Source of the DNA: a virus
Virus record (IMG/VR): IMGVR_UViG_3300017759_000004
Span: 1 to 60,941 of that record
DNA length: 60,941 nt
Direction: 5' to 3' (one strand)
The notes below the pieces were generated by a model, which ran no database searches, was not told where the DNA came from, and worked only from the letters and a program-made list of their open reading frames with translations. Shown here piece by piece: positions 1-60,941 of the stretch (positions are counted from its first letter, which is position 1; every line of letters begins with the position of its first letter). The translations under genes were made by a program, and so were the position numbers.

Positions 1-2
1 GC

Positions 3-119
3 ACTAAGGTGGACTCAGTTGCTAATCGATTAGTTACATTTCCAAATGGTATGAAACACACAGGAACATCAACAACTAACTCATCATTTCGTATGGTAAT
101 CAATTTTAACTATGTTTGA
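3..119 (+). CDS. C-terminal end of a 2OG-Fe(II) oxygenase-like protein (partial)
   Basis: Only the last 38 codons are present; the start lies upstream of the window. The readable tail contains NRLVTFPNGMKHTG and ends with FRMVINFNYV. In 2-oxoglutarate/Fe(II)-dependent dioxygenases the last strands carry the distal iron-binding His, followed by the Arg that binds 2-oxoglutarate. The His of HTG and the Arg of FRMVINF fit those roles, and tails of this form are familiar from marine T4-like phages. The substrate cannot be told. The stop codon lies 8 bases inside the next gene, so the two are probably translated together. Confidence 0.6.
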   Translation, partial: TKVDSVANRLVTFPNGMKHTGTSTTNSSFRMVINFNYV

Positions 120-1146
120 TATTTTAGAATCAATAGCAAAAAAAGAACTCTATATGGGTTACATCTTTGGTATTATGATCTTAGGTGGATTTATCAGAGA
201 GTATCATGTATTAAATGATGTTTACTCACTCGCAAAGAAATATATTAAAGACAACAGGGTGATGATAATTCTCACCTCTATTTTAGGTGGTGTGTTACCT
301 ATACCTGGTCGTGTGGCATTGTCAGCACCATTGTTAGATGCTATAGCACCGCCTGATAAGAAGAAGAGAAGTGCATTCGGTATTATTGATTACTTATCTA
401 CACATCATTACTATTGGTGGAGTCCATTAGAAAAGACTATTATATTGCCTATGGCAGCATTGGGTATAACTTATAGAGAAATGTTAGGTTATACTTTTGT
501 GCCATTGTGTATCTGTTTATTATATACATGGTGGTATATATTTTCTAAAGTTGACCCTAGATCAGTTATACCTAACATGGATAATATCCGAGACTTCAAC
601 TGGCAGAGGGCATTACGAGGTTGGGCACCCTTTATTGCTACGATCTGGTTTTTATTGTGTGTAGGTAAGGCAGGTGCTATATTCTTTTTCCCTTGGTTCA
701 TAGGTATGGCATGTTATTATAGTATCCTATGTAAAGATTGGAGGTGGGGTAAATATCTTGATGGTAACTTTGCTATTATTGCAACTATAGTATTGGCATT
801 AGGTGGTGTTGTAGGTATGATAAAAGAACCTGTTATGGTGTATCTCAAGTCAGCAGACCCGACTATGATTGTACCAGTATCAATAGTGGGAGCAATAGCA
901 GCATGGATTATGGGTTCATCTGGTAAGTATGCAGGAATGACATCAGCACTTGTATTGATATTTGGTCAGCAATATCTCGTATGGTTTTTAGTAACAGAAT
1001 ACTCAGGATATCTACTATCCCCTGCACATAAGTGTTTGATGATTGGACAGCAATACTTTGGTACACCTATCAGAAAATACTATAAGGTGTTGGGTGGATT
1101 GTGTGCATGGTTAATAGGATACGCATGGTTGACAACATTCCTATAG
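112..1146 (+). CDS. Integral membrane protein resembling the DUF401 permease-like family
   Basis: This 344-aa protein is almost wholly hydrophobic, with roughly eight or more membrane-spanning stretches, so it should sit in the host inner membrane. Residues 58-75 (LGGVLPIPGRVALSAPLL), then a charged DKKKRS stretch, then HHYYWWSPLEKTIILPMAAL resemble the arrangement in DUF401 membrane proteins: a Pro/Gly-rich loop before SAP, then an aromatic segment followed by a proline-rich helix. DUF401 proteins are related to gluconate/citrate-type permeases, but none has a firm substrate. The start ATG overlaps the end of the oxygenase upstream. The family assignment is from memory of the pattern and is moderately sure; membrane location is very sure. 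Confidence 0.7.
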   Translation: MFDILESIAKKELYMGYIFGIMILGGFIREYHVLNDVYSLAKKYIKDNRVMIILTSILGGVLPIPGRVALSAPLLDAIAPPDKKKRSAFGIIDYLSTHHYYWWSPLEKTIILPMAALGITYREMLGYTFVPLCICLLYTWWYIFSKVDPRSVIPNMDNIRDFNWQRALRGWAPFIATIWFLLCVGKAGAIFFFPWFIGMACYYSILCKDWRWGKYLDGNFAIIATIVLALGGVVGMIKEPVMVYLKSADPTMIVPVSIVGAIAAWIMGSSGKYAGMTSALVLIFGQQYLVWFLVTEYSGYLLSPAHKCLMIGQQYFGTPIRKYYKVLGGLCAWLIGYAWLTTFL

Positions 1147-1179
1147 TGTGCTAAAATTTTATTATATATTATCAATACG

Positions 1180-2166
1180 ATGACATCATCTACTAAAACA
1201 ACACAATACTCTATAAAAGAAATCAAAACTCTTATTGACCAAGGTAAATGGAAAAAGTTGATGGATTTTGATAATAGATATTTTGGGAGTAACTCAAGTG
1301 GGGAATGGATACTTGAGAAGACTGAACAGCATAGAGAATTTGAATATGATGAAGATCATGTTGATTATATTAGGTCTGAGTTTGATATTGATAAACTTGA
1401 TGCAAAGGTAGCAGTTAAGTTTAATACTGAAACTTACGATACAGACAAAGAAACTGGAGAGGATTCTCTACTTGCAAGAAAAGGAGACATGTTAATAGTA
1501 GGTGGAACACATACATGGTATGTAGAAATGAATGAAGGTGTTAATGTAAGTCCAAAAGGAATCAATATAGTAGATTTTGAACAAGACTTAAATGGAAGTA
1601 TTGCTAAATTAATAGCATTTGGAACTGCTATCAACAAACACAAAGTTGCAAAAAAACCTTATGATAAGAATGATGTAAAGAATGTTGTTTATCAGTATAT
1701 GGAAGACAACAGAAAAGTTTATGGAGTACCTAAGTTAAAAACGGAAAACTATGATGAAATCTTAGAACTTTTCCCTATAGTTTCTAGAGAAACGATCAAA
1801 CTTTGGGTAAGTCACCACCCTACAGTTGGTGGACGTAGAAAACCCCCTAAAAAATACACTAAGAAAAAGAAAGATGCTATACTAGAAACTTTAGAAAACT
1901 TGTATGGTAACACTCATGAAATCTTGGAACTCAGAGAACTTAGAGCATGGGCAGGTACAGGAGTATCAACTCTAATGTCTCTGGCATATCAAATGGATAC
2001 AGGAATGATACACAACAAATCTCAATTTTACGTCACATTTTATTGTTCATCTGTAACACAGGTAGAGGATTTACCTGATCTTAAGAAGAAGATAAAGAAA
2101 AGATATAAGTGGTTGGAAAAGATACTAAAAAGAACTATCGAGGTTAAATACCTACCACACAAATAA
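1180..2166 (+). CDS. Conserved phage protein, possible ParB-fold/DNA-binding protein
   Basis: This 328-aa soluble, lysine-rich protein follows a 33-base gap that holds only a weak AT-rich promoter-like stretch. Residues about 100-150 (KGDMLIVGGTHTWYVEM, then INIVDF and AKLIAFGTAINKH) recall the second half of the ParB/Srx fold, where a G-H-R loop is followed by a strand and a helix ending in ALN. Here the loop reads GGTHTW, so nuclease or CTPase activity cannot be assumed. A helix-turn-helix-like segment (VSRETIKLWV, about residue 200) and a basic stretch (RRKPPKKYTKKKK) support nucleic-acid binding. The role is unknown; the ParB link is inference. Confidence 0.7.
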   Translation: MTSSTKTTQYSIKEIKTLIDQGKWKKLMDFDNRYFGSNSSGEWILEKTEQHREFEYDEDHVDYIRSEFDIDKLDAKVAVKFNTETYDTDKETGEDSLLARKGDMLIVGGTHTWYVEMNEGVNVSPKGINIVDFEQDLNGSIAKLIAFGTAINKHKVAKKPYDKNDVKNVVYQYMEDNRKVYGVPKLKTENYDEILELFPIVSRETIKLWVSHHPTVGGRRKPPKKYTKKKKDAILETLENLYGNTHEILELRELRAWAGTGVSTLMSLAYQMDTGMIHNKSQFYVTFYCSSVTQVEDLPDLKKKIKKRYKWLEKILKRTIEVKYLPHK

Positions 2167-2170
2167 ACTT

Positions 2171-2178
2171 TATAAATA
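2171..2178 (+). promoter_or_regulatory. Late promoter, TATAAATA
   Basis: An exact match to the T4 late -10 element TATAAATA (NATAAATA in marine T4-like phages), which is read by sigma gp55. Initiation is expected near 2184. The box overlaps the 5' arm of a terminator hairpin, and the first downstream gene is the glycine-rich fibre protein at 2208. Confidence 0.75.
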
Positions 2179-2207
2179 CCTGTGGTAAGGACTACAGGTA
2201 TTTTTTT
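2174..2207 (+). terminator. Rho-independent terminator overlapping a late promoter
   Basis: A perfect 10-bp stem is formed by AAATACCTGT (2174-2183) and ACAGGTATTT (2194-2203) with a 10-base loop, followed by TTTT just before the ATG at 2208. It would end transcripts coming from upstream. Transcripts started at the embedded late promoter begin in or after the 5' arm and should escape. Confidence 0.7.
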
Positions 2208-3017
2208 ATGTCACAACTTAATGTAGGTACATTAAATGTAGGTACTACACAGTTCACTGGCGACTCAACAACATTAAACTCAGCACCTGCAAGTAGTATC
2301 ACAGGAATGTTAACTGGTACACCCAGTACTAACCATTCAATAATGTGGAACGGTTCAGCATGGGTTCCTCAGTTGATGGAAGGAAGATTGTTGGGGATGA
2401 ATGTATATACATCGCAGAACGGAACGTGGAACTCTAAGAGTACATCAGGTGGTAGTGGTACATGGACTAAACCAAGTGGGTGTAGTAATGTATTGGTATA
2501 TGTCACAGGTGGTGGTGGAGGTTCAAGAATCAATGATAACACCTATCGTGGTGCAGGTGGAGGTGGTGGAGCAACCGCTATTAAATGGATTGACGTGTCA
2601 GGAGTTAGTACAGTAAGTTATACTTATGGTGGTGGCGGTGGTTATGTTCGTAACGGTGGTAGAGGTGGTACAGGTGGTACTTCATCATTTGGTTCATATT
2701 GCAGTGCAACTGGTGGACAGGGTGGTCAATCAGATAACCCTCATCAGGGTGGGCCAGGGGGAAGTGCCAGTGGTGGAGACATTAATTTGCCAGGGGGAGG
2801 TGGAGAAATGTCACATGGTTCAAACAATGAAGGTGTGGCAGGTTCATCATTCTGGCATAAAGCAGGGTCATCACACCATTATTACAACAACCAAGAAGAA
2901 ATCACTCATGGACAATGGGGTTCTGGTGGTGGTCATGGTTATTATTCACAACACGATTACGCATATAACAACTCAAACGGTGGTGCGGGAGTCGTAATCG
3001 TTTACAACTACAGTTAA
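2208..3017 (+). CDS. Glycine-rich tail-fibre/adhesin protein
   Basis: This 269-aa protein has a short N-terminal part with NVGTLNVGTTQFTGD and SIMWNGSAWVP, typical of phage fibre necks. A glycine-rich region from about residue 97 to the C-terminus follows, with runs such as GGGGGS and GAGGGGGAT, ending VVIVYNYS. Glycine-rich domains of this sort occur at the tips of phage fibres (compare polyglycine-helix adhesins) and bind host surface receptors. The ATG follows directly on a terminator hairpin and a TATAAATA late promoter, so the gene is expected late. The next gene (3022) starts 4 bases after its stop and may be its partner. Receptor and exact position in the virion are unknown. Confidence 0.8.
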   Translation: MSQLNVGTLNVGTTQFTGDSTTLNSAPASSITGMLTGTPSTNHSIMWNGSAWVPQLMEGRLLGMNVYTSQNGTWNSKSTSGGSGTWTKPSGCSNVLVYVTGGGGGSRINDNTYRGAGGGGGATAIKWIDVSGVSTVSYTYGGGGGYVRNGGRGGTGGTSSFGSYCSATGGQGGQSDNPHQGGPGGSASGGDINLPGGGGEMSHGSNNEGVAGSSFWHKAGSSHHYYNNQEEITHGQWGSGGGHGYYSQHDYAYNNSNGGAGVVIVYNYS

Positions 3018-3021
3018 GAAC

Positions 3022-3381
3022 ATGAAAGCATTAGTACACGTTGAAGCAGGTCTCGTTTGTCAGTTAGTGGCAGATGGAGAAACCTTTGAAACTCATTCCG
3101 ATTACGCATGGAAAGAGTTTGATGAAACTGGATTATCTTATGTTGCAGGTACAGATAACGCACCAGAGTTTGAGTATGATAAAACAAATGATACTATCTC
3201 AAGGAAAACAATTGCACCCGAACCATATAATATGAAGAGAAAGTATGAGTACAATGAAGTGACAGAACAACTCGATCAACTCTGGCATGACATTGATGAT
3301 GGTAAACTAGGTTCAGACGCAAAGACAGGTACATGGTATCTTGGAGTCAAGAGTACGAAGGCAGCATTTCCAAAAACTTGA
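3022..3381 (+). CDS. Conserved fibre-associated small protein
   Basis: This 119-aa protein begins MKALVHVEAGLVCQLVADGE and has a C-terminal half with YEYNEVTEQLDQLWHDIDDG and a final GTWYLGVKSTKAAFP. A Tyr/Glu-rich helix predicting -QLD-LW-DI- near the C-terminus is common in small proteins encoded beside phage fibre genes, some of which act in fibre assembly. Its position 4 bases after the glycine-rich fibre gene suggests co-translation and a linked job. Its stop codon lies within the -35 box of the next promoter. Chaperone function is inference only. Confidence 0.75.
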   Translation: MKALVHVEAGLVCQLVADGETFETHSDYAWKEFDETGLSYVAGTDNAPEFEYDKTNDTISRKTIAPEPYNMKRKYEYNEVTEQLDQLWHDIDDGKLGSDAKTGTWYLGVKSTKAAFPKT

Positions 3382-3405
3382 CACGCATTAAAAATATGCT
3401 ATAAT
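3378..3405 (+). promoter_or_regulatory. Sigma70-type promoter (TTGACA-N16-TATAAT)
   Basis: A consensus -35 TTGACA (3378-3383) and -10 TATAAT (3400-3405) are separated by 16 bases. The -35 overlaps the stop codon of the gene ending at 3381. Transcription is expected near 3412, inside the 5' arm of the following hairpin. The string GCTATAATAAGAGGG is shared with the promoter at 16732. Confidence 0.75.
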
Positions 3406-3440
3406 AAGAGGGTACTTTGGCACAAACCAATGCCCTCTTT
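3406..3440 (+). terminator. Hairpin with U-tract spanning the next start codon
   Basis: A 7-bp stem AAGAGGG (3406-3412) / CCCTCTT (3433-3439) encloses an inner TTGG/CCAA stem (3417-3420 / 3427-3430) and is followed by a short T run. It can stop read-through from the fibre genes. The ATG at 3430 lies in the inner stem and loop junction, so in read-through RNA the start codon would be hidden, while RNA from the local promoter lacks most of the 5' arm. Confidence 0.5.
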
Positions 3441-3654
3441 TATATTGACCGCCATAGATGATGACGGAACGAATACAACTAAAGAATTCACATCTGAAGG
3501 TCTTAAAGAAGTTGTAGAAAAAACATCTGATTTCCTTAAAGGTGTTGGATATGTTTATGATGACTTAACATATACAGTTACAAATGAACAAGAAGGTCAT
3601 ATATCTGAACTTGTTTCATATGCTAGAAATGTAGCAAGTCAAACAGAAGTATAA
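3430..3654 (+). CDS. Small unknown protein
   Basis: This 74-aa protein begins MPSFILTAIDDDG. It has alternating hydrophobic residues at the N-terminus (a likely strand), an amphipathic helix around residues 24-36 (GLKEVVEKTSDFL) and an acidic C-terminal half. I do not recognise a family. It is the first gene after a strong sigma70-type promoter with an expected 5' leader of under 20 bases, which points to early expression. The start codon lies within a hairpin, and no clear ribosome-binding site precedes it. Confidence 0.65.
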   Translation: MPSFILTAIDDDGTNTTKEFTSEGLKEVVEKTSDFLKGVGYVYDDLTYTVTNEQEGHISELVSYARNVASQTEV

Positions 3655-3694
3655 TCATACTTCAACTATATAAAATGTAAGTTATTCACTATCA

Positions 3695-3874
3695 ATGGGT
3701 AAAACATTTAGAAGGGGTGGGAGCGAAAAAGGCAACTACTCTTACGGAAAATCAATACGAGACAAGAGATCTCGTAACTCTAAATCATCTTTCTCGGAAG
3801 ACTCTTATGACTACCAAAAAACTAACAGAAAGCAAAAGCAAGAAAGAAGATTCAACACCTATGTTGATGATTAA
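3695..3874 (+). CDS. Small basic protein (59 aa)
   Basis: The reading frame from the ATG at 3695 gives a basic, Ser/Arg/Lys-rich 59-aa product starting MGKTFRRGGSEKGNYSYG and ending RRFNTYVDD. The composition looks like a natural nucleic-acid-binding tail and I recall similar openings in marine T4-like phages. It overlaps, in another frame, a longer 77-codon frame from a GTG at 3717. I prefer this one because it has an ATG, a biased composition, and leaves room for a short third frame at 3867. No function can be given. Confidence 0.55.
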   Translation: MGKTFRRGGSEKGNYSYGKSIRDKRSRNSKSSFSEDSYDYQKTNRKQKQERRFNTYVDD

Positions 3875-3950
3875 AGATGCTGAAGAGGATTTAGATATGT
3901 TTGATGATTGTTCTTACGAATATGATCTAGATTACACTACTCAATACTAA
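3867..3950 (+). CDS. Very small acidic protein (27 aa), tentative
   Basis: The ATG at 3867 overlaps the stop of the 59-aa gene (ATGATTAA) and opens a frame for 27 residues rich in Asp, Glu and Tyr (MIKDAEEDLDMFDD...). An ATG six bases upstream, at 3861, is also possible. The overlap style matches neighbouring genes in this phage. Because it is so short it may instead be the end of a 77-aa protein starting at GTG 3717. Confidence 0.35.
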   Translation: MIKDAEEDLDMFDDCSYEYDLDYTTQY

Positions 3951-3951
3951 A

Positions 3952-4191
3952 ATGGAATCCCCCGAAGTTAGATACGATAGAGCATTAACTCTATTTCAAG
4001 AGTCAGTATTAAAACCTGACCATAAATTGAGAGGGTGTGCATACAACCAAGATTGTTTTAATGAACTCATGGAGATCAGAGAACATGTAATGGGATATCT
4101 CAAGACCCTAAGAGAAGTCACACATCACACTAATGCTGATGAGAGTGACGAGATAGAAACAGCAAAGTTACAGGCAATTAAACCCCAGTAA
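3952..4191 (+). CDS. Small unknown protein
   Basis: This 79-aa, mostly helical protein begins MESPEVRYDRALTLFQESVL and contains a short Cys pair region (GCAYNQDC, residues 29-36). It starts one base after the previous stop and ends one base before the next ATG, so it belongs to the same compact small-gene run. I do not recognise a family. Confidence 0.65.
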   Translation: MESPEVRYDRALTLFQESVLKPDHKLRGCAYNQDCFNELMEIREHVMGYLKTLREVTHHTNADESDEIETAKLQAIKPQ

Positions 4192-4192
4192 G

Positions 4193-4393
4193 ATGTCATA
4201 CCTTTACCACTCATCTATGTTTGGTCTAGAAGAAAAGACCTTACTTAAAAATGCACTTATTAAATACGTTGCAAGTCTGCAGAAACAATTTTTTGCAGAT
4301 AAATCACTAGACGTACATACATACGAAACACAGATGGAGTATGTACGGTCATGTGTTGAAAAACTACATCTAAATGAACTCTATAAATTATGA
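4193..4393 (+). CDS. Small unknown protein
   Basis: This 66-aa helical protein begins MSYLYHSSMFGLEEKTLLKN. It overlaps the next gene by 4 bases (ATGA), which suggests translational coupling to the 2OG-Fe(II) oxygenase. No family is recognised and no function is proposed. Confidence 0.65.
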   Translation: MSYLYHSSMFGLEEKTLLKNALIKYVASLQKQFFADKSLDVHTYETQMEYVRSCVEKLHLNELYKL

Positions 4394-5034
4394 GTGGAAC
4401 TATTGAAATGTTTTGCCCACAGTGGTATTATCATTCTACACTATCTGACGAGTATCAAGATCAAATCAAAAGATTGTTTGACAAACATGTATATCAGGAT
4501 AGTATATACACCGCATCCCCTTGGGATTGTGATTGTTTGACTACATTTCAAGCAGAGAAAAACATGGACTTACCTTGGAATGACTGGTTAGAGTGTGTTC
4601 GCTTGGATATAGATGATGCTATTGAAAAGTTAAAACCAAAGATTGATATTGAAGTTGTACCACAGGACGCATGGGCAAACAAATATAACAAAGGACATTT
4701 TCAAGAATACCATACACATGAAGTACCATTCTGTAACTTAAGCATGGTATATTTTTATGACATTCCTGACAATGAAGATGTTGGATTCCGATTCTGGTAT
4801 GATGGTCATTCTAAATATAAGAAATCGGGATTGGCACAGGCATTTGACATGCCAGTATTTCCAAGAGTGATACCGAAGGTGAAGAAGGGTGATTTTATGA
4901 TATTTCCATCACACTACGCACATTTGGTTGCACCAAATCGTAGTGATAAACCTCGTATAACATTCTCTGGCAACCTCTATGTTGTGCCAAATAACAAAGA
5001 GTCACAACGTGACCCCACACCCCTTAAACCATAG
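4390..5034 (+). CDS. 2-oxoglutarate/Fe(II)-dependent oxygenase
   Basis: This 214-aa protein shows the jelly-roll dioxygenase signature: WANKYNKGHFQEYHTH (residues 95-110) supplies the first iron-binding His (H108 or H110), KKGDFMIFPSHYAHLVAPN (165-183) supplies the distal His (H178), and PRITFSGN (188-195) supplies the Arg (R189) that holds 2-oxoglutarate. The arrangement matches the family often labelled 2OG-FeII_Oxy_5, which is common in marine T4-like phages. Such enzymes hydroxylate proteins, nucleobases or small molecules using O2; the substrate is not known. It overlaps the previous gene by 4 bases. A second, unrelated-looking oxygenase ends at base 119. Confidence 0.85.
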   Translation: MSGTIEMFCPQWYYHSTLSDEYQDQIKRLFDKHVYQDSIYTASPWDCDCLTTFQAEKNMDLPWNDWLECVRLDIDDAIEKLKPKIDIEVVPQDAWANKYNKGHFQEYHTHEVPFCNLSMVYFYDIPDNEDVGFRFWYDGHSKYKKSGLAQAFDMPVFPRVIPKVKKGDFMIFPSHYAHLVAPNRSDKPRITFSGNLYVVPNNKESQRDPTPLKP

Positions 5035-5040
5035 TATATA

Positions 5041-5235
5041 ATGATTACACCGAACATCAACAGGTCAGTGCCTATTATTGGAGTTATTAAATCCATCAAG
5101 AAGGCACTAAAAAAATCTGTTGAAGAACCATTCCTCTATACGGAAGAGGAAGTACACAAACTCAAAAAGGCAAAACGAGATTATGAAAAAATTGAACATG
5201 AAACAAGGAAATCACAGAAAGGTGGTTTCGGATAA
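5041..5235 (+). CDS. Small lysine-rich protein
   Basis: This 64-aa basic protein begins MITPNINRSVPIIGVIKSIK and becomes a charged helix (EEEVHKLKKAKRDYEKIEHE) likely to form a coiled coil. It lies 6 bases after the oxygenase. No recognised family. Its 3' end overlaps a short frame that starts near 5198. Confidence 0.6.
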   Translation: MITPNINRSVPIIGVIKSIKKALKKSVEEPFLYTEEEVHKLKKAKRDYEKIEHETRKSQKGGFG

Positions 5236-5335
5236 ATTTGAAATACCTGTATATGATTGTGTACAGGAGCAAGAGGATGATTGGATATCATCTGTACTCG
5301 GTTCAGAATCAGATACACTAGACACATTATTCTAA
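5198..5335 (+). CDS. Small acidic protein (about 45 aa), start uncertain
   Basis: The frame ending at 5335 has a natural-looking acidic tail, KFEIPVYDCVQEQEDDWISS, and then DTLDTLF. Possible starts are ATG 5183, ATG 5198 and GTG 5222; none has a strong ribosome-binding site. I chose 5198 as a compromise. The stop overlaps the ATG of the next gene (TAATG), as elsewhere in this run. The part upstream of 5183 is only the shadow of the previous gene. No function is known. Confidence 0.45.
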   Translation: MKQGNHRKVVSDKFEIPVYDCVQEQEDDWISSVLGSESDTLDTLF

Positions 5336-5451
5336 TGGCAAAAAAGAAACCTAAAAAAGAACCTAGACTATACGCAAAGGATAGGATGGAATACTTTAGA
5401 GAGTTTCACAGAGTTATCGCACCAGTTATTGTACTAAACAAAGAGGATTAA
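5335..5451 (+). CDS. Small basic protein (38 aa)
   Basis: The ATG overlaps the stop of the preceding frame (TAATG) and the stop is followed at once by the next ATG. The product starts MAKKKPKKEPRLYAKDRMEY and ends APVIVLNKED: a lysine-rich head, an aromatic/basic helix and a hydrophobic tail. Its tight packing between two genes supports it as real. No family is recognised. Confidence 0.6.
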   Translation: MAKKKPKKEPRLYAKDRMEYFREFHRVIAPVIVLNKED

Positions 5452-5682
5452 ATGTCAGGAGATTACGAAACCCATAATGATAGGCAACCAAACATAACCT
5501 ATGCATCAAGAGAAATGGCAACGTATCACATTTATTTGAATGATAAATGTTTATTCAAAAATCTAAATGAAGAGGAGTTCGATCTCATCTGGGATAAGAT
5601 ATATTATTCTTATTGGAGAGACGAACTATCTTATGCTGTATGTTTTGATGATGTATGTATTACTGATGACCATTCTTATTAA
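5452..5682 (+). CDS. Small unknown protein
   Basis: This 76-aa protein has its conserved-looking part from residue 22: MATYHIYLNDKCLFKNLNEE, followed by an aromatic helix and an acidic C-terminus. Small proteins with an opening like MATYHIYLND-KC are frequent in marine T4-like phages, so translation may really start at 5515. The stop TAA overlaps the next ATG (TAATG). No function is known. Confidence 0.65.
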   Translation: MSGDYETHNDRQPNITYASREMATYHIYLNDKCLFKNLNEEEFDLIWDKIYYSYWRDELSYAVCFDDVCITDDHSY

Positions 5683-5879
5683 TGAACACACATAGATTAA
5701 GACTCATACCCAGAGAGGATAGTAGGGAAGCACAGGAACTATTCACTTATCACATGAAACGTGATGGGTATATGTATTGTGATGAACGATTAGATAAATG
5801 GCATGTATATAATCCCAACACAGGTATAAATTTTTGGGTTGACCCAAAGAATGACCCAATGTGGGAGGTCGTATATTAA
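5682..5879 (+). CDS. Small unknown protein
   Basis: This 65-aa protein begins MNTHRLRLIPREDSREAQEL, is rich in Trp, Tyr and charged residues, and ends WEVVY. It overlaps the previous stop and abuts the next ATG. No family is recognised. Confidence 0.6.
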   Translation: MNTHRLRLIPREDSREAQELFTYHMKRDGYMYCDERLDKWHVYNPNTGINFWVDPKNDPMWEVVY

Positions 5880-6047
5880 ATGGATTGTTATCGCATTTCG
5901 TGGTGGGATTGTAGCATACATGGTTACCATAATAAAAAAGGAGAATGTGTAACCAATAACATTTCAACAGGAGCAGAGATAATGAAAATGGTTAGTGATG
6001 AAGGGTGGAGTTGTACTGTTGAATGTTGTACTCAGGATGGTATCTAG
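5880..6047 (+). CDS. Cysteine-rich small protein (55 aa)
   Basis: The ATG follows the previous stop with no gap. The product has six Cys in 55 residues, in DCYRISWWDCSIHG, GECVTNN and CTVECCTQ. This could be a small zinc-binding or disulphide-stabilised protein, but the spacing does not match a classical zinc finger that I know. It is too short for firm assignment. The following 60-odd bases up to 6111 hold no gene. Confidence 0.55.
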   Translation: MDCYRISWWDCSIHGYHNKKGECVTNNISTGAEIMKMVSDEGWSCTVECCTQDGI

Positions 6048-6136
6048 GCATAAATTCTTGTTACTAAGTGACTGAAATGTGATGATATCAAAATAAATAG
6101 TGGTAGACTTAAGGAGAACAAGATGAACCCAAACTC

Positions 6137-6334
6137 TTGTATTATGAGTTAACTTACGAGGTAACAATGCACAACTTAATGAATCACAAACAGACACCAG
6201 AATATTACAACTTCTCTTCTGAAACACCCAACAATGATCTTTGGAACGACTATTTTGATTGTATAGTTGATTGTTCAGAACAAACCCATAATCAATCCTG
6301 TCGTAGGATTTGTCGAGATATGATTCCAGATTAG
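6137..6334 (+). CDS. Small protein with an apparently displaced start
   Basis: The open frame reads YYELTYEVTMHNLMNHKQTP and on to CRDMIPD, with five Cys in its second half (DCIVDC, SCRRIC). It has no ATG near its beginning; the first possible start is TTG 6137, and the first ATG is at 6167. A strong ribosome-binding site (AAGGAG, 6111-6116) with a well-spaced ATG at 6123 lies in a different frame and gives only MNPNSCIMS before stopping at 6152. Read one base out of phase, the same stretch gives DEPKLLYYELTYEV, which joins on smoothly. This suggests a one-base change, a frameshift, or a leader peptide. Function unknown. Confidence 0.5.
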   Translation: MYYELTYEVTMHNLMNHKQTPEYYNFSSETPNNDLWNDYFDCIVDCSEQTHNQSCRRICRDMIPD

Positions 6335-6389
6335 TCCAGTTACCAAACTGTCACAACCCCTTGCAAAAGGGGTTTTTTTATTGTATAAT
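6332..6389 (+). promoter_or_regulatory. Operator-type early promoter (copy 1), helicase operon
   Basis: Palindrome 6332-6355: half-sites TAGTCCA and TGTCACA around GTTACCAAAC. The -10 TATAAT is at 6384-6389, 28 bases downstream. The extended dyad CAGTT-N4-AACTG is perfect around the centre. The left half overlaps the stop of the upstream gene. Uniquely, a terminator sits between operator and -10. The first gene downstream starts at 6423. Confidence 0.7.
6355..6379 (+). terminator. Rho-independent terminator
   Basis: A perfect 8-bp stem AACCCCTT (6355-6362) / AAGGGGTT (6367-6374) with a GCAA tetraloop is followed by more T residues to 6379. It ends the small-gene transcript upstream and lies between the operator and the -10 box of the helicase promoter, so it does not affect transcripts from that promoter. 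Confidence 0.85.
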
Positions 6390-6422
6390 AATAATATTGA
6401 GACGAAAGTCATTTATTTTATT

Positions 6423-7676
6423 ATGCAGTTAAGACCCCATCAGCAAAGAGCATTTAACGCAATGCAAGAGACACCATATGGTCAGGTCATTATTCCTACA
6501 GGTGGTGGTAAAACTTATATTATGATCGCTGATGCTATGAAGCAATTTCAGTTACCAAGATCACAAACTATTGTAGTAGTCGCACCTCGTATATTACTAG
6601 CAAACCAGTTATGTGCAGAGTTCACAGAGTTTATCACAGAACAGAACTCAAAGTTTGGTCTTGATATTGCTCATGTTCACTCAGGAGAGACTCATCACTT
6701 CAGTACAACTAATCAGTTTGAGTTGAATGAATGGGTTAACAATAGCACAAAGAATATTATTATCTTTACAACATATCATTCACTACACAAAGTATGTAAT
6801 GCAGTTGATGTAGAAGTTGATACTATTTACTATGATGAAGCACATAATGGCACATCAAAGAATTTCTTTGAAGCGGTTGCTAGAATGTCATTTGGTGTAG
6901 CATATCGTAGGTTCGCATTTACAGCAACACCTAAGTTAGGTAGAGGTGCATCTAAAACTAGAGGTATGAACAATACTAAAGTATGGGGTAACACTCTATG
7001 TAATGTAAAAGCACAGGAACTTATTGATAGTGGTGCTATATTACCGCCTAAAGTTGTTCCTTTTACATGTAAGACAGAGAGAAACAAAGAGAATGCACAT
7101 GAGGTTGATGCACAGAACTTAATGGACATGTTAACATCATTCGGAGACAATGGACATAAAGTATTAGTTGCTAGTCCTAGCACTAGAGTTCTAAACAATA
7201 TGTTATCAAGAACATTCATACTTGATTGGTTATCTGATAATGGATATGATGTACTACATATTACATCAAAGTATGGTGCTATCATCAATGGAAAGAAGGT
7301 AGGTAGAGAAGAGTTCTTTGATACTCTTACTAAGTTTGGCAATGATAATAATCGTAAGGTTATTGTATTTCACTACAGTATATTATCTGAAGGTATCAAT
7401 GTCAATGGACTTACTCATACAATACTATTGAGAAATTTACCAACTATCGAAATGGCACAAACTATTGGTAGAGTTATCAGAGTTCACAAAGATGATAGAG
7501 ACGCTATCTCTAATGGTCAGTTGACTATTGGTAACTGGCAGTTCTATAAGAAATCAAGTGGACAGATCACAGTACCAACAGAGAACAAGTATGGAGATAA
7601 GATTGCTAGAAGACTAGAGTCTATTGTTGATTACATATTCAAGGAAGGATTACCCCCTATAGCATATGCATCATGA
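6423..7676 (+). CDS. Superfamily II DEAD/DEAH-type helicase
   Basis: This 417-aa protein carries a complete SF2 set: Walker A PTGGGKT (residues 25-31), DEAH (138-141), TATP (167-170) and motif VI QTIGRVIR (346-353). It begins MQLRPHQQRAFNAM, a Q-motif-like head seen in UvsW/RecG-like and type III restriction helicases. It probably unwinds or remodels branched DNA or RNA; T4 UvsW is the nearest well-known parallel, but this protein is shorter, so I give no symbol. I place the start at 6423 rather than an upstream TTG at 6381, because that TTG lies within the -10 region. It overlaps the nuclease gene by 4 bases (ATGA), so helicase, nuclease and methylase form one operon. Confidence 0.88.
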   Translation: MQLRPHQQRAFNAMQETPYGQVIIPTGGGKTYIMIADAMKQFQLPRSQTIVVVAPRILLANQLCAEFTEFITEQNSKFGLDIAHVHSGETHHFSTTNQFELNEWVNNSTKNIIIFTTYHSLHKVCNAVDVEVDTIYYDEAHNGTSKNFFEAVARMSFGVAYRRFAFTATPKLGRGASKTRGMNNTKVWGNTLCNVKAQELIDSGAILPPKVVPFTCKTERNKENAHEVDAQNLMDMLTSFGDNGHKVLVASPSTRVLNNMLSRTFILDWLSDNGYDVLHITSKYGAIINGKKVGREEFFDTLTKFGNDNNRKVIVFHYSILSEGINVNGLTHTILLRNLPTIEMAQTIGRVIRVHKDDRDAISNGQLTIGNWQFYKKSSGQITVPTENKYGDKIARRLESIVDYIFKEGLPPIAYAS

Positions 7677-8191
7677 CAGCAAAAAAAGGAACACATAGTT
7701 TTTCAAGTGGAAAACAAACTAAACATGAGAACAAACATATATCCCTAGTCCAAGAGATATATGATGAGTTTAAATGTCATGATGATAAGTGGGATAAAAG
7801 AAAAATGGTAACAGTTGCAGAGTTAATAGGAGAAGAAAATGTTAACTACGCTAGACACATGACAGGTAACTCTAATGAAATTTATAGTGATGGTGGAGTT
7901 ATATTTTATGATGGGAAAATCGTAGGATTATGTGAAGACAAATATCAACAAGATCATAGGAATGCATGTGAGAGAGCATGTAAGTATCAAGTGTATATGG
8001 ATTTAAAACCAAACCAGATATTTTTATCATGTGGTGGTGTGGGATTTGAGTTTGATACAAATAGACATGGTGGTGGTGCAACAGGCACATTATATGATAT
8101 AATGAAGTATCGAGGATATTCCATTGCTATGAATGAGACAGAACAAGAGTTCAAAACAAGATTAAGAAACTGGTTTAAAGGATTATTATGA
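7673..8191 (+). CDS. EcoRI-family restriction endonuclease, compact form
   Basis: This 172-aa protein has the EcoRI core in order: IYSDGGVIFY (residues 70-79; EcoRI IKPDGGIVEV), GLCEDKYQQD (85-94; EcoRI LVAEAKHQGK), RNACERACKY (96-105; EcoRI GNAIERSHKN) and PNQIFLSCGGVGF (113-125; EcoRI FPYVLFLEGSNF). This predicts a PD-(D/E)xK site of D73, E88 and K90, matching EcoRI D91, E111 and K113, with E100/R101 matching the E144/R145 recognition pair. It should cut double-stranded DNA at a short palindrome not knowable from here. It is far shorter than EcoRI (277 aa), with spacing between motifs trimmed. It overlaps the helicase and the methylase by 4 bases on each side. The alignment is by eye from memory of EcoRI. 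Confidence 0.7.
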   Translation: MTAKKGTHSFSSGKQTKHENKHISLVQEIYDEFKCHDDKWDKRKMVTVAELIGEENVNYARHMTGNSNEIYSDGGVIFYDGKIVGLCEDKYQQDHRNACERACKYQVYMDLKPNQIFLSCGGVGFEFDTNRHGGGATGTLYDIMKYRGYSIAMNETEQEFKTRLRNWFKGLL

Positions 8192-9051
8192 AACCCCTTT
8201 TCATGTGGGCAGGTGGTAAGAATAAGATGATGAAGCATTATCAACCTTACTTGCCTAGTTACGTCACTCACTATCATGAACCATTTTTCGGTGGTGGTGC
8301 TATGTTCATATATGTAATGAAAAGGTACAAACCGAAGTATGTATTGATTAATGATATTAACCCAGACATCATGAGAATATACAGAATGATAAGAGATAAT
8401 CATTCTCAGTTTATCAAACACATGGACGAATATCAAGAGAAGTATATACCACTCAGCAAGGAAGATAGAAAGAAATATTATTTCGAGGTCAGACATGGAC
8501 ACGCATTTGATTATAAAGGATGGAGTGAAGTTAAGGAAGCATCAACACTATACTTCTTAATGAAAACAGGTTTCAATGGCATATATCAGATCAATAAGAA
8601 TACTAATGGACGCTATGGTACACCTAGTGGACTTCTTAATCAAAAGGATACTGTTTACGATAAAGAGATTGTTAAGTGGTGGAGTGAAGCATTGCAAGGT
8701 GCAGAGATAACAAGTAAAGACTGGAAAGAAGTTAAAGCACCCCCATCTAAGGTGTATGCATTCCATTTTTTCGACCCCCCTTATAGGACATCTTATGCTG
8801 ATTATGGCAATGCTTTTAATGATAATGATTTAATAGAGTTGATAAAGTATGCTGATACATGTTCACAGGTATTTCTTGCTAACAGAGCAGACGATGATTT
8901 CTTTGAAAAGCAAAACCATAAACTAAACGTAGCACATTTTGACATAACATACACAGCAGGGAGAAGAAAACAAATAGATGATAAGTTTGAAGCAAAGAAG
9001 GCAAGAGAGATTCTACTATACAATGTCAAGGAAGGTGTGACAGTTGTATAA
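8188..9051 (+). CDS. Dam-like (D12-class) DNA N6-adenine methyltransferase
   Basis: This 287-aa protein has the D12-class order: a motif X-like head FMWAGGKNKMM (residues 5-15), motif I HEPFFGGGAMF (30-40) for S-adenosylmethionine binding, and motif IV DPPY (196-199) for catalysis, plus LKTGFNG-like and GRYGTP segments typical of Dam proteins. It methylates adenine N6 in a short DNA site; GATC is the usual target of T4-type Dam, but the site here is not shown. Its start overlaps the EcoRI-like nuclease by 4 bases, so it may protect against that enzyme. Its stop codon lies inside the next operator. Confidence 0.88.
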   Translation: MKPLFMWAGGKNKMMKHYQPYLPSYVTHYHEPFFGGGAMFIYVMKRYKPKYVLINDINPDIMRIYRMIRDNHSQFIKHMDEYQEKYIPLSKEDRKKYYFEVRHGHAFDYKGWSEVKEASTLYFLMKTGFNGIYQINKNTNGRYGTPSGLLNQKDTVYDKEIVKWWSEALQGAEITSKDWKEVKAPPSKVYAFHFFDPPYRTSYADYGNAFNDNDLIELIKYADTCSQVFLANRADDDFFEKQNHKLNVAHFDITYTAGRRKQIDDKFEAKKAREILLYNVKEGVTVV

Positions 9052-9095
9052 GTGGCACAAGAGTGGTTGCATTGGGTTGCAATATGGTTTATATT
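9036..9095 (+). promoter_or_regulatory. Operator-type promoter (copy 2), drives RNA candidate
   Basis: Palindrome 9036-9059: half-sites TGTGACA and TGGCACA around GTTGTATAAG. The -10-like TATATT is at 9090-9095, 30 bases downstream. The left half encodes the last residues of the methyltransferase and the stop lies in the spacer. Initiation is predicted at about 9101-9103, exactly where the 11-bp closing stem of the RNA candidate begins. Confidence 0.6.
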
Positions 9096-9100
9096 AATAA

Positions 9101-9194
9101 TGTCGAAACAAACCAACGTAAAACTTTCAAGGTAACGGATACCCAGAGGAATACGTTTTTAAATCGAACTTAAGTAGTTGAGTTTTGTTTCGAC
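9101..9194 (+). ncRNA. Candidate structured RNA (three-way junction)
   Basis: A perfect 11-bp stem, GTCGAAACAAA (9102-9112) with TTTGTTTCGAC (9184-9194), encloses 71 bases that fold by eye into two arms. Arm 1: 9120-9128 pairs with 9148-9151 and 9155-9159 (one G-U pair, a 3-base bulge), capped by GGTA/TACC (9131-9134 / 9140-9143). Arm 2: AACT/AGTT (9167-9170 / 9176-9179) extended by TC/GA. No protein frame fits. The predicted start of transcription coincides with the 5' end of the stem. It may be a free RNA or the structured leader of the gene at 9369, since no T-run terminator follows. It does not look like a tRNA. Confidence 0.45.
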
Positions 9195-9282
9195 CCATCA
9201 CTGGGCATTGCCACACTCTACCGAACATTGCGTTGGAGCATCTAGTTCAACCGAGAACATGTAAGACCCATCCCTAGGCATT
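9192..9282 (+). repeat. Direct repeat in gene-free stretch 9195-9368
   Basis: The 17-base string GACCCATCMCTRGGCAT, followed by T, occurs at 9192 and again at 9265 with two differences, 73 bases apart. The first copy can form a CCCA/TGGG hairpin. A 7-bp inverted pair TGCCACA (9209-9215) / TGTGGCA (9319-9325) spans the second copy. The rest of 9195-9368 shows no convincing gene; it may be leader RNA of the gene at 9369. Confidence 0.45.
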
Positions 9283-9368
9283 AAGCATACGAACTTTAAA
9301 ACACCAACTTTAATTAGATGTGGCAGTTGCAATCTTATGTAAGTCCTAATCCTTTTATTATTTGAAAC

Positions 9369-9554
9369 ATGGTAAACTACAAACAACTTATTGAACTTGA
9401 TGGATACATCAATATCTGGGAAGTAATACCAGAGGATGAGCATTCACATATTTCTAACAAGATATGGGAAGCACTTGATCGGGCGGGTATAACCTTATCA
9501 CAGGATGCAGAGTTATCAGTCAGAGTATATGACAGTATAGAAAGTGGCACATAG
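9369..9554 (+). CDS. Small acidic protein (61 aa)
   Basis: Begins MVNYKQLIELDGYINIWEVI and ends YDSIESGT; acidic and probably helical. It is the first gene after the 317-base gene-free stretch that holds the RNA candidate, so its translation could be governed by that leader. No ribosome-binding site is obvious. The stop lies directly after the next operator. No family is recognised. Confidence 0.6.
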   Translation: MVNYKQLIELDGYINIWEVIPEDEHSHISNKIWEALDRAGITLSQDAELSVRVYDSIESGT

Positions 9555-9586
9555 TTGCCCCATCTACCTATCATATTCATTATAAT
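9528..9586 (+). promoter_or_regulatory. Operator-type early promoter (copy 3)
   Basis: Palindrome 9528-9551: TATGACA and TGGCACA around GTATAGAAAG. The -10 TATAAT is at 9581-9586, 29 bases downstream. CCCCAT occupies the -35 position in place of a TTGACA box. It overlaps the end of the 61-aa gene and precedes the gene at 9609. Confidence 0.7.
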
Positions 9587-9608
9587 AAGAATACAGCAAA
9601 ACATTATT

Positions 9609-9923
9609 ATGTACGACACATCAAAACGTATCGATGCTACTCTACTTGAAGGTTCACATGACATCAAGTTATCTCGCAGAGAGTTAGGTATCCTACTCAG
9701 ACATATGTCTATCATGTTCGCAAGTATAGACGAACCAAACAGAAACACATGGTACGAAGACGATTTTGGTAAGGATGCAATAGTATCTTTATATCGCAAA
9801 GCACTTGCTACTTATGAAGCAAACTATGATGATAAATCTGATCTAGAGAGAAAAGATTATGCCACTCAACCATTCTACTGGAATCATCAAAAACATCACA
9901 AAACAGCATTTCCTTTATTCTAA
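9609..9923 (+). CDS. Small unknown protein (104 aa)
   Basis: The likely start is ATG 9609, in the ACATTATTATG leader shared by many of these units; a longer frame reading back to 9555 runs through the promoter and is not credible. The product begins MYDTSKRIDATLLEGSHDIK and is mixed charged, ending with an aromatic/His-rich tail (FYWNHQKHHKTAFPLF). It overlaps the next ATG by one base. No family is recognised. Confidence 0.65.
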   Translation: MYDTSKRIDATLLEGSHDIKLSRRELGILLRHMSIMFASIDEPNRNTWYEDDFGKDAIVSLYRKALATYEANYDDKSDLERKDYATQPFYWNHQKHHKTAFPLF

Positions 9924-10105
9924 TGAAACATAACATAGGTTTAACATACGAACAACTATCTGACATCATTTACTATCTTGATTGGAAGTTAATGGAGATC
10001 AGGGAAGCAGGATGTGATTTAGAATATCCTGATGTAGTCGATACTCTTAAACAACTAGAGGACTACAAACATCAACTAGCAGTATCTCATCAACTATACA
10101 GATAA
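9923..10105 (+). CDS. Small helical protein (60 aa)
   Basis: Begins MKHNIGLTYEQLSDIIYYLD and looks like two or three amphipathic helices. It shares one base with the preceding stop (TAATG) and is directly followed by the next ATG, so it sits in a three- to four-gene unit from the promoter at 9528. No family is recognised. Confidence 0.65.
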   Translation: MKHNIGLTYEQLSDIIYYLDWKLMEIREAGCDLEYPDVVDTLKQLEDYKHQLAVSHQLYR

Positions 10106-10315
10106 ATGAACTATCAAGTAACAGAGATTGAACTCTACTTATGTGAAGTTGGAGACGGAGACCCCGATTTACAGTTTACACCCGAAGAGGAGTATGTCAT
10201 GCACCAAAGGTGTCTAGGTAGATGGACAGCATATAATGAAGATGACCTAAGAAATCGAATATTTGATTTTATCGGTTATCATGCTGAACATTTAAAATAC
10301 GAGGTAAGACCATAA
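10106..10315 (+). CDS. Small acidic protein (69 aa)
   Basis: Begins MNYQVTEIELYLCEVGDGDP, with an acidic first half and a helical second half. It abuts the previous stop and overlaps the next ATG by one base. No family is recognised. Confidence 0.65.
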   Translation: MNYQVTEIELYLCEVGDGDPDLQFTPEEEYVMHQRCLGRWTAYNEDDLRNRIFDFIGYHAEHLKYEVRP

Positions 10316-10431
10316 TGGAAGATGAATACTTTGACCCTGATCTAGGTTTAACATACACAGACAACTTTGATGAGTATGATGTGCCAGTTGAAGAAGTGTC
10401 ACATGACCAGTTGCAAGATCAGGAATCATAA
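10315..10431 (+). CDS. Very acidic small protein (38 aa) containing an operator
   Basis: The ATG overlaps the previous stop (TAATG). The product begins MEDEYFDPDLGLTYTDNFDE and is strongly acidic. Its codons for VPVEEVSH are the operator palindrome of the next promoter (10380-10403), so this gene's 3' half doubles as regulatory DNA. No family is recognised. Confidence 0.6.
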   Translation: MEDEYFDPDLGLTYTDNFDEYDVPVEEVSHDQLQDQES

Positions 10432-10440
10432 TACTATAAT
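10380..10440 (+). promoter_or_regulatory. Operator-type early promoter (copy 4)
   Basis: Palindrome 10380-10403: TGTGCCA and TGTCACA around GTTGAAGAAG, wholly inside a coding sequence. The -10 TATAAT is at 10435-10440, 31 bases downstream. The following leader ACAAACATCATTATG begins the gene at 10464. The left half and spacer are identical to those of the copy at 16405. Confidence 0.75.
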
Positions 10441-10463
10441 AAGAACATACAACAAACATCATT

Positions 10464-10670
10464 ATGGATTTACAACTCGAAAGAGAATATGCAATCGACA
10501 ATATGGGCGATAGCATAGGTCAAGCAATCGAAAAAGCAACAGACCAAAAAAGATTAGATGATGCAATGTCATTATATCAAGAGTGGTGTGTTTTAGATAA
10601 CATTGCTGAACAAGATGACTACCAGTTCATGTTCATGAGAAACTTTACTTTACCAGAGGGGTTAAACTAA
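10464..10670 (+). CDS. Small acidic protein (68 aa)
   Basis: Begins MDLQLEREYAIDNMGDSIGQ, predicted mostly helical and acidic, ending FTLPEGLN. It is the first gene after promoter copy 4, with an A-rich leader and no classical ribosome-binding site. It overlaps the next ATG by one base. No family is recognised. Confidence 0.65.
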   Translation: MDLQLEREYAIDNMGDSIGQAIEKATDQKRLDDAMSLYQEWCVLDNIAEQDDYQFMFMRNFTLPEGLN

Positions 10671-10906
10671 TGGATGTAGCATTCGCAGACTGGTTAACAC
10701 ATTGCCCAGACAAACTAAAATTTGCTCTAGAGTATGTTGATCTCAGGGCAGATATTGCTAACGTGATCGAAACTTATGAATATGAGTTCGCTTCAATCGA
10801 AGTAGAAAAGGAAGTAACTGAAGCAGTACTCAACAAACTAATCAATCAAGATTGGTCAGAACAGAATGAATACATATCAGATCTAATCGATCAGGAGATA
10901 GCATAA
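10670..10906 (+). CDS. Small acidic helical protein (78 aa)
   Basis: Begins MDVAFADWLTHCPDKLKFAL and continues as acidic helices to SDLIDQEIA. It shares one base with both neighbours (TAATG). The opening DWLTHCP resembles EWLNTCP in the gene at 12606, which hints at related small proteins. No function is known. Confidence 0.65.
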   Translation: MDVAFADWLTHCPDKLKFALEYVDLRADIANVIETYEYEFASIEVEKEVTEAVLNKLINQDWSEQNEYISDLIDQEIA

Positions 10907-11052
10907 TGTTAGAACTAACACCCGAACAACTTAGATACATGTTAAAATGTTTAGACTTTCATTATAGTGAGAACTATGATAGAAAAGAGGAGTTGATAAT
11001 GATTAACTCTAGCATTGCTAAACTTATCCAACATGAACTAAGTGACAGTTAA
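10906..11052 (+). CDS. Small helical protein (48 aa)
   Basis: Begins MLELTPEQLRYMLKCLDFHY and ends QHELSDS. It is last in the unit from promoter copy 4. The final codons and the stop lie in the next operator (GTGACAGTTAA), a pattern repeated at 12055. No family is recognised. Confidence 0.6.
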   Translation: MLELTPEQLRYMLKCLDFHYSENYDRKEELIMINSSIAKLIQHELSDS

Positions 11053-11102
11053 CAAACTGGCACATTGTTCCCCCATTCCACTCTATTATGATCTATTATA
11101 AT
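11041..11102 (+). promoter_or_regulatory. Operator-type early promoter (copy 5)
   Basis: Palindrome 11041-11064: AGTGACA and TGGCACA around GTTAACAAAC. The extended dyad ACAGTT-N4-AACTG is clear. The -10 TATAAT is at 11097-11102, 32 bases downstream, the longest spacing seen. The leader AAACAAACATCATTATG precedes the gene at 11126. Confidence 0.75.
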
Positions 11103-11125
11103 AGTATAAACAAACAAACATCATT

Positions 11126-11308
11126 ATGACCAGAGAAGAGTACGACCTAATCTATTCAGCATTCAGATCATATAGAGTCTATATGACAGATGCAGACGAA
11201 GTATTATCTGAGAAAATCTTAGATGATCTATTTTATCCAGAGTTCGATAAACTAACACCTGTTGAGTTAGTTCCATCAATCTCAGTAAAACTACCAGAGG
11301 TAAACTAA
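11126..11308 (+). CDS. Small acidic protein (60 aa)
   Basis: Begins MTREEYDLIYSAFRSYRVYM and is acidic with a proline-containing tail (SVKLPEVN). It is the first gene after promoter copy 5. The next ATG is one base after its stop. No family is recognised. Confidence 0.65.
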   Translation: MTREEYDLIYSAFRSYRVYMTDADEVLSEKILDDLFYPEFDKLTPVELVPSISVKLPEVN

Positions 11309-11309
11309 A

Positions 11310-11525
11310 ATGTGTAACAACGATCTTAAACAATGGAAAGTAGGAACAGAGGGAGAGACATGGGATTATGGTTACGTCCAGAATCCTAAACAGTTTATTG
11401 AAGAGGTTTTTGAAATCGCTTTCGGGGATGATGCCATCAATCGTAACTATTCTATGGGCGAAGTTTTAGATAGACTTATGGAATTTAGTGACGATGCACT
11501 ACGTTACAATGGAGAGTTAGATTAA
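11310..11525 (+). CDS. Small acidic protein (71 aa)
   Basis: Begins MCNNDLKQWKVGTEGETWDY, with an acidic helical C-terminal half. It overlaps the next ATG by one base (TAATG). No family is recognised. Confidence 0.65.
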   Translation: MCNNDLKQWKVGTEGETWDYGYVQNPKQFIEEVFEIAFGDDAINRNYSMGEVLDRLMEFSDDALRYNGELD

Positions 11526-11701
11526 TGATAAATGTACAGATTACATTCGATGAAGCATATCAGTTTATTAAACTGTATGACATACTCAGGGATATGGATA
11601 TGCCTTTAACACCAAAACAAATGAGTGTATTTGAAAAGATACAAACAGGAGACTACCTAGTCAAAACTCATCCTAGTTCACAACATTATCAAGGAGCGTA
11701 A
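11525..11701 (+). CDS. Small unknown protein (58 aa)
   Basis: The ATG overlaps the previous stop. The product begins MINVQITFDEAYQFIKLYDI and is probably mostly helical, with a possible helix pair separated by PLTP. It ends SSQHYQGA, and its last codons supply the ribosome-binding site (AAGGAG, 11690-11695) of the next gene. No family is recognised. Confidence 0.65.
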   Translation: MINVQITFDEAYQFIKLYDILRDMDMPLTPKQMSVFEKIQTGDYLVKTHPSSQHYQGA

Positions 11702-11702
11702 A

Positions 11703-11894
11703 ATGCAAGTAGTTATTACACCAAAAAACTTATTCTCACTTGAAACTTGTGTGGACTGTAGTAAAAACTGTAGTATCGGGTCAGGTCGATTTGTGAATAG
11801 GTATGCATATTATGGAGACGAAGTAGAGGGATGGCGGTGTGGTCATTGTGCTGAAGAACTTGATGCATTTATAGAGGAGAACATACAATGTTAA
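11703..11894 (+). CDS. Small zinc-ribbon-like protein (63 aa)
   Basis: Two cysteine pairs, CVDC (residues 16-19) with a further C23, and CGHC (46-49), sit in a 63-aa protein beginning MQVVITPKNLFSLE. Two CxxC knuckles about 26 residues apart would suit a single zinc ribbon, which could bind nucleic acid or a host protein such as RNA polymerase. It overlaps the next gene by 7 bases. A good ribosome-binding site (AAGGAG) lies 7 bases before the ATG, unlike the first genes of these units. Confidence 0.65.
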   Translation: MQVVITPKNLFSLETCVDCSKNCSIGSGRFVNRYAYYGDEVEGWRCGHCAEELDAFIEENIQC

Positions 11895-12055
11895 CTGATA
11901 ATGAACTTATCTCAATAGTTCGCACTCTAGACAAATATTGTGAGCAACCAAATATTGCTGACGATATTGAAGAAGAGTTGATGAGAATATCTTTTAAGAT
12001 AGAGGATATCTTAATCAATCGAGGTGTGGAAGTCAATAGCATATGTGACAGTTAA
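11888..12055 (+). CDS. Small acidic helical protein (55 aa)
   Basis: The ATG overlaps the end of the zinc-ribbon gene. The product begins MLTDNELISIVRTLDKYCEQ and is helical and acidic, ending NSICDS. The final three codons and the stop are in operator copy 6. No family is recognised. Confidence 0.6.
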   Translation: MLTDNELISIVRTLDKYCEQPNIADDIEEELMRISFKIEDILINRGVEVNSICDS

Positions 12056-12102
12056 TTATGTGTCACACACTTCCACGCATCGGGTATAAAATCCCTTATA
12101 AT
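12044..12102 (+). promoter_or_regulatory. Operator-type early promoter (copy 6)
   Basis: Palindrome 12044-12067: TGTGACA and TGTCACA around GTTAATTATG, with perfectly complementary half-sites. The -10 TATAAT is at 12097-12102, 29 bases downstream. The leader ACAACAAACATTATTATG precedes the gene at 12128. Confidence 0.8.
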
Positions 12103-12127
12103 AAGGATAACGACAACAAACATTATT

Positions 12128-12412
12128 ATGAGACCAACAGACCTAGTAACAGCAAAAAGACAAATCGATGATTTCGTTGATTATGTTGATTCATTCTATG
12201 GTCAGAATGACCCTTTATACCCTTTAGTTTATCAAGGTCAACCATTAACAAAGACTGATATTCTAACAGCAACAGTTATCTACCTCGACCAGTGCAACAA
12301 CGATGATTTCGAGTTTTGTACATGGGGTGATGGTGATTCACTTGACAGAGAGAGAGTAAGAGACATTCTACTAGACAAACTAAACTATGATCACAAAGAC
12401 GGTACATGGTAA
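12128..12412 (+). CDS. Small acidic protein (94 aa)
   Basis: Begins MRPTDLVTAKRQIDDFVDYV and continues as an acidic helical protein with FCTWGDGDSLDRERVRDILL near the end. It is the first gene after promoter copy 6. Its stop overlaps the next ATG (TAATG at 12410-12414). No family is recognised. Confidence 0.65.
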   Translation: MRPTDLVTAKRQIDDFVDYVDSFYGQNDPLYPLVYQGQPLTKTDILTATVIYLDQCNNDDFEFCTWGDGDSLDRERVRDILLDKLNYDHKDGTW

Positions 12413-12609
12413 TGCTATTAGTTACTCACATAGACGTTTATGAAAAACTGGATGACGATATCCAGTTTAAGATAGACAATGGTCTCGGATGTTGGACATC
12501 AAAAGATCATGAACTATGGGATGATGTACAAAACTACATTCAACCCTATACTCTCAAAAATGTAGAGTATGAAAAAAACAGACCACACGCTCTAACGTCA
12601 TTCCTATGA
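12412..12609 (+). CDS. Small unknown protein (65 aa)
   Basis: I start at ATG 12412, which overlaps the previous stop as elsewhere, rather than the in-frame ATG 12406. The product begins MLLVTHIDVYEKLDDDIQFK and is acidic then basic, ending HALTSFL. It overlaps the next gene by 4 bases (ATGA). No family is recognised. Confidence 0.6.
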   Translation: MLLVTHIDVYEKLDDDIQFKIDNGLGCWTSKDHELWDDVQNYIQPYTLKNVEYEKNRPHALTSFL

Positions 12610-12788
12610 AAAGATCAACTTTTACAATATTCAATGAGTGGTTAAACACTTGCCCCTATGGGGATTATACAACTGGCGGTATGGACTACAACCCAAAAAC
12701 TAAAATGTGGGAAGTATCGTTTAAAGTACCGAATGTTTCAAAAGCACTCAAAGATTCTTATACACCATTTGAATATCAAAATCAATAG
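12606..12788 (+). CDS. Small unknown protein (60 aa)
   Basis: Begins MKRSTFTIFNEWLNTCPYGD and looks like a small alpha/beta protein. The EWLNTCP head echoes DWLTHCP in the gene at 10670. It ends 4 bases before operator copy 7. No function is known. Confidence 0.65.
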   Translation: MKRSTFTIFNEWLNTCPYGDYTTGGMDYNPKTKMWEVSFKVPNVSKALKDSYTPFEYQNQ

Positions 12789-12792
12789 GCAT

Positions 12793-12851
12793 TGTGCCAG
12801 TTATTAAAGTGTCACATAGTTACCCCATCTGGGGATACAACCCACTATAAT
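12793..12851 (+). promoter_or_regulatory. Operator-type early promoter (copy 7)
   Basis: Palindrome 12793-12816: TGTGCCA and TGTCACA around GTTATTAAAG. The -10 TATAAT is at 12846-12851, 29 bases downstream. The -35 zone is filled by a second small palindrome, CCCCATCTGGGG. The leader AAGCAACAAACATTATTATG precedes the gene at 12877. Confidence 0.8.
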
Positions 12852-12876
12852 AATAGTATAAGCAACAAACATTATT

Positions 12877-13119
12877 ATGAACTCAACAGCAACTTACACA
12901 GAACCAACAAACAGAATCAAACAGAGAATCCTATTTGATGACAACTTACAGAATATGGCATGTTGTTGTGCTGACTGGGCAGAGTATGTTATCGAGATCG
13001 AAGAGTGGGGAATCTACAAGTTAGGCGGAGTTGATTTTGATGATTTAACTTCTGACGATATTGTTAAACTTGATGAGTTTATCAAGTCAGAAAACGGTTA
13101 CATCAGAGAGGAGGTTTAA
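12877..13119 (+). CDS. Small acidic protein (80 aa)
   Basis: Begins MNSTATYTEPTNRIKQRILF and is acidic, with three Cys in CCCADW. It is the first gene after promoter copy 7. The second gene of the unit starts 3 bases after its stop. No family is recognised. Confidence 0.65.
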   Translation: MNSTATYTEPTNRIKQRILFDDNLQNMACCCADWAEYVIEIEEWGIYKLGGVDFDDLTSDDIVKLDEFIKSENGYIREEV

Positions 13120-13122
13120 GCA

Positions 13123-13302
13123 ATGTCAACTAAACCATTTAACTGGACTATTCCATCATTTAACGATACAGAGCAAAAATGGCGAGAGTATCACGAGGAA
13201 TACGAAGAGAAATTTACGACTGACATATATCAGGCACATATTGCAATCGCACAAAAATTTCCATTCATTTATAATGAGTATGGACTACCGAGGGAGGACT
13301 AG
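13123..13302 (+). CDS. Small unknown protein (59 aa)
   Basis: The ATG at 13123 is preceded by GAGGAGG within the end of the previous gene, a strong ribosome-binding site. The product begins MSTKPFNWTIPSFNDTEQKW, has a charged WREYHEEYEEKF helix and ends GLPRED. A longer frame over the same bases in another phase is only a shadow. No family is recognised. Confidence 0.65.
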   Translation: MSTKPFNWTIPSFNDTEQKWREYHEEYEEKFTTDIYQAHIAIAQKFPFIYNEYGLPRED

Positions 13303-13313
13303 TCAATGAAAAA

Positions 13314-13371
13314 TGTGCCACTTTATAAAGTGTCCACTTATGCCACACTTGTGGTCATAATCCTTTATAAT
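13314..13371 (+). promoter_or_regulatory. Operator-type early promoter (copy 8, degenerate right half)
   Basis: Palindrome 13314-13337: TGTGCCA and TGTCCAC around CTTTATAAAG; the right half departs from consensus. The -10 TATAAT is at 13366-13371, 28 bases downstream. A CCACA-CT-TGTGG palindrome lies in the -35 zone. The gene at 13404 follows. Confidence 0.65.
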
Positions 13372-13403
13372 ATTAGTATAAACACAGTTCAAACAACTTT
13401 ATT

Positions 13404-13568
13404 ATGAGTCATTCAGCAAACACAGAAATCCTAGAAAACTTATACGAGGAGATTCTAGACGATCTTACAGCAAAAAACATCCAACTAGGTATTATGTTAC
13501 CTATGGAACACCTCGAAGCAATAGCATCAAAGCATGCTAACCAAAAATTTGAGATGATGTGCCAATAA
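13404..13568 (+). CDS. Small acidic protein (54 aa)
   Basis: Begins MSHSANTEILENLYEEILDD and looks fully helical, ending HANQKFEMMCQ. It is the only gene in the unit from promoter copy 8. Its last codons and stop form the left half of operator copy 9. No function is known. Confidence 0.65.
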   Translation: MSHSANTEILENLYEEILDDLTAKNIQLGIMLPMEHLEAIASKHANQKFEMMCQ

Positions 13569-13616
13569 ACAAAGTGGCACACAGTATCCCCATCTGGGGA
13601 TACAATCCACTATAAT
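13558..13616 (+). promoter_or_regulatory. Operator-type early promoter (copy 9)
   Basis: Palindrome 13558-13581: TGTGCCA and TGGCACA around ATAAACAAAG, with perfectly complementary half-sites. The -10 TATAAT is at 13611-13616, 29 bases downstream. ATCCCCATCTGGGGAT fills the -35 zone, nearly identical to copy 7. The gene at 13653 follows. Confidence 0.8.
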
Positions 13617-13652
13617 AATAGTATAACAAACATTCAACAACTTTTATTCATT

Positions 13653-13862
13653 ATGTCAGGTATTTACGGAAGCAACAAAAAAGGTCTAAACATTCAAGTA
13701 ACTGATTCTCAGTACGATTTTCTTTATGACCTAGTTATGTCAGCATACGATTTGGATATTCCAGATCAAAAAGGTTGGGATACTCAAACCTTTGATAATC
13801 TAGTTGATAATGTTTGCAACGCAAAGCAAACTTATTTAACTAATGACGTAAAGGGAGTTTAA
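13653..13862 (+). CDS. Small acidic protein (69 aa)
   Basis: Begins MSGIYGSNKKGLNIQVTDSQ and continues as an acidic helical protein. It is the first gene after promoter copy 9; the next ATG lies 4 bases after its stop. A ribosome-binding-like GGGAG for the next gene is in its last codons. No family is recognised. Confidence 0.65.
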   Translation: MSGIYGSNKKGLNIQVTDSQYDFLYDLVMSAYDLDIPDQKGWDTQTFDNLVDNVCNAKQTYLTNDVKGV

Positions 13863-13866
13863 TCAA

Positions 13867-14202
13867 ATGAGAACTTGGATTTTTGGAAACTATGTAAACG
13901 ACCCGCATGGGAAGTTTATGCCATTACAGACTATTGAGTCAGAATTCTATGGAAGACATTTTTTCATAGATCTCGCATTTGAGTTTATATCAGCACCTAG
14001 TCTCAAGTCAGGTGGATATGATGAGAGTCAACTGGATTATGTTGCTAACTGGACAGACATGGAAGGTCTCAACATAGGGGAACTAATGAACATATACAGA
14101 GATCTTACATGGAAGGAAAATAATAAAAATCAAGAGAAGGCACATTCTGATATGTGCGAATATATGGAAGCAGTTGAAAATGGCGAGGTCACATATCTAT
14201 GA
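13867..14202 (+). CDS. Unknown protein (111 aa)
   Basis: Begins MRTWIFGNYVNDPHGKFMPL, is aromatic and acidic, and ends with a helix (KAHSDMCEYMEAVENGEVTYL). It overlaps the next gene by 4 bases (ATGA). No family is recognised. Confidence 0.65.
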   Translation: MRTWIFGNYVNDPHGKFMPLQTIESEFYGRHFFIDLAFEFISAPSLKSGGYDESQLDYVANWTDMEGLNIGELMNIYRDLTWKENNKNQEKAHSDMCEYMEAVENGEVTYL

Positions 14203-14414
14203 AGACTATACAACGATACAAGAAACCTGACTCTATTGGAGTCGGGGATAATGTACTCTTTAAAAATAAAGAGTATCAAGTCTTGATAAACTACATTAAA
14301 GGAGATCAGGATAGGAAGGGATTTATACCAACTGAAAACTTTACTATCCTTATTAATGATAGAGGTAAAAGAGTTTATTGTCATAACTTTAAAGAGTTGG
14401 AGATTCTAACATAA
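14199..14414 (+). CDS. Small basic protein (71 aa), beta-rich
   Basis: Begins MKTIQRYKKPDSIGVGDNVL and alternates strands with basic turns (FKNKEYQVL, ENFTILINDRGKRV). This could be a small SH3-like or KOW-like barrel, but the resemblance is general. It overlaps its neighbours by 4 and 1 bases. No family is claimed. Confidence 0.6.
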   Translation: MKTIQRYKKPDSIGVGDNVLFKNKEYQVLINYIKGDQDRKGFIPTENFTILINDRGKRVYCHNFKELEILT

Positions 14415-14566
14415 TGGAATATAATCAAAAGTTATGGAAGTCTAAAAGATGGGGAGATTATAAAAAATATCAAGATACTTCTTACATCTATTTTTCCCAA
14501 ATCGAGCAGGGTTATTTAATCAGGCAAAAGACTAAACAACTTAAACAACACTATGAAAACTTTTAA
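14414..14566 (+). CDS. Small basic protein (50 aa)
   Basis: The ATG overlaps the previous stop. The product begins MEYNQKLWKSKRWGDYKKYQ, is rich in Lys, Tyr and Trp, and ends KQLKQHYENF. It overlaps the next gene by 14 bases. No family is recognised. Confidence 0.6.
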   Translation: MEYNQKLWKSKRWGDYKKYQDTSYIYFSQIEQGYLIRQKTKQLKQHYENF

Positions 14567-14735
14567 AGAGATCTCTTACTTGAGAAAAGAAACAAGTTTC
14601 AAAGATCATGGGTATATGTTCTTCTCTAATATAGAACAGAAACCTATGATAATGTCAACCGATATTGTGCCACTTGTTAAACTGTCACACTCGTCCCCCA
14701 TTTGTGGGTCGGACGCCACTATAATAGAGGTATAA
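14553..14735 (+). CDS. Small protein running through the next promoter (60 aa), tentative
   Basis: Begins MKTFKEISYLRKETSFKDHG. The first 35-40 codons look natural. The last 20 or so (IVPLVKLSHSSP and on to the stop) are read from operator copy 10 and its -10 box. The DNA there is held by another function, so the tail may be under weak protein-level selection, as with the VPVEEV tails of the genes at 10315 and 16244. No family is recognised. Confidence 0.45.
   Translation: MKTFKEISYLRKETSFKDHGYMFFSNIEQKPMIMSTDIVPLVKLSHSSPICGSDATIIEV
14666..14725 (+). promoter_or_regulatory. Operator-type early promoter (copy 10)
   Basis: Palindrome 14666-14689: TGTGCCA and TGTCACA around CTTGTTAAAC. The -10 TATAAT is at 14720-14725, 30 bases downstream. 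CCCCAT lies in the -35 zone. The leader AAGCAACAAAGATTATTATG precedes the gene at 14751. Confidence 0.75.
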
Positions 14736-14750
14736 GCAACAAAGATTATT

Positions 14751-15197
14751 ATGACACACACAATGGTAAAAACAGACATCTACGGTTATGTAAGTCAACT
14801 ATGTGATTCTCTCGAAAGGAACTATAAAGAGTATCGTATCAGAATGCATGAAACAAACTTCACAAGTTTTAAGTCTCAAAACAGAACAGACTTATCAGAC
14901 TATGCACAGGAGCAACTTCGCAATATTGAGAATGGAACTGAAAAGTTAATGAAATTTGCATGCTACGAGGGTCGCAAGTATTTCAAGGTCGTTCAACAGG
15001 ATTTCAGAAATGGCGAGTATAGAGACGCTAGTGTGCATGCTTTCATTAATAAGGAGACAGGCGAGGTTTTCAAACCTGCAGGTTATAACAAACCAGCAAA
15101 AGGAGTTCGCTTCAATCTTGCAGACGTTACACACAGAAATTTCTTATTCCAGTCAAAAAATGTAGATTGGGCAGGTGGTTATCTATACAGGAGATAA
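14751..15197 (+). CDS. Conserved phage protein (148 aa)
   Basis: Begins MTHTMVKTDIYGYVSQLCDS. The C-terminal half reads ASVHAFINKETGEVFKPAGY, then KGVRFNLADV and ends DWAGGYLYRR. I recall proteins with the V-AFI-K-TG-V-KPA ... KGVR-NL ... DWAGGYLY pattern from marine T4-like phages and some megaplasmids, always without known function. The N-terminal half is helical and basic. It is the first gene after promoter copy 10. Conservation suggests an early host-takeover role, but that is inference. Confidence 0.75.
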   Translation: MTHTMVKTDIYGYVSQLCDSLERNYKEYRIRMHETNFTSFKSQNRTDLSDYAQEQLRNIENGTEKLMKFACYEGRKYFKVVQQDFRNGEYRDASVHAFINKETGEVFKPAGYNKPAKGVRFNLADVTHRNFLFQSKNVDWAGGYLYRR

Positions 15198-15233
15198 CCC
15201 CATTATTCTAACACTTATCCGCACTACACGCAA

Positions 15234-15455
15234 ATGAACCTAAATCAATCCGCACCTATACCGCATTTAAGTTTTAACAACTATGATGAGTTAACAGAAC
15301 TGTATCAAGCAGTCGAGTATATTCCAGAGGATCTAGAAGCAGAAATGGAACAATATGGAGCAATGACAGACGAGCAAAAAGCACTTATTGACATTATACA
15401 CAGATTAAAGACTATACATGATAACTATATAAACCAGTTACTTCACTTGCAATGA
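15234..15455 (+). CDS. Small acidic helical protein (73 aa)
   Basis: Begins MNLNQSAPIPHLSFNNYDEL and is a likely helical hairpin (residues 19-70). It overlaps the next gene by 4 bases (ATGA). The 36 bases before it show no operator, so it is probably read from promoter copy 10. No family is recognised. Confidence 0.6.
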   Translation: MNLNQSAPIPHLSFNNYDELTELYQAVEYIPEDLEAEMEQYGAMTDEQKALIDIIHRLKTIHDNYINQLLHLQ

Positions 15456-15664
15456 GTTGGAACTTAATACAATGGTCAGAACAAACATCTAACATTATGG
15501 CAACAATGACCTATCAAGATTTACTGGAAGAGTTACAACAATTAAACCCTAATCAGTTAAAGAAAAATGTTGCTATCTATGATGAACATTTAGATGCTAA
15601 GTGTTTAGCACATAACAAACTTATTTTCTTTGATAACAACGAGTTTCCCTATATTAAGATATGA
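15452..15664 (+). CDS. Small protein with a TYQDLLEEL...DV-like pattern (70 aa)
   Basis: The core from residue 16 reads MATMTYQDLLEELQQLNPNQ, then KKNVAIYDEHLDAKC, and ends NEFPYIKI. Short proteins of this layout (a helix ending L-P-Q-L, then a strand with an acidic turn, then HPYL/FPYI) are scattered in phages and plasmids with no known function. Translation may start at 15497 instead. It overlaps both neighbours by 4 bases. Confidence 0.6.
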   Translation: MSWNLIQWSEQTSNIMATMTYQDLLEELQQLNPNQLKKNVAIYDEHLDAKCLAHNKLIFFDNNEFPYIKI

Positions 15665-15927
15665 AAGTAACATTTAATAGGGGAGACTATTATCAATCAA
15701 AAAATGATATAGGTTACATAGATTTCATATGTAATGATTATATTACTCTATGTGTTAGAGAGATACAAAGAGATAACGAACAGGCAAAAGGAAGCAGACT
15801 AAATTATATTCAAGTTAAGGTATTAGTATACAAAAATGAGTATGAAGCAATGACTAAATTAGAACAACCAAACAGATTTGCAAATAAGAGTAATAAGAAC
15901 TCTTTAACTTTGGATGATTGGAGTTAA
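15661..15927 (+). CDS. Small unknown protein (88 aa)
   Basis: Begins MKVTFNRGDYYQSKNDIGYI, with strand-like segments in its first half and a basic, Asn-rich second half ending TLDDWS. It overlaps the previous gene by 4 bases. No family is recognised. Confidence 0.65.
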   Translation: MKVTFNRGDYYQSKNDIGYIDFICNDYITLCVREIQRDNEQAKGSRLNYIQVKVLVYKNEYEAMTKLEQPNRFANKSNKNSLTLDDWS

Positions 15928-15933
15928 TTTAGC

Positions 15934-16074
15934 ATGCGGAAGTTCGATCACTATGTAATAAATAAGGACTTCACTATGGTATGGATAGTTGTTAAAGAAC
16001 TAACCTATTTTACTTGGGATTATGTTAGAAAAGATGGAAAATGGCATCTAGCGGATAATAACGAAAATATGTAA
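15934..16074 (+). CDS. Small unknown protein (46 aa)
   Basis: The ATG lies 6 bases after the previous stop. The product begins MRKFDHYVINKDFTMVWIVV and is aromatic and probably beta-rich, ending DNNENM. It is the last gene of this unit; bases 16075-16243 hold no gene but do hold a sigma70-type promoter. No family is recognised. Confidence 0.55.
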   Translation: MRKFDHYVINKDFTMVWIVVKELTYFTWDYVRKDGKWHLADNNENM

Positions 16075-16178
16075 ATAAATCTTATTAAGTGTTATATAGA
16101 TGGATTAATCTCTCAGGTTAATGTACTCTTAGCACGCAACTTACCGAGTGTCAAGTATATCAGAATATCGGAACATTC

Positions 16179-16208
16179 TTGACAATGTATAAAGAATTAT
16201 GGTACAAT
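16179..16208 (+). promoter_or_regulatory. Sigma70-type promoter (TTGACA-N18-TACAAT)
   Basis: A -35 TTGACA (16179-16184) and a -10 TACAAT (16203-16208) are separated by 18 bases, within a 169-base gene-free stretch. It should drive the gene at 16244. This is the only unit in the early block that has a normal -35 box and no operator palindrome. Confidence 0.65.
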
Positions 16209-16243
16209 ATGACTGTAAGGAATGAAAAGGTTAACTGTAACTT

Positions 16244-16462
16244 ATGACCCCTAAGTATAAAGAACTGTATGACAAGTATCCCCACTTAAGTAATAAACAG
16301 CAAATAGACTTATGCCAGTATTTGTTAGACACAGAGCAACACTTCTTCAGTACTGAAATAATGCAGAGGTGTATTTACTTCTTAGAGGAGGGATTATGCT
16401 ACTATGTGCCAGTTGAAGAAGTGGCACACACAGTGACCACAGAGGGGAAAGAAGTACTATAA
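16244..16462 (+). CDS. Small protein whose 3' end contains an operator (72 aa)
   Basis: Begins MTPKYKELYDKYPHLSNKQQ, helical, with a Cys-containing middle, and ends YYVPVEEVAHTVTTEGKEVL. The codons for VPVEEVAH form operator copy 11. The gene at 10315 encodes the near-identical VPVEEVSH from copy 4, although the two proteins are otherwise different. No family is recognised. Confidence 0.6.
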   Translation: MTPKYKELYDKYPHLSNKQQIDLCQYLLDTEQHFFSTEIMQRCIYFLEEGLCYYVPVEEVAHTVTTEGKEVL

Positions 16463-16463
16463 T
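16405..16463 (+). promoter_or_regulatory. Operator-type early promoter (copy 11)
   Basis: Palindrome 16405-16428: TGTGCCA and TGGCACA around GTTGAAGAAG, with perfectly complementary half-sites. The -10 TATAAT is at 16458-16463, 29 bases downstream. Unlike the others its leader carries AAAGGA upstream of the ATG at 16495. Confidence 0.8.
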
Positions 16464-16494
16464 AATAGTATAAACAAACAAAGGACATTCTAAA

Positions 16495-16731
16495 ATGAAC
16501 TTAACACCAGTATTTGCAAACGGTACAGAAGTAGAGACAGACACAGCAAGAGTATTTTTTTCCTACCGTACCCCAGTTGCTGCTTATATCTTTGGCAGAG
16601 GGTTCGTAAAAACTGAGCAGTTCTTCAGCGTTACCACTTCACGCCACATAAACAAATGGTTAAAAGATGGTCATTCTGATTTCCCAGAGTTCGAGACAAT
16701 TTCACAGAAGGAAATCGAAGCACTTGCCTAG
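16495..16731 (+). CDS. Small DUF8033-like protein (78 aa)
   Basis: Begins MNLTPVFANGTEVETDTARV. The middle reads FFSYRTPVAAYIFGRGFVKT and TTSRHINKWLKD. A strand-turn-strand with SY-TPVA followed by a basic TTS-HIN-WL motif is, as I recall, shared by small proteins of phages and plasmids in the DUF8033 group; no function is known. It is the sole gene of the unit from promoter copy 11 and the last early gene before the border region. Its stop abuts the next promoter's -35 box. Confidence 0.65.
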   Translation: MNLTPVFANGTEVETDTARVFFSYRTPVAAYIFGRGFVKTEQFFSVTTSRHINKWLKDGHSDFPEFETISQKEIEALA

Positions 16732-16760
16732 TTGACAAACATCTCACACGGTGCTATAAT
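16732..16760 (+). promoter_or_regulatory. Sigma70-type promoter (TTGACA-N17-TATAAT) at the early/late border
   Basis: A consensus -35 TTGACA (16732-16737), an optimal 17-base spacer and -10 TATAAT (16755-16760). Initiation is expected near 16767, inside the 5' arm of the terminator that follows. GCTATAATAAGAGGG is shared with the promoter at 3378. The first gene beyond is at 16942, after the GC-rich island. Confidence 0.75.
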
Positions 16761-16787
16761 AAGAGGGAACAACAACCCTCTTTTTTT
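16761..16787 (+). terminator. Rho-independent terminator overlapping a promoter
   Basis: A 7-bp stem AAGAGGG (16761-16767) / CCCTCTT (16776-16782) with an 8-base loop runs into T residues to 16787. It ends the early-gene transcript. The -10 box directly before it puts the start of new transcripts within the 5' arm. Confidence 0.75.
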
Positions 16788-16799
16788 ATGGTCTAATCT

Positions 16800-16875
16800 C
16801 AGTCTCGCCAGTCTCAAGCACAGTCGCCCAGATCGCAGTCGTGGCGCGGGTTCTCGCGGGTCGTCGCGCCCCTAA
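16800..16875 (+). other. GC-rich island with CAGTC repeats and a GC hairpin
   Basis: About 75 bases are strongly G+C rich in an A+T-rich genome. CAGTC or a close variant recurs at 16800, 16809, 16821, 16829 (CAGATC) and 16836. GGCGCG (16843-16848) pairs with CGCGCC (16865-16870), and CGCGGG is repeated directly at 16845 and 16855. No frame gives a credible protein. It lies between the border promoter/terminator and the first late-side gene at 16942. It could be an origin, a protein-binding site or a leader structure. The rest of 16876-16941 shows nothing clear. Confidence 0.5.
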
Positions 16876-16941
16876 ATATAAAACGCTTAAGTCCCTAACC
16901 TACAAAGGTACCCGAAAGCGACCTACATATTATTCAGTATT

Positions 16942-17181
16942 ATGATTACCATAGAAAATAAAAAATTTCCCAGTAAAAAAATGAGACCTCTACCTATTGA
17001 CCAGGACTTGAGAACATGGGCACTTCAAACTCTTATCCGTAAGGAGGGGTTCCTAGATACGAAGATGTATACAGTTGCTGACTTGTATATTGGGTTGAAT
17101 AATGCTAAAAATCAGGATGTGCTATATACACTATGGAATGGATGGAAATCTAACCATCCGAACACTAGATACAAACTATAA
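16942..17181 (+). CDS. Small unknown protein (79 aa)
   Basis: Begins MITIENKKFPSKKMRPLPID and has a basic head followed by a helical, aromatic part ending NHPNTRYKL. It is the first gene after the GC-rich island. No family is recognised. Confidence 0.6.
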   Translation: MITIENKKFPSKKMRPLPIDQDLRTWALQTLIRKEGFLDTKMYTVADLYIGLNNAKNQDVLYTLWNGWKSNHPNTRYKL

Positions 17182-17184
17182 CGT

Positions 17185-17349
17185 ATGTCAAAAAGATTCA
17201 CCACAAAACTCGACGAAGATGATTTTGGTGATCTAGTACTTACTATTCCTTACGAGATATGTGAAGACCTTGGATGGTATCGTGAAACTGAGTTAGAATA
17301 TGATATAATTGACGGTAAGATTATTTTTAAACAATCAGAGAATGAATGA
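17185..17349 (+). CDS. AbrB/MazE-like small DNA-binding protein (54 aa)
   Basis: The product begins MSKRFTTKLDEDDFGDLVLT. IPYEICEDLGWYRETELEYD followed by GKIIFKQ matches the SpoVT-AbrB swapped-hairpin pattern (a strand, then IP-EIC-LGW, a turn, E-LE, then a strand). Proteins of this fold bind DNA as dimers and act as transition-state regulators or antitoxins. No toxin gene is next to it. Its stop lies 8 bases inside the next gene. The fold call is by pattern only, but its position at the start of the late side makes a regulator plausible. Confidence 0.6.
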   Translation: MSKRFTTKLDEDDFGDLVLTIPYEICEDLGWYRETELEYDIIDGKIIFKQSENE

Positions 17350-17563
17350 ACAGGAACTAGCACTTGCCCTTAACACTATTAATGAGTGTATGGTAGTTAT
17401 TGGTAAGAGATTAGAAGAAGTTGAGAAATATGTTTCTGAAATGCCAATACATGTGCATGATAAGTTACTTTATAAACCAACTAACCATTCAGATTACTTA
17501 AATATAAAGGAAAACTTCGATCTAATCTATAAACGATTGGATAAACTCGAAAATGGGATGTAA
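17342..17563 (+). CDS. Small coiled-coil protein (73 aa)
   Basis: I use ATG 17342, overlapping the previous stop; the frame extends back to 17309 but only as a shadow. The product begins MNEQELALALNTINECMVVI and is helical almost throughout (GKRLEEVEKYV and FDLIYKRLDKLENGM), so it probably forms a coiled-coil oligomer. It overlaps the 832-aa structural gene by 11 bases, which suggests a virion-assembly link. Confidence 0.65.
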   Translation: MNEQELALALNTINECMVVIGKRLEEVEKYVSEMPIHVHDKLLYKPTNHSDYLNIKENFDLIYKRLDKLENGM

Positions 17564-20051
17564 AAGAAAAGATTACCTAGGTAATATTATTACCGATCCT
17601 TGTGCGGATACTGATGCATGTCTAAACTACGAACCTCTTCCTGCTGATAGGAAGATTAGTTTAACATACAGAGAGTATCCTACTGATATTATACGTCAAG
17701 TAGATGCAAATGTTCCGAATCGTACTGGACAAGCAGTCATGTACGATAGTATTCGTGTGTGTTTAACTCAGGGTAATGCTTCTTTTGGACAATCTGGGTT
17801 TGTTACTCCTTCAAGTGGTGCTAATTGTGGTAAAGTAACTCGTTCTGCAGTATGTGATCCTCCTTGTGATGATGGTGCTGTATTAATATACGACCATTTC
17901 CCTTCTCAGTTGTCATTTGATATACAGGGAAGTGATACTTGGTTCTCTTATTTGTATGATACTAGTAGCAATGCAGGTATTATTGGTACTCCTGCGTTTC
18001 ATTTAGAGAATGAAGAGCAGACAGTTACAGGTGGTGCTGATGATGGAAGTACGATTAGTAATACTAACTGCTTTCCTTGTAGCAATTTTACCTGTACCCC
18101 CGCTTCCACAGGGTGTGCGTATACTGTAGAGAGTGATATTGACTACACAGGTGATCCCGATTGCCCTCACCCAACCTTATTTGGTATTGGTACGAATAGT
18201 AATAAGATAGTATTTGAGTATGATTCCCTTTCGAGCATCATTCCTAATGGTGTTCTAGACCTCTCTGCGTCTTATGATGGGGTAACTTATAGTGATGCAT
18301 GGAATGAAGGAGAGGGAATAGGTATAATATATGACTCCACACAGAATACTTGGCAAGCAGGGGACGAGGCAGCAGGTACTTTTAACATCTATGAGTTGAA
18401 CTCTGGGTCAAAACAGGGTCTTAAGTTGAATGTCAAGGTCGAACCGATCATCGACGAGTCGGGATCCACAGTAGCATTCACTGGAACGAGGTGGCAAATA
18501 CAGGAAATCATGCAACCTGGCACAAATTATGCTGTGGACGACGTATTTTCGCTTACCCACGCTCATACACACCCCGATAACACGACAACCACGTTCACAC
18601 TGAACATCAAAGTGACTAGCGTAGGACCGATTTCTGGTCAGTCTGGTACAATCTCTGATGTTTTACGAACAGGTGACACTCTAAATGGTCATCAAATCAC
18701 TCAAGTAGTCCACGGACCGTCAATTGATAGCGATTATGATACATCAACAGGTCTTTTCCCTTACCATTTTGCTTATTTGGATGGGAATGGAAGCAATTTT
18801 ACTAAAGATACACAATATACAAGCAACAGAGCACACCAAGTTACAGTAAGAGCAGGTAAAGGCGTTGTAGATAGAGGATTTTTTGGTGGATTGTATGAGT
18901 TTAGTGAGAAATCTATACAATACACTATAGGAACAGTCGATAGAAATGCTCCAGACATATACAATACCTTAACTCAACCTAGTTGTACTGCTACAATCAC
19001 GAATGGAAGAGTCTCAAGTGTCTCAGTAGATACGAATGGAGGAGGTTCTGGGTGGGATACACTTGGAAGAATACCAGAATTGAGTATTACTGCACCAGTT
19101 ATAGCAACTGGAACACCTGCAGAGGTAGAAGGAACGTTTAGTAACGGAGTTTTGACTGCTGTTACTGTTAAAAATGGGGGAAGCGGATACTCTAGCACCA
19201 ATTTACCACAAGTTAGTATCGTAAATGTGCATAAAGTGCTCAATTCCGTAGCACCGAATGCTGCATTCTCGGAAAACCGCGTATCAGATGCTACATCTAT
19301 ACTTGATGCGTTCCCTGATCTTGGAAATGCGTTCCCAACGTACAGTCCAGAGGATCAACAACGCGATAGAGCAGCATTATCTGAGTCTGCGTCATTTCCT
19401 CCTGCACAAAGAGCGTTTGAAAACACTGCAGATAGCATAGAAATCAAAACTGACCCAAATAATAAGCGAATCCACGAACTTCCACAGTCTGCGTTCCATG
19501 CATCTGACTTAGAACAGTATAAAAATGAAATGAAAAACAATGCGGACTATTCTCAAGTCACATCTTATGACTTTGGAGACTCAAATGAGGCAAGAGAGTT
19601 TAAAAGATCAATTATTAAAGCACAACAAGATGAGAATGAAGCAGTTGAGTCATATATGGGTAGAATAACTCAAGATGGACCAATAGTAAAGAACTATGAT
19701 GAATCTTATATTGAAACTGCACAAGGACCCTTCTCTGAGTTACCATATGCATCGAACCTAACTAAATACTTCTTAAGGCAGTTTCGTCCTGATCCTAGAG
19801 TTGATACTAATATCACTGTAACTCTTAGTGTTAACGTAGCACAAGAAGGAACGAGTCATTTCAGTTGCCCTCAACCTCCTGCATCAACTAGAAGCGGATC
19901 AACTTTTAGTTTCCTTGGTGGAGTACAAGGTCCAGGATGTCAGAACTGGTCCGCATCAGGAAACATGATCATGTTGAATGATTTTACTTCCGCAACGAGG
20001 ACTTTGAGTAAAGCAACTGCTGCGTATGGTAATCCTTATCAAGTAACCTAA
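17553..20051 (+). CDS. Virion structural protein (832 aa)
   Basis: Begins MGCKRKDYLGNIITDPCADT. The first 200 residues are Cys-rich (DPPCDD, CFPCSNFTC), unusual for a cytoplasmic phage protein and perhaps metal-bound or cross-linked. Residues about 480-560 hold the NGRVSSV...GGSGY...P-V-I repeat found in the giant protein, gp8 and the 1394-aa protein. The last 200 residues are rich in charged helices (residues 620-700) and end in a small beta part. It lies just upstream of the PAAR-like tip and gp25, so a baseplate or tail role is likely. I cannot match it to a T4 gene. Confidence 0.8.
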   Translation: MGCKRKDYLGNIITDPCADTDACLNYEPLPADRKISLTYREYPTDIIRQVDANVPNRTGQAVMYDSIRVCLTQGNASFGQSGFVTPSSGANCGKVTRSAVCDPPCDDGAVLIYDHFPSQLSFDIQGSDTWFSYLYDTSSNAGIIGTPAFHLENEEQTVTGGADDGSTISNTNCFPCSNFTCTPASTGCAYTVESDIDYTGDPDCPHPTLFGIGTNSNKIVFEYDSLSSIIPNGVLDLSASYDGVTYSDAWNEGEGIGIIYDSTQNTWQAGDEAAGTFNIYELNSGSKQGLKLNVKVEPIIDESGSTVAFTGTRWQIQEIMQPGTNYAVDDVFSLTHAHTHPDNTTTTFTLNIKVTSVGPISGQSGTISDVLRTGDTLNGHQITQVVHGPSIDSDYDTSTGLFPYHFAYLDGNGSNFTKDTQYTSNRAHQVTVRAGKGVVDRGFFGGLYEFSEKSIQYTIGTVDRNAPDIYNTLTQPSCTATITNGRVSSVSVDTNGGGSGWDTLGRIPELSITAPVIATGTPAEVEGTFSNGVLTAVTVKNGGSGYSSTNLPQVSIVNVHKVLNSVAPNAAFSENRVSDATSILDAFPDLGNAFPTYSPEDQQRDRAALSESASFPPAQRAFENTADSIEIKTDPNNKRIHELPQSAFHASDLEQYKNEMKNNADYSQVTSYDFGDSNEAREFKRSIIKAQQDENEAVESYMGRITQDGPIVKNYDESYIETAQGPFSELPYASNLTKYFLRQFRPDPRVDTNITVTLSVNVAQEGTSHFSCPQPPASTRSGSTFSFLGGVQGPGCQNWSASGNMIMLNDFTSATRTLSKATAAYGNPYQVT

Positions 20052-20623
20052 TGGCAAGCGGACATCAAGCATGTGCACTCTTTACAGGAACGTGTAGCGG
20101 ACACGGAAGAGGTAATGGTGTTACTTGGCAACCTGGTCCAGGTGGAGGATTTGTTAGTCCATGCCCTCATTCACCATTACAAGAGACGATTGTAAATAAA
20201 AGAGTTCCGTTTGTTAATAATTTTGCAACATGGCCACCACATCCCCAAAGACCTAGAGATCCTCAGTCTGGTGGGAACGATCCTTTTAATAGAACTGTAA
20301 TAGTAAACGACTTAGTACCAATTATTGATCAAGATGACTTAATAACTCATCCTACCCCCACGATGTTTACTACAATATCGATAGGGTTCAAATGTTTGAC
20401 TGTTAGATCGACTCCTGCATGGCATTGTACTACTGGTGTAGGTGGTAATGGTCGTGAACCTTCTGTTGGACATAATAGAAGGTTATTTGCAACGTGTAAA
20501 ACAGTTTTCATCGAAGGGATGAGAGCAGGGAGATTTGCAGACCCATTTGGGAATAATACTGTACCATTTGATTGTTTAAGTGTAGTTTCTGGATCAAGTC
20601 CCAATGTTTTCATCGGAAGTTGA
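20051..20623 (+). CDS. PAAR-like baseplate spike-tip protein
   Basis: This 190-aa protein begins MASGHQACALFTGTCSGHGR and ends with a PAAR-style strand set, TVFIEGMRAGRFADPFG, then SGSSPNVFIGS. In PAAR proteins a hairpin repeat of V-vnGk-aar-gDp ... GSpnVfi-G folds into a sharp cone at the end of the tail spike, often holding a zinc ion through His and Cys; Cys and His residues are plentiful here. T4 gp5.4 is the parallel (97 aa); this one has a long proline-rich middle (WPPHPQRPRDP). It shares one base with the 832-aa gene and precedes gp25. Confidence 0.75.
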   Translation: MASGHQACALFTGTCSGHGRGNGVTWQPGPGGGFVSPCPHSPLQETIVNKRVPFVNNFATWPPHPQRPRDPQSGGNDPFNRTVIVNDLVPIIDQDDLITHPTPTMFTTISIGFKCLTVRSTPAWHCTTGVGGNGREPSVGHNRRLFATCKTVFIEGMRAGRFADPFGNNTVPFDCLSVVSGSSPNVFIGS

Positions 20624-20630
20624 ATAAATA
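20623..20630 (+). promoter_or_regulatory. Late promoter, AATAAATA
   Basis: Matches the NATAAATA late consensus of marine T4-like phages, with the first A in the stop codon of the PAAR-like gene. It precedes the block 20650-42976 (small protein, gp25, gp6, giant). Confidence 0.65.
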
Positions 20631-20649
20631 AAACAGGATCGAGGTAATT

Positions 20650-20763
20650 ATGGTTGTAAAAGTAGACAAAAGCGAAGAATTTGTCAAAAGTGGCAAAGTC
20701 TTGATAAGTGAGTATCCTGCAAAAAAAGAAAAGGATGTAAAACCACTTAGTAAATGGCGTTAA
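20650..20763 (+). CDS. Small basic protein before gp25 (37 aa)
   Basis: The ATG is preceded by GAGGTAATT, a fair ribosome-binding site. The product begins MVVKVDKSEEFVKSGKVLIS and ends KPLSKWR. It overlaps gp25 by 10 bases. It is too short for family assignment, but its place between a late promoter and gp25 supports a real, late-expressed gene. Confidence 0.6.
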   Translation: MVVKVDKSEEFVKSGKVLISEYPAKKEKDVKPLSKWR

Positions 20764-21173
20764 AGAACATAGATGGTTCAGATTTTAAGCGTTCTCGTAG
20801 ATTCGACGACGTAAATATCTCTTTGCCTATAAATCCATTCACAAAAGACATTTATAGTGTCAAAAATGAGAATGCGATCAAGCAATCCATCAAAAATCTT
20901 GTTTTAACCGTTCCAGGTGAAAAACCTTTCCAACCTTTAGTTGGTTCTAGAGTAAATGAGTTACTTTTTGAACCATTAGACCCATTTATTGCTGATTCTA
21001 TCAAGGATGAGATAATAAATACCATCAAACAGAATGAACCAAGAGTAGATCTAACCGAAGTGACTGTTTTGCCCTTATATGAGCAGAATAAAATCAACGT
21101 ATCTGTTGAATATAGAATTGTTGGATTGCCTATCGTTGAATCCATCACATTCGTCTTACAGAGACCTGAGTAA
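20754..21173 (+). CDS. gp25: Baseplate wedge subunit gp25
   Basis: This 139-aa protein matches T4 gp25 (132 aa) in length and pattern: NPFTKDIYSVKNENAIKQSI, then LVLTVPGEKPFQPLVGSRVN and LLFEPLD, where the P-GE--F-P--GS-V---LFE motif is the family hallmark. gp25 proteins join baseplate wedges to the hub and start sheath polymerisation; the homologues in contractile injection systems are the conserved sheath initiators. It shares one base with gp6. The start overlaps the preceding 37-aa gene. Confidence 0.95.
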   Translation: MALKNIDGSDFKRSRRFDDVNISLPINPFTKDIYSVKNENAIKQSIKNLVLTVPGEKPFQPLVGSRVNELLFEPLDPFIADSIKDEIINTIKQNEPRVDLTEVTVLPLYEQNKINVSVEYRIVGLPIVESITFVLQRPE

Positions 21174-23206
21174 TGCAACCGAATAACCTAACAGCACTAG
21201 ACTTTGATGATGTCAAAGCAAGTATCAAATCATATTTAAGAACTCGTACAGAGTTTACTGATTATGACTTCGATGGATCCGCATTGTCATACATGATAGA
21301 CATGTTGGCATATAATACTTACTATTCATCATTCAATGCGAATATGTCATTGAACGAAGCATTCTTACCTTCTTCCACTGTTCGAGATAACGTTGTTAAT
21401 ATTGCCAAGTTAATGAACTACACTCCTAGAAGTGTAATATCAGCAAGAGCATCACTAAAATTAGATATACAGACAGTTCAGACAAATGGAGTATACCCTA
21501 GCACTGTTACTTTGAGAAAAGGTGCAGTTGCAACAGGTGGTAACTACGTTTGGAACATTTTAAGAGACACTACTGTAGAAGTTAGTCCTACAACAGGTAT
21601 TGGAACCTTTGCAGACCTTTGTGTATACGAAGGATCAGTTGTTACCTTCCAATACGTCGTAAATACATTCGCAAATCAAACATATACCATTCCTTCTGCT
21701 GAAGCAGACATTAATACACTTGCTGTAAGTGTAAGAGCAAACGAAACATCATCAGCATCAGATATTTACAATAGAGTTGACACTGTAACTAATCTAACTG
21801 CAGCAACAAGAGCATACTTCCTTTCAGAAGGTGAAGATATGCGTTTCAACGTTAGATTCGGTGATGATAGTGTTGGAAGAGCATTGAAAGATGGGGAAGT
21901 TGTAGTTTTAGAATATTTGGTCACTTCTGGGTTCAAAGCAAACGAAGTTAAGTTATTTAATTTTATCGGATCATTAACTGACTCATTAAGTCAGTCTTAT
22001 ACTGCATCATCGACTACTTTAACAGTCAACCACCGTGCACAACTTGGTAGTGCTGCAGAAAGTATAGAATCAATCAAATATAACGCACCAAGATACTATT
22101 CCTCACAGTATAGAGCAGTTACTGCACAAGACTATGCTTTAATCACTCAAAGGATCTATAATAACGCAGATTCTGTTGTTGCTTATGGTGGAGACAGTCT
22201 AAATCCTCCAGTTTACGGTAAAGTCTTTATTTCAATCAAAACAAAGACTGGATCCCTTCTAAATGACGCTACAAAGAAAGAAATAGCAGCAAACCTTAGG
22301 AAATATGCTATGGCGTCAATTGACCCTGTTGTAGTCGATCCTGATAACGTCTACATCTACACAAAAGTGTTTGCACTATACGATACTGGTGCAGGATCAT
22401 CATCATCTCAAATTAAGACGAATATTCAGAGTGCAATCAGTCAATGGGCAAGTCAAACACAAATAAACAACTTTAACTCAACATTTAGAGGTCAAGCATA
22501 CGAGAAAGCAATAACATTAGCAGATAATGCTATTTCTGACGTTTCTGTTCAAACAACTATTCTAAAATACATCAATCCTAATAGTAATCAGACTAATACC
22601 TATTGTATTAGTACTGGAGGAGAGTTATACAACTCTGCACCTAGTAAGGATGGTGATAATGGAACTTGTACAAAAGAACCAGTTATTTTATCTGGTACAT
22701 TCAGAACTGCAGACAGACCTGGTGTAGATCAACAGTTTGAGGACGATGGTTACGGAAACTTAAAGACATTTTATAATACAGGTAATAAAAAGGTATACAC
22801 TAACAGTACAGCAGGTACAGTAAACTATATGACAGGTGAAGTTTGCTTTGGACCTATTAATATTATCAGTACAGGATCTAACGTTCCATCTTCAGCAGCA
22901 GTTAACATTGTTGACAGTGTAACTGGTGCAGGAAGTGTTACTGATGAAACACTCCTTCCAGGGAATCTACAGATTCCAACTGTTATGATTCCTGCTAACA
23001 GTGGCACTATTCCTGCCTCAACACCAGGAACAATTATTAATATTATAAGTCCTGAGGTAACAGTATCACCTATTGGTACAACACCACCTCCTTCAATCCC
23101 TCTAAATAGTTTGACACCAACGACATTTGATAGTACACCGTCCGTAGTGGAAGTTGCACCGATAGATAATAGTGGTGGTCTAAACACCTCAGTCTGCTTC
23201 TCGTAA
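21173..23206 (+). CDS. gp6: Baseplate wedge subunit gp6 (baseplate J-like)
   Basis: This 677-aa protein is close in length to T4 gp6 (660 aa). The head reads ALDFDDVKASIKSYLRTRTE, then DYDFDGSALSYMIDMLAYNT, the well-known opening of gp6/baseplate_J proteins, followed by NMSLNEAFLPSSTVRDNVV. Dimers of gp6 form the inner ring of the baseplate and control its opening. The C-terminal 170 residues are rich in Thr, Ser and Pro, an addition beyond the T4 form. It directly follows gp25, as in T4-like marine phages, and lies 6 bases before the giant gene. Confidence 0.95.
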   Translation: MQPNNLTALDFDDVKASIKSYLRTRTEFTDYDFDGSALSYMIDMLAYNTYYSSFNANMSLNEAFLPSSTVRDNVVNIAKLMNYTPRSVISARASLKLDIQTVQTNGVYPSTVTLRKGAVATGGNYVWNILRDTTVEVSPTTGIGTFADLCVYEGSVVTFQYVVNTFANQTYTIPSAEADINTLAVSVRANETSSASDIYNRVDTVTNLTAATRAYFLSEGEDMRFNVRFGDDSVGRALKDGEVVVLEYLVTSGFKANEVKLFNFIGSLTDSLSQSYTASSTTLTVNHRAQLGSAAESIESIKYNAPRYYSSQYRAVTAQDYALITQRIYNNADSVVAYGGDSLNPPVYGKVFISIKTKTGSLLNDATKKEIAANLRKYAMASIDPVVVDPDNVYIYTKVFALYDTGAGSSSSQIKTNIQSAISQWASQTQINNFNSTFRGQAYEKAITLADNAISDVSVQTTILKYINPNSNQTNTYCISTGGELYNSAPSKDGDNGTCTKEPVILSGTFRTADRPGVDQQFEDDGYGNLKTFYNTGNKKVYTNSTAGTVNYMTGEVCFGPINIISTGSNVPSSAAVNIVDSVTGAGSVTDETLLPGNLQIPTVMIPANSGTIPASTPGTIINIISPEVTVSPIGTTPPPSIPLNSLTPTTFDSTPSVVEVAPIDNSGGLNTSVCFS

Positions 23207-23212
23207 CTGTAA

Positions 23213-26200
23213 ATGAACATTAATAAGGTTTCTCAGTCGATTGTTTCACAATCACCCGATTTTATTGGGTCAGAATACCCCCTGTTTAATAAATTTCTTG
23301 AATACTATTATAAGTCACAAGAAAAAACTGGTTTAGGACAAAATATACTTAATAACTTCCTTCAGTATCTTGATATCGATAAATTGGATATCGGAATACT
23401 TGATGGACAAACAACTGTTGTAGAAGCAATAAATGCAACAGATGATAAAATTGTAGTAGAGAGTGTAGATCCGTTCTTAGAAAAGAATGGATCTATTCTA
23501 ATAGGCGATGAAGTTATATTCTATGAAGATGTTGAGAATGCACCAAACATCTCACTTGCTCCAGGAATCTCATATGATCAGGTAAAACTTAAGTGGACAA
23601 CACTTGCAACAATAATAACTCAGTTTAACGGAAATACAACATCATTTCCTCTAACATCTCAAGATAGTCCAATAGGACCTCCTAGTGCACAGCATTTGAT
23701 TGTATCACTATATGGTCAGATATTAATACCAAACACGGACTATACTGTTTCTGGTAGCAATATTGTCTTCACTACCGCGCCAAGAACTAAACTCCCTGCT
23801 GATGATGCGGGAGAAACATACATTTATTACCTTAGTGGTTTTGTAGAAAGTACAATTTACGGATTAGATAATCTATCTGGCGCATTTGGTGACGGAAAGA
23901 AGCAATTTACTATGACTCGTAACGGAGTATCATATGAACCGCAGAACGAAGAATATTTAAACGTAATCTATGATAATAGACTGCTAGTACCTAAAGTAGA
24001 CTACTTCATAGATAAGAATCAGTTTATATTTAAAACAGCACCTCTAAATGGGCGTTTCTTATCAATCCACTCTATAGAAGCACCAATACCTTCATTTGGT
24101 AGTGGTGCGGTTGGATTTGCTCGTATTAGTGATACTGGAACTTTAACAAGTGTATCATCTAGTGCGATTGGATCTGGATATCGTTTTGAGTATCCACCTC
24201 AAGTTAGTATTAACTCCGCAGCAGGTTCTGGTGCTTCTGCTACCGCACTTGTCAATGGTTTAAAATCAATCACTCTACTAGACGGAGGAAAGGGATATAG
24301 TACAACTAATCCTCCTGTTGTGCAAGTACAAACACCAACTAAAGCAGGATCCTCTCAAGCAACAATCACCGCAACAGTTGCTGACGGTGCAGTTACTGGA
24401 CTTAACATTACTAACTCTGGTTCTGGATATACATTTACACCTAGAATCACTTTTATTCAACCAGGTGGTGCGAAACTAGGAACTCCTGTACTTTCTAATG
24501 AACAGATCGCTTCTATACCCGTTACCGCAAACGGATTTGGATATACTACCGCACCAACAGTGTATGTTGATGAACCAACAGGTTCTAACCCAATCAAAGC
24601 AGCATTAAGAGCAAACTTAACTAGCGAAGGTAAAGTTGGTAGCATATCTGTATTAAATGCGGGACAAGGATATACAACTTCACCTAGAGTCGCTATAGTC
24701 GATCCTGTAGGTGCACAGATACTAGAAACAGTTGTTGATGGAGATGGGCGTGTTATAAGAGTTGATTTACTTAATGGTGGTAGTGGATTTGATGATGTAC
24801 CTTCAGTATACATTGTAGATAATAGAACTAACGGTGGAACTGGTGCTACTGCAGTTGCTTCTATTTTCAATGGTCAAATCACAGATATTAACATAACTGC
24901 CTTTGGTTCTGGTTATTCTGCTGCTACACCTCCAGAAATTGTCATTCAATCACCTCCGAGTGCTAAATCATCTGCTGAAATAGGTCTAAACGAAGTTACT
25001 GGTTTTGCAGTTACTGAAAATGGATCTGGATACAAGAAAGCAGCATTTACTGGGTGTGCTAGAGCAGCATCTGGTATCACTTCATATACTGAAGATGGTA
25101 ATGCGGTATTTACAAGTAATACTACTGCAGCACCCGCAATAGTTGGTGCTAGTGTAAAATGTCTTGATGCATTGTTTGTAAAAAGACTATTAGACAAATA
25201 CACTGAACAATTCTTACCTGATGTTCCCGAACTTGACTATTCTAAGATTGATGTAAGAACATCTATCAAAACTGTAAAAGATTTCTACTCTTCTAAAGGT
25301 ACATCCTTCAGTATTGCATATCTTTTCAAACTTCTTTATGGTGAGAGTGTTTCAGTTACATATCCAAAAGATCAGATCATCAAACCATCTGCTGCAACTT
25401 GGTCTATTGATACAATTCTCAGAGCAACTAAAGTTTCTGGAGATGCAACTAATATAAGAGATGGATTACTTACACAAGATGCGGACATTGCTGATCCAAA
25501 CGTTTTAGCAGCAAGTGCATTAGTAGAGAACTATATTTCGATTAAAACCTCAGATGTAGAGATATTTGAACTTGTTTTATCAGAAGAGACTATTACTGGG
25601 ACATTTACCGTACCTTATAAGACAAAACTTGCAGAACCTCTCAATACAACCGACTCAATCATTACGGTTGACTCTACTGTAGGTTGGCCAGAAAGAAACG
25701 GTGAATTTGTTATTGGATCTGGTACTAGAACAGAAGTTGTACAATATAAGGAAAAATCACTTAACCAGTTTATTGAATGTACTCGTTCAGCAAATGGTGT
25801 TGTAGAAGATTGGGATTCTGCTACACAAGTTTCTTCTAACTTTACAGTATACGTTAATAAGGGAACACTACAAGAAGTAGTGATGAACATAGTAGGTATA
25901 GTTGATGCACAGCAAACAACACTAGTTGATACAGGTTCTTACTACCTACCAGGGGACAAACTAACAGTTTCTAAGTTAGGTGGTACTAGTCTTGACCCTC
26001 ACCTTACAACATGGTTGTATAACGTTAAGAAACTTATTCAAGTTACTGGTATAACCTTCGGTGGTGTTAATAATCAGTTTGCTACTGTAACTTGTGCAAA
26101 TAATCATGGTTTGTTGGTTGGAGATCAAGTTACTGTATATGGTGCTAACCCAATCATCTATAATGGTTCATTCTTAGTCACATCTAGAGATACAAGCACA

Positions 26201-29200
26201 GTATTCCAATATCAGTTACCCCAACCCGCAACTGTGGTACCACAGGGTAATATACTTGTATCTGTTGACTTGAACAAAGGTAAATCTGATAGCACTGCAG
26301 TATTCAATGCTATTGGACCATACACAACTAACGTACAAAACTCATTTTTTAATACAACCTATGCATACCTAGCTTCAACTGGTATACCAAACTATAAAAT
26401 TGGTCCATTTCCAGGGTCTGCACTATTACCAGGCAACCAACGAAAGTTAAATCGTTTCCCTATAGTTTCTACAACTATATCAACAAAAAATACTATATCT
26501 CCAGGACCTATAGGTACATGGGTAAACGGAGTATCAATATGGTCATACAAGTCAACTAGGAAGAAAACATTTGGTGCTGTTACTAGTGTTGGTATTACTA
26601 ATGCAGGATCTGGATATGATGCTGCATCTCCACCAGTATTAACTATCAGTGGTGGTGGAGGAACTGGTGCAACTGCTGCGGTTGTTGTTAACGGTTCTGT
26701 TAGTGAAATTACTGTTACTACTGGTGGTACAGGATTTACTTCTTCTCCTCTAGTTTCAATCGTTGGTGGTGGCGGTTCTGGTGCTGCTGCAACTGCTATC
26801 ATTACAAAAGGAGTTGTATCTAGAATATTAATCAACTCAGGTGGTACTGGATATACTTCACAACCTCAAATCACTATTGTAGGTGGCGGTGGAAGCGGTG
26901 CTGCTGCTACAGCATCTGTTCGTGGTCCTATTCAATCAGTTGCCATATCAGCAGGTGGTACTTCATATACATCAACTCCTACTGTAACATTAAGTTCTGG
27001 TAGTGGTGCTGTTGCACAAGCTATAGTCAATAACGGTAGAATCATATCTATTGCGATTATATCTGCTGGATCTGGATATACGACTGCTCCTGAGATCACT
27101 ATACAAGGTGCAGGTTTTGGTGCTGTTGCTAGAGCAACTATAGACACTGATGGAGAAAATGCAGGTAGAGTGACTGGTATCACTATTGTTAACAGAGGTA
27201 TTAGTTATGTACAGGGAACTACTGTAATAAGTCTAAACTCAGTTGGTGCAGGTGCTTCATTTAATGCTAACGTATTTGAGTGGACTTATAACTTACAAAA
27301 ATCAACAACATTTGATAGTGCTAAAGGTTCTGTATTTGAAGGATATAATAATCAGTATGGTGGTGAATATGCACACTTAAGCAATCCTCAAACACTTAGA
27401 TATATTCTTGGTGATAACTTATTTGAAAATACAGCAGGTTTAATAAAAGAAAAGGAAGATGGACTCGAACACTCTCCTATTATTGGTTGGGCATTTGATG
27501 GAAACCCAATATACGGTCCTTATGGATACTCAGATCCTACAGATCAATCCTCATCAATAGCAAAATTAAATACTTCATACAGACTTAAAACTAATCTAGT
27601 ATATAATGTAGATTCTAATCCCACTCCTGTTAGAACAGCAGGACCATTATTAACTGCTGAAGTTGCAGGTAATTTTGTAGAAGACTATGAATATGTGTTT
27701 GGTCTAGGTGCACTCGATCAATATAACGGTAGATTCTGTAAAACACCTGATTATCCAACAGGTAGATATTGTTACTTTGTTACTATTGATTCTACTGAAG
27801 ATGGTGGTGCATTATTCCCATATGTTTTAGGACCTGATTTCAACTCGGTTGTAGACACTTGGAACTTAAGTGCAACTGCTATTCAGCAAAATATTCCTAC
27901 TGGTGTTGTTAGATATCGTGATCCTTATGAGAATGTTGATATTGACGTTGAGAGGGCACCAAATGCCTCTACAAACGCTCTAACACTAGAGAATGGTGAT
28001 ATACTACTATTTGAGATAGAAGACGAAGATAGAAGTGGTGTTATTGAAGCGGATGAGACTGCTGATCCCGATCAGGTCTTTGAAGAGTCACCATTACAAT
28101 TATTTGATTACTTCCCAACTGTTAAGTTGGATTCTAAGGTTGATATTGAAGTTGAGACTACAACTAAGTTTGAAGATGCTTCGGTAACTGGATTTACAGT
28201 TGAAAACCCAGGTATATCTTATCAGGTCAACGATAGACTAATCTTTGACAACACTGATACTGATGGTTCTGGTGTTTCTGCTCGTATTTCAAGAATCGTA
28301 GGTGAAACAGTTGAAGCATATACATTTGAAAATATAAGTGGTAATAACTTTGGTGTTCTTACTACAGTCAATCCACATAACTTACAAGCAGGTGATAGTG
28401 TATTTGTTGACTATACTCCTGTCATGGCAAATACCAATAAGACATATTCAGTCAGACAGTTTAAAGGTATTGAAGAAATAGTTATTAATACAACAGGATC
28501 TGGATATAATAGTGATATTCCTCCTACTATCATTATTGATGGTAATGGTACTGGCGGTCAGTTAGAAGCAGTTGTAACATCAGTTGGATCTATTGAAACT
28601 GTTAATATTGTAAACTCAGGTTTTGGTTATACAAGTAATCCTAGAGTTATCCTTTCACATCCTCAAGTATTCAAAAAGGCAGATTACTATATCGCTAAGT
28701 TTAGTAACGCACAATATGTAAAAGTAAATGACGTTTATGTAAACTCTGACAAAGAAGTTTATCTTTGTGGTAAAACTAAAGACTCATCAGGTAATGCAGT
28801 TGCATTTTTAGCAAAACTATCTGCATCTGGTGTTAAAGAATGGGAGAAGACATTAGAACTAGCAACTGGTCAAGAAGAGTCCGAATTTATTAGATTATTT
28901 GTTGATGGTCATGATATTTGGGTTGTTGGTGAGAATAGACCAAATAGTTCAATTCTTTCGCAATATAATCCAGATATTGTACTTGCTAAGTATGTTGAAG
29001 CATCAAACGGTCTGACTGCTACACTATCATTCCAAAAAGGATATGCAGGTATCTCTGGTTCAACTCGTGCTGATCACATTACATGCATTAAGAAATATTC
29101 TAGCACTAGATTTATTATTGGAGGATTTACCAATACTAACTCAGGTGCACCTTATGATGCATTTATAGCATCTATTGATACTTCTGGTAATTTTGCAATC

Positions 29201-32200
29201 AAGAGAAAACTTGCTTCTTCTAATAAGTCTGAGAAGATCACCGACATTATAGTTAATGGAACAGACGTATATGCTTCATTAGAAATTGCTGCTACTTCTT
29301 CTGCTGCAGATATTGATGTTGCAGTTGCTAAGATTAGTTTTGGTACTACTGTTATAACAGTAGACTGGGTTAATCAGTATGCAAATAGTCTATATTCTAT
29401 ACTAAACTCAAGTCTTGATATTGATGAGTTTAACGAAATCTATATTACTGGTGGACTAAGACTTAAAGCAGATGATGCAACTAGAGATAGTTGGTGGGTT
29501 GGTAAGATAGACACAACAGGTGCTCTTATTTGGAACTATAGATATCTTGCTCCAGGAAGAGATCTTACTATGGCAGCAACTTCTGCTATTGATATCTTTG
29601 GTGATTTGAACGTAGCATTTACAAGAATAGACAATACAAGTACATTAACAACTATCGATACTGTTAAAATTGGTTATGATGGTAAAATTAAAAATCATAC
29701 AACCAATCAATCAACTGCAAATAAGATTGAAGGACTTACTGTTCACTCAATAGATGTTGATAACTCTGGTGATATTCACGCTGTAGGTCAGACTCAATGG
29801 AATAGAAATGAGTTCTTATTCCCATTCACTGCAGGTTCTACTGCTGATAGTACTACTGCATATACATTAACATCTACATCAACTAGTAACTCTATTACAT
29901 ATGCCGACAACGTTGCTAAGATCAATGGATATCAAACAGGACAAACATCTTGGACACAAGCAAATCTTCAGATTACTTCTGCTCAACTAGGTACTAAACT
30001 CGCTAGTGACTTTACTATCGAGATGATGGTATACAAAGATTCTACTGTAACTTCTGTATCGCCTACACAACAAACACTGATTGGTATTGGTGACGCTGAA
30101 GTAGCAACTGGTGGTCTTTGGTTATACTATGATATATCAGGAGGTAAGTTAGAACTTGTTATAACAAATAGTTCTACTAAACTTAACTCTGCATCTGGAG
30201 CAGCACAATCTGCTTTAAGTAACATGTATGCTGATAATACATGGCAGTTTATTGGATTGAAGAAAGAAGGAAACGTATATACCGTTTATGTTAATGGTAT
30301 ACAAGTTATACAGAGTACTATTGCAGGTACAAGTTTAGGTAGTAAAGATCTTTACATTGGACAGTATCCTGGAAGAAGTGGTACTATAGGTAACTTTAGA
30401 GCAAATGAACAGGGTCAGTTCTTTGTTGATAATCTTAGATTGAGAAATAGAGCAGTTACACCAACTGTACCAAGTGATGTCAGTGCTTTACCTACAGCAG
30501 GTGCATTTGGATTTGCATATAGTTGGACTAATACAGCATGGTTTACTACTAATACTAATCGTTATGATCTTATAGATTTTGAAGGATTTGCACTTAAGTC
30601 TGATAAAAATGCAGATGCTGCAAGAATTGGTACTATTTCTACAGGAACTAATACACAGATAGGATTTACAAGAACTGCAGTTACTCCTGTAACTGGTAGT
30701 ACACTTACAATACAGAATACTGGTTACGCATTATCTGAGGCAGGATTCCAGTCATTAGACTTTGATGATGCTACAATCACTATGACTGAAGGTACTCAGA
30801 CACTTACATATACACAAGACATATGGAGTTCTAGAACTGCTACAGTTCCTTCACCTGGATCACAAAAACTTAGTGTATCTGCTGTTGTTAAAGACAGATA
30901 CTTCTTTAAGGTAACACCTACTATCAAAATTGATAATGTACAGAAGTTAACTATAAATCAAGCATTCAACTTTAGTATTGGTTCAAAACTACGCCTTAAT
31001 AACTCATCTGGTGTATTTGTTAATAGCGGTTATGTTGTTAGAAGAGATGTTGATAATAATCAGATATATCTTGCTGTAAACAATAATACATGGACAGATG
31101 ACTTAAATACTGGTCAACTTGTTACTGAACAGTTTAGTGAGCAATCAACTTATGGTATTGTAGGACCTATACCTAACGATATCAACATTATAGAAGGATA
31201 TACATTTGCGACAATCACTAATACAACTCCTGGAACTTTTGATATTGATCTTAATGATTTTAACCTTGATGGCACCACATCAACTGGTTCTGGTAACTTA
31301 GATAGTTTTGCCAAGTTCAAACCATTTGCAACTGCAGATTACTCTGTAAGAATCGATGAAGTCTCTGGATCATCAGCATACATTGTTGGATCTGTTGTAC
31401 AACTAACATCGGGTGATATATCATTCAACACTGCATATAGCACAACACAGATAACAAACCTTACTGGCGTACTCAAGATTACATTAGTTGCAAATCTTGA
31501 CAAAATTTTACAAGTCACTGCAGTAGCTAACAGTGATGAAGTGTATGTAATCACTAACACAAGTCATTATCTCTCCACTGGAGATATGATTTATGTTGAT
31601 GGTAACCCTAGCCAGACTATAGGTAGCACTGTGTATGATGAATATGATGGTGCATTCGCTGTTAATAGGGTAATCAGTCCTCTAGAATTTGTATATAAAC
31701 TACCAACAGTAGCACAAACAAGTCCTGCTACATCAGCATCGAGTGTCAATATATTTGTTAAGTCACCTGTCTTGAAGATGTACTATGGTCATCAGTATAT
31801 CTTTGACCTCAGTCATTCATCTCTTGTTGGTGGTAACTTATCATTTGCTAAAGATAGTCTATACAAACTTGAATATTCATTCAACTCTATTGAAAGAGTC
31901 GGAACTCCTGGTGTCACTGGTGCAGGACAACCTAATCCATCTGTAACACTTAAAGTTGATGAAACTATAGTTACCAATATTTCATATTACTTTGATCCTT
32001 CTAGAACTGGATCAGATTCACCTGTTGTTGCAGGAAGTTACTTAGACGTTGTTGATTCTCCATATAAGGGTGTATTTGAAATCAGTTCTGTTGCAGGTGC
32101 TACTATTACTCGTGGTGCTGATATAATCAAATATCCTCTATTGAATGAACCAGAAGGTGCTGCTGACATTAATCAAGCAACATATGCAACATCTTCATTA

Positions 32201-35200
32201 AGAGCAGTTGGATCAATCAATGCTGTTCGTATTGTAAACCCAGGTGGTTTCTATACTAGATTACCTATTGTAACTAGCATACAATCTACAAGACAGATAG
32301 AGAGAGTACAAATCAATAATCCTGGAACTGAGTATGCTGTAGGAACTTATAGTAGTGTACCTATTGGTGGTGATGGAGAAGGTGGATTTGTAGAAATTAT
32401 TGTTGCTGATGGAACTGATGCTAACGGTGTAACTATTCCAGGTCAGATAAACAGCGTTGTAGTTACATCTCCAGGTAAAAACTATACTACAGCAACAATA
32501 GACATTGAAGCAATCAGTGGTATATTAGGATCTGGTTTGACTGGATCTGGTGCAGAAATTGTAGTTGTTATACCTCCATTTGGTTCTGGTGCATCTATCT
32601 TTACTAAAGGTGATAGTGTTGGTAAGATTAAGAAACTTAAGAACAATAACTTTGGTTATGATTATCCTCATGATTATACATTACGTCCTGAGATTACATT
32701 CCCAATCAATGCTCAGTTAACATCTACAAGCATACTAGACAGTATTACAGTTACAGACCCTGGAACTGGATATTCACAAGCACCTGCTGTTGTCATCACT
32801 GGAGGTGGTGGTAGTGGTGCTATTGCAGAAGCATCAATTAAGAACGGTAGATTAGATACTATTATTGTTAAAGACCCAGGTGCAGGTTATTCATCAACTC
32901 CTGCAGTTAACCTAAGATCATCATTCAACTATGTTGTAAACCTTGACTTAGGATTACTACAGTTTGCTTTCCCACATGGTATTGCAAATGGTTCTGCAGT
33001 TACATTGAATGTTGTTGATACTGGTGAAGGAGCAGACTTCCCGCTATCTGCAGGTGCGACTGGTAGATTAAACTCATCTACAACTTACTATGCTATATCT
33101 GGTACTGCAAACTCACTAGAAACAGATCAGTTAAAACTTGCCATTACTGCTGCTAACGCTGCACTTGGTGATGCATTATCATATGTCAACGCAGGTACAG
33201 GTCGTCAACAAGTATTAACTGAATCATTTGGTGGTGCTGCTACAGCAAACGTTATTACATCAACCTTCCTAGAAGGAGAACTTGTATATCAAGGTGATTC
33301 ACTTGCTACTTCTACTGCACAAGGTTATGTTTCAACTAACTCAGGATGGCAGATAGGACCTAGAGTCCTTAAGATTGTCGATTACACTGGTACATTCAGT
33401 CAAGGATCAAGAATAACTGGTGTTATTTCTAAGTCTTCTGGTATCATGTCTGATATCAAGGTTGCTACTGGTGTTCTAGAGATTGGTTCTATCACTAAAA
33501 CTACTGGTCAGTTTATCGATGACGTTGGTAAACCATCTGAAATTATTCAAAAGATTCAAGATAGTTACTACTATCAAGACTTCTCATATGCTGTTAAGTC
33601 TGCTGTTTCTATTGGTGATTGGAAAGAGATTCTTATCAAGAACGTTCACCCCGCATCATTTAAAGTATTTGGTGAGTTAGACCTAAATGATTATGGTGTC
33701 ATTCCTAATAAAGAAACTGCATTCCAGTTAACTAAATCTGTTGAACTTGCTAGAGATGCGATTGTTCCTAACATCCAAAACTTTGCTCTTGTTGAACCTG
33801 TTTATTCTGAGTTCAATAATACTGAAGTTCTATTCCGTCAAAAACGTCTTACTTCTTCTGAAAACATTCTAACTTCTGTTGTACAGAGATTAGATGATAT
33901 ATCAACTCAATTTGATGGTCAAAAAATATCATTCCCTCTAACTGTTGATGGTAACAACGTTGTTGCGAATGCTAACCAGTTAATGATTGTTCTTAACGGT
34001 GTTGTACAAACTCCAGGAACTGCATTTGAGTTACAAGGTGATGCTATTGTATTCAGCGAACCACCACAACCTCCTGCAAGTATTAAGTATGTAAATGTCA
34101 CTATAAATCAGATTGCAACTAAGACTGTCACATTCAATAATATTAGTGGCATCTTCCCAACTATCGGAATGGCATTAGTTGGTACTTCATCAGGAGCAAG
34201 ATTAACTGTTACTAAGATTACTGGTAATGATATTGATGGATTTATTACACAAGGAACATTTACACTAGGTGAACTAGCAACTGTTGGTGCGACTGGATTT
34301 GCTGCTAATATTGGTACGGTAACTGATGTATCTAATATTGGATTATTTGTATTTGGGGAAAATGTATCTAACCTCACTAGCAACACTGCTAAAGTTGAAC
34401 AAATTAACTTACAGAGTGGTGCTGAAACTCCTCTTGCTCAGTTACGTTATACTATTGGTGCTTCAACTACATCTATTGAGATGGTAGCATATAGAACCGA
34501 TAACACTGCTGCTGATGCTCCTGTTACTGCAGGTACATTTGTTACAGGTAAAAACTATCAGGTAGAATCAGAAATATTCCTAGTAAACACTATTGTACAA
34601 AATAATAACTCAACAACATTAACTGTAACTAGAGCACAAAATGGAACAGCAGCAGTATCTCATCAAGAATATAATCCGATATATGGAACTGATATCACAG
34701 TTACAAATACACTAACATTAAGTAAGACTGCAGGTACATATCAATCAACACCAGGATTATTTGATATAGTATTAAATGATTACATTATTGGTGCACAATC
34801 TGGTGTAGTTGCTCAAATAACTGCAACATCTACTTATCAAGATCCTACAACTAATGAGTTTATAGGACAGGTCAATATATCTGAAGGTTCATCATTCTTT
34901 GGATTACTATTCAACAGAATTACATCACAGACTTATCCAAACATTGTTCTTGATAATATCTCACAATCACAGATTGGTATAGTTAACTTCACTGATAACT
35001 TAACTGCATTTGATAGTAGTTTCCCTGCTAATGAGCAAGTTAATAACTATGTGATTCCTTATGATAACTTAACTGGAACATTCCAAGAGAATGAATATAT
35101 TCGTAACTATAAGATTGATTACGGTAATAATAATGGCGACTTCCTTGCTACCGAAGGTGCTAGAATTAGAAAACTAACAATCACTGATAGAATTGGTGAT

Positions 35201-38200
35201 GGAATATTCCAGACTGGTCAAGTTATCAGATCTAGAGATAGTAAAGCAGAAGTTGTTGGTTATAACCAAGCAAGAAATACAATTTATCTCGGTAAGATTG
35301 GTAGATCACAACGTGGTGGATTAGATTACAACCCTCCAACATGGTATGGTGAAGCACAGATTGATACATCAACTAAGAAGTTTGGTACTGGATCTTTATT
35401 ATTAGGAAGAGCAAATCATACTCATACCTTTGTAAGTGGTGTTACTAACGGAATCCAGGCATCAAATGGTGCTACTTCTACACACACTGCTCAGACAGGT
35501 ACATCTTACGATCCTGAGGCAGGAACATTAGTAATCAATATTGGAACTCATAGTTTAACAACAAGCAATAAGGTTACTATTGCTGACAGTGCGATTACAT
35601 TTACATGTACTGCTGATAGCAATACAACAAATCATCCATATCCAAGATCAACTGACCCTGCATCTGGACAAGCATTAACAATCAGTGCAGTAACTTCTGA
35701 TACGATTACTGTTAGTGTTGGTGTTGCACAGGTCACATTAGATTACTTGAATGTAGATTCATCCAGTGATTTTGCATGGGGAACTGCAGCATTTACTATA
35801 GAACTTTATGTTAAGGCAGCAGCAGCATCTATATCTGGTGTTACAACTTTACTTGACTTTAGAACAACAGCAAATGATGTAGCAGGTCGTTTATATACAA
35901 ATGGTGGTCAAGTTCGTTATAACGTTAATAACTCTGATCTAGTAACATCTGGTGCTACTGTTCTTGCTACAGATACATGGACACATATTGTTGTACAGAA
36001 AACTTCTACTACTGTTAAAATATTCCTAGATGGTACTGAAAGAGGAACTGGTACTGATAGTCAAAACTATGCTGCTAAACCATTAAGAATTGGTGCAGAT
36101 TATGCAGGAGCAAATGCATTCTTTGGACATATTGATGAACTAAGATTGAGTTCAGAAAGTCGTTACTCAACAATACCATTCACTCCTCAAAATGGAATGT
36201 TCCAAGGTGATGCTAATACAAAACTATTATGGCATTTTGATGGTGCTGATAAGCAAGTATTCTTAGAAGACTGGTCTGGTGCACCTGACTTTACTATCGA
36301 TGAATATGTTAATAATGATGCTATCAGAGCAACTGCTAGATTAATCGGTGGTGTACATACATTTGTTTCTGCAACAACTAATGCAATCAGTGTAACTGGA
36401 TCAAGTAGTTTCACTCCAACTGCAGTTGATTATGATGCAACTACAGGTTTGATGGAAATCAATATTGGATCTCATAGTTATACAACATCTGATACTATTA
36501 CGATTGCTGCAAACTCATTAACATTCACATGTACAAAAGATAATAACGCAACAAATCATTCTTATCCAAGAGTGACAGATCCTTCATACGGAGCAACCCT
36601 TGCTATCACTGCAGTTACAGGAGATACAATCACAGTTAATGTAGGTCTTGCAAGTAGAGGATTTGATCAGAAGACACACAGATATATCAACGCTGCAGAC
36701 CTTCTAATATTGAACTACGATTACATTGCTAATGAAGCAGTGTATATTATGAAAGAGCGTTATCCATTCTTTACTATTGTTGGTGGAGAAGTTAACTGTG
36801 AAGATGATGTAAGAGATATTCTTAAAGCAATGGTTGAAGATCTTAGAAATGGATCTAACAGTCATACATGGGATGCTGCAGCATTATACGTTAATAGAAC
36901 TACTAACCCTATCACTCTATTACATGTTTCAGATGATCTTAAAGAATCATTATACACTTACGATATAGTAGAGAAGTTAGCTAGATTTGTTATTAACAAT
37001 CATCCATGGTCTACATTAGGTGATCATGGTTTGACACAGAAGTACGATACTACAATCACAGAATCAAACTATCTTACTCAGTCTGTAACTCAATTTACTC
37101 CATCAACTGCAACATATAATCCTGCTACTGGTGACATGGTTGTTACTAGCAACGGACATGGATTGACAAGTGATACAAATCTTACTGCATCCAATGCAAC
37201 TTATAATGCTGCTACTGGTGTTTTAAATATTACCTCTAACAGTCACAATCTTGCAACTGGTGATAAGATTCAACTTGCTGATAACTCATTGACATTTACA
37301 TGTTCAATGGACAGCAATGCTACAAACCATACCTATCCAAGAGCAAAAGATCCTGCTGCTCAAGGTTGGCAAGAAGTTACAAGAGTTGATGCTAATAACT
37401 TCACTATTGATGTTGGTAAGTCACCAATAGTAAACTATCAACCAACAGGTGCAACTTACGATCCTTCCACTGGTGTTGCTGTATTAACACTACCAGATAA
37501 CAACTTAGGAATAGGAACTTATGTTAAGGTTACCGCAAACTCTCTAACATTTGCTAGAGGAACTGGTGGAAATGGAACTCTTCCTGCAACAGACAAATAT
37601 GTTAACATCACACAAAATGGTGTAACATCAACTGCTACAGGTGCAACCTATAGTACTTCCGACGGTGTTTTAGTCATCACTCAAAATGCTCACGGATTTG
37701 TTGTAGGAGACAAGATCAGGATTGCTGATAACTCACTATCATTTACTTGTACTAAAGATGGTAATCATGAGACTAAAACATATCCTCGTTCAACAGATCC
37801 TTTCTCTGGTAGATGGTTAAGAATTACAGCAAAGACAGACAACACATTTACAGTTAATGTTGGTCCTTCTTCTGCTGCTGATCAATATGTTCATACATTC
37901 GTATCTGCTGCAGCAAACGGTATTATCAAGAGAGATAATACTATAACTGTCAATATTGGAACCGATTCCAATACAAGTACACATACATTCTCTAGTGCTC
38001 TATCTAACACCGTAATAACAGGAGGTAACTACACACATGCATTCGTTTCTGCTACCACTAATGGCATCACTGTTTCTGGTGATTCTGTATTCCTTGCGGA
38101 TGGTGCTGTCTCATTCACTTGTTCCAAGGATGGTAACTCAAAGATTACTGCATACCCAAGAAAAACAGACCCTGCGTCTAAGCAAGTTCTTAAAATTTCT

Positions 38201-41200
38201 TCACATACCAACGATACGTTCACGATCAACGTAGGTGCATCTAGTGCAGATGATCAATATACACATACCTTCTCTAGTGCTGTCACTAACGGTATAACAA
38301 AATCTGAATATACATTAACTGATTGTCAAGATGTTCAATCTACAATAGCAAACCTATTTGATATCATCACTGATACATTAACATATGCATCACAATCCCC
38401 TGCTGTAGATCATCTTGCAACTGTAACTAAATCTACACCTGCATACGAGTTTGTTGGTGGAACAATAAATGCATTCTCTGAAGTTCCATTAACAGTTGAT
38501 TATCATAATGGCACAAATGATACAATATACACAAATCAGATAGACGTAGATGCTCGTGGTAGATTCCGTGATGCTGCTAACTTAATTCGTGCAAACAGAA
38601 AAGTTATTGTAGATAAAGCAGCATATGATATGCTTACAAGATATCCTGCTCTTGCACTAGATATGCCTAGAAATGCTAATGGTACATCTACAGATGGTAC
38701 ATTACGTTGTAAGACTGACTTAGGATTAATATTAGATGGATTAGCACAAGATATTGAAGATGGTGGTAATGATGGAATACTTACTGCTGTAGGTTTCTAT
38801 ATTGGTAACAATAGTGAGTTACGTTATATCCGTCTACAGGTTCATCAGTCTGCTTATGCACATGAGAGATTAGCATTCTATGCTAAACAGGCAGTTACAG
38901 GAGATCTGGATTACACTAACACTGATGGTATTATTGTTGGTGATTGGGGTATAACAAATGATTCTGGTGGGTGTGCAAACGTTAAGACTGCAATCGATAC
39001 TCTTATTACACTACTCAATGATATTATTGCTCCTACTGCTGCAGACTTTAATACTGCTGCAGATAGAATATACTTTAACAGAGAAGGTATTAGAGCAGAA
39101 ATAACTGGATTAATGGGTGTTGAGTTTAACTACCTCCTAAACCAAGTTCAATATCAAGCGTTCCAGTTCCCAGGTGGTGCATTAGGTGAATCGGCATTCC
39201 AACAAACTCTTGAAGATATACTCATAGGTGCAATATCAGATTTACAAACTGGTGGTAATGATAGTATTATTCTAGAAATAGAGAAGTTCTTAACTTCTGC
39301 CTTAGAATACAACTATAGCACTAGTGGAGTTGAACAACTATTGATTGCAACTGTCTATGGTGTTGAGCAACTCGAAACTATTGGATTGAAAGCAATAGAT
39401 AACTTATTATACACACAAGGTGAAGATAATAGTGGTACAGCAGGTGCATACAATTTTGTACATCATAACATTGCTGCTGTTCGTGATTCATTAACATTAA
39501 GTGATGCTATATCGGTTAAGAACAGATGGAAAGAGTTAATAGAGATTGCAGTCAATATACTTTCACCTGCTAGAAAAGTTGGTAGAAGTGCTTCTAAGAA
39601 TTTACTTTACAATAAGAACTACTACTTACAAGAAATACAAACACAAACTCTTGCTCAGTTTGGTGCAGGTTCATGGACTTATGATACATTTGTAACTGAT
39701 GTTCTTGAAGATATCATACATGATTTACAAACTACAAATATTAGAACCAGTACAACCGCATATCAGATTACTATACAGAGTGTAAGTTCAACAGCATTCC
39801 AGTTAGGTGAGGTTGTTAGATCTAACATTGGAGGATATGCTACTATCCTTGAATATGAAGAAGAAACCAACTTCTTAATTGTTGGTGCATTCACAGGAAC
39901 TGCATGGGTTGCAGGTAATACATTGACAGGTAAGACATCTGGTGCAACTGCTACTATCTCTAGTGGTGGAGTTGGTACTGGATATACTTGGTATACTAAG
40001 ATTGGAAATACAAGAACTCTTGCTAATGCGAGAACAATAATATCTACTGTTTCTGGTCAAACTGCAGGTACTAACCTTTGGACTAACCCAGAGGCATACT
40101 CAGTCAACTGGACTCCTACAACCAATGTAACAATCACAGATAACGTTTCAACTCTTGCTCCTGATGATACTCAGACTGCAGAAGATGTAACTCCTAATAA
40201 TGGTCAAAATGGTCAACATGAAATTAACAGAGACTATAGTCTAACTGCATTTGAAACATTTGACTCTGGTACAACTACATTCGATAATAATACAGAATCA
40301 TTCGATACTGGTGCTGTTGGTGCAGGTGAAACTCAGACATTTACCTTCTCTGCATTTGTTAAAGAATCTGGATCACAAGGAATCAGATTCCAAATGCAAC
40401 TTGATCCAGGTGGTGCAGGTGAACAAAATATATTCTTTGATCTCAATCTTACAAATGGTACTACTGGAACATTATTCACACCTCAAGGTGGTATAACTGG
40501 TGATGCATTTGGTGCTATTCCTCTTGGAAATGGTTGGTTCAGATGTTATATTACTGCTACATTCTCCTTCGGATTTACAACCTTAAGGAACAAGTTTATT
40601 ATTAAGAGTTCTACTGGCGGTAGTGTTTGGACTGGTGATGCTTCTACTGGTATTCTTGTTTGGGGTGCTAAACTTACTAAGAATGCTCTTGATCCATATC
40701 AAGCACAAAGTGGTAAGTTATTCTACGCTGATACTGGATTTAACACTAAGAACTACATTCTTGACTTGCTACAAACATATATGTTGGCATCTCTTGATGG
40801 TACACTCACATCTCCTGCTCCAAACTCAGGATTCTATTCATTCTATGATAGTACTGCTGCAGCAGACTACAGTAAACCATCTGTTGCTGCAGTTGTCAGA
40901 TACTTAATCAAGATTATTAAAGATCAATTAGTTGATGATAGTACATACATACAAATCACAACAAATAGAAATATTGAACTTCCAACTAAGGTTTATACTA
41001 CTGGAAGAACTATACCAGTGTCTATCAAAGGTGGAGCAAATAATGCTGATTATGTTTATGGTTTATTAAGTAACACATACGCTGAAATTGAGAATATAAC
41101 TCTAAACCAAGGTTATGTTGTTCAAGTATATTCAAGATTTAGAATTGATGGTAATATAACTGATGGTCCATACACAATGAATGAAACTGTTGCAAAACAG

Positions 41201-42976
41201 GGTGCATCATCTATCACAGGTACTGTGTACGGATTCTTTGAAGATGCTAACTTCAAGTATCTTGATGTTAAGATTACCGCAGGTCCATGGGCAATATCAG
41301 ATAATGTTGTTGGTGCAACTAACTCTACTACTGCTCAGATTAGTGCTATTGAAACTCGTGTTCACATCATTGATCTTAAGGGTGACTTTGTTGCTGACAT
41401 CCCATTCAAAGGTTATACATCTGGTGCTATCGCACAACCTACATCATTCTTAAAAGTACAGGCATCTGTAACTGATAACACAGGTGGTAAGTTGACTGTT
41501 GATACTGAAACATTATTAGGTTCATTTGAAACTACTGCTGTTGTATATCCAGAGTCTTCTAGACAATACATTGTAGTAAGTAAGTATGCAGGTCTTGATA
41601 TCGGTGTTGGTGATAGAATTGCATCAAGAGGATATAAGAGATTTGGTATTAACATTATTAGTAATCTTAACAACTTCTCAGTTGGTAACAGACTTTATAA
41701 GGTTGTATCTGGTGTTCAAGATTCTGCCACATATGGTATTATCACTGACGTAGATATTGCTAACAACTACGTCTACATGATTGAGTATCAAGGAACATTT
41801 ACTAATGGTGATCAAATAGGTGATTATGGTTTAGCAGCATCATTCCCAGTTGGATATGCTTCTATCTCAACTATAGTTACAACTGCAGGTGCAGGTGCTG
41901 CTCTTGTACAAGACGTTCGTGTTGATGGTATTAACAAGCGTCTATACCTAAGTGATGTTACAGGATCATTTGGTGTTAGAGATGCTATTAAGGGACCAGA
42001 TTCATACGGTGCTGTTATCTTCTCACAAGTTGATCTTAAGGCAAGAGTCAAGAGATCATTTAAAGGATTTGATGGAACTACAACAACGTTCCCACTTACT
42101 ATTACAAATGGTACTACTTACCTCCCAGATCCCGCAGGACACCTCCTAATATTCGTTAATGGTATATTGCAACCTCCAGGTGCTACTAACGCATACACAG
42201 CGTTCTCCAACCAGATTCAGTTTACTGAACCACCAGATCTAGGAGCATCTTTCACTGGATTCTACATTGGTAAACTAAGACAGTTAGATGATATTTCATT
42301 CGAGTTTGACTCATTGAGACAATCATTCAACTTGAAACGTAATGATGTATTCTACTCATTGACACTAACTGATGGTGTACAATCTAGTGTGATAAGACCT
42401 GAGAACAACATTATTTGTTCACTCAATGGTGTTATCCAAGAACCTGGAGTTGGATTTGAAATTGTTGGTTCTAGAATTATCTTCTCTGAAGTTCCTAGAT
42501 TTGGATCAACATTTGTTGCCTTCTCATACGTTGGTTCTGAGGCAGACGTTGACGCTGCTGAAGTTGTACCACCGATTGAACCTGGTGACTTTATTGACAT
42601 TCAAGGTGAGACTGCAGATAGAGAAGTTGCTGTTATTGAATCATCAAACTCTCTAATCACATTTGATTATCTTGGATCTGTATTCGGTCAAAACGCAACT
42701 GCAACTGCGGTCTTGACATCTGGATTCATTGACACAGTTCAAGTTACTAATGGAGGTTCTGGTTACACAACCAGACCTACTGTTAGAATAGATTCCATCT
42801 CTGGTTTTGATGGAAATATCCGTGCACTAGTTGGTGTTGCAGGTATTGAACTGAGTGCAACTGGTTCTGGTTACTCAAATCCAGACATCGCTGTTGAGAC
42901 TTCGGTCCCTGATGACTGGGTTGCTCCAGACATTTCAACTTACGGTGAAGAGTTAGTTGACCCCGAAACCCCATAA
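23213..42976 (+). CDS. Giant modular virion protein (6587 aa)
   Basis: One uninterrupted frame of 19.8 kb. The head (SPDFIGSEYPLFNKFLEYYY) and residues 690-725 (KGTSFSIAYLFKLLYGESVS, then TYPKDQI) are typical of large marine-phage baseplate proteins encoded after gp6. Modules, by rough residue: five LNG-x-Q-PG...F-PP repeats (162-190, 248-277, 3590-3618, 6312-6342, 6400-6428); GGSGY beta repeats (313-623, 1120-1347, 1750-1817, 3003-3240, 6497-6562); a YHYH domain with DGNPIYGPYGY (1385-1545); a propeller-like part (1823-2213); two laminin-G-like lectin domains (2255-2415, 4180-4345); five FTC-D-N...YPR-TDP repeats (4130-4986); four helical repeats ending DL--GGND (4490-5512); a CBM-like part (5622-5840). 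It probably forms long peripheral baseplate fibres that bind host glycans. Exact place in the virion is unknown. Confidence 0.88.
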   Translation: MNINKVSQSIVSQSPDFIGSEYPLFNKFLEYYYKSQEKTGLGQNILNNFLQYLDIDKLDIGILDGQTTVVEAINATDDKIVVESVDPFLEKNGSILIGDEVIFYEDVENAPNISLAPGISYDQVKLKWTTLATIITQFNGNTTSFPLTSQDSPIGPPSAQHLIVSLYGQILIPNTDYTVSGSNIVFTTAPRTKLPADDAGETYIYYLSGFVESTIYGLDNLSGAFGDGKKQFTMTRNGVSYEPQNEEYLNVIYDNRLLVPKVDYFIDKNQFIFKTAPLNGRFLSIHSIEAPIPSFGSGAVGFARISDTGTLTSVSSSAIGSGYRFEYPPQVSINSAAGSGASATALVNGLKSITLLDGGKGYSTTNPPVVQVQTPTKAGSSQATITATVADGAVTGLNITNSGSGYTFTPRITFIQPGGAKLGTPVLSNEQIASIPVTANGFGYTTAPTVYVDEPTGSNPIKAALRANLTSEGKVGSISVLNAGQGYTTSPRVAIVDPVGAQILETVVDGDGRVIRVDLLNGGSGFDDVPSVYIVDNRTNGGTGATAVASIFNGQITDINITAFGSGYSAATPPEIVIQSPPSAKSSAEIGLNEVTGFAVTENGSGYKKAAFTGCARAASGITSYTEDGNAVFTSNTTAAPAIVGASVKCLDALFVKRLLDKYTEQFLPDVPELDYSKIDVRTSIKTVKDFYSSKGTSFSIAYLFKLLYGESVSVTYPKDQIIKPSAATWSIDTILRATKVSGDATNIRDGLLTQDADIADPNVLAASALVENYISIKTSDVEIFELVLSEETITGTFTVPYKTKLAEPLNTTDSIITVDSTVGWPERNGEFVIGSGTRTEVVQYKEKSLNQFIECTRSANGVVEDWDSATQVSSNFTVYVNKGTLQEVVMNIVGIVDAQQTTLVDTGSYYLPGDKLTVSKLGGTSLDPHLTTWLYNVKKLIQVTGITFGGVNNQFATVTCANNHGLLVGDQVTVYGANPIIYNGSFLVTSRDTSTVFQYQLPQPATVVPQGNILVSVDLNKGKSDSTAVFNAIGPYTTNVQNSFFNTTYAYLASTGIPNYKIGPFPGSALLPGNQRKLNRFPIVSTTISTKNTISPGPIGTWVNGVSIWSYKSTRKKTFGAVTSVGITNAGSGYDAASPPVLTISGGGGTGATAAVVVNGSVSEITVTTGGTGFTSSPLVSIVGGGGSGAAATAIITKGVVSRILINSGGTGYTSQPQITIVGGGGSGAAATASVRGPIQSVAISAGGTSYTSTPTVTLSSGSGAVAQAIVNNGRIISIAIISAGSGYTTAPEITIQGAGFGAVARATIDTDGENAGRVTGITIVNRGISYVQGTTVISLNSVGAGASFNANVFEWTYNLQKSTTFDSAKGSVFEGYNNQYGGEYAHLSNPQTLRYILGDNLFENTAGLIKEKEDGLEHSPIIGWAFDGNPIYGPYGYSDPTDQSSSIAKLNTSYRLKTNLVYNVDSNPTPVRTAGPLLTAEVAGNFVEDYEYVFGLGALDQYNGRFCKTPDYPTGRYCYFVTIDSTEDGGALFPYVLGPDFNSVVDTWNLSATAIQQNIPTGVVRYRDPYENVDIDVERAPNASTNALTLENGDILLFEIEDEDRSGVIEADETADPDQVFEESPLQLFDYFPTVKLDSKVDIEVETTTKFEDASVTGFTVENPGISYQVNDRLIFDNTDTDGSGVSARISRIVGETVEAYTFENISGNNFGVLTTVNPHNLQAGDSVFVDYTPVMANTNKTYSVRQFKGIEEIVINTTGSGYNSDIPPTIIIDGNGTGGQLEAVVTSVGSIETVNIVNSGFGYTSNPRVILSHPQVFKKADYYIAKFSNAQYVKVNDVYVNSDKEVYLCGKTKDSSGNAVAFLAKLSASGVKEWEKTLELATGQEESEFIRLFVDGHDIWVVGENRPNSSILSQYNPDIVLAKYVEASNGLTATLSFQKGYAGISGSTRADHITCIKKYSSTRFIIGGFTNTNSGAPYDAFIASIDTSGNFAIKRKLASSNKSEKITDIIVNGTDVYASLEIAATSSAADIDVAVAKISFGTTVITVDWVNQYANSLYSILNSSLDIDEFNEIYITGGLRLKADDATRDSWWVGKIDTTGALIWNYRYLAPGRDLTMAATSAIDIFGDLNVAFTRIDNTSTLTTIDTVKIGYDGKIKNHTTNQSTANKIEGLTVHSIDVDNSGDIHAVGQTQWNRNEFLFPFTAGSTADSTTAYTLTSTSTSNSITYADNVAKINGYQTGQTSWTQANLQITSAQLGTKLASDFTIEMMVYKDSTVTSVSPTQQTLIGIGDAEVATGGLWLYYDISGGKLELVITNSSTKLNSASGAAQSALSNMYADNTWQFIGLKKEGNVYTVYVNGIQVIQSTIAGTSLGSKDLYIGQYPGRSGTIGNFRANEQGQFFVDNLRLRNRAVTPTVPSDVSALPTAGAFGFAYSWTNTAWFTTNTNRYDLIDFEGFALKSDKNADAARIGTISTGTNTQIGFTRTAVTPVTGSTLTIQNTGYALSEAGFQSLDFDDATITMTEGTQTLTYTQDIWSSRTATVPSPGSQKLSVSAVVKDRYFFKVTPTIKIDNVQKLTINQAFNFSIGSKLRLNNSSGVFVNSGYVVRRDVDNNQIYLAVNNNTWTDDLNTGQLVTEQFSEQSTYGIVGPIPNDINIIEGYTFATITNTTPGTFDIDLNDFNLDGTTSTGSGNLDSFAKFKPFATADYSVRIDEVSGSSAYIVGSVVQLTSGDISFNTAYSTTQITNLTGVLKITLVANLDKILQVTAVANSDEVYVITNTSHYLSTGDMIYVDGNPSQTIGSTVYDEYDGAFAVNRVISPLEFVYKLPTVAQTSPATSASSVNIFVKSPVLKMYYGHQYIFDLSHSSLVGGNLSFAKDSLYKLEYSFNSIERVGTPGVTGAGQPNPSVTLKVDETIVTNISYYFDPSRTGSDSPVVAGSYLDVVDSPYKGVFEISSVAGATITRGADIIKYPLLNEPEGAADINQATYATSSLRAVGSINAVRIVNPGGFYTRLPIVTSIQSTRQIERVQINNPGTEYAVGTYSSVPIGGDGEGGFVEIIVADGTDANGVTIPGQINSVVVTSPGKNYTTATIDIEAISGILGSGLTGSGAEIVVVIPPFGSGASIFTKGDSVGKIKKLKNNNFGYDYPHDYTLRPEITFPINAQLTSTSILDSITVTDPGTGYSQAPAVVITGGGGSGAIAEASIKNGRLDTIIVKDPGAGYSSTPAVNLRSSFNYVVNLDLGLLQFAFPHGIANGSAVTLNVVDTGEGADFPLSAGATGRLNSSTTYYAISGTANSLETDQLKLAITAANAALGDALSYVNAGTGRQQVLTESFGGAATANVITSTFLEGELVYQGDSLATSTAQGYVSTNSGWQIGPRVLKIVDYTGTFSQGSRITGVISKSSGIMSDIKVATGVLEIGSITKTTGQFIDDVGKPSEIIQKIQDSYYYQDFSYAVKSAVSIGDWKEILIKNVHPASFKVFGELDLNDYGVIPNKETAFQLTKSVELARDAIVPNIQNFALVEPVYSEFNNTEVLFRQKRLTSSENILTSVVQRLDDISTQFDGQKISFPLTVDGNNVVANANQLMIVLNGVVQTPGTAFELQGDAIVFSEPPQPPASIKYVNVTINQIATKTVTFNNISGIFPTIGMALVGTSSGARLTVTKITGNDIDGFITQGTFTLGELATVGATGFAANIGTVTDVSNIGLFVFGENVSNLTSNTAKVEQINLQSGAETPLAQLRYTIGASTTSIEMVAYRTDNTAADAPVTAGTFVTGKNYQVESEIFLVNTIVQNNNSTTLTVTRAQNGTAAVSHQEYNPIYGTDITVTNTLTLSKTAGTYQSTPGLFDIVLNDYIIGAQSGVVAQITATSTYQDPTTNEFIGQVNISEGSSFFGLLFNRITSQTYPNIVLDNISQSQIGIVNFTDNLTAFDSSFPANEQVNNYVIPYDNLTGTFQENEYIRNYKIDYGNNNGDFLATEGARIRKLTITDRIGDGIFQTGQVIRSRDSKAEVVGYNQARNTIYLGKIGRSQRGGLDYNPPTWYGEAQIDTSTKKFGTGSLLLGRANHTHTFVSGVTNGIQASNGATSTHTAQTGTSYDPEAGTLVINIGTHSLTTSNKVTIADSAITFTCTADSNTTNHPYPRSTDPASGQALTISAVTSDTITVSVGVAQVTLDYLNVDSSSDFAWGTAAFTIELYVKAAAASISGVTTLLDFRTTANDVAGRLYTNGGQVRYNVNNSDLVTSGATVLATDTWTHIVVQKTSTTVKIFLDGTERGTGTDSQNYAAKPLRIGADYAGANAFFGHIDELRLSSESRYSTIPFTPQNGMFQGDANTKLLWHFDGADKQVFLEDWSGAPDFTIDEYVNNDAIRATARLIGGVHTFVSATTNAISVTGSSSFTPTAVDYDATTGLMEINIGSHSYTTSDTITIAANSLTFTCTKDNNATNHSYPRVTDPSYGATLAITAVTGDTITVNVGLASRGFDQKTHRYINAADLLILNYDYIANEAVYIMKERYPFFTIVGGEVNCEDDVRDILKAMVEDLRNGSNSHTWDAAALYVNRTTNPITLLHVSDDLKESLYTYDIVEKLARFVINNHPWSTLGDHGLTQKYDTTITESNYLTQSVTQFTPSTATYNPATGDMVVTSNGHGLTSDTNLTASNATYNAATGVLNITSNSHNLATGDKIQLADNSLTFTCSMDSNATNHTYPRAKDPAAQGWQEVTRVDANNFTIDVGKSPIVNYQPTGATYDPSTGVAVLTLPDNNLGIGTYVKVTANSLTFARGTGGNGTLPATDKYVNITQNGVTSTATGATYSTSDGVLVITQNAHGFVVGDKIRIADNSLSFTCTKDGNHETKTYPRSTDPFSGRWLRITAKTDNTFTVNVGPSSAADQYVHTFVSAAANGIIKRDNTITVNIGTDSNTSTHTFSSALSNTVITGGNYTHAFVSATTNGITVSGDSVFLADGAVSFTCSKDGNSKITAYPRKTDPASKQVLKISSHTNDTFTINVGASSADDQYTHTFSSAVTNGITKSEYTLTDCQDVQSTIANLFDIITDTLTYASQSPAVDHLATVTKSTPAYEFVGGTINAFSEVPLTVDYHNGTNDTIYTNQIDVDARGRFRDAANLIRANRKVIVDKAAYDMLTRYPALALDMPRNANGTSTDGTLRCKTDLGLILDGLAQDIEDGGNDGILTAVGFYIGNNSELRYIRLQVHQSAYAHERLAFYAKQAVTGDLDYTNTDGIIVGDWGITNDSGGCANVKTAIDTLITLLNDIIAPTAADFNTAADRIYFNREGIRAEITGLMGVEFNYLLNQVQYQAFQFPGGALGESAFQQTLEDILIGAISDLQTGGNDSIILEIEKFLTSALEYNYSTSGVEQLLIATVYGVEQLETIGLKAIDNLLYTQGEDNSGTAGAYNFVHHNIAAVRDSLTLSDAISVKNRWKELIEIAVNILSPARKVGRSASKNLLYNKNYYLQEIQTQTLAQFGAGSWTYDTFVTDVLEDIIHDLQTTNIRTSTTAYQITIQSVSSTAFQLGEVVRSNIGGYATILEYEEETNFLIVGAFTGTAWVAGNTLTGKTSGATATISSGGVGTGYTWYTKIGNTRTLANARTIISTVSGQTAGTNLWTNPEAYSVNWTPTTNVTITDNVSTLAPDDTQTAEDVTPNNGQNGQHEINRDYSLTAFETFDSGTTTFDNNTESFDTGAVGAGETQTFTFSAFVKESGSQGIRFQMQLDPGGAGEQNIFFDLNLTNGTTGTLFTPQGGITGDAFGAIPLGNGWFRCYITATFSFGFTTLRNKFIIKSSTGGSVWTGDASTGILVWGAKLTKNALDPYQAQSGKLFYADTGFNTKNYILDLLQTYMLASLDGTLTSPAPNSGFYSFYDSTAAADYSKPSVAAVVRYLIKIIKDQLVDDSTYIQITTNRNIELPTKVYTTGRTIPVSIKGGANNADYVYGLLSNTYAEIENITLNQGYVVQVYSRFRIDGNITDGPYTMNETVAKQGASSITGTVYGFFEDANFKYLDVKITAGPWAISDNVVGATNSTTAQISAIETRVHIIDLKGDFVADIPFKGYTSGAIAQPTSFLKVQASVTDNTGGKLTVDTETLLGSFETTAVVYPESSRQYIVVSKYAGLDIGVGDRIASRGYKRFGINIISNLNNFSVGNRLYKVVSGVQDSATYGIITDVDIANNYVYMIEYQGTFTNGDQIGDYGLAASFPVGYASISTIVTTAGAGAALVQDVRVDGINKRLYLSDVTGSFGVRDAIKGPDSYGAVIFSQVDLKARVKRSFKGFDGTTTTFPLTITNGTTYLPDPAGHLLIFVNGILQPPGATNAYTAFSNQIQFTEPPDLGASFTGFYIGKLRQLDDISFEFDSLRQSFNLKRNDVFYSLTLTDGVQSSVIRPENNIICSLNGVIQEPGVGFEIVGSRIIFSEVPRFGSTFVAFSYVGSEADVDAAEVVPPIEPGDFIDIQGETADREVAVIESSNSLITFDYLGSVFGQNATATAVLTSGFIDTVQVTNGGSGYTTRPTVRIDSISGFDGNIRALVGVAGIELSATGSGYSNPDIAVETSVPDDWVAPDISTYGEELVDPETP
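24150..25080 (+). repeat. GGSGY beta-repeat block in the giant gene
   Basis: About six to seven protein-level repeats of roughly 40-50 residues, each with a GSGY or GQGY turn, a P-V-I/V strand, GA(S/T)A and NG-V--I. The DNA copies are diverged. Further blocks lie at about 26570-27250, 28460-28660, 32220-32930 and 42700-42900, and in the genes at 17553, 44247 and 48469. Confidence 0.7.
35600..38170 (+). repeat. Five FTC...YPR-TDP repeats in the giant gene
   Basis: The motif FTC(T/S)-D-N-...-YPR-(T/K)DP occurs at about 35600, 36520, 37300, 37740 and 38110, each followed by a strand like ITAVTGDTITVNVG. Six neighbouring H(T/A)F(V/S)SA-(T/S)N strands interleave with them. The unit length varies from about 120 to 310 residues. 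Confidence 0.7.
36680..39746 (+). repeat. Four helical repeats in the giant gene
   Basis: Copies of about 60-70 residues begin near 36680, 38560, 39046 and 39567. Each starts with an A-(D/N)-I--N--YI-xEA-type helix, then a YP or F-G turn, and ends with D---I---I-DL--G(G/S)N(D/S). They are diverged and lie in the second half of the giant. Confidence 0.6.
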
Positions 42977-42979
42977 ATA
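42972..42979 (+). promoter_or_regulatory. Late promoter, CATAAATA
   Basis: An NATAAATA late element straddling the stop codon of the giant gene. It precedes the gene at 42999, giving those fibre-like genes their own late start. Confidence 0.65.
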
Positions 42980-42998
42980 ACTAAAATTGTAGCGAACA

Positions 42999-44243
42999 AT
43001 GGCAAAACAGTCGATAGGTCTAGGATCTGCTGCTAACGACAACACGGGAGATACCCTGAGAGTCGGAGGCGATAAGGTCAATGACAACTTTAATGAAATA
43101 TATACCGCACTAGGAAATGGTACGACACTTACTGTCGATACCACAAACCCTGCTGTGGGACAGGTATTAAGATATAACGGTAGTACATTTCTACCATCAG
43201 ATTACACTAACCTCACTGCAGCGTTGGATGTAAATGGAAACTCTATTGTTTCTTCAAGTAATGGTAATATTGCAGTTGCTTCAAATGGATCTGGAGACAT
43301 CACTCTCGCTGCAGGTGGTGTTACTTCTACATTCGATGGTGCTACTGGAACTATTCTCTTTCCCACATCAATAACATATGATAATGAATATAGTGCATTA
43401 GGTGGTGCTCCTGCAGTTGGAACGTATAGAGGATATTTCTTTACAGTAAGTGGTGATGATAATCCATATGTAAATATGAATATTACTGCAGGTGGTGTAG
43501 GTAATGCTCAAGTAAAATTAGTAACTGAAAAATCAAGTATAAATTTATTATCCGACGTCGATACAACTACAACACCTCCTAATAATGATCAAGTTTTAAA
43601 ATGGAGCACTAGTAGTAGCAAATGGTTACCTGCTGATGATGCTGCAGGTATTGGTAGTATTAACGTATTCGCCTCTGTTGCAGGTGACACTGGATCTACA
43701 ACTGCTAACAGTCAAACAGACACACTAACTATTGCAGGTGGTACTAACATTACTACTGCAGTTGTTGGAGACACTGTAACAGTGAACTTCTCTGGAACTT
43801 TGACAACAACACTTGCTGCTCTGACTGATACTAATACATCAGGTTTAACTCAAGGTGATATGTTGTACTGGTCTGGATCTGAATGGATTCCAACTCCTAC
43901 ATCTGGTCCTATCATTTGGTATGAGGTAGGTGCACCTGTAGAGAACGCAAGTAGTGACTTCCTAATCAACGGACCTGGACTTCCTGCAGGAGAAAACCGT
44001 GACCCAACGCTGTATCTGCATAGAGGATTTACTTATGCATTTGATAATACAGTTGAGGGTGGAGGACACCCATTTAGGATTCAATCCACACAGGGTTTAT
44101 CAGGAACACCATATACAACAGGACAGACTGGTAGTATAACTGCAGTATTATACTGGACAATTCCTTTTGATGCTCCATCAACTCTTTATTATCAATGTAC
44201 ACTCCATGCTGCAATGCAAGGAACCATTAACATAGTATCATAA
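42999..44243 (+). CDS. Fibre-like virion protein with a C-terminal cupredoxin-like domain (414 aa)
   Basis: The head, MAKQSIGLGSAANDNTGDTL followed by RVGGDKVNDNFNEIYTALGN, is a common baseplate-attachment head of marine-phage fibres. Two VLRYNG/VLKWSTSSSKWLP-type segments follow. Residues about 307-414 look like a cupredoxin: H357 in GGGHPFRI and C400-T-L-H403-A-A-M406 in YYQCTLHAAMQG. These are all four ligands of a type 1 copper site with the Cys-x2-His-x2-Met spacing of amicyanin. Copper binding is inference. A sister domain is in the next gene. It starts 20 bases after a late promoter. Confidence 0.82.
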   Translation: MAKQSIGLGSAANDNTGDTLRVGGDKVNDNFNEIYTALGNGTTLTVDTTNPAVGQVLRYNGSTFLPSDYTNLTAALDVNGNSIVSSSNGNIAVASNGSGDITLAAGGVTSTFDGATGTILFPTSITYDNEYSALGGAPAVGTYRGYFFTVSGDDNPYVNMNITAGGVGNAQVKLVTEKSSINLLSDVDTTTTPPNNDQVLKWSTSSSKWLPADDAAGIGSINVFASVAGDTGSTTANSQTDTLTIAGGTNITTAVVGDTVTVNFSGTLTTTLAALTDTNTSGLTQGDMLYWSGSEWIPTPTSGPIIWYEVGAPVENASSDFLINGPGLPAGENRDPTLYLHRGFTYAFDNTVEGGGHPFRIQSTQGLSGTPYTTGQTGSITAVLYWTIPFDAPSTLYYQCTLHAAMQGTINIVS

Positions 44244-44246
44244 TAA

Positions 44247-47200
44247 ATGGCAAGAACTGTCCCAGGGTCAGGTGCGAGTATTGAACCAATCTTTGATGAA
44301 GTTTTCGGTGTTCGTGCAGTAAAAGTTTTAAACGGAGGATCAGGTTATTTACAATCTGATCCACCTAGACTTACTGTGACTGGTTGTGGTACACCAACTG
44401 TAGAAGCATTATTATATCCAATCATCGATTCTGGTGGTCAGATAATCCATGTAAGAGTTTTAGAGAGGGGAAGTGGATATGATCCATTACGTTTACAGAT
44501 CATTCCAGAACAAGAAACACCTAACGTAGTAAATTCATTTGATTTTAATAGAATATGGCAGCGTCATCCTAACTCATTAACACAGGGAACGTTCGCTACA
44601 ACTGGTACACCACCAGTAACAACTGATAGATTAACTATCGTATCGGATAATCATCCCAAACCTTCACAGGTTTATGTAAATGAAAGACAGCCTGGAGGTT
44701 CTACAGATATTCTTGATAGAACTTTTAATCAAGAGTTTGTATTTCGTGGTGGTAAAGATGTCCCAAATCCAGGGACAAGAGAATTTCAAAACAATAAGGC
44801 AGTTGGTATATTAGCAAATGGTGGTCTATTACACACTGCTGATTGGGGTACAGCAGGTAATGCACCCACAAACTTACCGATTGATGTAATAAAATATGAT
44901 TATGTAAAAAATACAAGTGCATATGATACTATACTTGATAGTCAAGTACATTACTACCATACTAGCAAAACTATAGATGAGTTTAAAATTGGAAAGGGTG
45001 TATTTGAGTGGGGTCTATTAAGAGTATTCATTTGGAATATTAAAGTAGAATTTGATAATGTGATGTTACTTGTAGATCAGATTGATGAAACATTAGGTAA
45101 TATAGAAGTTGGTAGAATAGTAGATGAAATATCAGGAACTGGTCGTGGAACTATTGCAAAAATTGTTAGAAATAGTCTAGGAGTTATAACCAGAGTATAC
45201 TTGAGAGCAACAAGTGGTGCTGCTTTTCAAGATCAAGATTTATGTTTAGGTTCAAATGGATTTAAGTTTAGAGTGGCAAATACTCCTATTACTTTTCCTA
45301 ATGGTTTGTTTTATATCGACTTTGGTACTAATGCAAGTGAGTTTGGTTCTTTTGTATCAGGTCAATACTATCTTGCTCCAGAAGATATTAAAGTTCACCA
45401 GAATAATCTCATAATATGGAATCAATCAGATAGTTCAAATAGTCAAGGTAATGCACCACATCCTATGCGGTTCTCTACAACTGCAGATGGAACTTTAAAT
45501 GGTGGTACATTATATTACACAAGCACAGGATCATCAGGAAACGTTGTTGCAGATTACGAAAATAACTTGCAACCATGGTTCATCATGAATGGTGATGAGA
45601 CGCAGAAAATATATTATTATTGTGCTAATCACAGATATATGTCAGGATACGCAGGTGACGAAGGTTACATGCAACTTGATACTGCAACACAAACTGGAAC
45701 AGCAGGAGTTACTCCGAATACATATTATATCCAGGGTTATTATGGTACTGCAGCAGCAGGAACTTTAGATTACTCTAGATACGCAGATGGTCACTCCAGG
45801 ATCATTGGTATGTCCTTTGATGGATATCCAATATACGGACCATGGGGATATAATTCTTCTGGCGTTGCAGCAAGGGAAACTTCTAGTTATAGACTAAGAA
45901 ATACTGCTGAACTGCAAGGTGCCAGACCGATTGTAAACACTGCAGCAACAGAAACTTATACAGTTACCGTTGCAGGTGGTCAGTTTGCATTCAATGGATC
46001 ATCACCTGAGTTTTTAAATTTAAAAAGGGGAAGAACGTATATATTCAACCAAGACGACGCAAGTAACACAGGGTCGAATCATATACTTATATCAGCGCAA
46101 ACCGACGGTTGGCATTCAAGCAATCCAGTAGTTATTGGTCAGACATCTCTCTTGTATACGGGTCAAGGGATAACTTATCAGATTAATGGTAGTACAGTTA
46201 CATATCAACAGTATCTCAGTGGATTCAATGCTGCTTCTAGTCGGTCACTAACATTTACAGTTCCTGTAGATGCACCTTCCGTCCTATACCTTTTTGGATA
46301 TATTGCCTCTGGTTATGGTCTAAGACTTGTTAACGATGGTTATATTCTTGGAGACCTCACATCAGATTATATTTACGATTCTACTGTAGGAACTTTAGAT
46401 GAATATAATGGTAAGTTTGGTGTAACACCAGAGTATCCTAACGGAACTTATGCTTATTATATGACAGAGGATAGTAGTGGTAATCCCACATATCCTTATG
46501 CTATAGGTCCAAAATATTATGGTACTCCTATATTTGAAGGTGATACAGTCCCTGCACAACCATCAGTATTTCCATCATTAGCAAGTGGAGATGTTGTATT
46601 AGATGCGAACGGAGCAGTTGCGTATGTAAAAATGACCCTTAAGGGTGATAACTATTTCGGTCCTGCAAAATCAAAAATATTAGGTGGACAAGGAAGTGGT
46701 GCTTTAGGAACTCCTATAGTTCAGACTGTTACTGGTTTATCTCTACTCAATCAAGGTAGAAGTTATGCAACTCCTCCAACACTTATCTTTGAAGGTGGTG
46801 GTGGACAAGGTGCACAAGGTGCTGCTGAAATTGATACACTAGGTAAGGTCACATCTGTTAATATTGTAAATCCAGGTGAGTTCTATCAAGAAGAACCTTA
46901 CATTCTTGTATCAGGTGGTGGAGGTATAGGTGCAAAAGCACAAGCAACTATATCACAGGGTGCTATTACAGGCATTAATATTACCGATCCAGGTGAAGGA
47001 TATACTTCAGTACCTAATATCATATTCACAAAACTTGTAAATCTTAAACGTAAGACTAGAGCAAGACAGGCATTTAACTCATCAGCAATATATCTCACAG
47101 GTCTTGTAAAAGATGTTAGTGCAAATGATACTAACATATATGTTGACTCTACTGCAGCATATCCAGGATCAGGTCAAATAATAGTTAACAAGGAAACTAT

Positions 47201-48431
47201 CACATATACATCTAAAGCAACAGGTGTATTTGGTGGTATTACTAGAGGTGTTAATTTTAACTATGATCAAAGAGTTATATTAGATGGTAATCAAAACGAT
47301 TCTACTACTGGTGTATCAAACTATAAATTTAACGTTGGTGATAGAGTTATACGTCGTGTTGAAAGTGCAAACAACAAAGTTGCTAAAGTATATGACTGGA
47401 ATGCTGAAACTAGAGAACTTTTAGTTACATTTGAAGTTGATGAACTAGCATTTATTGATGGTGGTAGAGCAGCAACTGAAGATGCTATCGTACAGTTTGA
47501 TGGAGGTGTTGCAGCATCATCTGGATCTGGAATTTTACCACACGTTGTTATTGATTCAACAGGAAATAATATTATAACATTAACAGATCCTATTGGAACG
47601 ATAGTAGATAAAGCATTTAGAGATACTGACGAAAACGCAGGAGCAGGAGATGGTATAGCAGATCTAGTCAATACGTCAACTGATTATGCTAACCAAATTA
47701 GTCTTGATGGTGGTATATACAGTTCACTTTATGGTATTGAGGAGACTCAAGGTGGTACTAACACAACTCTATTCCAAGTTGGTGACAACATTAAAGATGG
47801 TGACATACCATTTAAGTATGCTACAGTTACTTCTGCAGGTGGATTGAGTGATGGTGTTGCACATACTGCTATCCTAGATATAACATTAGATATATCAGGT
47901 GGAACTGCTACAAATTATCAAACCAATGAGGTTGTAACTGGTTCAATTTCTGGAGTACAAGCAACTGTTGTTTCTTGGAATTCTCAAACTGGACTGTTAC
48001 AAGTTAAGGATATAGTCCCTTATAATACTAGTAATGTTAACATTGGTATTGGTGGATTGCTATATGAGTTCTCTCAAAATAGCAGTGTAGTTGACTTTAT
48101 CATTTCAAATCCTGGAACTAACTATACTGGAGTCCCAACAATAGCAATAGAAAATACAGGAGATATACAGGCAACTGGTACTGTAGTTATGACGACTGCA
48201 GGAGATCAAGTTGCTTCAATCACCATTAATAATGGAGGGTATGCAATCCCTCAAACGGTAGATGGCACCTACGCTTTACACCCAACTGTAACATTTACAA
48301 ATGCGAGTGGAGATACAACAGGTGCGAATGCTGCTGCACAAGCAGTATTAGGTGGAGAGAACCTTGTAGGTAATGGTGGAGCAACCTATAGGATAAAGAG
48401 CATTGCATATCTTACAACAGTTCGCTCGTAA
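44247..48431 (+). CDS. Virion protein with cupredoxin-like and YHYH domains (1394 aa)
   Basis: Begins MARTVPGSGASIEPIFDEVF and enters a GGSGYL repeat at once. Residues about 354-475 form a cupredoxin-like domain with H405 (APHPMRFS) and C459-A-N-H462-R-Y-M465 (YYYCANHRYMSG), a complete type 1 copper ligand set. A YHYH domain follows: DGYPIYGPWGY (about 525-536) and PNGTYAYYMTEDSSG (about 730-745). It is split by a second cupredoxin-like insert (about 555-690) that has kept a His but lacks the Cys-His-Met cluster. GGSGY-type repeats and TSG modules fill the C-terminal half. It lies between a fibre gene and gp8 and should be part of the baseplate or its fibres. Confidence 0.82.
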   Translation: MARTVPGSGASIEPIFDEVFGVRAVKVLNGGSGYLQSDPPRLTVTGCGTPTVEALLYPIIDSGGQIIHVRVLERGSGYDPLRLQIIPEQETPNVVNSFDFNRIWQRHPNSLTQGTFATTGTPPVTTDRLTIVSDNHPKPSQVYVNERQPGGSTDILDRTFNQEFVFRGGKDVPNPGTREFQNNKAVGILANGGLLHTADWGTAGNAPTNLPIDVIKYDYVKNTSAYDTILDSQVHYYHTSKTIDEFKIGKGVFEWGLLRVFIWNIKVEFDNVMLLVDQIDETLGNIEVGRIVDEISGTGRGTIAKIVRNSLGVITRVYLRATSGAAFQDQDLCLGSNGFKFRVANTPITFPNGLFYIDFGTNASEFGSFVSGQYYLAPEDIKVHQNNLIIWNQSDSSNSQGNAPHPMRFSTTADGTLNGGTLYYTSTGSSGNVVADYENNLQPWFIMNGDETQKIYYYCANHRYMSGYAGDEGYMQLDTATQTGTAGVTPNTYYIQGYYGTAAAGTLDYSRYADGHSRIIGMSFDGYPIYGPWGYNSSGVAARETSSYRLRNTAELQGARPIVNTAATETYTVTVAGGQFAFNGSSPEFLNLKRGRTYIFNQDDASNTGSNHILISAQTDGWHSSNPVVIGQTSLLYTGQGITYQINGSTVTYQQYLSGFNAASSRSLTFTVPVDAPSVLYLFGYIASGYGLRLVNDGYILGDLTSDYIYDSTVGTLDEYNGKFGVTPEYPNGTYAYYMTEDSSGNPTYPYAIGPKYYGTPIFEGDTVPAQPSVFPSLASGDVVLDANGAVAYVKMTLKGDNYFGPAKSKILGGQGSGALGTPIVQTVTGLSLLNQGRSYATPPTLIFEGGGGQGAQGAAEIDTLGKVTSVNIVNPGEFYQEEPYILVSGGGGIGAKAQATISQGAITGINITDPGEGYTSVPNIIFTKLVNLKRKTRARQAFNSSAIYLTGLVKDVSANDTNIYVDSTAAYPGSGQIIVNKETITYTSKATGVFGGITRGVNFNYDQRVILDGNQNDSTTGVSNYKFNVGDRVIRRVESANNKVAKVYDWNAETRELLVTFEVDELAFIDGGRAATEDAIVQFDGGVAASSGSGILPHVVIDSTGNNIITLTDPIGTIVDKAFRDTDENAGAGDGIADLVNTSTDYANQISLDGGIYSSLYGIEETQGGTNTTLFQVGDNIKDGDIPFKYATVTSAGGLSDGVAHTAILDITLDISGGTATNYQTNEVVTGSISGVQATVVSWNSQTGLLQVKDIVPYNTSNVNIGIGGLLYEFSQNSSVVDFIISNPGTNYTGVPTIAIENTGDIQATGTVVMTTAGDQVASITINNGGYAIPQTVDGTYALHPTVTFTNASGDTTGANAAAQAVLGGENLVGNGGATYRIKSIAYLTTVRS

Positions 48432-48435
48432 CTAC

Positions 48436-48443
48436 GATAAATA
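48436..48443 (+). promoter_or_regulatory. Late promoter, GATAAATA
   Basis: An NATAAATA late element 5 bases after the stop at 48431. It precedes gp8 (48469). AGGAGG (48447-48452) follows but is too far from the ATG for a usual ribosome-binding site. Confidence 0.65.
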
Positions 48444-48468
48444 AACAGGAGGACAATAGTATCCGCAA

Positions 48469-50001
48469 ATGGCAGCCCTATTAACAGACCAGTTTAGAAT
48501 TTTTTCTGCGAAAAAGTTTATTAAAGCATTAGAAGGTCCTGACTCAACTCAATCTGACACAGTAGCAGGTACAACGAGAGATCGTTTGTATCTGTTTATT
48601 GGAAGACCACAACCGTGGGATAATGAAAACTCACCGCCTCAAGCGGTGGACTCATTCTCTGAGTTCTCAGGTTCTTATGACGACATGGTATCGATGAAGC
48701 GAGTACTTGCTTCTGATACCGTGCAAGTTTGTCGTAGAATTGACTGGATATCCCCAGAACAAACTACTGGTGGACTTGGTTTCACTTACGATATGTACAG
48801 ACATGATTATAGTCCATCCAAAACTGCTGCCTCTGGTGCGACTAAACTTTATGATTCTGACTTCTATGTTGTAAACTCCCAATATCAAGTATACAAATGC
48901 ATCTATAATGGAACATCTCCGTCCGATCCAAATGGTAAACCTAGCACTGTCGAGCCTACTGGTACTAGCACTAGCATCATCACTACTGGTGATGGGTATC
49001 GTTGGAAGTACATGTACACTATTCCAGTTGCAAGCGTTCTTAAGTTTTTCTCAAACGATTACATGCCCGTCTTTACCAACACTGCTGTTCAAACAAACGC
49101 AGTCTCAGGTGAAGTCGATACTGTTGTTATTAACGCTGCAGGGTCTGGTTACAACAATGGAACCTATGATAATGTAGCGATCAACGGTGATGGAACTGGT
49201 GGTCGTGTATCAATCGTTGTAGATGGTGGTAAAGTTATCTCTGCTACTGTTACATCTGGTGGTACTGGATATACATTTGGTAAAATCACTATCGATAACA
49301 TTACTGGTATTGGTACTGGTAGTGGTGGACAAGTTGACGTAATCCTTCCCCCTCCTGGTGGACACGGTTTTGGTGCTGTTACTGAAATTGGTGCATTTAG
49401 GGTAATGATCAATGCTAAACTCTCATACGATGAGGGTGCAGGTGACTTCCCTGTTGATAACGATTACCGTCGTATTGGTTTGATTACAAACCCACTTAAA
49501 TTTGGTACATCAGAACTTATCTCTGACTTGACGATATCCTCTGCTAAAGCGGTTATCTTCTCTCCTACATTCCAAGGTAACTACGTTCCTGATGAAATTA
49601 TTACACAATCACGAGTCGTTGGTGGTACAACAGTTACTGCTAGAGGTCGTGTTATATCATGGAATGCTACAACTAAAGTTCTAAAATATTATCAGAACTC
49701 TGTTGACGGTATATTCCCAGAAGTTACTGGTACACAGAATGAGTTTGATGGTTCTAACGTAGTCAGTGGGGCAACCTCTGGTGCTGCGGGACAACCTGAT
49801 GTAAACTTCCCTGCTGTTCCAAACTCATCTTCTAGAACTATTAACAACACTGAATATGACTTAGGTATGAAGTTCAATAATGGGTATGCAAAACCCGAAG
49901 TTGCTTCAAACTCTGGTGACGTTGTGTACATAGATAATAGGAGATCAATCAGTCGTGCGAACGACCAAGTAGAAGATATTAAAATCGTAATCGAGTTCTA
50001 A
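48469..50001 (+). CDS. gp8: Baseplate wedge subunit gp8, with an inserted GGSGY repeat domain
   Basis: The head, TDQFRIFSAKKFIKALEGPD then RDRLYLFIGRPQPW, and the WKYMYTIPVASVLKFF segment (about residue 185-200) are the gp8 pattern of marine T4-like phages. gp8 dimers sit in the outer wedge of the baseplate. At 510 aa it is much longer than T4 gp8 (334 aa). Part of the excess is an insert at residues about 214-301 made of GSGY/GTGY beta repeats like those in the giant. The C-terminus (NDQVEDIKIVIEF) is typical. It shares one base with the next gene. Confidence 0.9.
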   Translation: MAALLTDQFRIFSAKKFIKALEGPDSTQSDTVAGTTRDRLYLFIGRPQPWDNENSPPQAVDSFSEFSGSYDDMVSMKRVLASDTVQVCRRIDWISPEQTTGGLGFTYDMYRHDYSPSKTAASGATKLYDSDFYVVNSQYQVYKCIYNGTSPSDPNGKPSTVEPTGTSTSIITTGDGYRWKYMYTIPVASVLKFFSNDYMPVFTNTAVQTNAVSGEVDTVVINAAGSGYNNGTYDNVAINGDGTGGRVSIVVDGGKVISATVTSGGTGYTFGKITIDNITGIGTGSGGQVDVILPPPGGHGFGAVTEIGAFRVMINAKLSYDEGAGDFPVDNDYRRIGLITNPLKFGTSELISDLTISSAKAVIFSPTFQGNYVPDEIITQSRVVGGTTVTARGRVISWNATTKVLKYYQNSVDGIFPEVTGTQNEFDGSNVVSGATSGAAGQPDVNFPAVPNSSSRTINNTEYDLGMKFNNGYAKPEVASNSGDVVYIDNRRSISRANDQVEDIKIVIEF

Positions 50002-53000
50002 TGGCACAAAACACCAATCTAAACGTCACCCCATATTACGACGACTTTGATAAAACGAAAAACTTTTATCGAGTGCTATTTCGTCCTGGATTTCCAATCC
50101 AAGCGAGAGAACTTACTACCATGCAGTCTATACTGCAGAATCAGGTAGAGAACGTCGGATCACATCTATTCAAAGATGGATCAATGGTTATTCCAGGTCA
50201 GATAGGATATGATCTAAATGTCGATGCTATCCAGTTACAAGAGTCATTCTTAGGTGCCGATGTAGAGAATTATCGTACACAGTTGACTGGTAAAATTATT
50301 GAGGGTCTTACATCTGGTGTAAAAGCAAAAGTATTATTCAGTATATCTGCAACAGAATCATCAAAAGGTTATATCACATTATATGTTAAGTATATTGAGT
50401 CTGGTGGTACAGGAAACACTCAGTCTACTTTTTCTAACAACGAACAGTTAATAACAGATACAGAAATAACATTTGGTACAACTTTGATTGAAGTTGGATC
50501 ACCATTTACTCAACTACTTCCCACATCTGCTTTACAAGTTGGATCAGTAGCATACATACAAGATGGTGTATTTTTCATCAGAGGTTTCTTTGTTGATGTA
50601 GCATACCAGTATTTACTATTAGATCAGTATGGAAGCAACCCCTCCTATCGTATCGGACTTGACATACAAGAATCAATTATCACTCCAGAGGATGACTTAT
50701 CCCTCAATGATAATGCTGCAGGAACATCTAACTATGCTGCTCCTGGTTCTCATAGATTTAGAATCACAACAAGATTAGTTAAGAAACTACTTACAGATGA
50801 TGCTGATAAAGATTTCCTAGAACTATTAAGAATCAACAACAGTAAAGTTGAAAAACTTGTTGATAGAAGTGCATATGATGAACTAGAAAGATCATTAGCA
50901 AGTAGAACTTTTGAAGAGTCTGGTGATTATGTTGTAAAAGATTTTGCTATTACAACTAGAGAGAACCTTGATGATGGATTTAATAACGGTGTATATGCAG
51001 CAAGTAGTACAACTGCAACTGGTAATACTGCTGCAGAAAGATTGTATGCCATGGAGTTTGGACCTGGAACTGCATACGTTAGAGGATATAGAGTTAAAAC
51101 ATTATCGCCAACATATGTTGACTTAGACAAACCAAGAGATACACAATCAGCACAGAACACTATCATACCATTTGAAATGGGTAATGATGTTGTTGTAACA
51201 AATGTCTACGGTTTTCCTAATGCAACTGGATCTACATTATCAAACGCATATCAAACTATTGAACTGAGAGATGACTTTACATCTTCTGGTGGTACTGGTG
51301 CGGGGAATGTTGTAGGTTTCGCAAGACTTGCTACTATGGAGCATACTTCTGATGGTGACAATACAACCTTTGGTGATGCTGATGACACATATAAAATGAA
51401 TCTATTTGATGTACAGATGTTTACTGTCATCGAATTAGCAACTGCACAGACTATAGACCTAGGATCACTATTAGTTGGTGCTACATCTGGTGCGAGAGGA
51501 TACCTTGTAAATGCTTTGAGTGCTGCTGATCACGCCACATTATATGGTGTAGAAGGTACATTTGCTGTCGGTGAAATGATAACAGTTGATGGTTTAAACA
51601 AAGATACTATTGAGGTTGTACATTCATATAATTTCTCAGATACAAGACAACTTTTAGCAAGAGATGAAAGTTCAAATGCTGTAGAATTTACTTCTGATAT
51701 CATACTCAATGATAATATAGGGGTTCAAGGTTCACAGTTTACTTATGATGCTACAGGTAGTGCTGAAAAGATTACTGGTTTACAATCAAACTTTGCTTTA
51801 GATTTAAAACCTGGAGACAAAATATTATTCAACACAACTAAATTTGTTACTGTAGATAAAGTTAACCCTGCTGCTTTGACTGGTAGTCAAAACTCTACTA
51901 TCTTTGATTATGCTGCACAAACAGTAAATGTAACCCCTGGTGCAGGTAGTGCTGCTCCTACTGCAGGAGATTATCCTGCTCTACTAAGACAACGTGCTAA
52001 GTTAAACAATATTGATAATGCCGATCTTCTTAGTGCAATGCCTAAGAAATATATTAAGAGTATATCTGACGAATCTATGATCGTTAGAAGAACATTTGAT
52101 GCTAGATCAGTTGCTTCAAACTCAATATCAATTACTCTACCTGCTAATGAACAGTTCCAATCCATCTCCGATGAGAACTATACAATCACAGTTCTTGCAG
52201 GTTCAAACTCTACTCACCCAGTTGGTGATCAGATCACTATCAATACTACCTCTAGTAGTGCTATTGGTTATACCACGTTCACCTCTGCTGATAGAACTAC
52301 TATCCAGATTGAAAACTTAACAAGTATTACTTCTGTTAAAGTTACTGCGACAATATCTAAGAACGTTACAACTAAGAAAACAAAAGCAGGACAACAGATG
52401 TTTGTTATCAAGGTTAACAAAACAATCGAGAACCTTGACAAGCAAAACTATGGTTTAGTATATTCAAACTTATATGGAACTAGAGTACAAGATAGAGACC
52501 TGTCTCTTGGTCTCGTAGACTCTTATAGATTACATGCTGTATATGAATCTAATGATGATAATGATCCAATCATACCTAGTGTAACATTAGTAGAACCAAC
52601 TTTCTTTGCTACAGGAACTATCGTAACTGGTAGAACTTCTGGTGCAAGAGCAAAGGTTGTTGCATTTAGTTCTGGTACCTTAAAATTAAGTCTAGTTTAC
52701 ATTAGCGGTGCACTACAAGCAGGTGAAACTATTGATGGATTTGATAGTGCAAATACTGCAATCAATGCTATTATTAATGACTCTGCAGGATCTGTTATTG
52801 TAGGATCAAAAGTTATTACAGATAACTACTTCCTAGAAGTTGCACAAACAAACTTCATGTACGATCAGTCAAGAATTGTGCGTAAGAAAGGCGTATCAAC
52901 ACCTATCAGAAAAGTATTAATGGTTGTTGATTACTACACTCACTCTGCAACTGGTGATTATTTCGGTGGTCAATCATATCTCGATACAACTTATAATGAT

Positions 53001-56000
53001 ATTCCATTCTTCGGTACAAAATATCTTGCCGATTATCTAGACTTTAGACCTTCATCTAAGAATCTTTATAGTGGAACTGGTACAGTAGCATCTCCTGCAT
53101 ATGTTAACTGTTCAACATTTGACTTTAAGTCAAGAGTATTCAATGTATCTGGATCTCCAAATGCTACTATATTTGATGTTCCAAAACTTAATAGTAACTT
53201 CCGAGCAGACTTTGACTGGTATCTACCTAGAATTGATAAAGCATTCTTAACACCTGCAGGTGAGTTCCAAATAGTTAAAGGTAAATCATCTGAGTCACCT
53301 CAAGAACCTGATGATCTAAAAGATGGTATGCTTCTAGCAACCATGTCACATAAACCATATGGTTTTGATGCAGAAACTGATGTAGTTATTACTAGATCGG
53401 ATAATAAACGCTATACCATGAGAGATATTGGTGGTCTTGAACGTAGATTAGATCAAGTTGAGTATTATACATCACTTAATATGCTTGAGGCTGATACTTT
53501 CAATACTAAAATTATTGATGTTGATGGTAAAGATAGACTTAAGAATGGATTTATTGTTGATGATTTCTCTGATCATAGTAAATCTCAGACATCACATGAA
53601 GATTTTGCTGCTGCATTATCATTTTCAGACGGTCAGTGTCATCCTTCACACTATACAACTAACGTTGCATTACAAGTTAATACAACAGTATCTCAAAACT
53701 ATCAGCAAACGGGTCCTTGTATAACTCTGCCATACACTGAGTTGACTATTATTGAACAACCATATGCTTCTAGAGTTGAGAACATTAACCCATTCAACGT
53801 ATTTACTTACATTGGACGTGTTGATTTAACTCCTGCATCTGATGACTGGTTAGAAACACAACGTTTACCTGCACAGGTACAACAAGTAGAAGGTGATTTC
53901 CAAGCAGTATCATCAGAACTTCGTGTTGACCAAAATGGTTTTGCTCCTATCCAATGGGGTGCATGGAGAGATCAGTGGACAACATCTAGAACTGTTGCAA
54001 GTACAACTACAAGAAATAATTTCTGGTTAGCAGAAGATATCGGTAGATCACCTAGACCTGATGTATGGAGTGGTCGTGGTATGAGACGTGTTAATAGAGA
54101 AGAAACTATTGCTACTACAGTTAGACAAAGAAGAACTGGTATTAGATCTAGAGTTATCCCTAGAATTGATAGACAGTCACTAGGAGATAGTATTATATCT
54201 GCTACACAGATTCCATGGATCAGATCTAGAAACGTTAAAGTTAATGTTGAAAGACTAAAACCAAGAACTCGTTTCTACGGATTCTTTGATGGTAGAAAAG
54301 TTAGTGATTATATGACACCAAAATTAGTTGAACTGATTAAGAACCCTGCTACAGATGCTCGTACAAACTCTACTCCATTCATCCCAGGAGAGACTGTGAG
54401 AGGTCAAACTAGTGGTTGTGTTCTAAAGGTAGCAGCACCTAATGATTTGTATAACTTTAACCCATATGATGATACAGCAATGCCTACATCATATGCTTCT
54501 ACTACAGCATTCGTAAACATCAATACTGATGATCTTGCTGCACAGGCAGTTGGTTCATTCTACGGTAATGTGATTGTTGGTGAAGTATTGGTTGCTGATT
54601 CTGGTGCTAGAGCAGTTGTTAAAGATCGTAGATTAATCTCTGACAGATTTGGTAAGATGGGAGCATCATTCTTTATTCCTCCTTCTGCTGTAGACACCAA
54701 TCCACGTTGGGCAACTGGAACTAGAACTCTTAGATTCTCAACATCTGATAGTGATTCTAGAATAGGTGGTGCAGTAGCATCATCTGCTGAAGCAGAATAT
54801 GAAGCAAGAGGTACATTGAACAGAGTTCGTGAAAACATCCTTGCTGTTAGAAACGCTGAAGTTGTTCGTGATACAACTACACAAGAAAGAAACTTCAATA
54901 CAATCAGAACTGAGACAAGACAGGTTGGTTGGTATGACCCTCTTGCACAGTCATTTATTACTGACGAAGAAGGTGGTGTATTCTTAACTTCTGTTGAAGT
55001 ATACTTTAAAACTAAAGACGCAAACATTCCTGTTTCTATGCAGGTCAGAACAATGGAAAATGGATATCCTACAACAAGTATCCTACCATTCTCTGATGTA
55101 ACTCTTGAACCATCTGTTATTCAGTTATCTGAAACTGCTGCTGTTGCGACTAAATTTACATTTAAAGCACCTGTTTATATCCCACAATCTATAGAACATT
55201 GTTTTGTTCTCCTATCTGACTCCAATACATACACGGTTTGGATATCTAGAATGGGTGAGGTTGATATTACTGGTGACAGAACTATATCTGAGCAACCATA
55301 TGCAGGTGTTCTATTCAAATCACAGAACGCATCTACTTGGACTGCTGATCAGTATGAAGATCTTAAGTTTAAAGTTAATAGAGCAGAGTTTAATACTGGT
55401 GCTAGTTCTATAGTAACGTTAAATAATGCTCCTCTTGATATTGGTAATGGTGGTAAGTTAACCCTTGCATCAGATCCAGTACAAACATTCTTACCAGAAC
55501 AAGATTTACTTCTAAACTCAACTTCTCTACCTTATACAGTTGGAGCGAGAATATATCAGAAGACAACTCTTGCACAAGGTACTATTGCTAAGAGAACTGA
55601 TAATGCAGGTGGTGTAATATTAACAGTAAAAGATATCACTGGATCATTCCAAGCAGGTTCTAATACTGGTGGTGTTATTACTCAAAGAATTGTTTCATCT
55701 AAAACTACTGCAACTATGGTTGTTAGTGGTGCATCTGGTGACTTTACTGTCGGTGAGACAATCACAGGTAACTCAGCAACAACTCCTACTGCTGAAGTTG
55801 TAACATGGACTGCAGGATCAAATACATTAACATTGAGATATGTCTCTACTGAGTTTACTCCCTCTAGTGAAACAATCACTGGTGGAACATCAACTGTTAC
55901 TGCAACTGTAAGTTCTATAACTTATGCAGGTGACGCTGTTGAAGCAAGTGCAATATCTGACGCATACCCAACTGCAACTCCAACATTCTCAGCAACACAA

Positions 56001-57227
56001 AGAAAAGTAAGATTTGCACACAGTAATCACTGTATGTACAGTGCTTCAAACAACGTTATTATCACTGGTGTAAAATCAGAAGTATCTCCAACATACTTAA
56101 CTGCTGCTATATCAGCAACTGATACTACGGTAAACGTAAACGATGCTTCTGCATTCCATCAAGTTATTAATGGTAATGCAATAAGTTCTACTGTAAAAGG
56201 ATATGCGAGAATCATTAGTGATGCAGGAACTGAAATTGTATCTTATACAGCAATATCAAGTGACTTTAAGACTATAACAGTATCAGAAAGAGGACTAGAT
56301 GGAACATCTGGAGTATCACACGTTGACGAATCAATTGTTGAATGCTATAACCTTGATGGTATACCACTAATCGAGATTAATAAAACTCATACTGGTATAT
56401 TGAATCCAACATTAGATACTTACGAGATATCTACAACATCTATTGCTAGACTTGGTATTAGATCTGGTGGTACAGGAGTTGTTGCAACACAAAATATACA
56501 GTATGATATCTTAGTTCCTCAAATCGAGAGAATGTTATTACCTCAAACAGGTGTAACTGCAAGAATTAATGGTATAAGTGGTACATCAATCAATGATGGT
56601 CAAACAAGATTACAAGAATCATTTGCAAATGATGGTGTATTCTCTGACATTATATTGAGTGAAGATAATCAACTACTAGCACCTCAACTTATATGTTCAA
56701 CAATCAATGAATCATCTGAGCTCTCTGGTGCTAAGTCATTTAGATTAGATCTAACAATGACTAGTGGTAAATCTAATGTATCTCCTGTTCTTGATACGGA
56801 TAGGATGTCAATGACATGTGTTATGAATAGGATTAATAGTCCTGCTGATCCTAACACAGCTAAACAATCTGTTGGTGATTTACACGATGGTGTGTATATA
56901 ACTCGTGCTGCAGATCTTTCAAATCCCTCTGGTGCATTGAAAGTTATGTTTGCAGGTTATCGCCCAAGTAACACTTTCATAAAGGTCCTATATAGAATAC
57001 GACCTACTGGATCAACAGATTCAATCGAAACATTTGGATTTGAGTTCTTCCCAGATTCTTCAGCATCAACACCTTCGACTACAGAAACTTTCGTTTTCAA
57101 AGATTACGAATATGAAGTCTCTGGTTTGAGTTTCGACCAGTATCAAATCAAGATTGTATTTGTTTCACCAAATCAATCTTCAGCACCCATCATTGAAGAC
57201 TTCCGAGCAATTGCTCTCGCTGTATAA
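50001..57227 (+). CDS. DUF4815 virion structural protein (2408 aa)
   Basis: The head, NVTPYYDDFDKTKNFYRVLF then RPGFPIQARELTTMQSILQN, with KDGSMVIPG, is the signature of DUF4815 proteins found as large structural proteins of marine T4-like phages. The middle (residues about 1400-1430: IPWIRSRNVKVNVERLKPRT, then RFYGFFDG) and YDPLAQSFITDEEGGVFLTS (about 1644) are further conserved parts. Several GETI-G-TSGA-A-V modules recur, as in the giant. Its place between gp8 and a fibre gene suggests a baseplate-periphery role, but no T4 equivalent is clear. One base is shared with each neighbour. Confidence 0.88.
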   Translation: MAQNTNLNVTPYYDDFDKTKNFYRVLFRPGFPIQARELTTMQSILQNQVENVGSHLFKDGSMVIPGQIGYDLNVDAIQLQESFLGADVENYRTQLTGKIIEGLTSGVKAKVLFSISATESSKGYITLYVKYIESGGTGNTQSTFSNNEQLITDTEITFGTTLIEVGSPFTQLLPTSALQVGSVAYIQDGVFFIRGFFVDVAYQYLLLDQYGSNPSYRIGLDIQESIITPEDDLSLNDNAAGTSNYAAPGSHRFRITTRLVKKLLTDDADKDFLELLRINNSKVEKLVDRSAYDELERSLASRTFEESGDYVVKDFAITTRENLDDGFNNGVYAASSTTATGNTAAERLYAMEFGPGTAYVRGYRVKTLSPTYVDLDKPRDTQSAQNTIIPFEMGNDVVVTNVYGFPNATGSTLSNAYQTIELRDDFTSSGGTGAGNVVGFARLATMEHTSDGDNTTFGDADDTYKMNLFDVQMFTVIELATAQTIDLGSLLVGATSGARGYLVNALSAADHATLYGVEGTFAVGEMITVDGLNKDTIEVVHSYNFSDTRQLLARDESSNAVEFTSDIILNDNIGVQGSQFTYDATGSAEKITGLQSNFALDLKPGDKILFNTTKFVTVDKVNPAALTGSQNSTIFDYAAQTVNVTPGAGSAAPTAGDYPALLRQRAKLNNIDNADLLSAMPKKYIKSISDESMIVRRTFDARSVASNSISITLPANEQFQSISDENYTITVLAGSNSTHPVGDQITINTTSSSAIGYTTFTSADRTTIQIENLTSITSVKVTATISKNVTTKKTKAGQQMFVIKVNKTIENLDKQNYGLVYSNLYGTRVQDRDLSLGLVDSYRLHAVYESNDDNDPIIPSVTLVEPTFFATGTIVTGRTSGARAKVVAFSSGTLKLSLVYISGALQAGETIDGFDSANTAINAIINDSAGSVIVGSKVITDNYFLEVAQTNFMYDQSRIVRKKGVSTPIRKVLMVVDYYTHSATGDYFGGQSYLDTTYNDIPFFGTKYLADYLDFRPSSKNLYSGTGTVASPAYVNCSTFDFKSRVFNVSGSPNATIFDVPKLNSNFRADFDWYLPRIDKAFLTPAGEFQIVKGKSSESPQEPDDLKDGMLLATMSHKPYGFDAETDVVITRSDNKRYTMRDIGGLERRLDQVEYYTSLNMLEADTFNTKIIDVDGKDRLKNGFIVDDFSDHSKSQTSHEDFAAALSFSDGQCHPSHYTTNVALQVNTTVSQNYQQTGPCITLPYTELTIIEQPYASRVENINPFNVFTYIGRVDLTPASDDWLETQRLPAQVQQVEGDFQAVSSELRVDQNGFAPIQWGAWRDQWTTSRTVASTTTRNNFWLAEDIGRSPRPDVWSGRGMRRVNREETIATTVRQRRTGIRSRVIPRIDRQSLGDSIISATQIPWIRSRNVKVNVERLKPRTRFYGFFDGRKVSDYMTPKLVELIKNPATDARTNSTPFIPGETVRGQTSGCVLKVAAPNDLYNFNPYDDTAMPTSYASTTAFVNINTDDLAAQAVGSFYGNVIVGEVLVADSGARAVVKDRRLISDRFGKMGASFFIPPSAVDTNPRWATGTRTLRFSTSDSDSRIGGAVASSAEAEYEARGTLNRVRENILAVRNAEVVRDTTTQERNFNTIRTETRQVGWYDPLAQSFITDEEGGVFLTSVEVYFKTKDANIPVSMQVRTMENGYPTTSILPFSDVTLEPSVIQLSETAAVATKFTFKAPVYIPQSIEHCFVLLSDSNTYTVWISRMGEVDITGDRTISEQPYAGVLFKSQNASTWTADQYEDLKFKVNRAEFNTGASSIVTLNNAPLDIGNGGKLTLASDPVQTFLPEQDLLLNSTSLPYTVGARIYQKTTLAQGTIAKRTDNAGGVILTVKDITGSFQAGSNTGGVITQRIVSSKTTATMVVSGASGDFTVGETITGNSATTPTAEVVTWTAGSNTLTLRYVSTEFTPSSETITGGTSTVTATVSSITYAGDAVEASAISDAYPTATPTFSATQRKVRFAHSNHCMYSASNNVIITGVKSEVSPTYLTAAISATDTTVNVNDASAFHQVINGNAISSTVKGYARIISDAGTEIVSYTAISSDFKTITVSERGLDGTSGVSHVDESIVECYNLDGIPLIEINKTHTGILNPTLDTYEISTTSIARLGIRSGGTGVVATQNIQYDILVPQIERMLLPQTGVTARINGISGTSINDGQTRLQESFANDGVFSDIILSEDNQLLAPQLICSTINESSELSGAKSFRLDLTMTSGKSNVSPVLDTDRMSMTCVMNRINSPADPNTAKQSVGDLHDGVYITRAADLSNPSGALKVMFAGYRPSNTFIKVLYRIRPTGSTDSIETFGFEFFPDSSASTPSTTETFVFKDYEYEVSGLSFDQYQIKIVFVSPNQSSAPIIEDFRAIALAV

Positions 57228-57451
57228 TGTATCAACCTGTAAAAGGAAAAGATAACTGGTTTCGTGATTCACAAAGTGGATCATTTGACTGTGTTGATGA
57301 ATCCACTTACGACAAATACATGAAATCACATGCAGCAAGTAAGAAAGCAAAAGAAGATTTTTCTACTTTACAAAACGAAGTTAATGGGTTAAAATCAGAT
57401 ATGAGTGAAATAAAATCACTCTTACTAACGTTAGTTCAAAAAACATCATGA
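57227..57451 (+). CDS. Small coiled-coil protein (74 aa)
   Basis: Begins MYQPVKGKDNWFRDSQSGSF. From about residue 38 it is a heptad-like helix (FSTLQNEVNGLKSDMSEIKS and on to LLLTLVQKTS), so an oligomer is likely. It overlaps both neighbours by 1-4 bases within the late operon. Small coiled-coil proteins here may help fibre assembly; this is inference. Confidence 0.7.
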   Translation: MYQPVKGKDNWFRDSQSGSFDCVDESTYDKYMKSHAASKKAKEDFSTLQNEVNGLKSDMSEIKSLLLTLVQKTS

Positions 57452-57687
57452 CAACATCAGCACCTGCAGAGGCACCTGTTGAAAAGGTCTCACAAGATGA
57501 GATGCTTAAACAGTTCAAAGATCGATACGCAGCATTGATCAAAGAAAATCAAGATCTTACAGCAAAGATCAAGGAAAATGAAGTGACTGCTTTAAAACTC
57601 CAAGGAGCAATAGAAACCCTAGAGTATTATGGAGCAGCACCTGAGGTAACAGAAACAGTACCAGAAACTCCAGAATTGACAGATTAA
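57448..57687 (+). CDS. Small coiled-coil protein (79 aa)
   Basis: Begins MTTSAPAEAPVEKVSQDEML. A central helix (LKQFKDRYAALIKENQDLTA and on to LQGAIETLEYYG) is coiled-coil-like, flanked by Ala/Pro/Glu-rich tails. It is last in the unit and is followed by a strong terminator at 57691. No family is recognised. Confidence 0.7.
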   Translation: MTTSAPAEAPVEKVSQDEMLKQFKDRYAALIKENQDLTAKIKENEVTALKLQGAIETLEYYGAAPEVTETVPETPELTD

Positions 57688-57690
57688 GTT

Positions 57691-57717
57691 GAAGGGGGGT
57701 CTAGAACCCCCTTCTTT
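57691..57717 (+). terminator. Rho-independent terminator
   Basis: An 8-bp stem GAAGGGGG (57691-57698) / CCCCCTTC (57707-57714) with an 8-base loop is followed by TTT. It closes the gp8-DUF4815-coiled-coil unit 3 bases after the last stop codon. Confidence 0.9.
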
Positions 57718-57721
57718 CTAT

Positions 57722-57729
57722 CATAAATA
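57722..57729 (+). promoter_or_regulatory. Late promoter, CATAAATA
   Basis: An NATAAATA late element just after the terminator at 57691-57717. It precedes the fibre gene at 57768. Confidence 0.7.
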
Positions 57730-57767
57730 ACTTGGAAGTGTAATCCCTATAGAGTTATAACTCAAAA

Positions 57768-60700
57768 ATGGCAAATAGACTACAATTAAGAAGAGGTGGC
57801 GCACAAGAATGGGCAAACTCTAACCCAACTCTTGCACAAGGTGAACTTGGCATCGAACTTGATACTGGAAGGTTCAAGATTGGTGACGGTGTAACTGCGT
57901 GGAATACTCTGACTTATGAGAGACCTGTTGAATCTACTTCTAACACTGCAAATACATTAGTACAAAGGGATGCTGATGGTAATTTTGCTGCAGGTACTAT
58001 TACTGCAACTCTTATTGGTAACTCTTCTACTTCTGCTAGACTTGCTTCAACTAGACAGATCCAACTTTCCAGTGATGTACTAGCAACTGGTGTATTTGAC
58101 GGATCACAGAACTTAAATTTAACTGCTGCATTAGCACTTCAATCAACACTACCTCATTACGATGGTTCAGCATCTGCTACAGGAACTTATACTAAAGTAA
58201 CAGTTGATGCGAAAGGAAGAATAACAAACGCTTCAAACCCAACAACACTTGCAGACTATAATCTTAATGGAACTGTAGAAGGATCTTCTGCTCAACCATA
58301 TGACTTAGACCTTGTTGCAATTGCAGGTCTTACTACTACAGGTTTGATATCTAGAACCTCTGGTGGTGCAATGGCAACCAGAACAATTACTGGAACGTCA
58401 GGAAATATATCAGTAAATAATGGAGACGGTGTATCAGGAAACCCAACTCTAGATATCATTACAACTGCTGTTACAGCAGGTAACTATAATACGGAATCCC
58501 TGACATCCGTATCTGGAGCAGGTGGAAGTGGAGAACCCTTTGGTACTGCTACAGTTAACGCTACTAAGTTCACTGTTGATGACCGTGGCAGACTAACATC
58601 TGCGACAAATGTACCAATCGCTACTGCTGCAGAAGGTAGTAAGTACGCTAGCTACAGTGCAGGTACAACTTACGTTAGATATGACATCATTGCTAACGCA
58701 TCAAAGGTTTATCAAGCAATCCAAGGAATCGCAGCAGGTAGTGGTGCTCCCACTCATACTAGCGGTGACTCTGGCGGGTGGCGATATCTCGCTGCCGAGG
58801 CAACAGAGCAGAAAGGATTGGCTAGTTTTGCACAGGAAGATTTCGACGTTGACAGCAATGGGCACGTCACGATCTCCTCCTTAGGAGTTGACAACACTCA
58901 ACTACAAAATAATAGAATTGGATTTGCTGACGGTAATACAATAGAGACTTTTGAACTAGATCAAGAACTTACAGCAACATCTGGATACAGAGGATTTAAC
59001 TATCTTAACTACGTTAAAGTAAACAACACTTCTGGTAGTTTACTTTTCGGTGCTAACAACACAGGAGATAGTGGAAATGGAGAGGTAGATATAAATGTAA
59101 AAACATTATTCAGTGATCCAGATTTCATTCTAGATGGTGCTACAGCACAACAGATTGATAAGACTGGTGATGGTGATTTCAATATAGAACTAACACAGAA
59201 CAGTTCTTCTGCTAGAAACCTTACTGTTGCTTCTACAAACGCAGGATCTGGCACAAGTACATTAACTCTTACTGCAGAAGATGTCGTTGATATTGATGCA
59301 TCTGCTGCTACTGGTAAAGTTCATATTGAAAATGTAAGAGTTCAAACAAACTATATTGGATCAACAGATTCAACCTTACACCTTGACCCAGGTGATGATA
59401 GAGCAATAACAGGGTTAGTACGAGTTCACGGAGATTTTCAAGTAGATGGTACGACGACGACAATTAATTCAACAGTTACAACAGTGGATGATCCCATCAT
59501 TACTCTTGGTGGGGATTCTGCTCCTGCTAGTGATGACAATAAAGATCGTGGGGTTGAGTTCAGATATTACGACTCTCAAGCAAGAGTTGGTTTCTTTGGT
59601 TACGACGACAACTACACCGACCTTGGAGGACATGTCGGAGGATTCACATTTTTACACGACGCCACAAATACTTCTGAGGTCTTTAGCGGAACAGCGAGTG
59701 GTATAACTGCAGGTAACTTAAAACTTACAACAAACACAAACTCAACATCTAATACTACTGGAGATTTGGTAGTTGCAGGTGGTGCAGGTATAGGAGATGA
59801 TGTTAATATTGGTGGTCTACTAGATGTTGATGGCACATTCAGAGCAAACAGCACATCTAGATTTGATGATAATATTGTTTTACAAGGTGCTTCTAAGACA
59901 TTACAACTAAACAATGGATCTGGAACTACTAAGATTGAGTTCCAATCTACAACTGGTAATGCATCTATTACAGGTATAACTGATATTACAGGCAACCTTA
60001 ACGTTAACACTAACAAGTTTAACGTTGTTGCTGCTTCTGGTAACACAACTATTGCAGGTACATTGGGTGTTACAAGCATTGCTACCTTCTCTAATAATAT
60101 TGATGCAAACGGTGACGTTGCAATATCAGGTAACATTCACTCAGAAAGCACAAATGATATTACTGCTGCCAAGAACGGAACATCTGGTGCTTGGGAGATC
60201 CAATCAAATGATTATGGTTCATTAAGAGTTGACGGTGGTGCATACGTTGCAGGTTCTGCTCTGATTGATGGTACGTTACACGTTAACGGTCCTCTTGAGA
60301 TTAAGGATAGTGCAACAGAAACTGAATCTAGATTGAACTGGTTGAGAGTTAGATACAGAGGTCGTTTTGGTGACAGTTACCAAGCATCTCCATCTTATGC
60401 ATCTCATAACTTCTCTACCTTAAAGGCACATGGTGGTGCAGGTATTATGAAATCCTTGTACGTTGGTGCTACAGGGTCAGGTGAAGGATTCTACGTTGGT
60501 AAACTAAACAGTGGAGATACTGCTAAGTTCTCTGTTGTTGGTGCATCTGGAAATACAGATATTCAAGGTACACTTGACGTTGCAAGTAATACAAATATTA
60601 ATGGCACACTAGACGTTGATGCAGACTTCGCTGTTAGAAACGGAACTACTGATAAGTTCTTCGTTGACAATGTAACTGGTAATACTAATATTGAGGGAAG

Positions 60701-60941
60701 TCTAACTGCTGATGGTCACACAGAATTAAATAGCACTCTTAACGTTGATAGTAATACAACACTTGGTGCACAACTTACAGTAACTGGTAACTCCGAGTTC
60801 AACGGAACTGTAGATGTTGATGCAAACTTTGCAGTCAGATCAGGTTCAACTGATAAGATGACTGTTGCATCTTCCACAGGTAACATTGCAACTGATGGTA
60901 CACTAACAGTTCAAGGTGAAACACAGATCATTGACTCTCTA
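57768..60941 (+). CDS. Large tail-fibre protein with an Mtd-like N-terminus (3'-partial)
   Basis: Open from ATG 57768 to the window end: 1058 codons, no stop. The head, MANRLQLRRGGAQEWANSNP then TLAQGELGIELDTGRFKIGD and GVTAWNTL, is the small beta-prism N-terminal domain first described in the Bordetella phage major tropism determinant and common on fibres. Then come strand repeats; DFQVDGTTTTINSTVTTVDD (about residue 560) followed by ITLGGD; and from about residue 660 regular repeats of the form (N/D)ING-LDVDA--AVR-GTTDKF-VD--TGNT-I-G-L. This is the layout of a long trimeric fibre shaft; the tip and any receptor-binding or chaperone domain lie beyond the window. It starts after a terminator and a late promoter, so it is its own unit. 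Confidence 0.9.
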   Translation, partial: MANRLQLRRGGAQEWANSNPTLAQGELGIELDTGRFKIGDGVTAWNTLTYERPVESTSNTANTLVQRDADGNFAAGTITATLIGNSSTSARLASTRQIQLSSDVLATGVFDGSQNLNLTAALALQSTLPHYDGSASATGTYTKVTVDAKGRITNASNPTTLADYNLNGTVEGSSAQPYDLDLVAIAGLTTTGLISRTSGGAMATRTITGTSGNISVNNGDGVSGNPTLDIITTAVTAGNYNTESLTSVSGAGGSGEPFGTATVNATKFTVDDRGRLTSATNVPIATAAEGSKYASYSAGTTYVRYDIIANASKVYQAIQGIAAGSGAPTHTSGDSGGWRYLAAEATEQKGLASFAQEDFDVDSNGHVTISSLGVDNTQLQNNRIGFADGNTIETFELDQELTATSGYRGFNYLNYVKVNNTSGSLLFGANNTGDSGNGEVDINVKTLFSDPDFILDGATAQQIDKTGDGDFNIELTQNSSSARNLTVASTNAGSGTSTLTLTAEDVVDIDASAATGKVHIENVRVQTNYIGSTDSTLHLDPGDDRAITGLVRVHGDFQVDGTTTTINSTVTTVDDPIITLGGDSAPASDDNKDRGVEFRYYDSQARVGFFGYDDNYTDLGGHVGGFTFLHDATNTSEVFSGTASGITAGNLKLTTNTNSTSNTTGDLVVAGGAGIGDDVNIGGLLDVDGTFRANSTSRFDDNIVLQGASKTLQLNNGSGTTKIEFQSTTGNASITGITDITGNLNVNTNKFNVVAASGNTTIAGTLGVTSIATFSNNIDANGDVAISGNIHSESTNDITAAKNGTSGAWEIQSNDYGSLRVDGGAYVAGSALIDGTLHVNGPLEIKDSATETESRLNWLRVRYRGRFGDSYQASPSYASHNFSTLKAHGGAGIMKSLYVGATGSGEGFYVGKLNSGDTAKFSVVGASGNTDIQGTLDVASNTNINGTLDVDADFAVRNGTTDKFFVDNVTGNTNIEGSLTADGHTELNSTLNVDSNTTLGAQLTVTGNSEFNGTVDVDANFAVRSGSTDKMTVASSTGNIATDGTLTVQGETQIIDSL

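Follow-up and report, generated by a model that had tools for sequence, protein, structure and literature searches.

A 24-bp operator-like dyad at near-constant distance upstream of predicted early promoters in T4-like cyanophages

Introduction

Among the viruses that infect ocean phytoplankton, T4-like cyanophages are abundant. In T4 itself, early promoters are strong sigma-70 promoters helped by Alt, and at middle promoters a MotA box near -30, together with AsiA, takes the place of the -35 box. Cyanomyoviruses are described in PMC2984593 as lacking alt, modA, and modB, and likewise motA and asi; PMC5780444 also supports their absence. As far as these sources go, this raises the question of how transcription begins in cyanomyoviruses. 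The DNA studied here, a window of 60,941 nt (IMGVR_UViG_3300017759_000004), represents part of the genome of an uncultured T4-like cyanomyovirus, in which a mirror-like 24-bp tag is found at a near-constant distance before genes predicted to be early.

Sites in the window

The first-pass annotation of the window had listed eleven copies of the pattern TGTGNCA-N10-TGNCACA. Seven of these (9036, 10380, 12044, 12793, 13558, 14666, and 16405) fit it exactly, and 9528 and 11041 carry one mismatch. The remaining two fit it poorly, with three mismatches each, located in the distal half at 6332 and in the proximal half at 13314, and neither was recovered by a motif search allowing up to 2 mismatches. 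A twelfth site, absent from that list, was found at 4983 (1 mismatch, with TATAAT 30 bp downstream). The features are as follows:

4983..5006, + strand: operator; -10 TATAAT at 5037-5042; predicted +1 near 5049; alignable with copies in P-RSM1 and MbCM1
6332..6355, + strand: weak operator, 3 mismatches in the distal half; -10 at 6384; predicted +1 near 6396; upstream of a helicase ORF
6356..6383, + strand: 28-bp spacer of the 6332 promoter, terminator-like (CCCCTTGCAAAAGGGG followed by T7)
9036..9059, + strand: operator; -10 TATATT at 9090; predicted +1 near 9102; structured RNA downstream
9102..9194, + strand: unannotated structured RNA; core UAARACUUUCAAGGU, hairpin, UUUAARUCGAACUUAAGYA
9528..9551, + strand: operator, 1 mismatch; -10 at 9581; ORF start at +16
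10380..10403, + strand: operator; -10 at 10435, spacing 31; ORF start at +17
11041..11064, + strand: operator, 1 mismatch; -10 either TATTAT at 11094, 29 bp on, or TATAAT at 11097, 32 bp on; ORF start near +20
12044..12067, + strand: operator; -10 at 12097; ORF start at +19; matching copies at MbCM1 45313 and P-RSM1 13423 (minus strand)
12793..12816, + strand: operator; -10 at 12846; ORF start at +19
13314..13337, + strand: weak operator, 3 mismatches in the proximal half; -10 at 13366; ORF start at +26
13558..13581, + strand: operator; -10 at 13611; ORF start at +30
14666..14689, + strand: operator; -10 at 14720; ORF start at +19 (DUF7717 protein)
16405..16428, + strand: operator, top score in the window (51.3); -10 at 16458; ORF start at +25

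With up to 2 mismatches allowed, the window contained 12 motif matches, including two (7436 and 58584) that do not belong to the 12 promoters; 100 shuffles gave 4.3 ± 2.1 matches and never as many as 12. A composite matrix combining the site, the spacing, and the -10 box was built from 331 training sites in IMG/VR loci, after removal of 24-mers shared with the window. It gave 12 non-redundant matches in the window, with scores of 20.8 to 51.3, whereas 4 Markov resamples reached no more than 16.4; the matrix does produce false positives, as one resample of S-SM2 scored 23.6. All 12 matches lie within 4983-16405 and score best on the + strand, and the 8 dyads that also score above 20 when read in reverse do so each time below their forward score. 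This agrees with the earlier proposal of a single operator family at the early block. No match was found beyond position 17,000, in line with the reported absence of copies from the virion region, and the matrix scan did not turn up what had been named as contrary evidence, randomly placed sites of equal quality among the late genes, which favours the first-pass annotation.

Promoter architecture

Counted by hand, TATAAT or TATATT follows all 11 listed sites at 28 to 32 bp, at exactly 29 bp in five, and the spacer ends in AAG or AAC in 10 of 11 and starts with GTT in 7 of 11, all as annotated. The half-site centres had been placed about two helical turns apart; they measure 17 bp, or about 1.6 turns. 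Across the family, the usual distance from the operator to the first base of the -10 box is 29 bp, and the operator centre lies near -53.5. This spacing was also apparent in 75 sites taken without selection for a -10 box (up to 1 mismatch, both orientations read for each site, from the window and 11 phage genomes), in which TATAAT or TATATT occurred at an offset of 29 in 27 sites, 30 in 9, 28 in 5, and 32 in 5, while no other offset between 0 and 79 was represented by more than 2 sites. An exact TATAAT lay 29, 30, and 28 bp away in 139, 51, and 15 cases, respectively, across 120 IMG/VR loci, numbers of which only the sharpness inside 26-34 counts, since the loci were picked for having one TATAAT in that interval.

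The expected +1 and +2 positions of promoters with a spacing of 29 were a purine in 94% and then a T in 75%, and the first ATG lay 15-24 nt past +1 in 335 of 548 binned promoters. At 11 of the 12 window promoters, an ORF of 35 codons or more has its start codon 16-30 nt past the predicted +1. The exception is the promoter at 9036, where no ORF of at least 35 codons starts within 120 nt downstream. Its product is probably the structured RNA at 9102-9194, which had no match in Rfam.

As annotated, TTGACA is missing from the window promoters, which at spacers of 15-19 match the -35 box at no more than 4/6 positions. Among 600 promoters of the family, 59 contained a -35-like hexamer matching at 5-6 of 6 positions, against about 9 in shuffled spacers. 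Given this excess over shuffled spacers, the operator is not a -35 substitute everywhere; TTGACA-like boxes are present in a minority of promoters of the same class in other phages.

Distribution among phages

The annotation had hinted that the element was peculiar to this genome, which turned out not to be the case: the promoter class is common to most T4-like cyanophages examined. Besides the window, 8 of 11 whole genomes (Syn9, P-TIM40, MbCM1, P-RSM1, S-RSM4, S-CRM01, P-HM2, and P-SSM2) had at least 4 non-redundant composite matches scoring 20 or more, a count for which the sites of these 11 genomes stayed in the training set of the matrix. One of the bearers, S-CRM01, is a freshwater phage. 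The element is absent or vestigial in S-SM2 (no composite match of 20 or more) and P-TIM68 (three weak matches, 20.5-21.7), and absent from HTVC008M, a Pelagibacter phage (0 composite matches), and from Ma-LMM01. The whole T4 record contained no match with up to 1 mismatch, in keeping with the earlier statement that no such element was known from T4.

In P-TIM40, 8 of the 9 composite matches scoring 20 or more are found in a single 6-kb stretch. Syn9 has 4 such matches, of which 48558 and 52996 lie within a block of small ORFs adjoining the helicase gene, and the other two (127492 and 148742) lie outside the early block. Some of the MbCM1 sites are likewise upstream of genes that are not in the early block, encoding a peptidase, CobS, and ribonucleotide reductase. 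P-TIM68 carries an early element of its own in 10 copies, for which a relaxed pattern found no matches in the viral contig collection.

Doron et al. (ISME J, 2016) reportedly described, from the transcriptomes of Syn9 and P-TIM40, a novel early-gene element conserved among T4-like cyanophages. The element presented here, which is carried by the same two phages, is very likely that element. The 29-bp spacing, the unlike half-sites, the nested terminators, and the host-genome scan are results of the present analysis.

Nature of the dyad

A dyad in front of a promoter could be read as DNA by a protein, as the annotation had predicted, or act as an RNA stem. Judged by the pattern of variation, the former appears to be the case. 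In 293 distinct sites, Watson-Crick pairs were depleted at positions 8/17 (0.246 observed versus 0.401 expected). The 256 exact sites had GG in 106 and CC in 51, versus GC in 34 and CG in 26, with 39 others, giving an odds ratio of 6.1, which became 11.5 when one site per locus was used (n = 116). Pairing at positions 5/20 was slightly above expectation (0.584 versus 0.544, p 0.047). The promoter-proximal half is the better conserved one, with 37 single mismatches compared to 78 in the distal half (p = 0.0002). Half-sites that are unlike, along with the avoidance of stem pairing, suggest that the dyad is a protein operator and not a hairpin.

The alternative is that the palindrome binds no protein and instead serves the upstream gene as an RNA stem-loop or terminator, akin to the promoter early stem-loop (PeSL), which PMC4503421 presents as a composite promoter-terminator cassette of T4-type phages. 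Of 600 sites, 495 do have an upstream frame, open over 40 codons or more, that ends between -45 and +60 of the site, a count made without a control, and in 185 of these it ends within the first 18 bp of the site. In addition, 37 of the 600 promoters contain a terminator-like hairpin followed by a T-run, against 1.3 on average and 4 at most in 20 shuffles. This minority resembles PeSLs in combining a terminator with a promoter, but the terminator lies in the spacer, between the operator and the -10 box. The dyad itself has no T-run after it in the logo, and what is conserved is its sequence rather than its pairing: besides the avoidance at positions 8/17 and the slight excess at 5/20, the pairing analysis did not reveal compensatory changes that preserve this pairing as the sequence drifts. 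We therefore regard this alternative as very improbable. A role as a recombination or homing-endonuclease target was set aside on account of the fixed spacing to the -10 box.

Proposed mechanism and source of the binding protein

We consider it likely that the sites are operators of a T4-like cyanophage promoter class, used chiefly in a block of small early genes, at which a dimeric activator supplied by the host or the virion lets the host polymerase fire -35-poor early promoters. In this model, a dimeric DNA-binding protein would occupy the 24-bp dyad centred near -53.5 and contact the host sigma-70 RNA polymerase, and this contact would compensate where a promoter retains a good -10 box but its -35 box is weak or missing. 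The binder would most likely come from the host or be carried in the virion, because the first phage genes are read before any phage protein exists. The model turns the question of how transcription begins into a binding experiment, with an operator of 24 bp with unlike half-sites, 29 bp from the -10 box and centred near -53.5, and gives a means to flag likely early genes in contigs of uncultured cyanophages.

A repressor that shuts off the early promoters later in infection could use the same dyad, which, lying beside every early promoter, would offer a common off-switch, and if phage-made, such a repressor would require no pre-existing protein. However, about 29 bp separate the end of the site from the -10 box, which puts it outside the usual place of a repressor over the -35 and -10 boxes; the window promoters lack a good -35 box and so appear to be in need of help; and the spacing keeps the site on a single helical face. 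At promoters poor in -35 boxes, an upstream centre near -53.5 points to activation, and repression seems unlikely. A more serious contender, which we rate as a real possibility though short of even, is that the promoters belong to a host class, with the phage copying the operators of a cyanobacterial regulon and merely hijacking the host activator. Early genes require a factor that is present at entry, and the bearing phages infect both Prochlorococcus and Synechococcus, in marine and fresh water. Against this, a strict pattern had 4 matches in a bacterial genome collection, which presumably includes many picocyanobacteria, and none of these was labelled cyanobacterial, while 2 were on cyanophage-like contigs. 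As the strict pattern recovers just 52 of 600 phage promoters, and none in Syn9, S-RSM4, S-CRM01, or P-HM2, it could have missed a host regulon that is small or divergent. Also against a host class, P-HM2 (host MED4) bears the element, but P-TIM68 (host MIT9515) has its three weak copies and its own early element.

Between the two sources of the proposed activator, the genomic evidence tilts slightly towards a phage-specific binder. Counting against the model, when the ORFs of MbCM1 (592) and Syn9 were compared to those of 12 genomes (blastp, E ≤1e-3), no transcription-factor candidate was found to track the element in these genomes. Of the 86 Syn9 families shared by 7 or more of the 8 bearing genomes, 82 occur in P-TIM68 and S-SM2 alike. 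The two that neither of these phages has, 2OG-Fe(II) oxygenases, were rejected, being enzymes that HTVC008M has as well. Two short MbCM1 ORFs nearly track the element: 136520-136807, which partly overlaps an annotated ORF, occurs in 6 of 7 bearing genomes and is missing from all 4 genomes classed as poor in the element for this comparison; 104995-105174, which lies on the minus strand, occurs in 6 of 7 bearing genomes and in S-RSM4, itself a bearer. Scans of 20 early-block proteins against PHROGs, and of 10 of them also against Pfam, which took in some but not all early ORFs of the window, found no transcription-factor family. Ten other Syn9 proteins searched with Pfam yielded no convincing regulator, and the CobS-like protein matched an HTH family only below the threshold. 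A bolder version of the activator model, tentative and somewhat unlikely as a whole, would have a phage-specific, virion-borne activator steer the host polymerase to an early regulon of -35-poor promoters, unlike T4 Alt or MotA, with lineages such as P-TIM68 having swapped to another early element and the regulon including a family of structured RNAs unmatched in Rfam.

Comparison with known promoters and operators

The CRP operator has the consensus TGTGA-N6-TCACA, and that of NtcA has GTA-N8-TAC. The present consensus differs from operators of this type in its half-site spacing, with 16 bp between TGTG and CACA.

T4 early promoters share with the window promoters a good, TATAAT-like -10 box and, if the model holds, the use of host polymerase for early genes. 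They differ in having a TTGACA-like -35 box at 16-18 bp, for which the window offers 4/6 at best, and in lacking the upstream dyad. T4 middle promoters resemble the proposed class in having an activator site in place of the -35 box, but this site is a MotA box near -30 and not a 24-bp dyad near -53.

In considering a contrast with late promoters, a single TATAAATA was found on the + strand of the window, at 2171.

Operator-bearing promoters in the early block

The 24-bp palindrome TGTGNCA-N10-TGNCACA was matched 12 times in the window at up to two mismatches, compared with 4.3 ± 2.1 in shuffles. A composite matrix combining site, spacing and −10 box, trained on 331 promoters taken from other contigs, gave 12 non-redundant matches with scores of 20.8 to 51.3 (four Markov resamples peaked at 16.4), all located at 4983–16405 with the + strand as best orientation. 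The operators, named by their first base, are as follows:

9036, 10380, 12044, 12793, 13558, 14666, 16405: exact operator
4983, 9528, 11041: operator with one mismatch
6332, 13314: operator with three mismatches

The first-pass annotation had listed eleven of these, without 4983, as copies of the pattern, which is exact for seven and approximate for the other four. Hand counts on the printed sites bore out its spacing, with TATAAT or TATATT 28–32 bp past the listed sites (29 bp in five), and its spacer letters, GTT at the start in seven and AAG or AAC at the end in ten. Its virion region free of copies likewise stood, as the matrix scan gave no composite match beyond 17 kb. In 11 of the 12 promoters, a start codon 16–30 nt past the predicted +1 opens at least 35 codons.

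Most of 20 early-block proteins compared with PHROGs belonged to families of unknown function or had no match; the three named functions were a helicase, a DNA methyltransferase and a 2OG-Fe(II) oxygenase. We assign the window, an IMG/VR virus record of 60.9 kb, to an uncultured T4-like cyanomyovirus, because its final 18 kb match Synechococcus phage metaG-MbCM1 (MbCM1; 82.8%) and Cyanophage P-RSM1 (80.6%). The virion region holds a single 6587-aa ORF (23213–42976), and a similar ORF of 6076 aa is present in Syn9.

Promoter architecture

Among 75 sites chosen irrespective of the −10 box and read in both orientations, TATAAT or TATATT started at offset 29 in 27 sites, 30 in 9, and 28 and 32 in 5 each, and at any remaining offset from 0 to 79 in at most 2. 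A larger viral set, whose loci were pre-selected for TATAAT at 26–34 bp, had the exact hexamer at 29, 30 and 28 bp in 139, 51 and 15 cases, respectively. With the predicted +1 placed where a purine-T is conserved, twelve bases past the first T of the −10 box, the dyad is centered at −53.5. Its promoter-proximal half is the better conserved, carrying 37 single mismatches against 78 in the distal half (p = 0.0002).

Positions 8 and 17 of the dyad favor G...G or C...C, one half reading CAG and the other CAC. This was the case in 157 of 256 exact sites, against 60 self-pairing and 39 other combinations, and pairing was below expectation (0.246 versus 0.401); the 12 window sites comprised six GG, one CC, two GC, one CG and two others. 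As these positions shun pairing, the dyad reads as a protein site rather than an RNA stem. Positions 5 and 20, however, pair slightly more often than expected (0.584 versus 0.544, p = 0.047), a small result against a protein site.

The window promoters lack a −35 box, in agreement with the first-pass annotation. In a family-wide set of 600 phage operator promoters, TTGACA was matched at 5–6 of 6 positions at 16–18 bp in 59, versus about 9 in shuffled spacers, so a −35 box and the operator can coexist. Separately, 16732–16790 of the window holds a textbook sigma-70 promoter (TTGACA-17-TATAAT) with a terminator-like hairpin and T-run directly behind it, which would yield a very short RNA.

Distribution among phages

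We searched 16 whole phage records for the palindrome, allowing one mismatch at most; some of the matches lacked a −10 box.

Palindrome matches (one-strand counts; reversed-pattern control in brackets); non-redundant composite matches scoring at least 20, from a matrix whose training set kept sites of these same genomes; and share of composite matches in the densest 25 kb
MbCM1: 11 (1); 13; 9/13
Syn9: 5 (0); 4; 2/4
P-TIM40: 9 (1); 9; 8/9
P-SSM2: 11 (0); 16; 14/16
P-RSM1: 8 (0); 11; 6/11
P-HM2: 7 (2); 10; 6/10
S-CRM01: 11 (0); 19; 11/19
S-RSM4: 3 (0); 4; 3/4
S-PM2: 7 (0)
P-SSM4: 3 (0)
P-SSP7: 1 (0)

No palindrome match was found in the whole records of T4, HTVC008M, Ma-LMM01, P-TIM68 or S-SM2 (control of 1 in S-SM2). 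At the composite threshold of 20, which is not proof against chance (among the resamples listed, which cover genomes other than HTVC008M and S-RSM4, one of S-SM2 reached 23.6), the whole genomes of S-SM2 and HTVC008M had no match. Since HTVC008M is also filed under Kyanoviridae, the element belongs to cyanophages rather than to that whole family. An IMG/VR scan for the palindrome with TATAAT at 26–34 bp gave at least 120 stretches, and each of the 120 among the matches listed encodes one or more proteins similar (E ≤ 1e-5) to the searched phage set.

Each of the eight bearing genomes has at least half of its composite matches within its densest 25 kb. The densest stretch of Syn9 is not its small-ORF block, where its other two matches sit. 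MbCM1 sites outside the early block lie upstream of peptidase, cobS and ribonucleotide reductase genes, among others.

Candidate readers of the operator

A novel regulatory element reportedly governs the early genes of Syn9, and similarly those of P-TIM40, in work by Doron and colleagues from 2016, and is said to be conserved across T4-like cyanophages. Because both of these phages carry the dyad, we infer that it is this early element. The motif itself was not found in print in the portions of the literature searched. In one article (PMC2984593), cyanomyoviruses are described as lacking alt, modA, modB, motA and asi, a sigma-70-like motif is placed upstream of early-T4-gene homologues in S-PM2 and Syn9 and was not found in S-RSM4, and the transcription mechanism was still unclear in 2010. 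Another states, citing Doron, that motA and/or asiA are lacking (PMC5780444), and a third looked for promoters of the sigma-70, T4 late, Pho and NtcA types in cyanophage genomes (PMC3037559).

A host activator and a phage- or virion-borne one have similar odds. A strict pattern (palindrome with TT/AA, 28–30 bp, TATAAT) had four matches in a GTDB-based genome collection, none labelled cyanobacterial. One lies on a 188-kb contig of a Nonlabens assembly (NZ_RMVE01000006.1, 188235 bp); this is probably a cyanophage contaminant, as it shares the 55024 site of P-TIM40 (188632 bp) with an identical downstream flank and is of near-equal length. Another lies in a Flavobacteriales bin, on a contig judged phage-like by eye, and those in a Clostridia bin and Aequorivita were taken as chance. 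Of the 600 phage promoters the strict pattern recovers only 52, with Syn9, S-RSM4, S-CRM01 and P-HM2 giving none, so this negative is informative rather than final.

P-TIM68 (host MIT9515) carries just three weak dyad copies (composite scores of 20.5–21.7); its small-gene block has instead a ten-copy element, CTAAATGTTAGT(T/A)ACCT(C/T)TAAATTGA, as though the dyad had given way to another element in this lineage:

P-TIM68 (KM359505) 48275–56043: CTAAATGTTAGTTACCTCTAAATTGA and close variants, ten copies, small-gene block

P-HM2 (host MED4), in contrast, carries the dyad, a difference that leans towards a phage-specific factor as the binder. Among the Syn9 families compared across genomes, no transcription-factor candidate tracked the element: 86 were present in at least seven of the eight bearing genomes, and 82 of these also in both P-TIM68 and S-SM2. 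The two families missing from both of the latter were 2OG-Fe(II) oxygenases, which HTVC008M has.

Terminator-like hairpins within the promoter cassette

A terminator-like hairpin with T-run was present in the operator-to−10 spacer of 37 of the 600 promoters, among them 6332 of the window, compared with 1.3 (maximum 4) in 20 shuffles. By raw count, upstream open frames end within −45 to +60 of the operator in 495 of 600 promoters, and in its first 18 bp in 185. The cassette could therefore combine, in about 80 bp, the end of the previous transcript with the beginning of the following one.

A structured RNA downstream of 9036

The sole window promoter without a following ORF is 9036, after which a structured RNA comes next:

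9102–9194: structured RNA, lying at the predicted +1 of the 9036 operator promoter

P-RSM4 and S-TIM4 match the segment 9087–9197 at 98.2% identity, and neither has an annotated feature beneath the match. The core pattern occurred in 61 viral stretches, giving 44 distinct sequences once other loci were added. By raw count, 21 of the 44 had an operator and −10 box upstream (at most four mismatches in all), the −10 starting 33–39 nt ahead of the core in 17 of the 21.

The alignment comprised 29 sequences: the window plus 28 taken from 31 non-redundant ones (three were left out). Scored on the alignment from which it had been built, a three-helix model paired 94.3% of cells versus 78.0% in shuffles; its covariation score was 0.423 versus 0.139, and both sides had changed in 64 cells versus 18.8 (each 0/500 shuffles). 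Every one of the eight pairs that make up the outer and hairpin helices showed compensatory changes, and both helices lie outside the letters fixed by the search pattern. Because some of the core letters were fixed in that pattern, invariance of the core is no evidence. Pairing reached 78.4% of cells in the outer helix and was complete in the other two. Two measures were unexceptional, namely pairs with a double change (9 versus 7.3, 59/500) and further pair types (19 versus 17.9, 193/500). By these comparisons, 9102–9194 belongs to a family of structured cyanophage RNAs whose helices covary. Rfam gave no match at gathering threshold for the window, and none at E ≤ 5 for 9080–9400. Under stricter filters, a model of the RNA matched 4 of 17 records, namely P-SSM4 plus three records whose copies were in its training set (the window, MbCM1 and P-HM2); Syn9, P-TIM40 and P-RSM1 gave no match.

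A second conserved non-coding module, ACATTGCGTTGGAGCATCTAGTTCAACCGAGAAC, lies at about 9214–9255 of the window and is found in 16 viral stretches. It was seen alone, upstream of the first RNA module or downstream of it.
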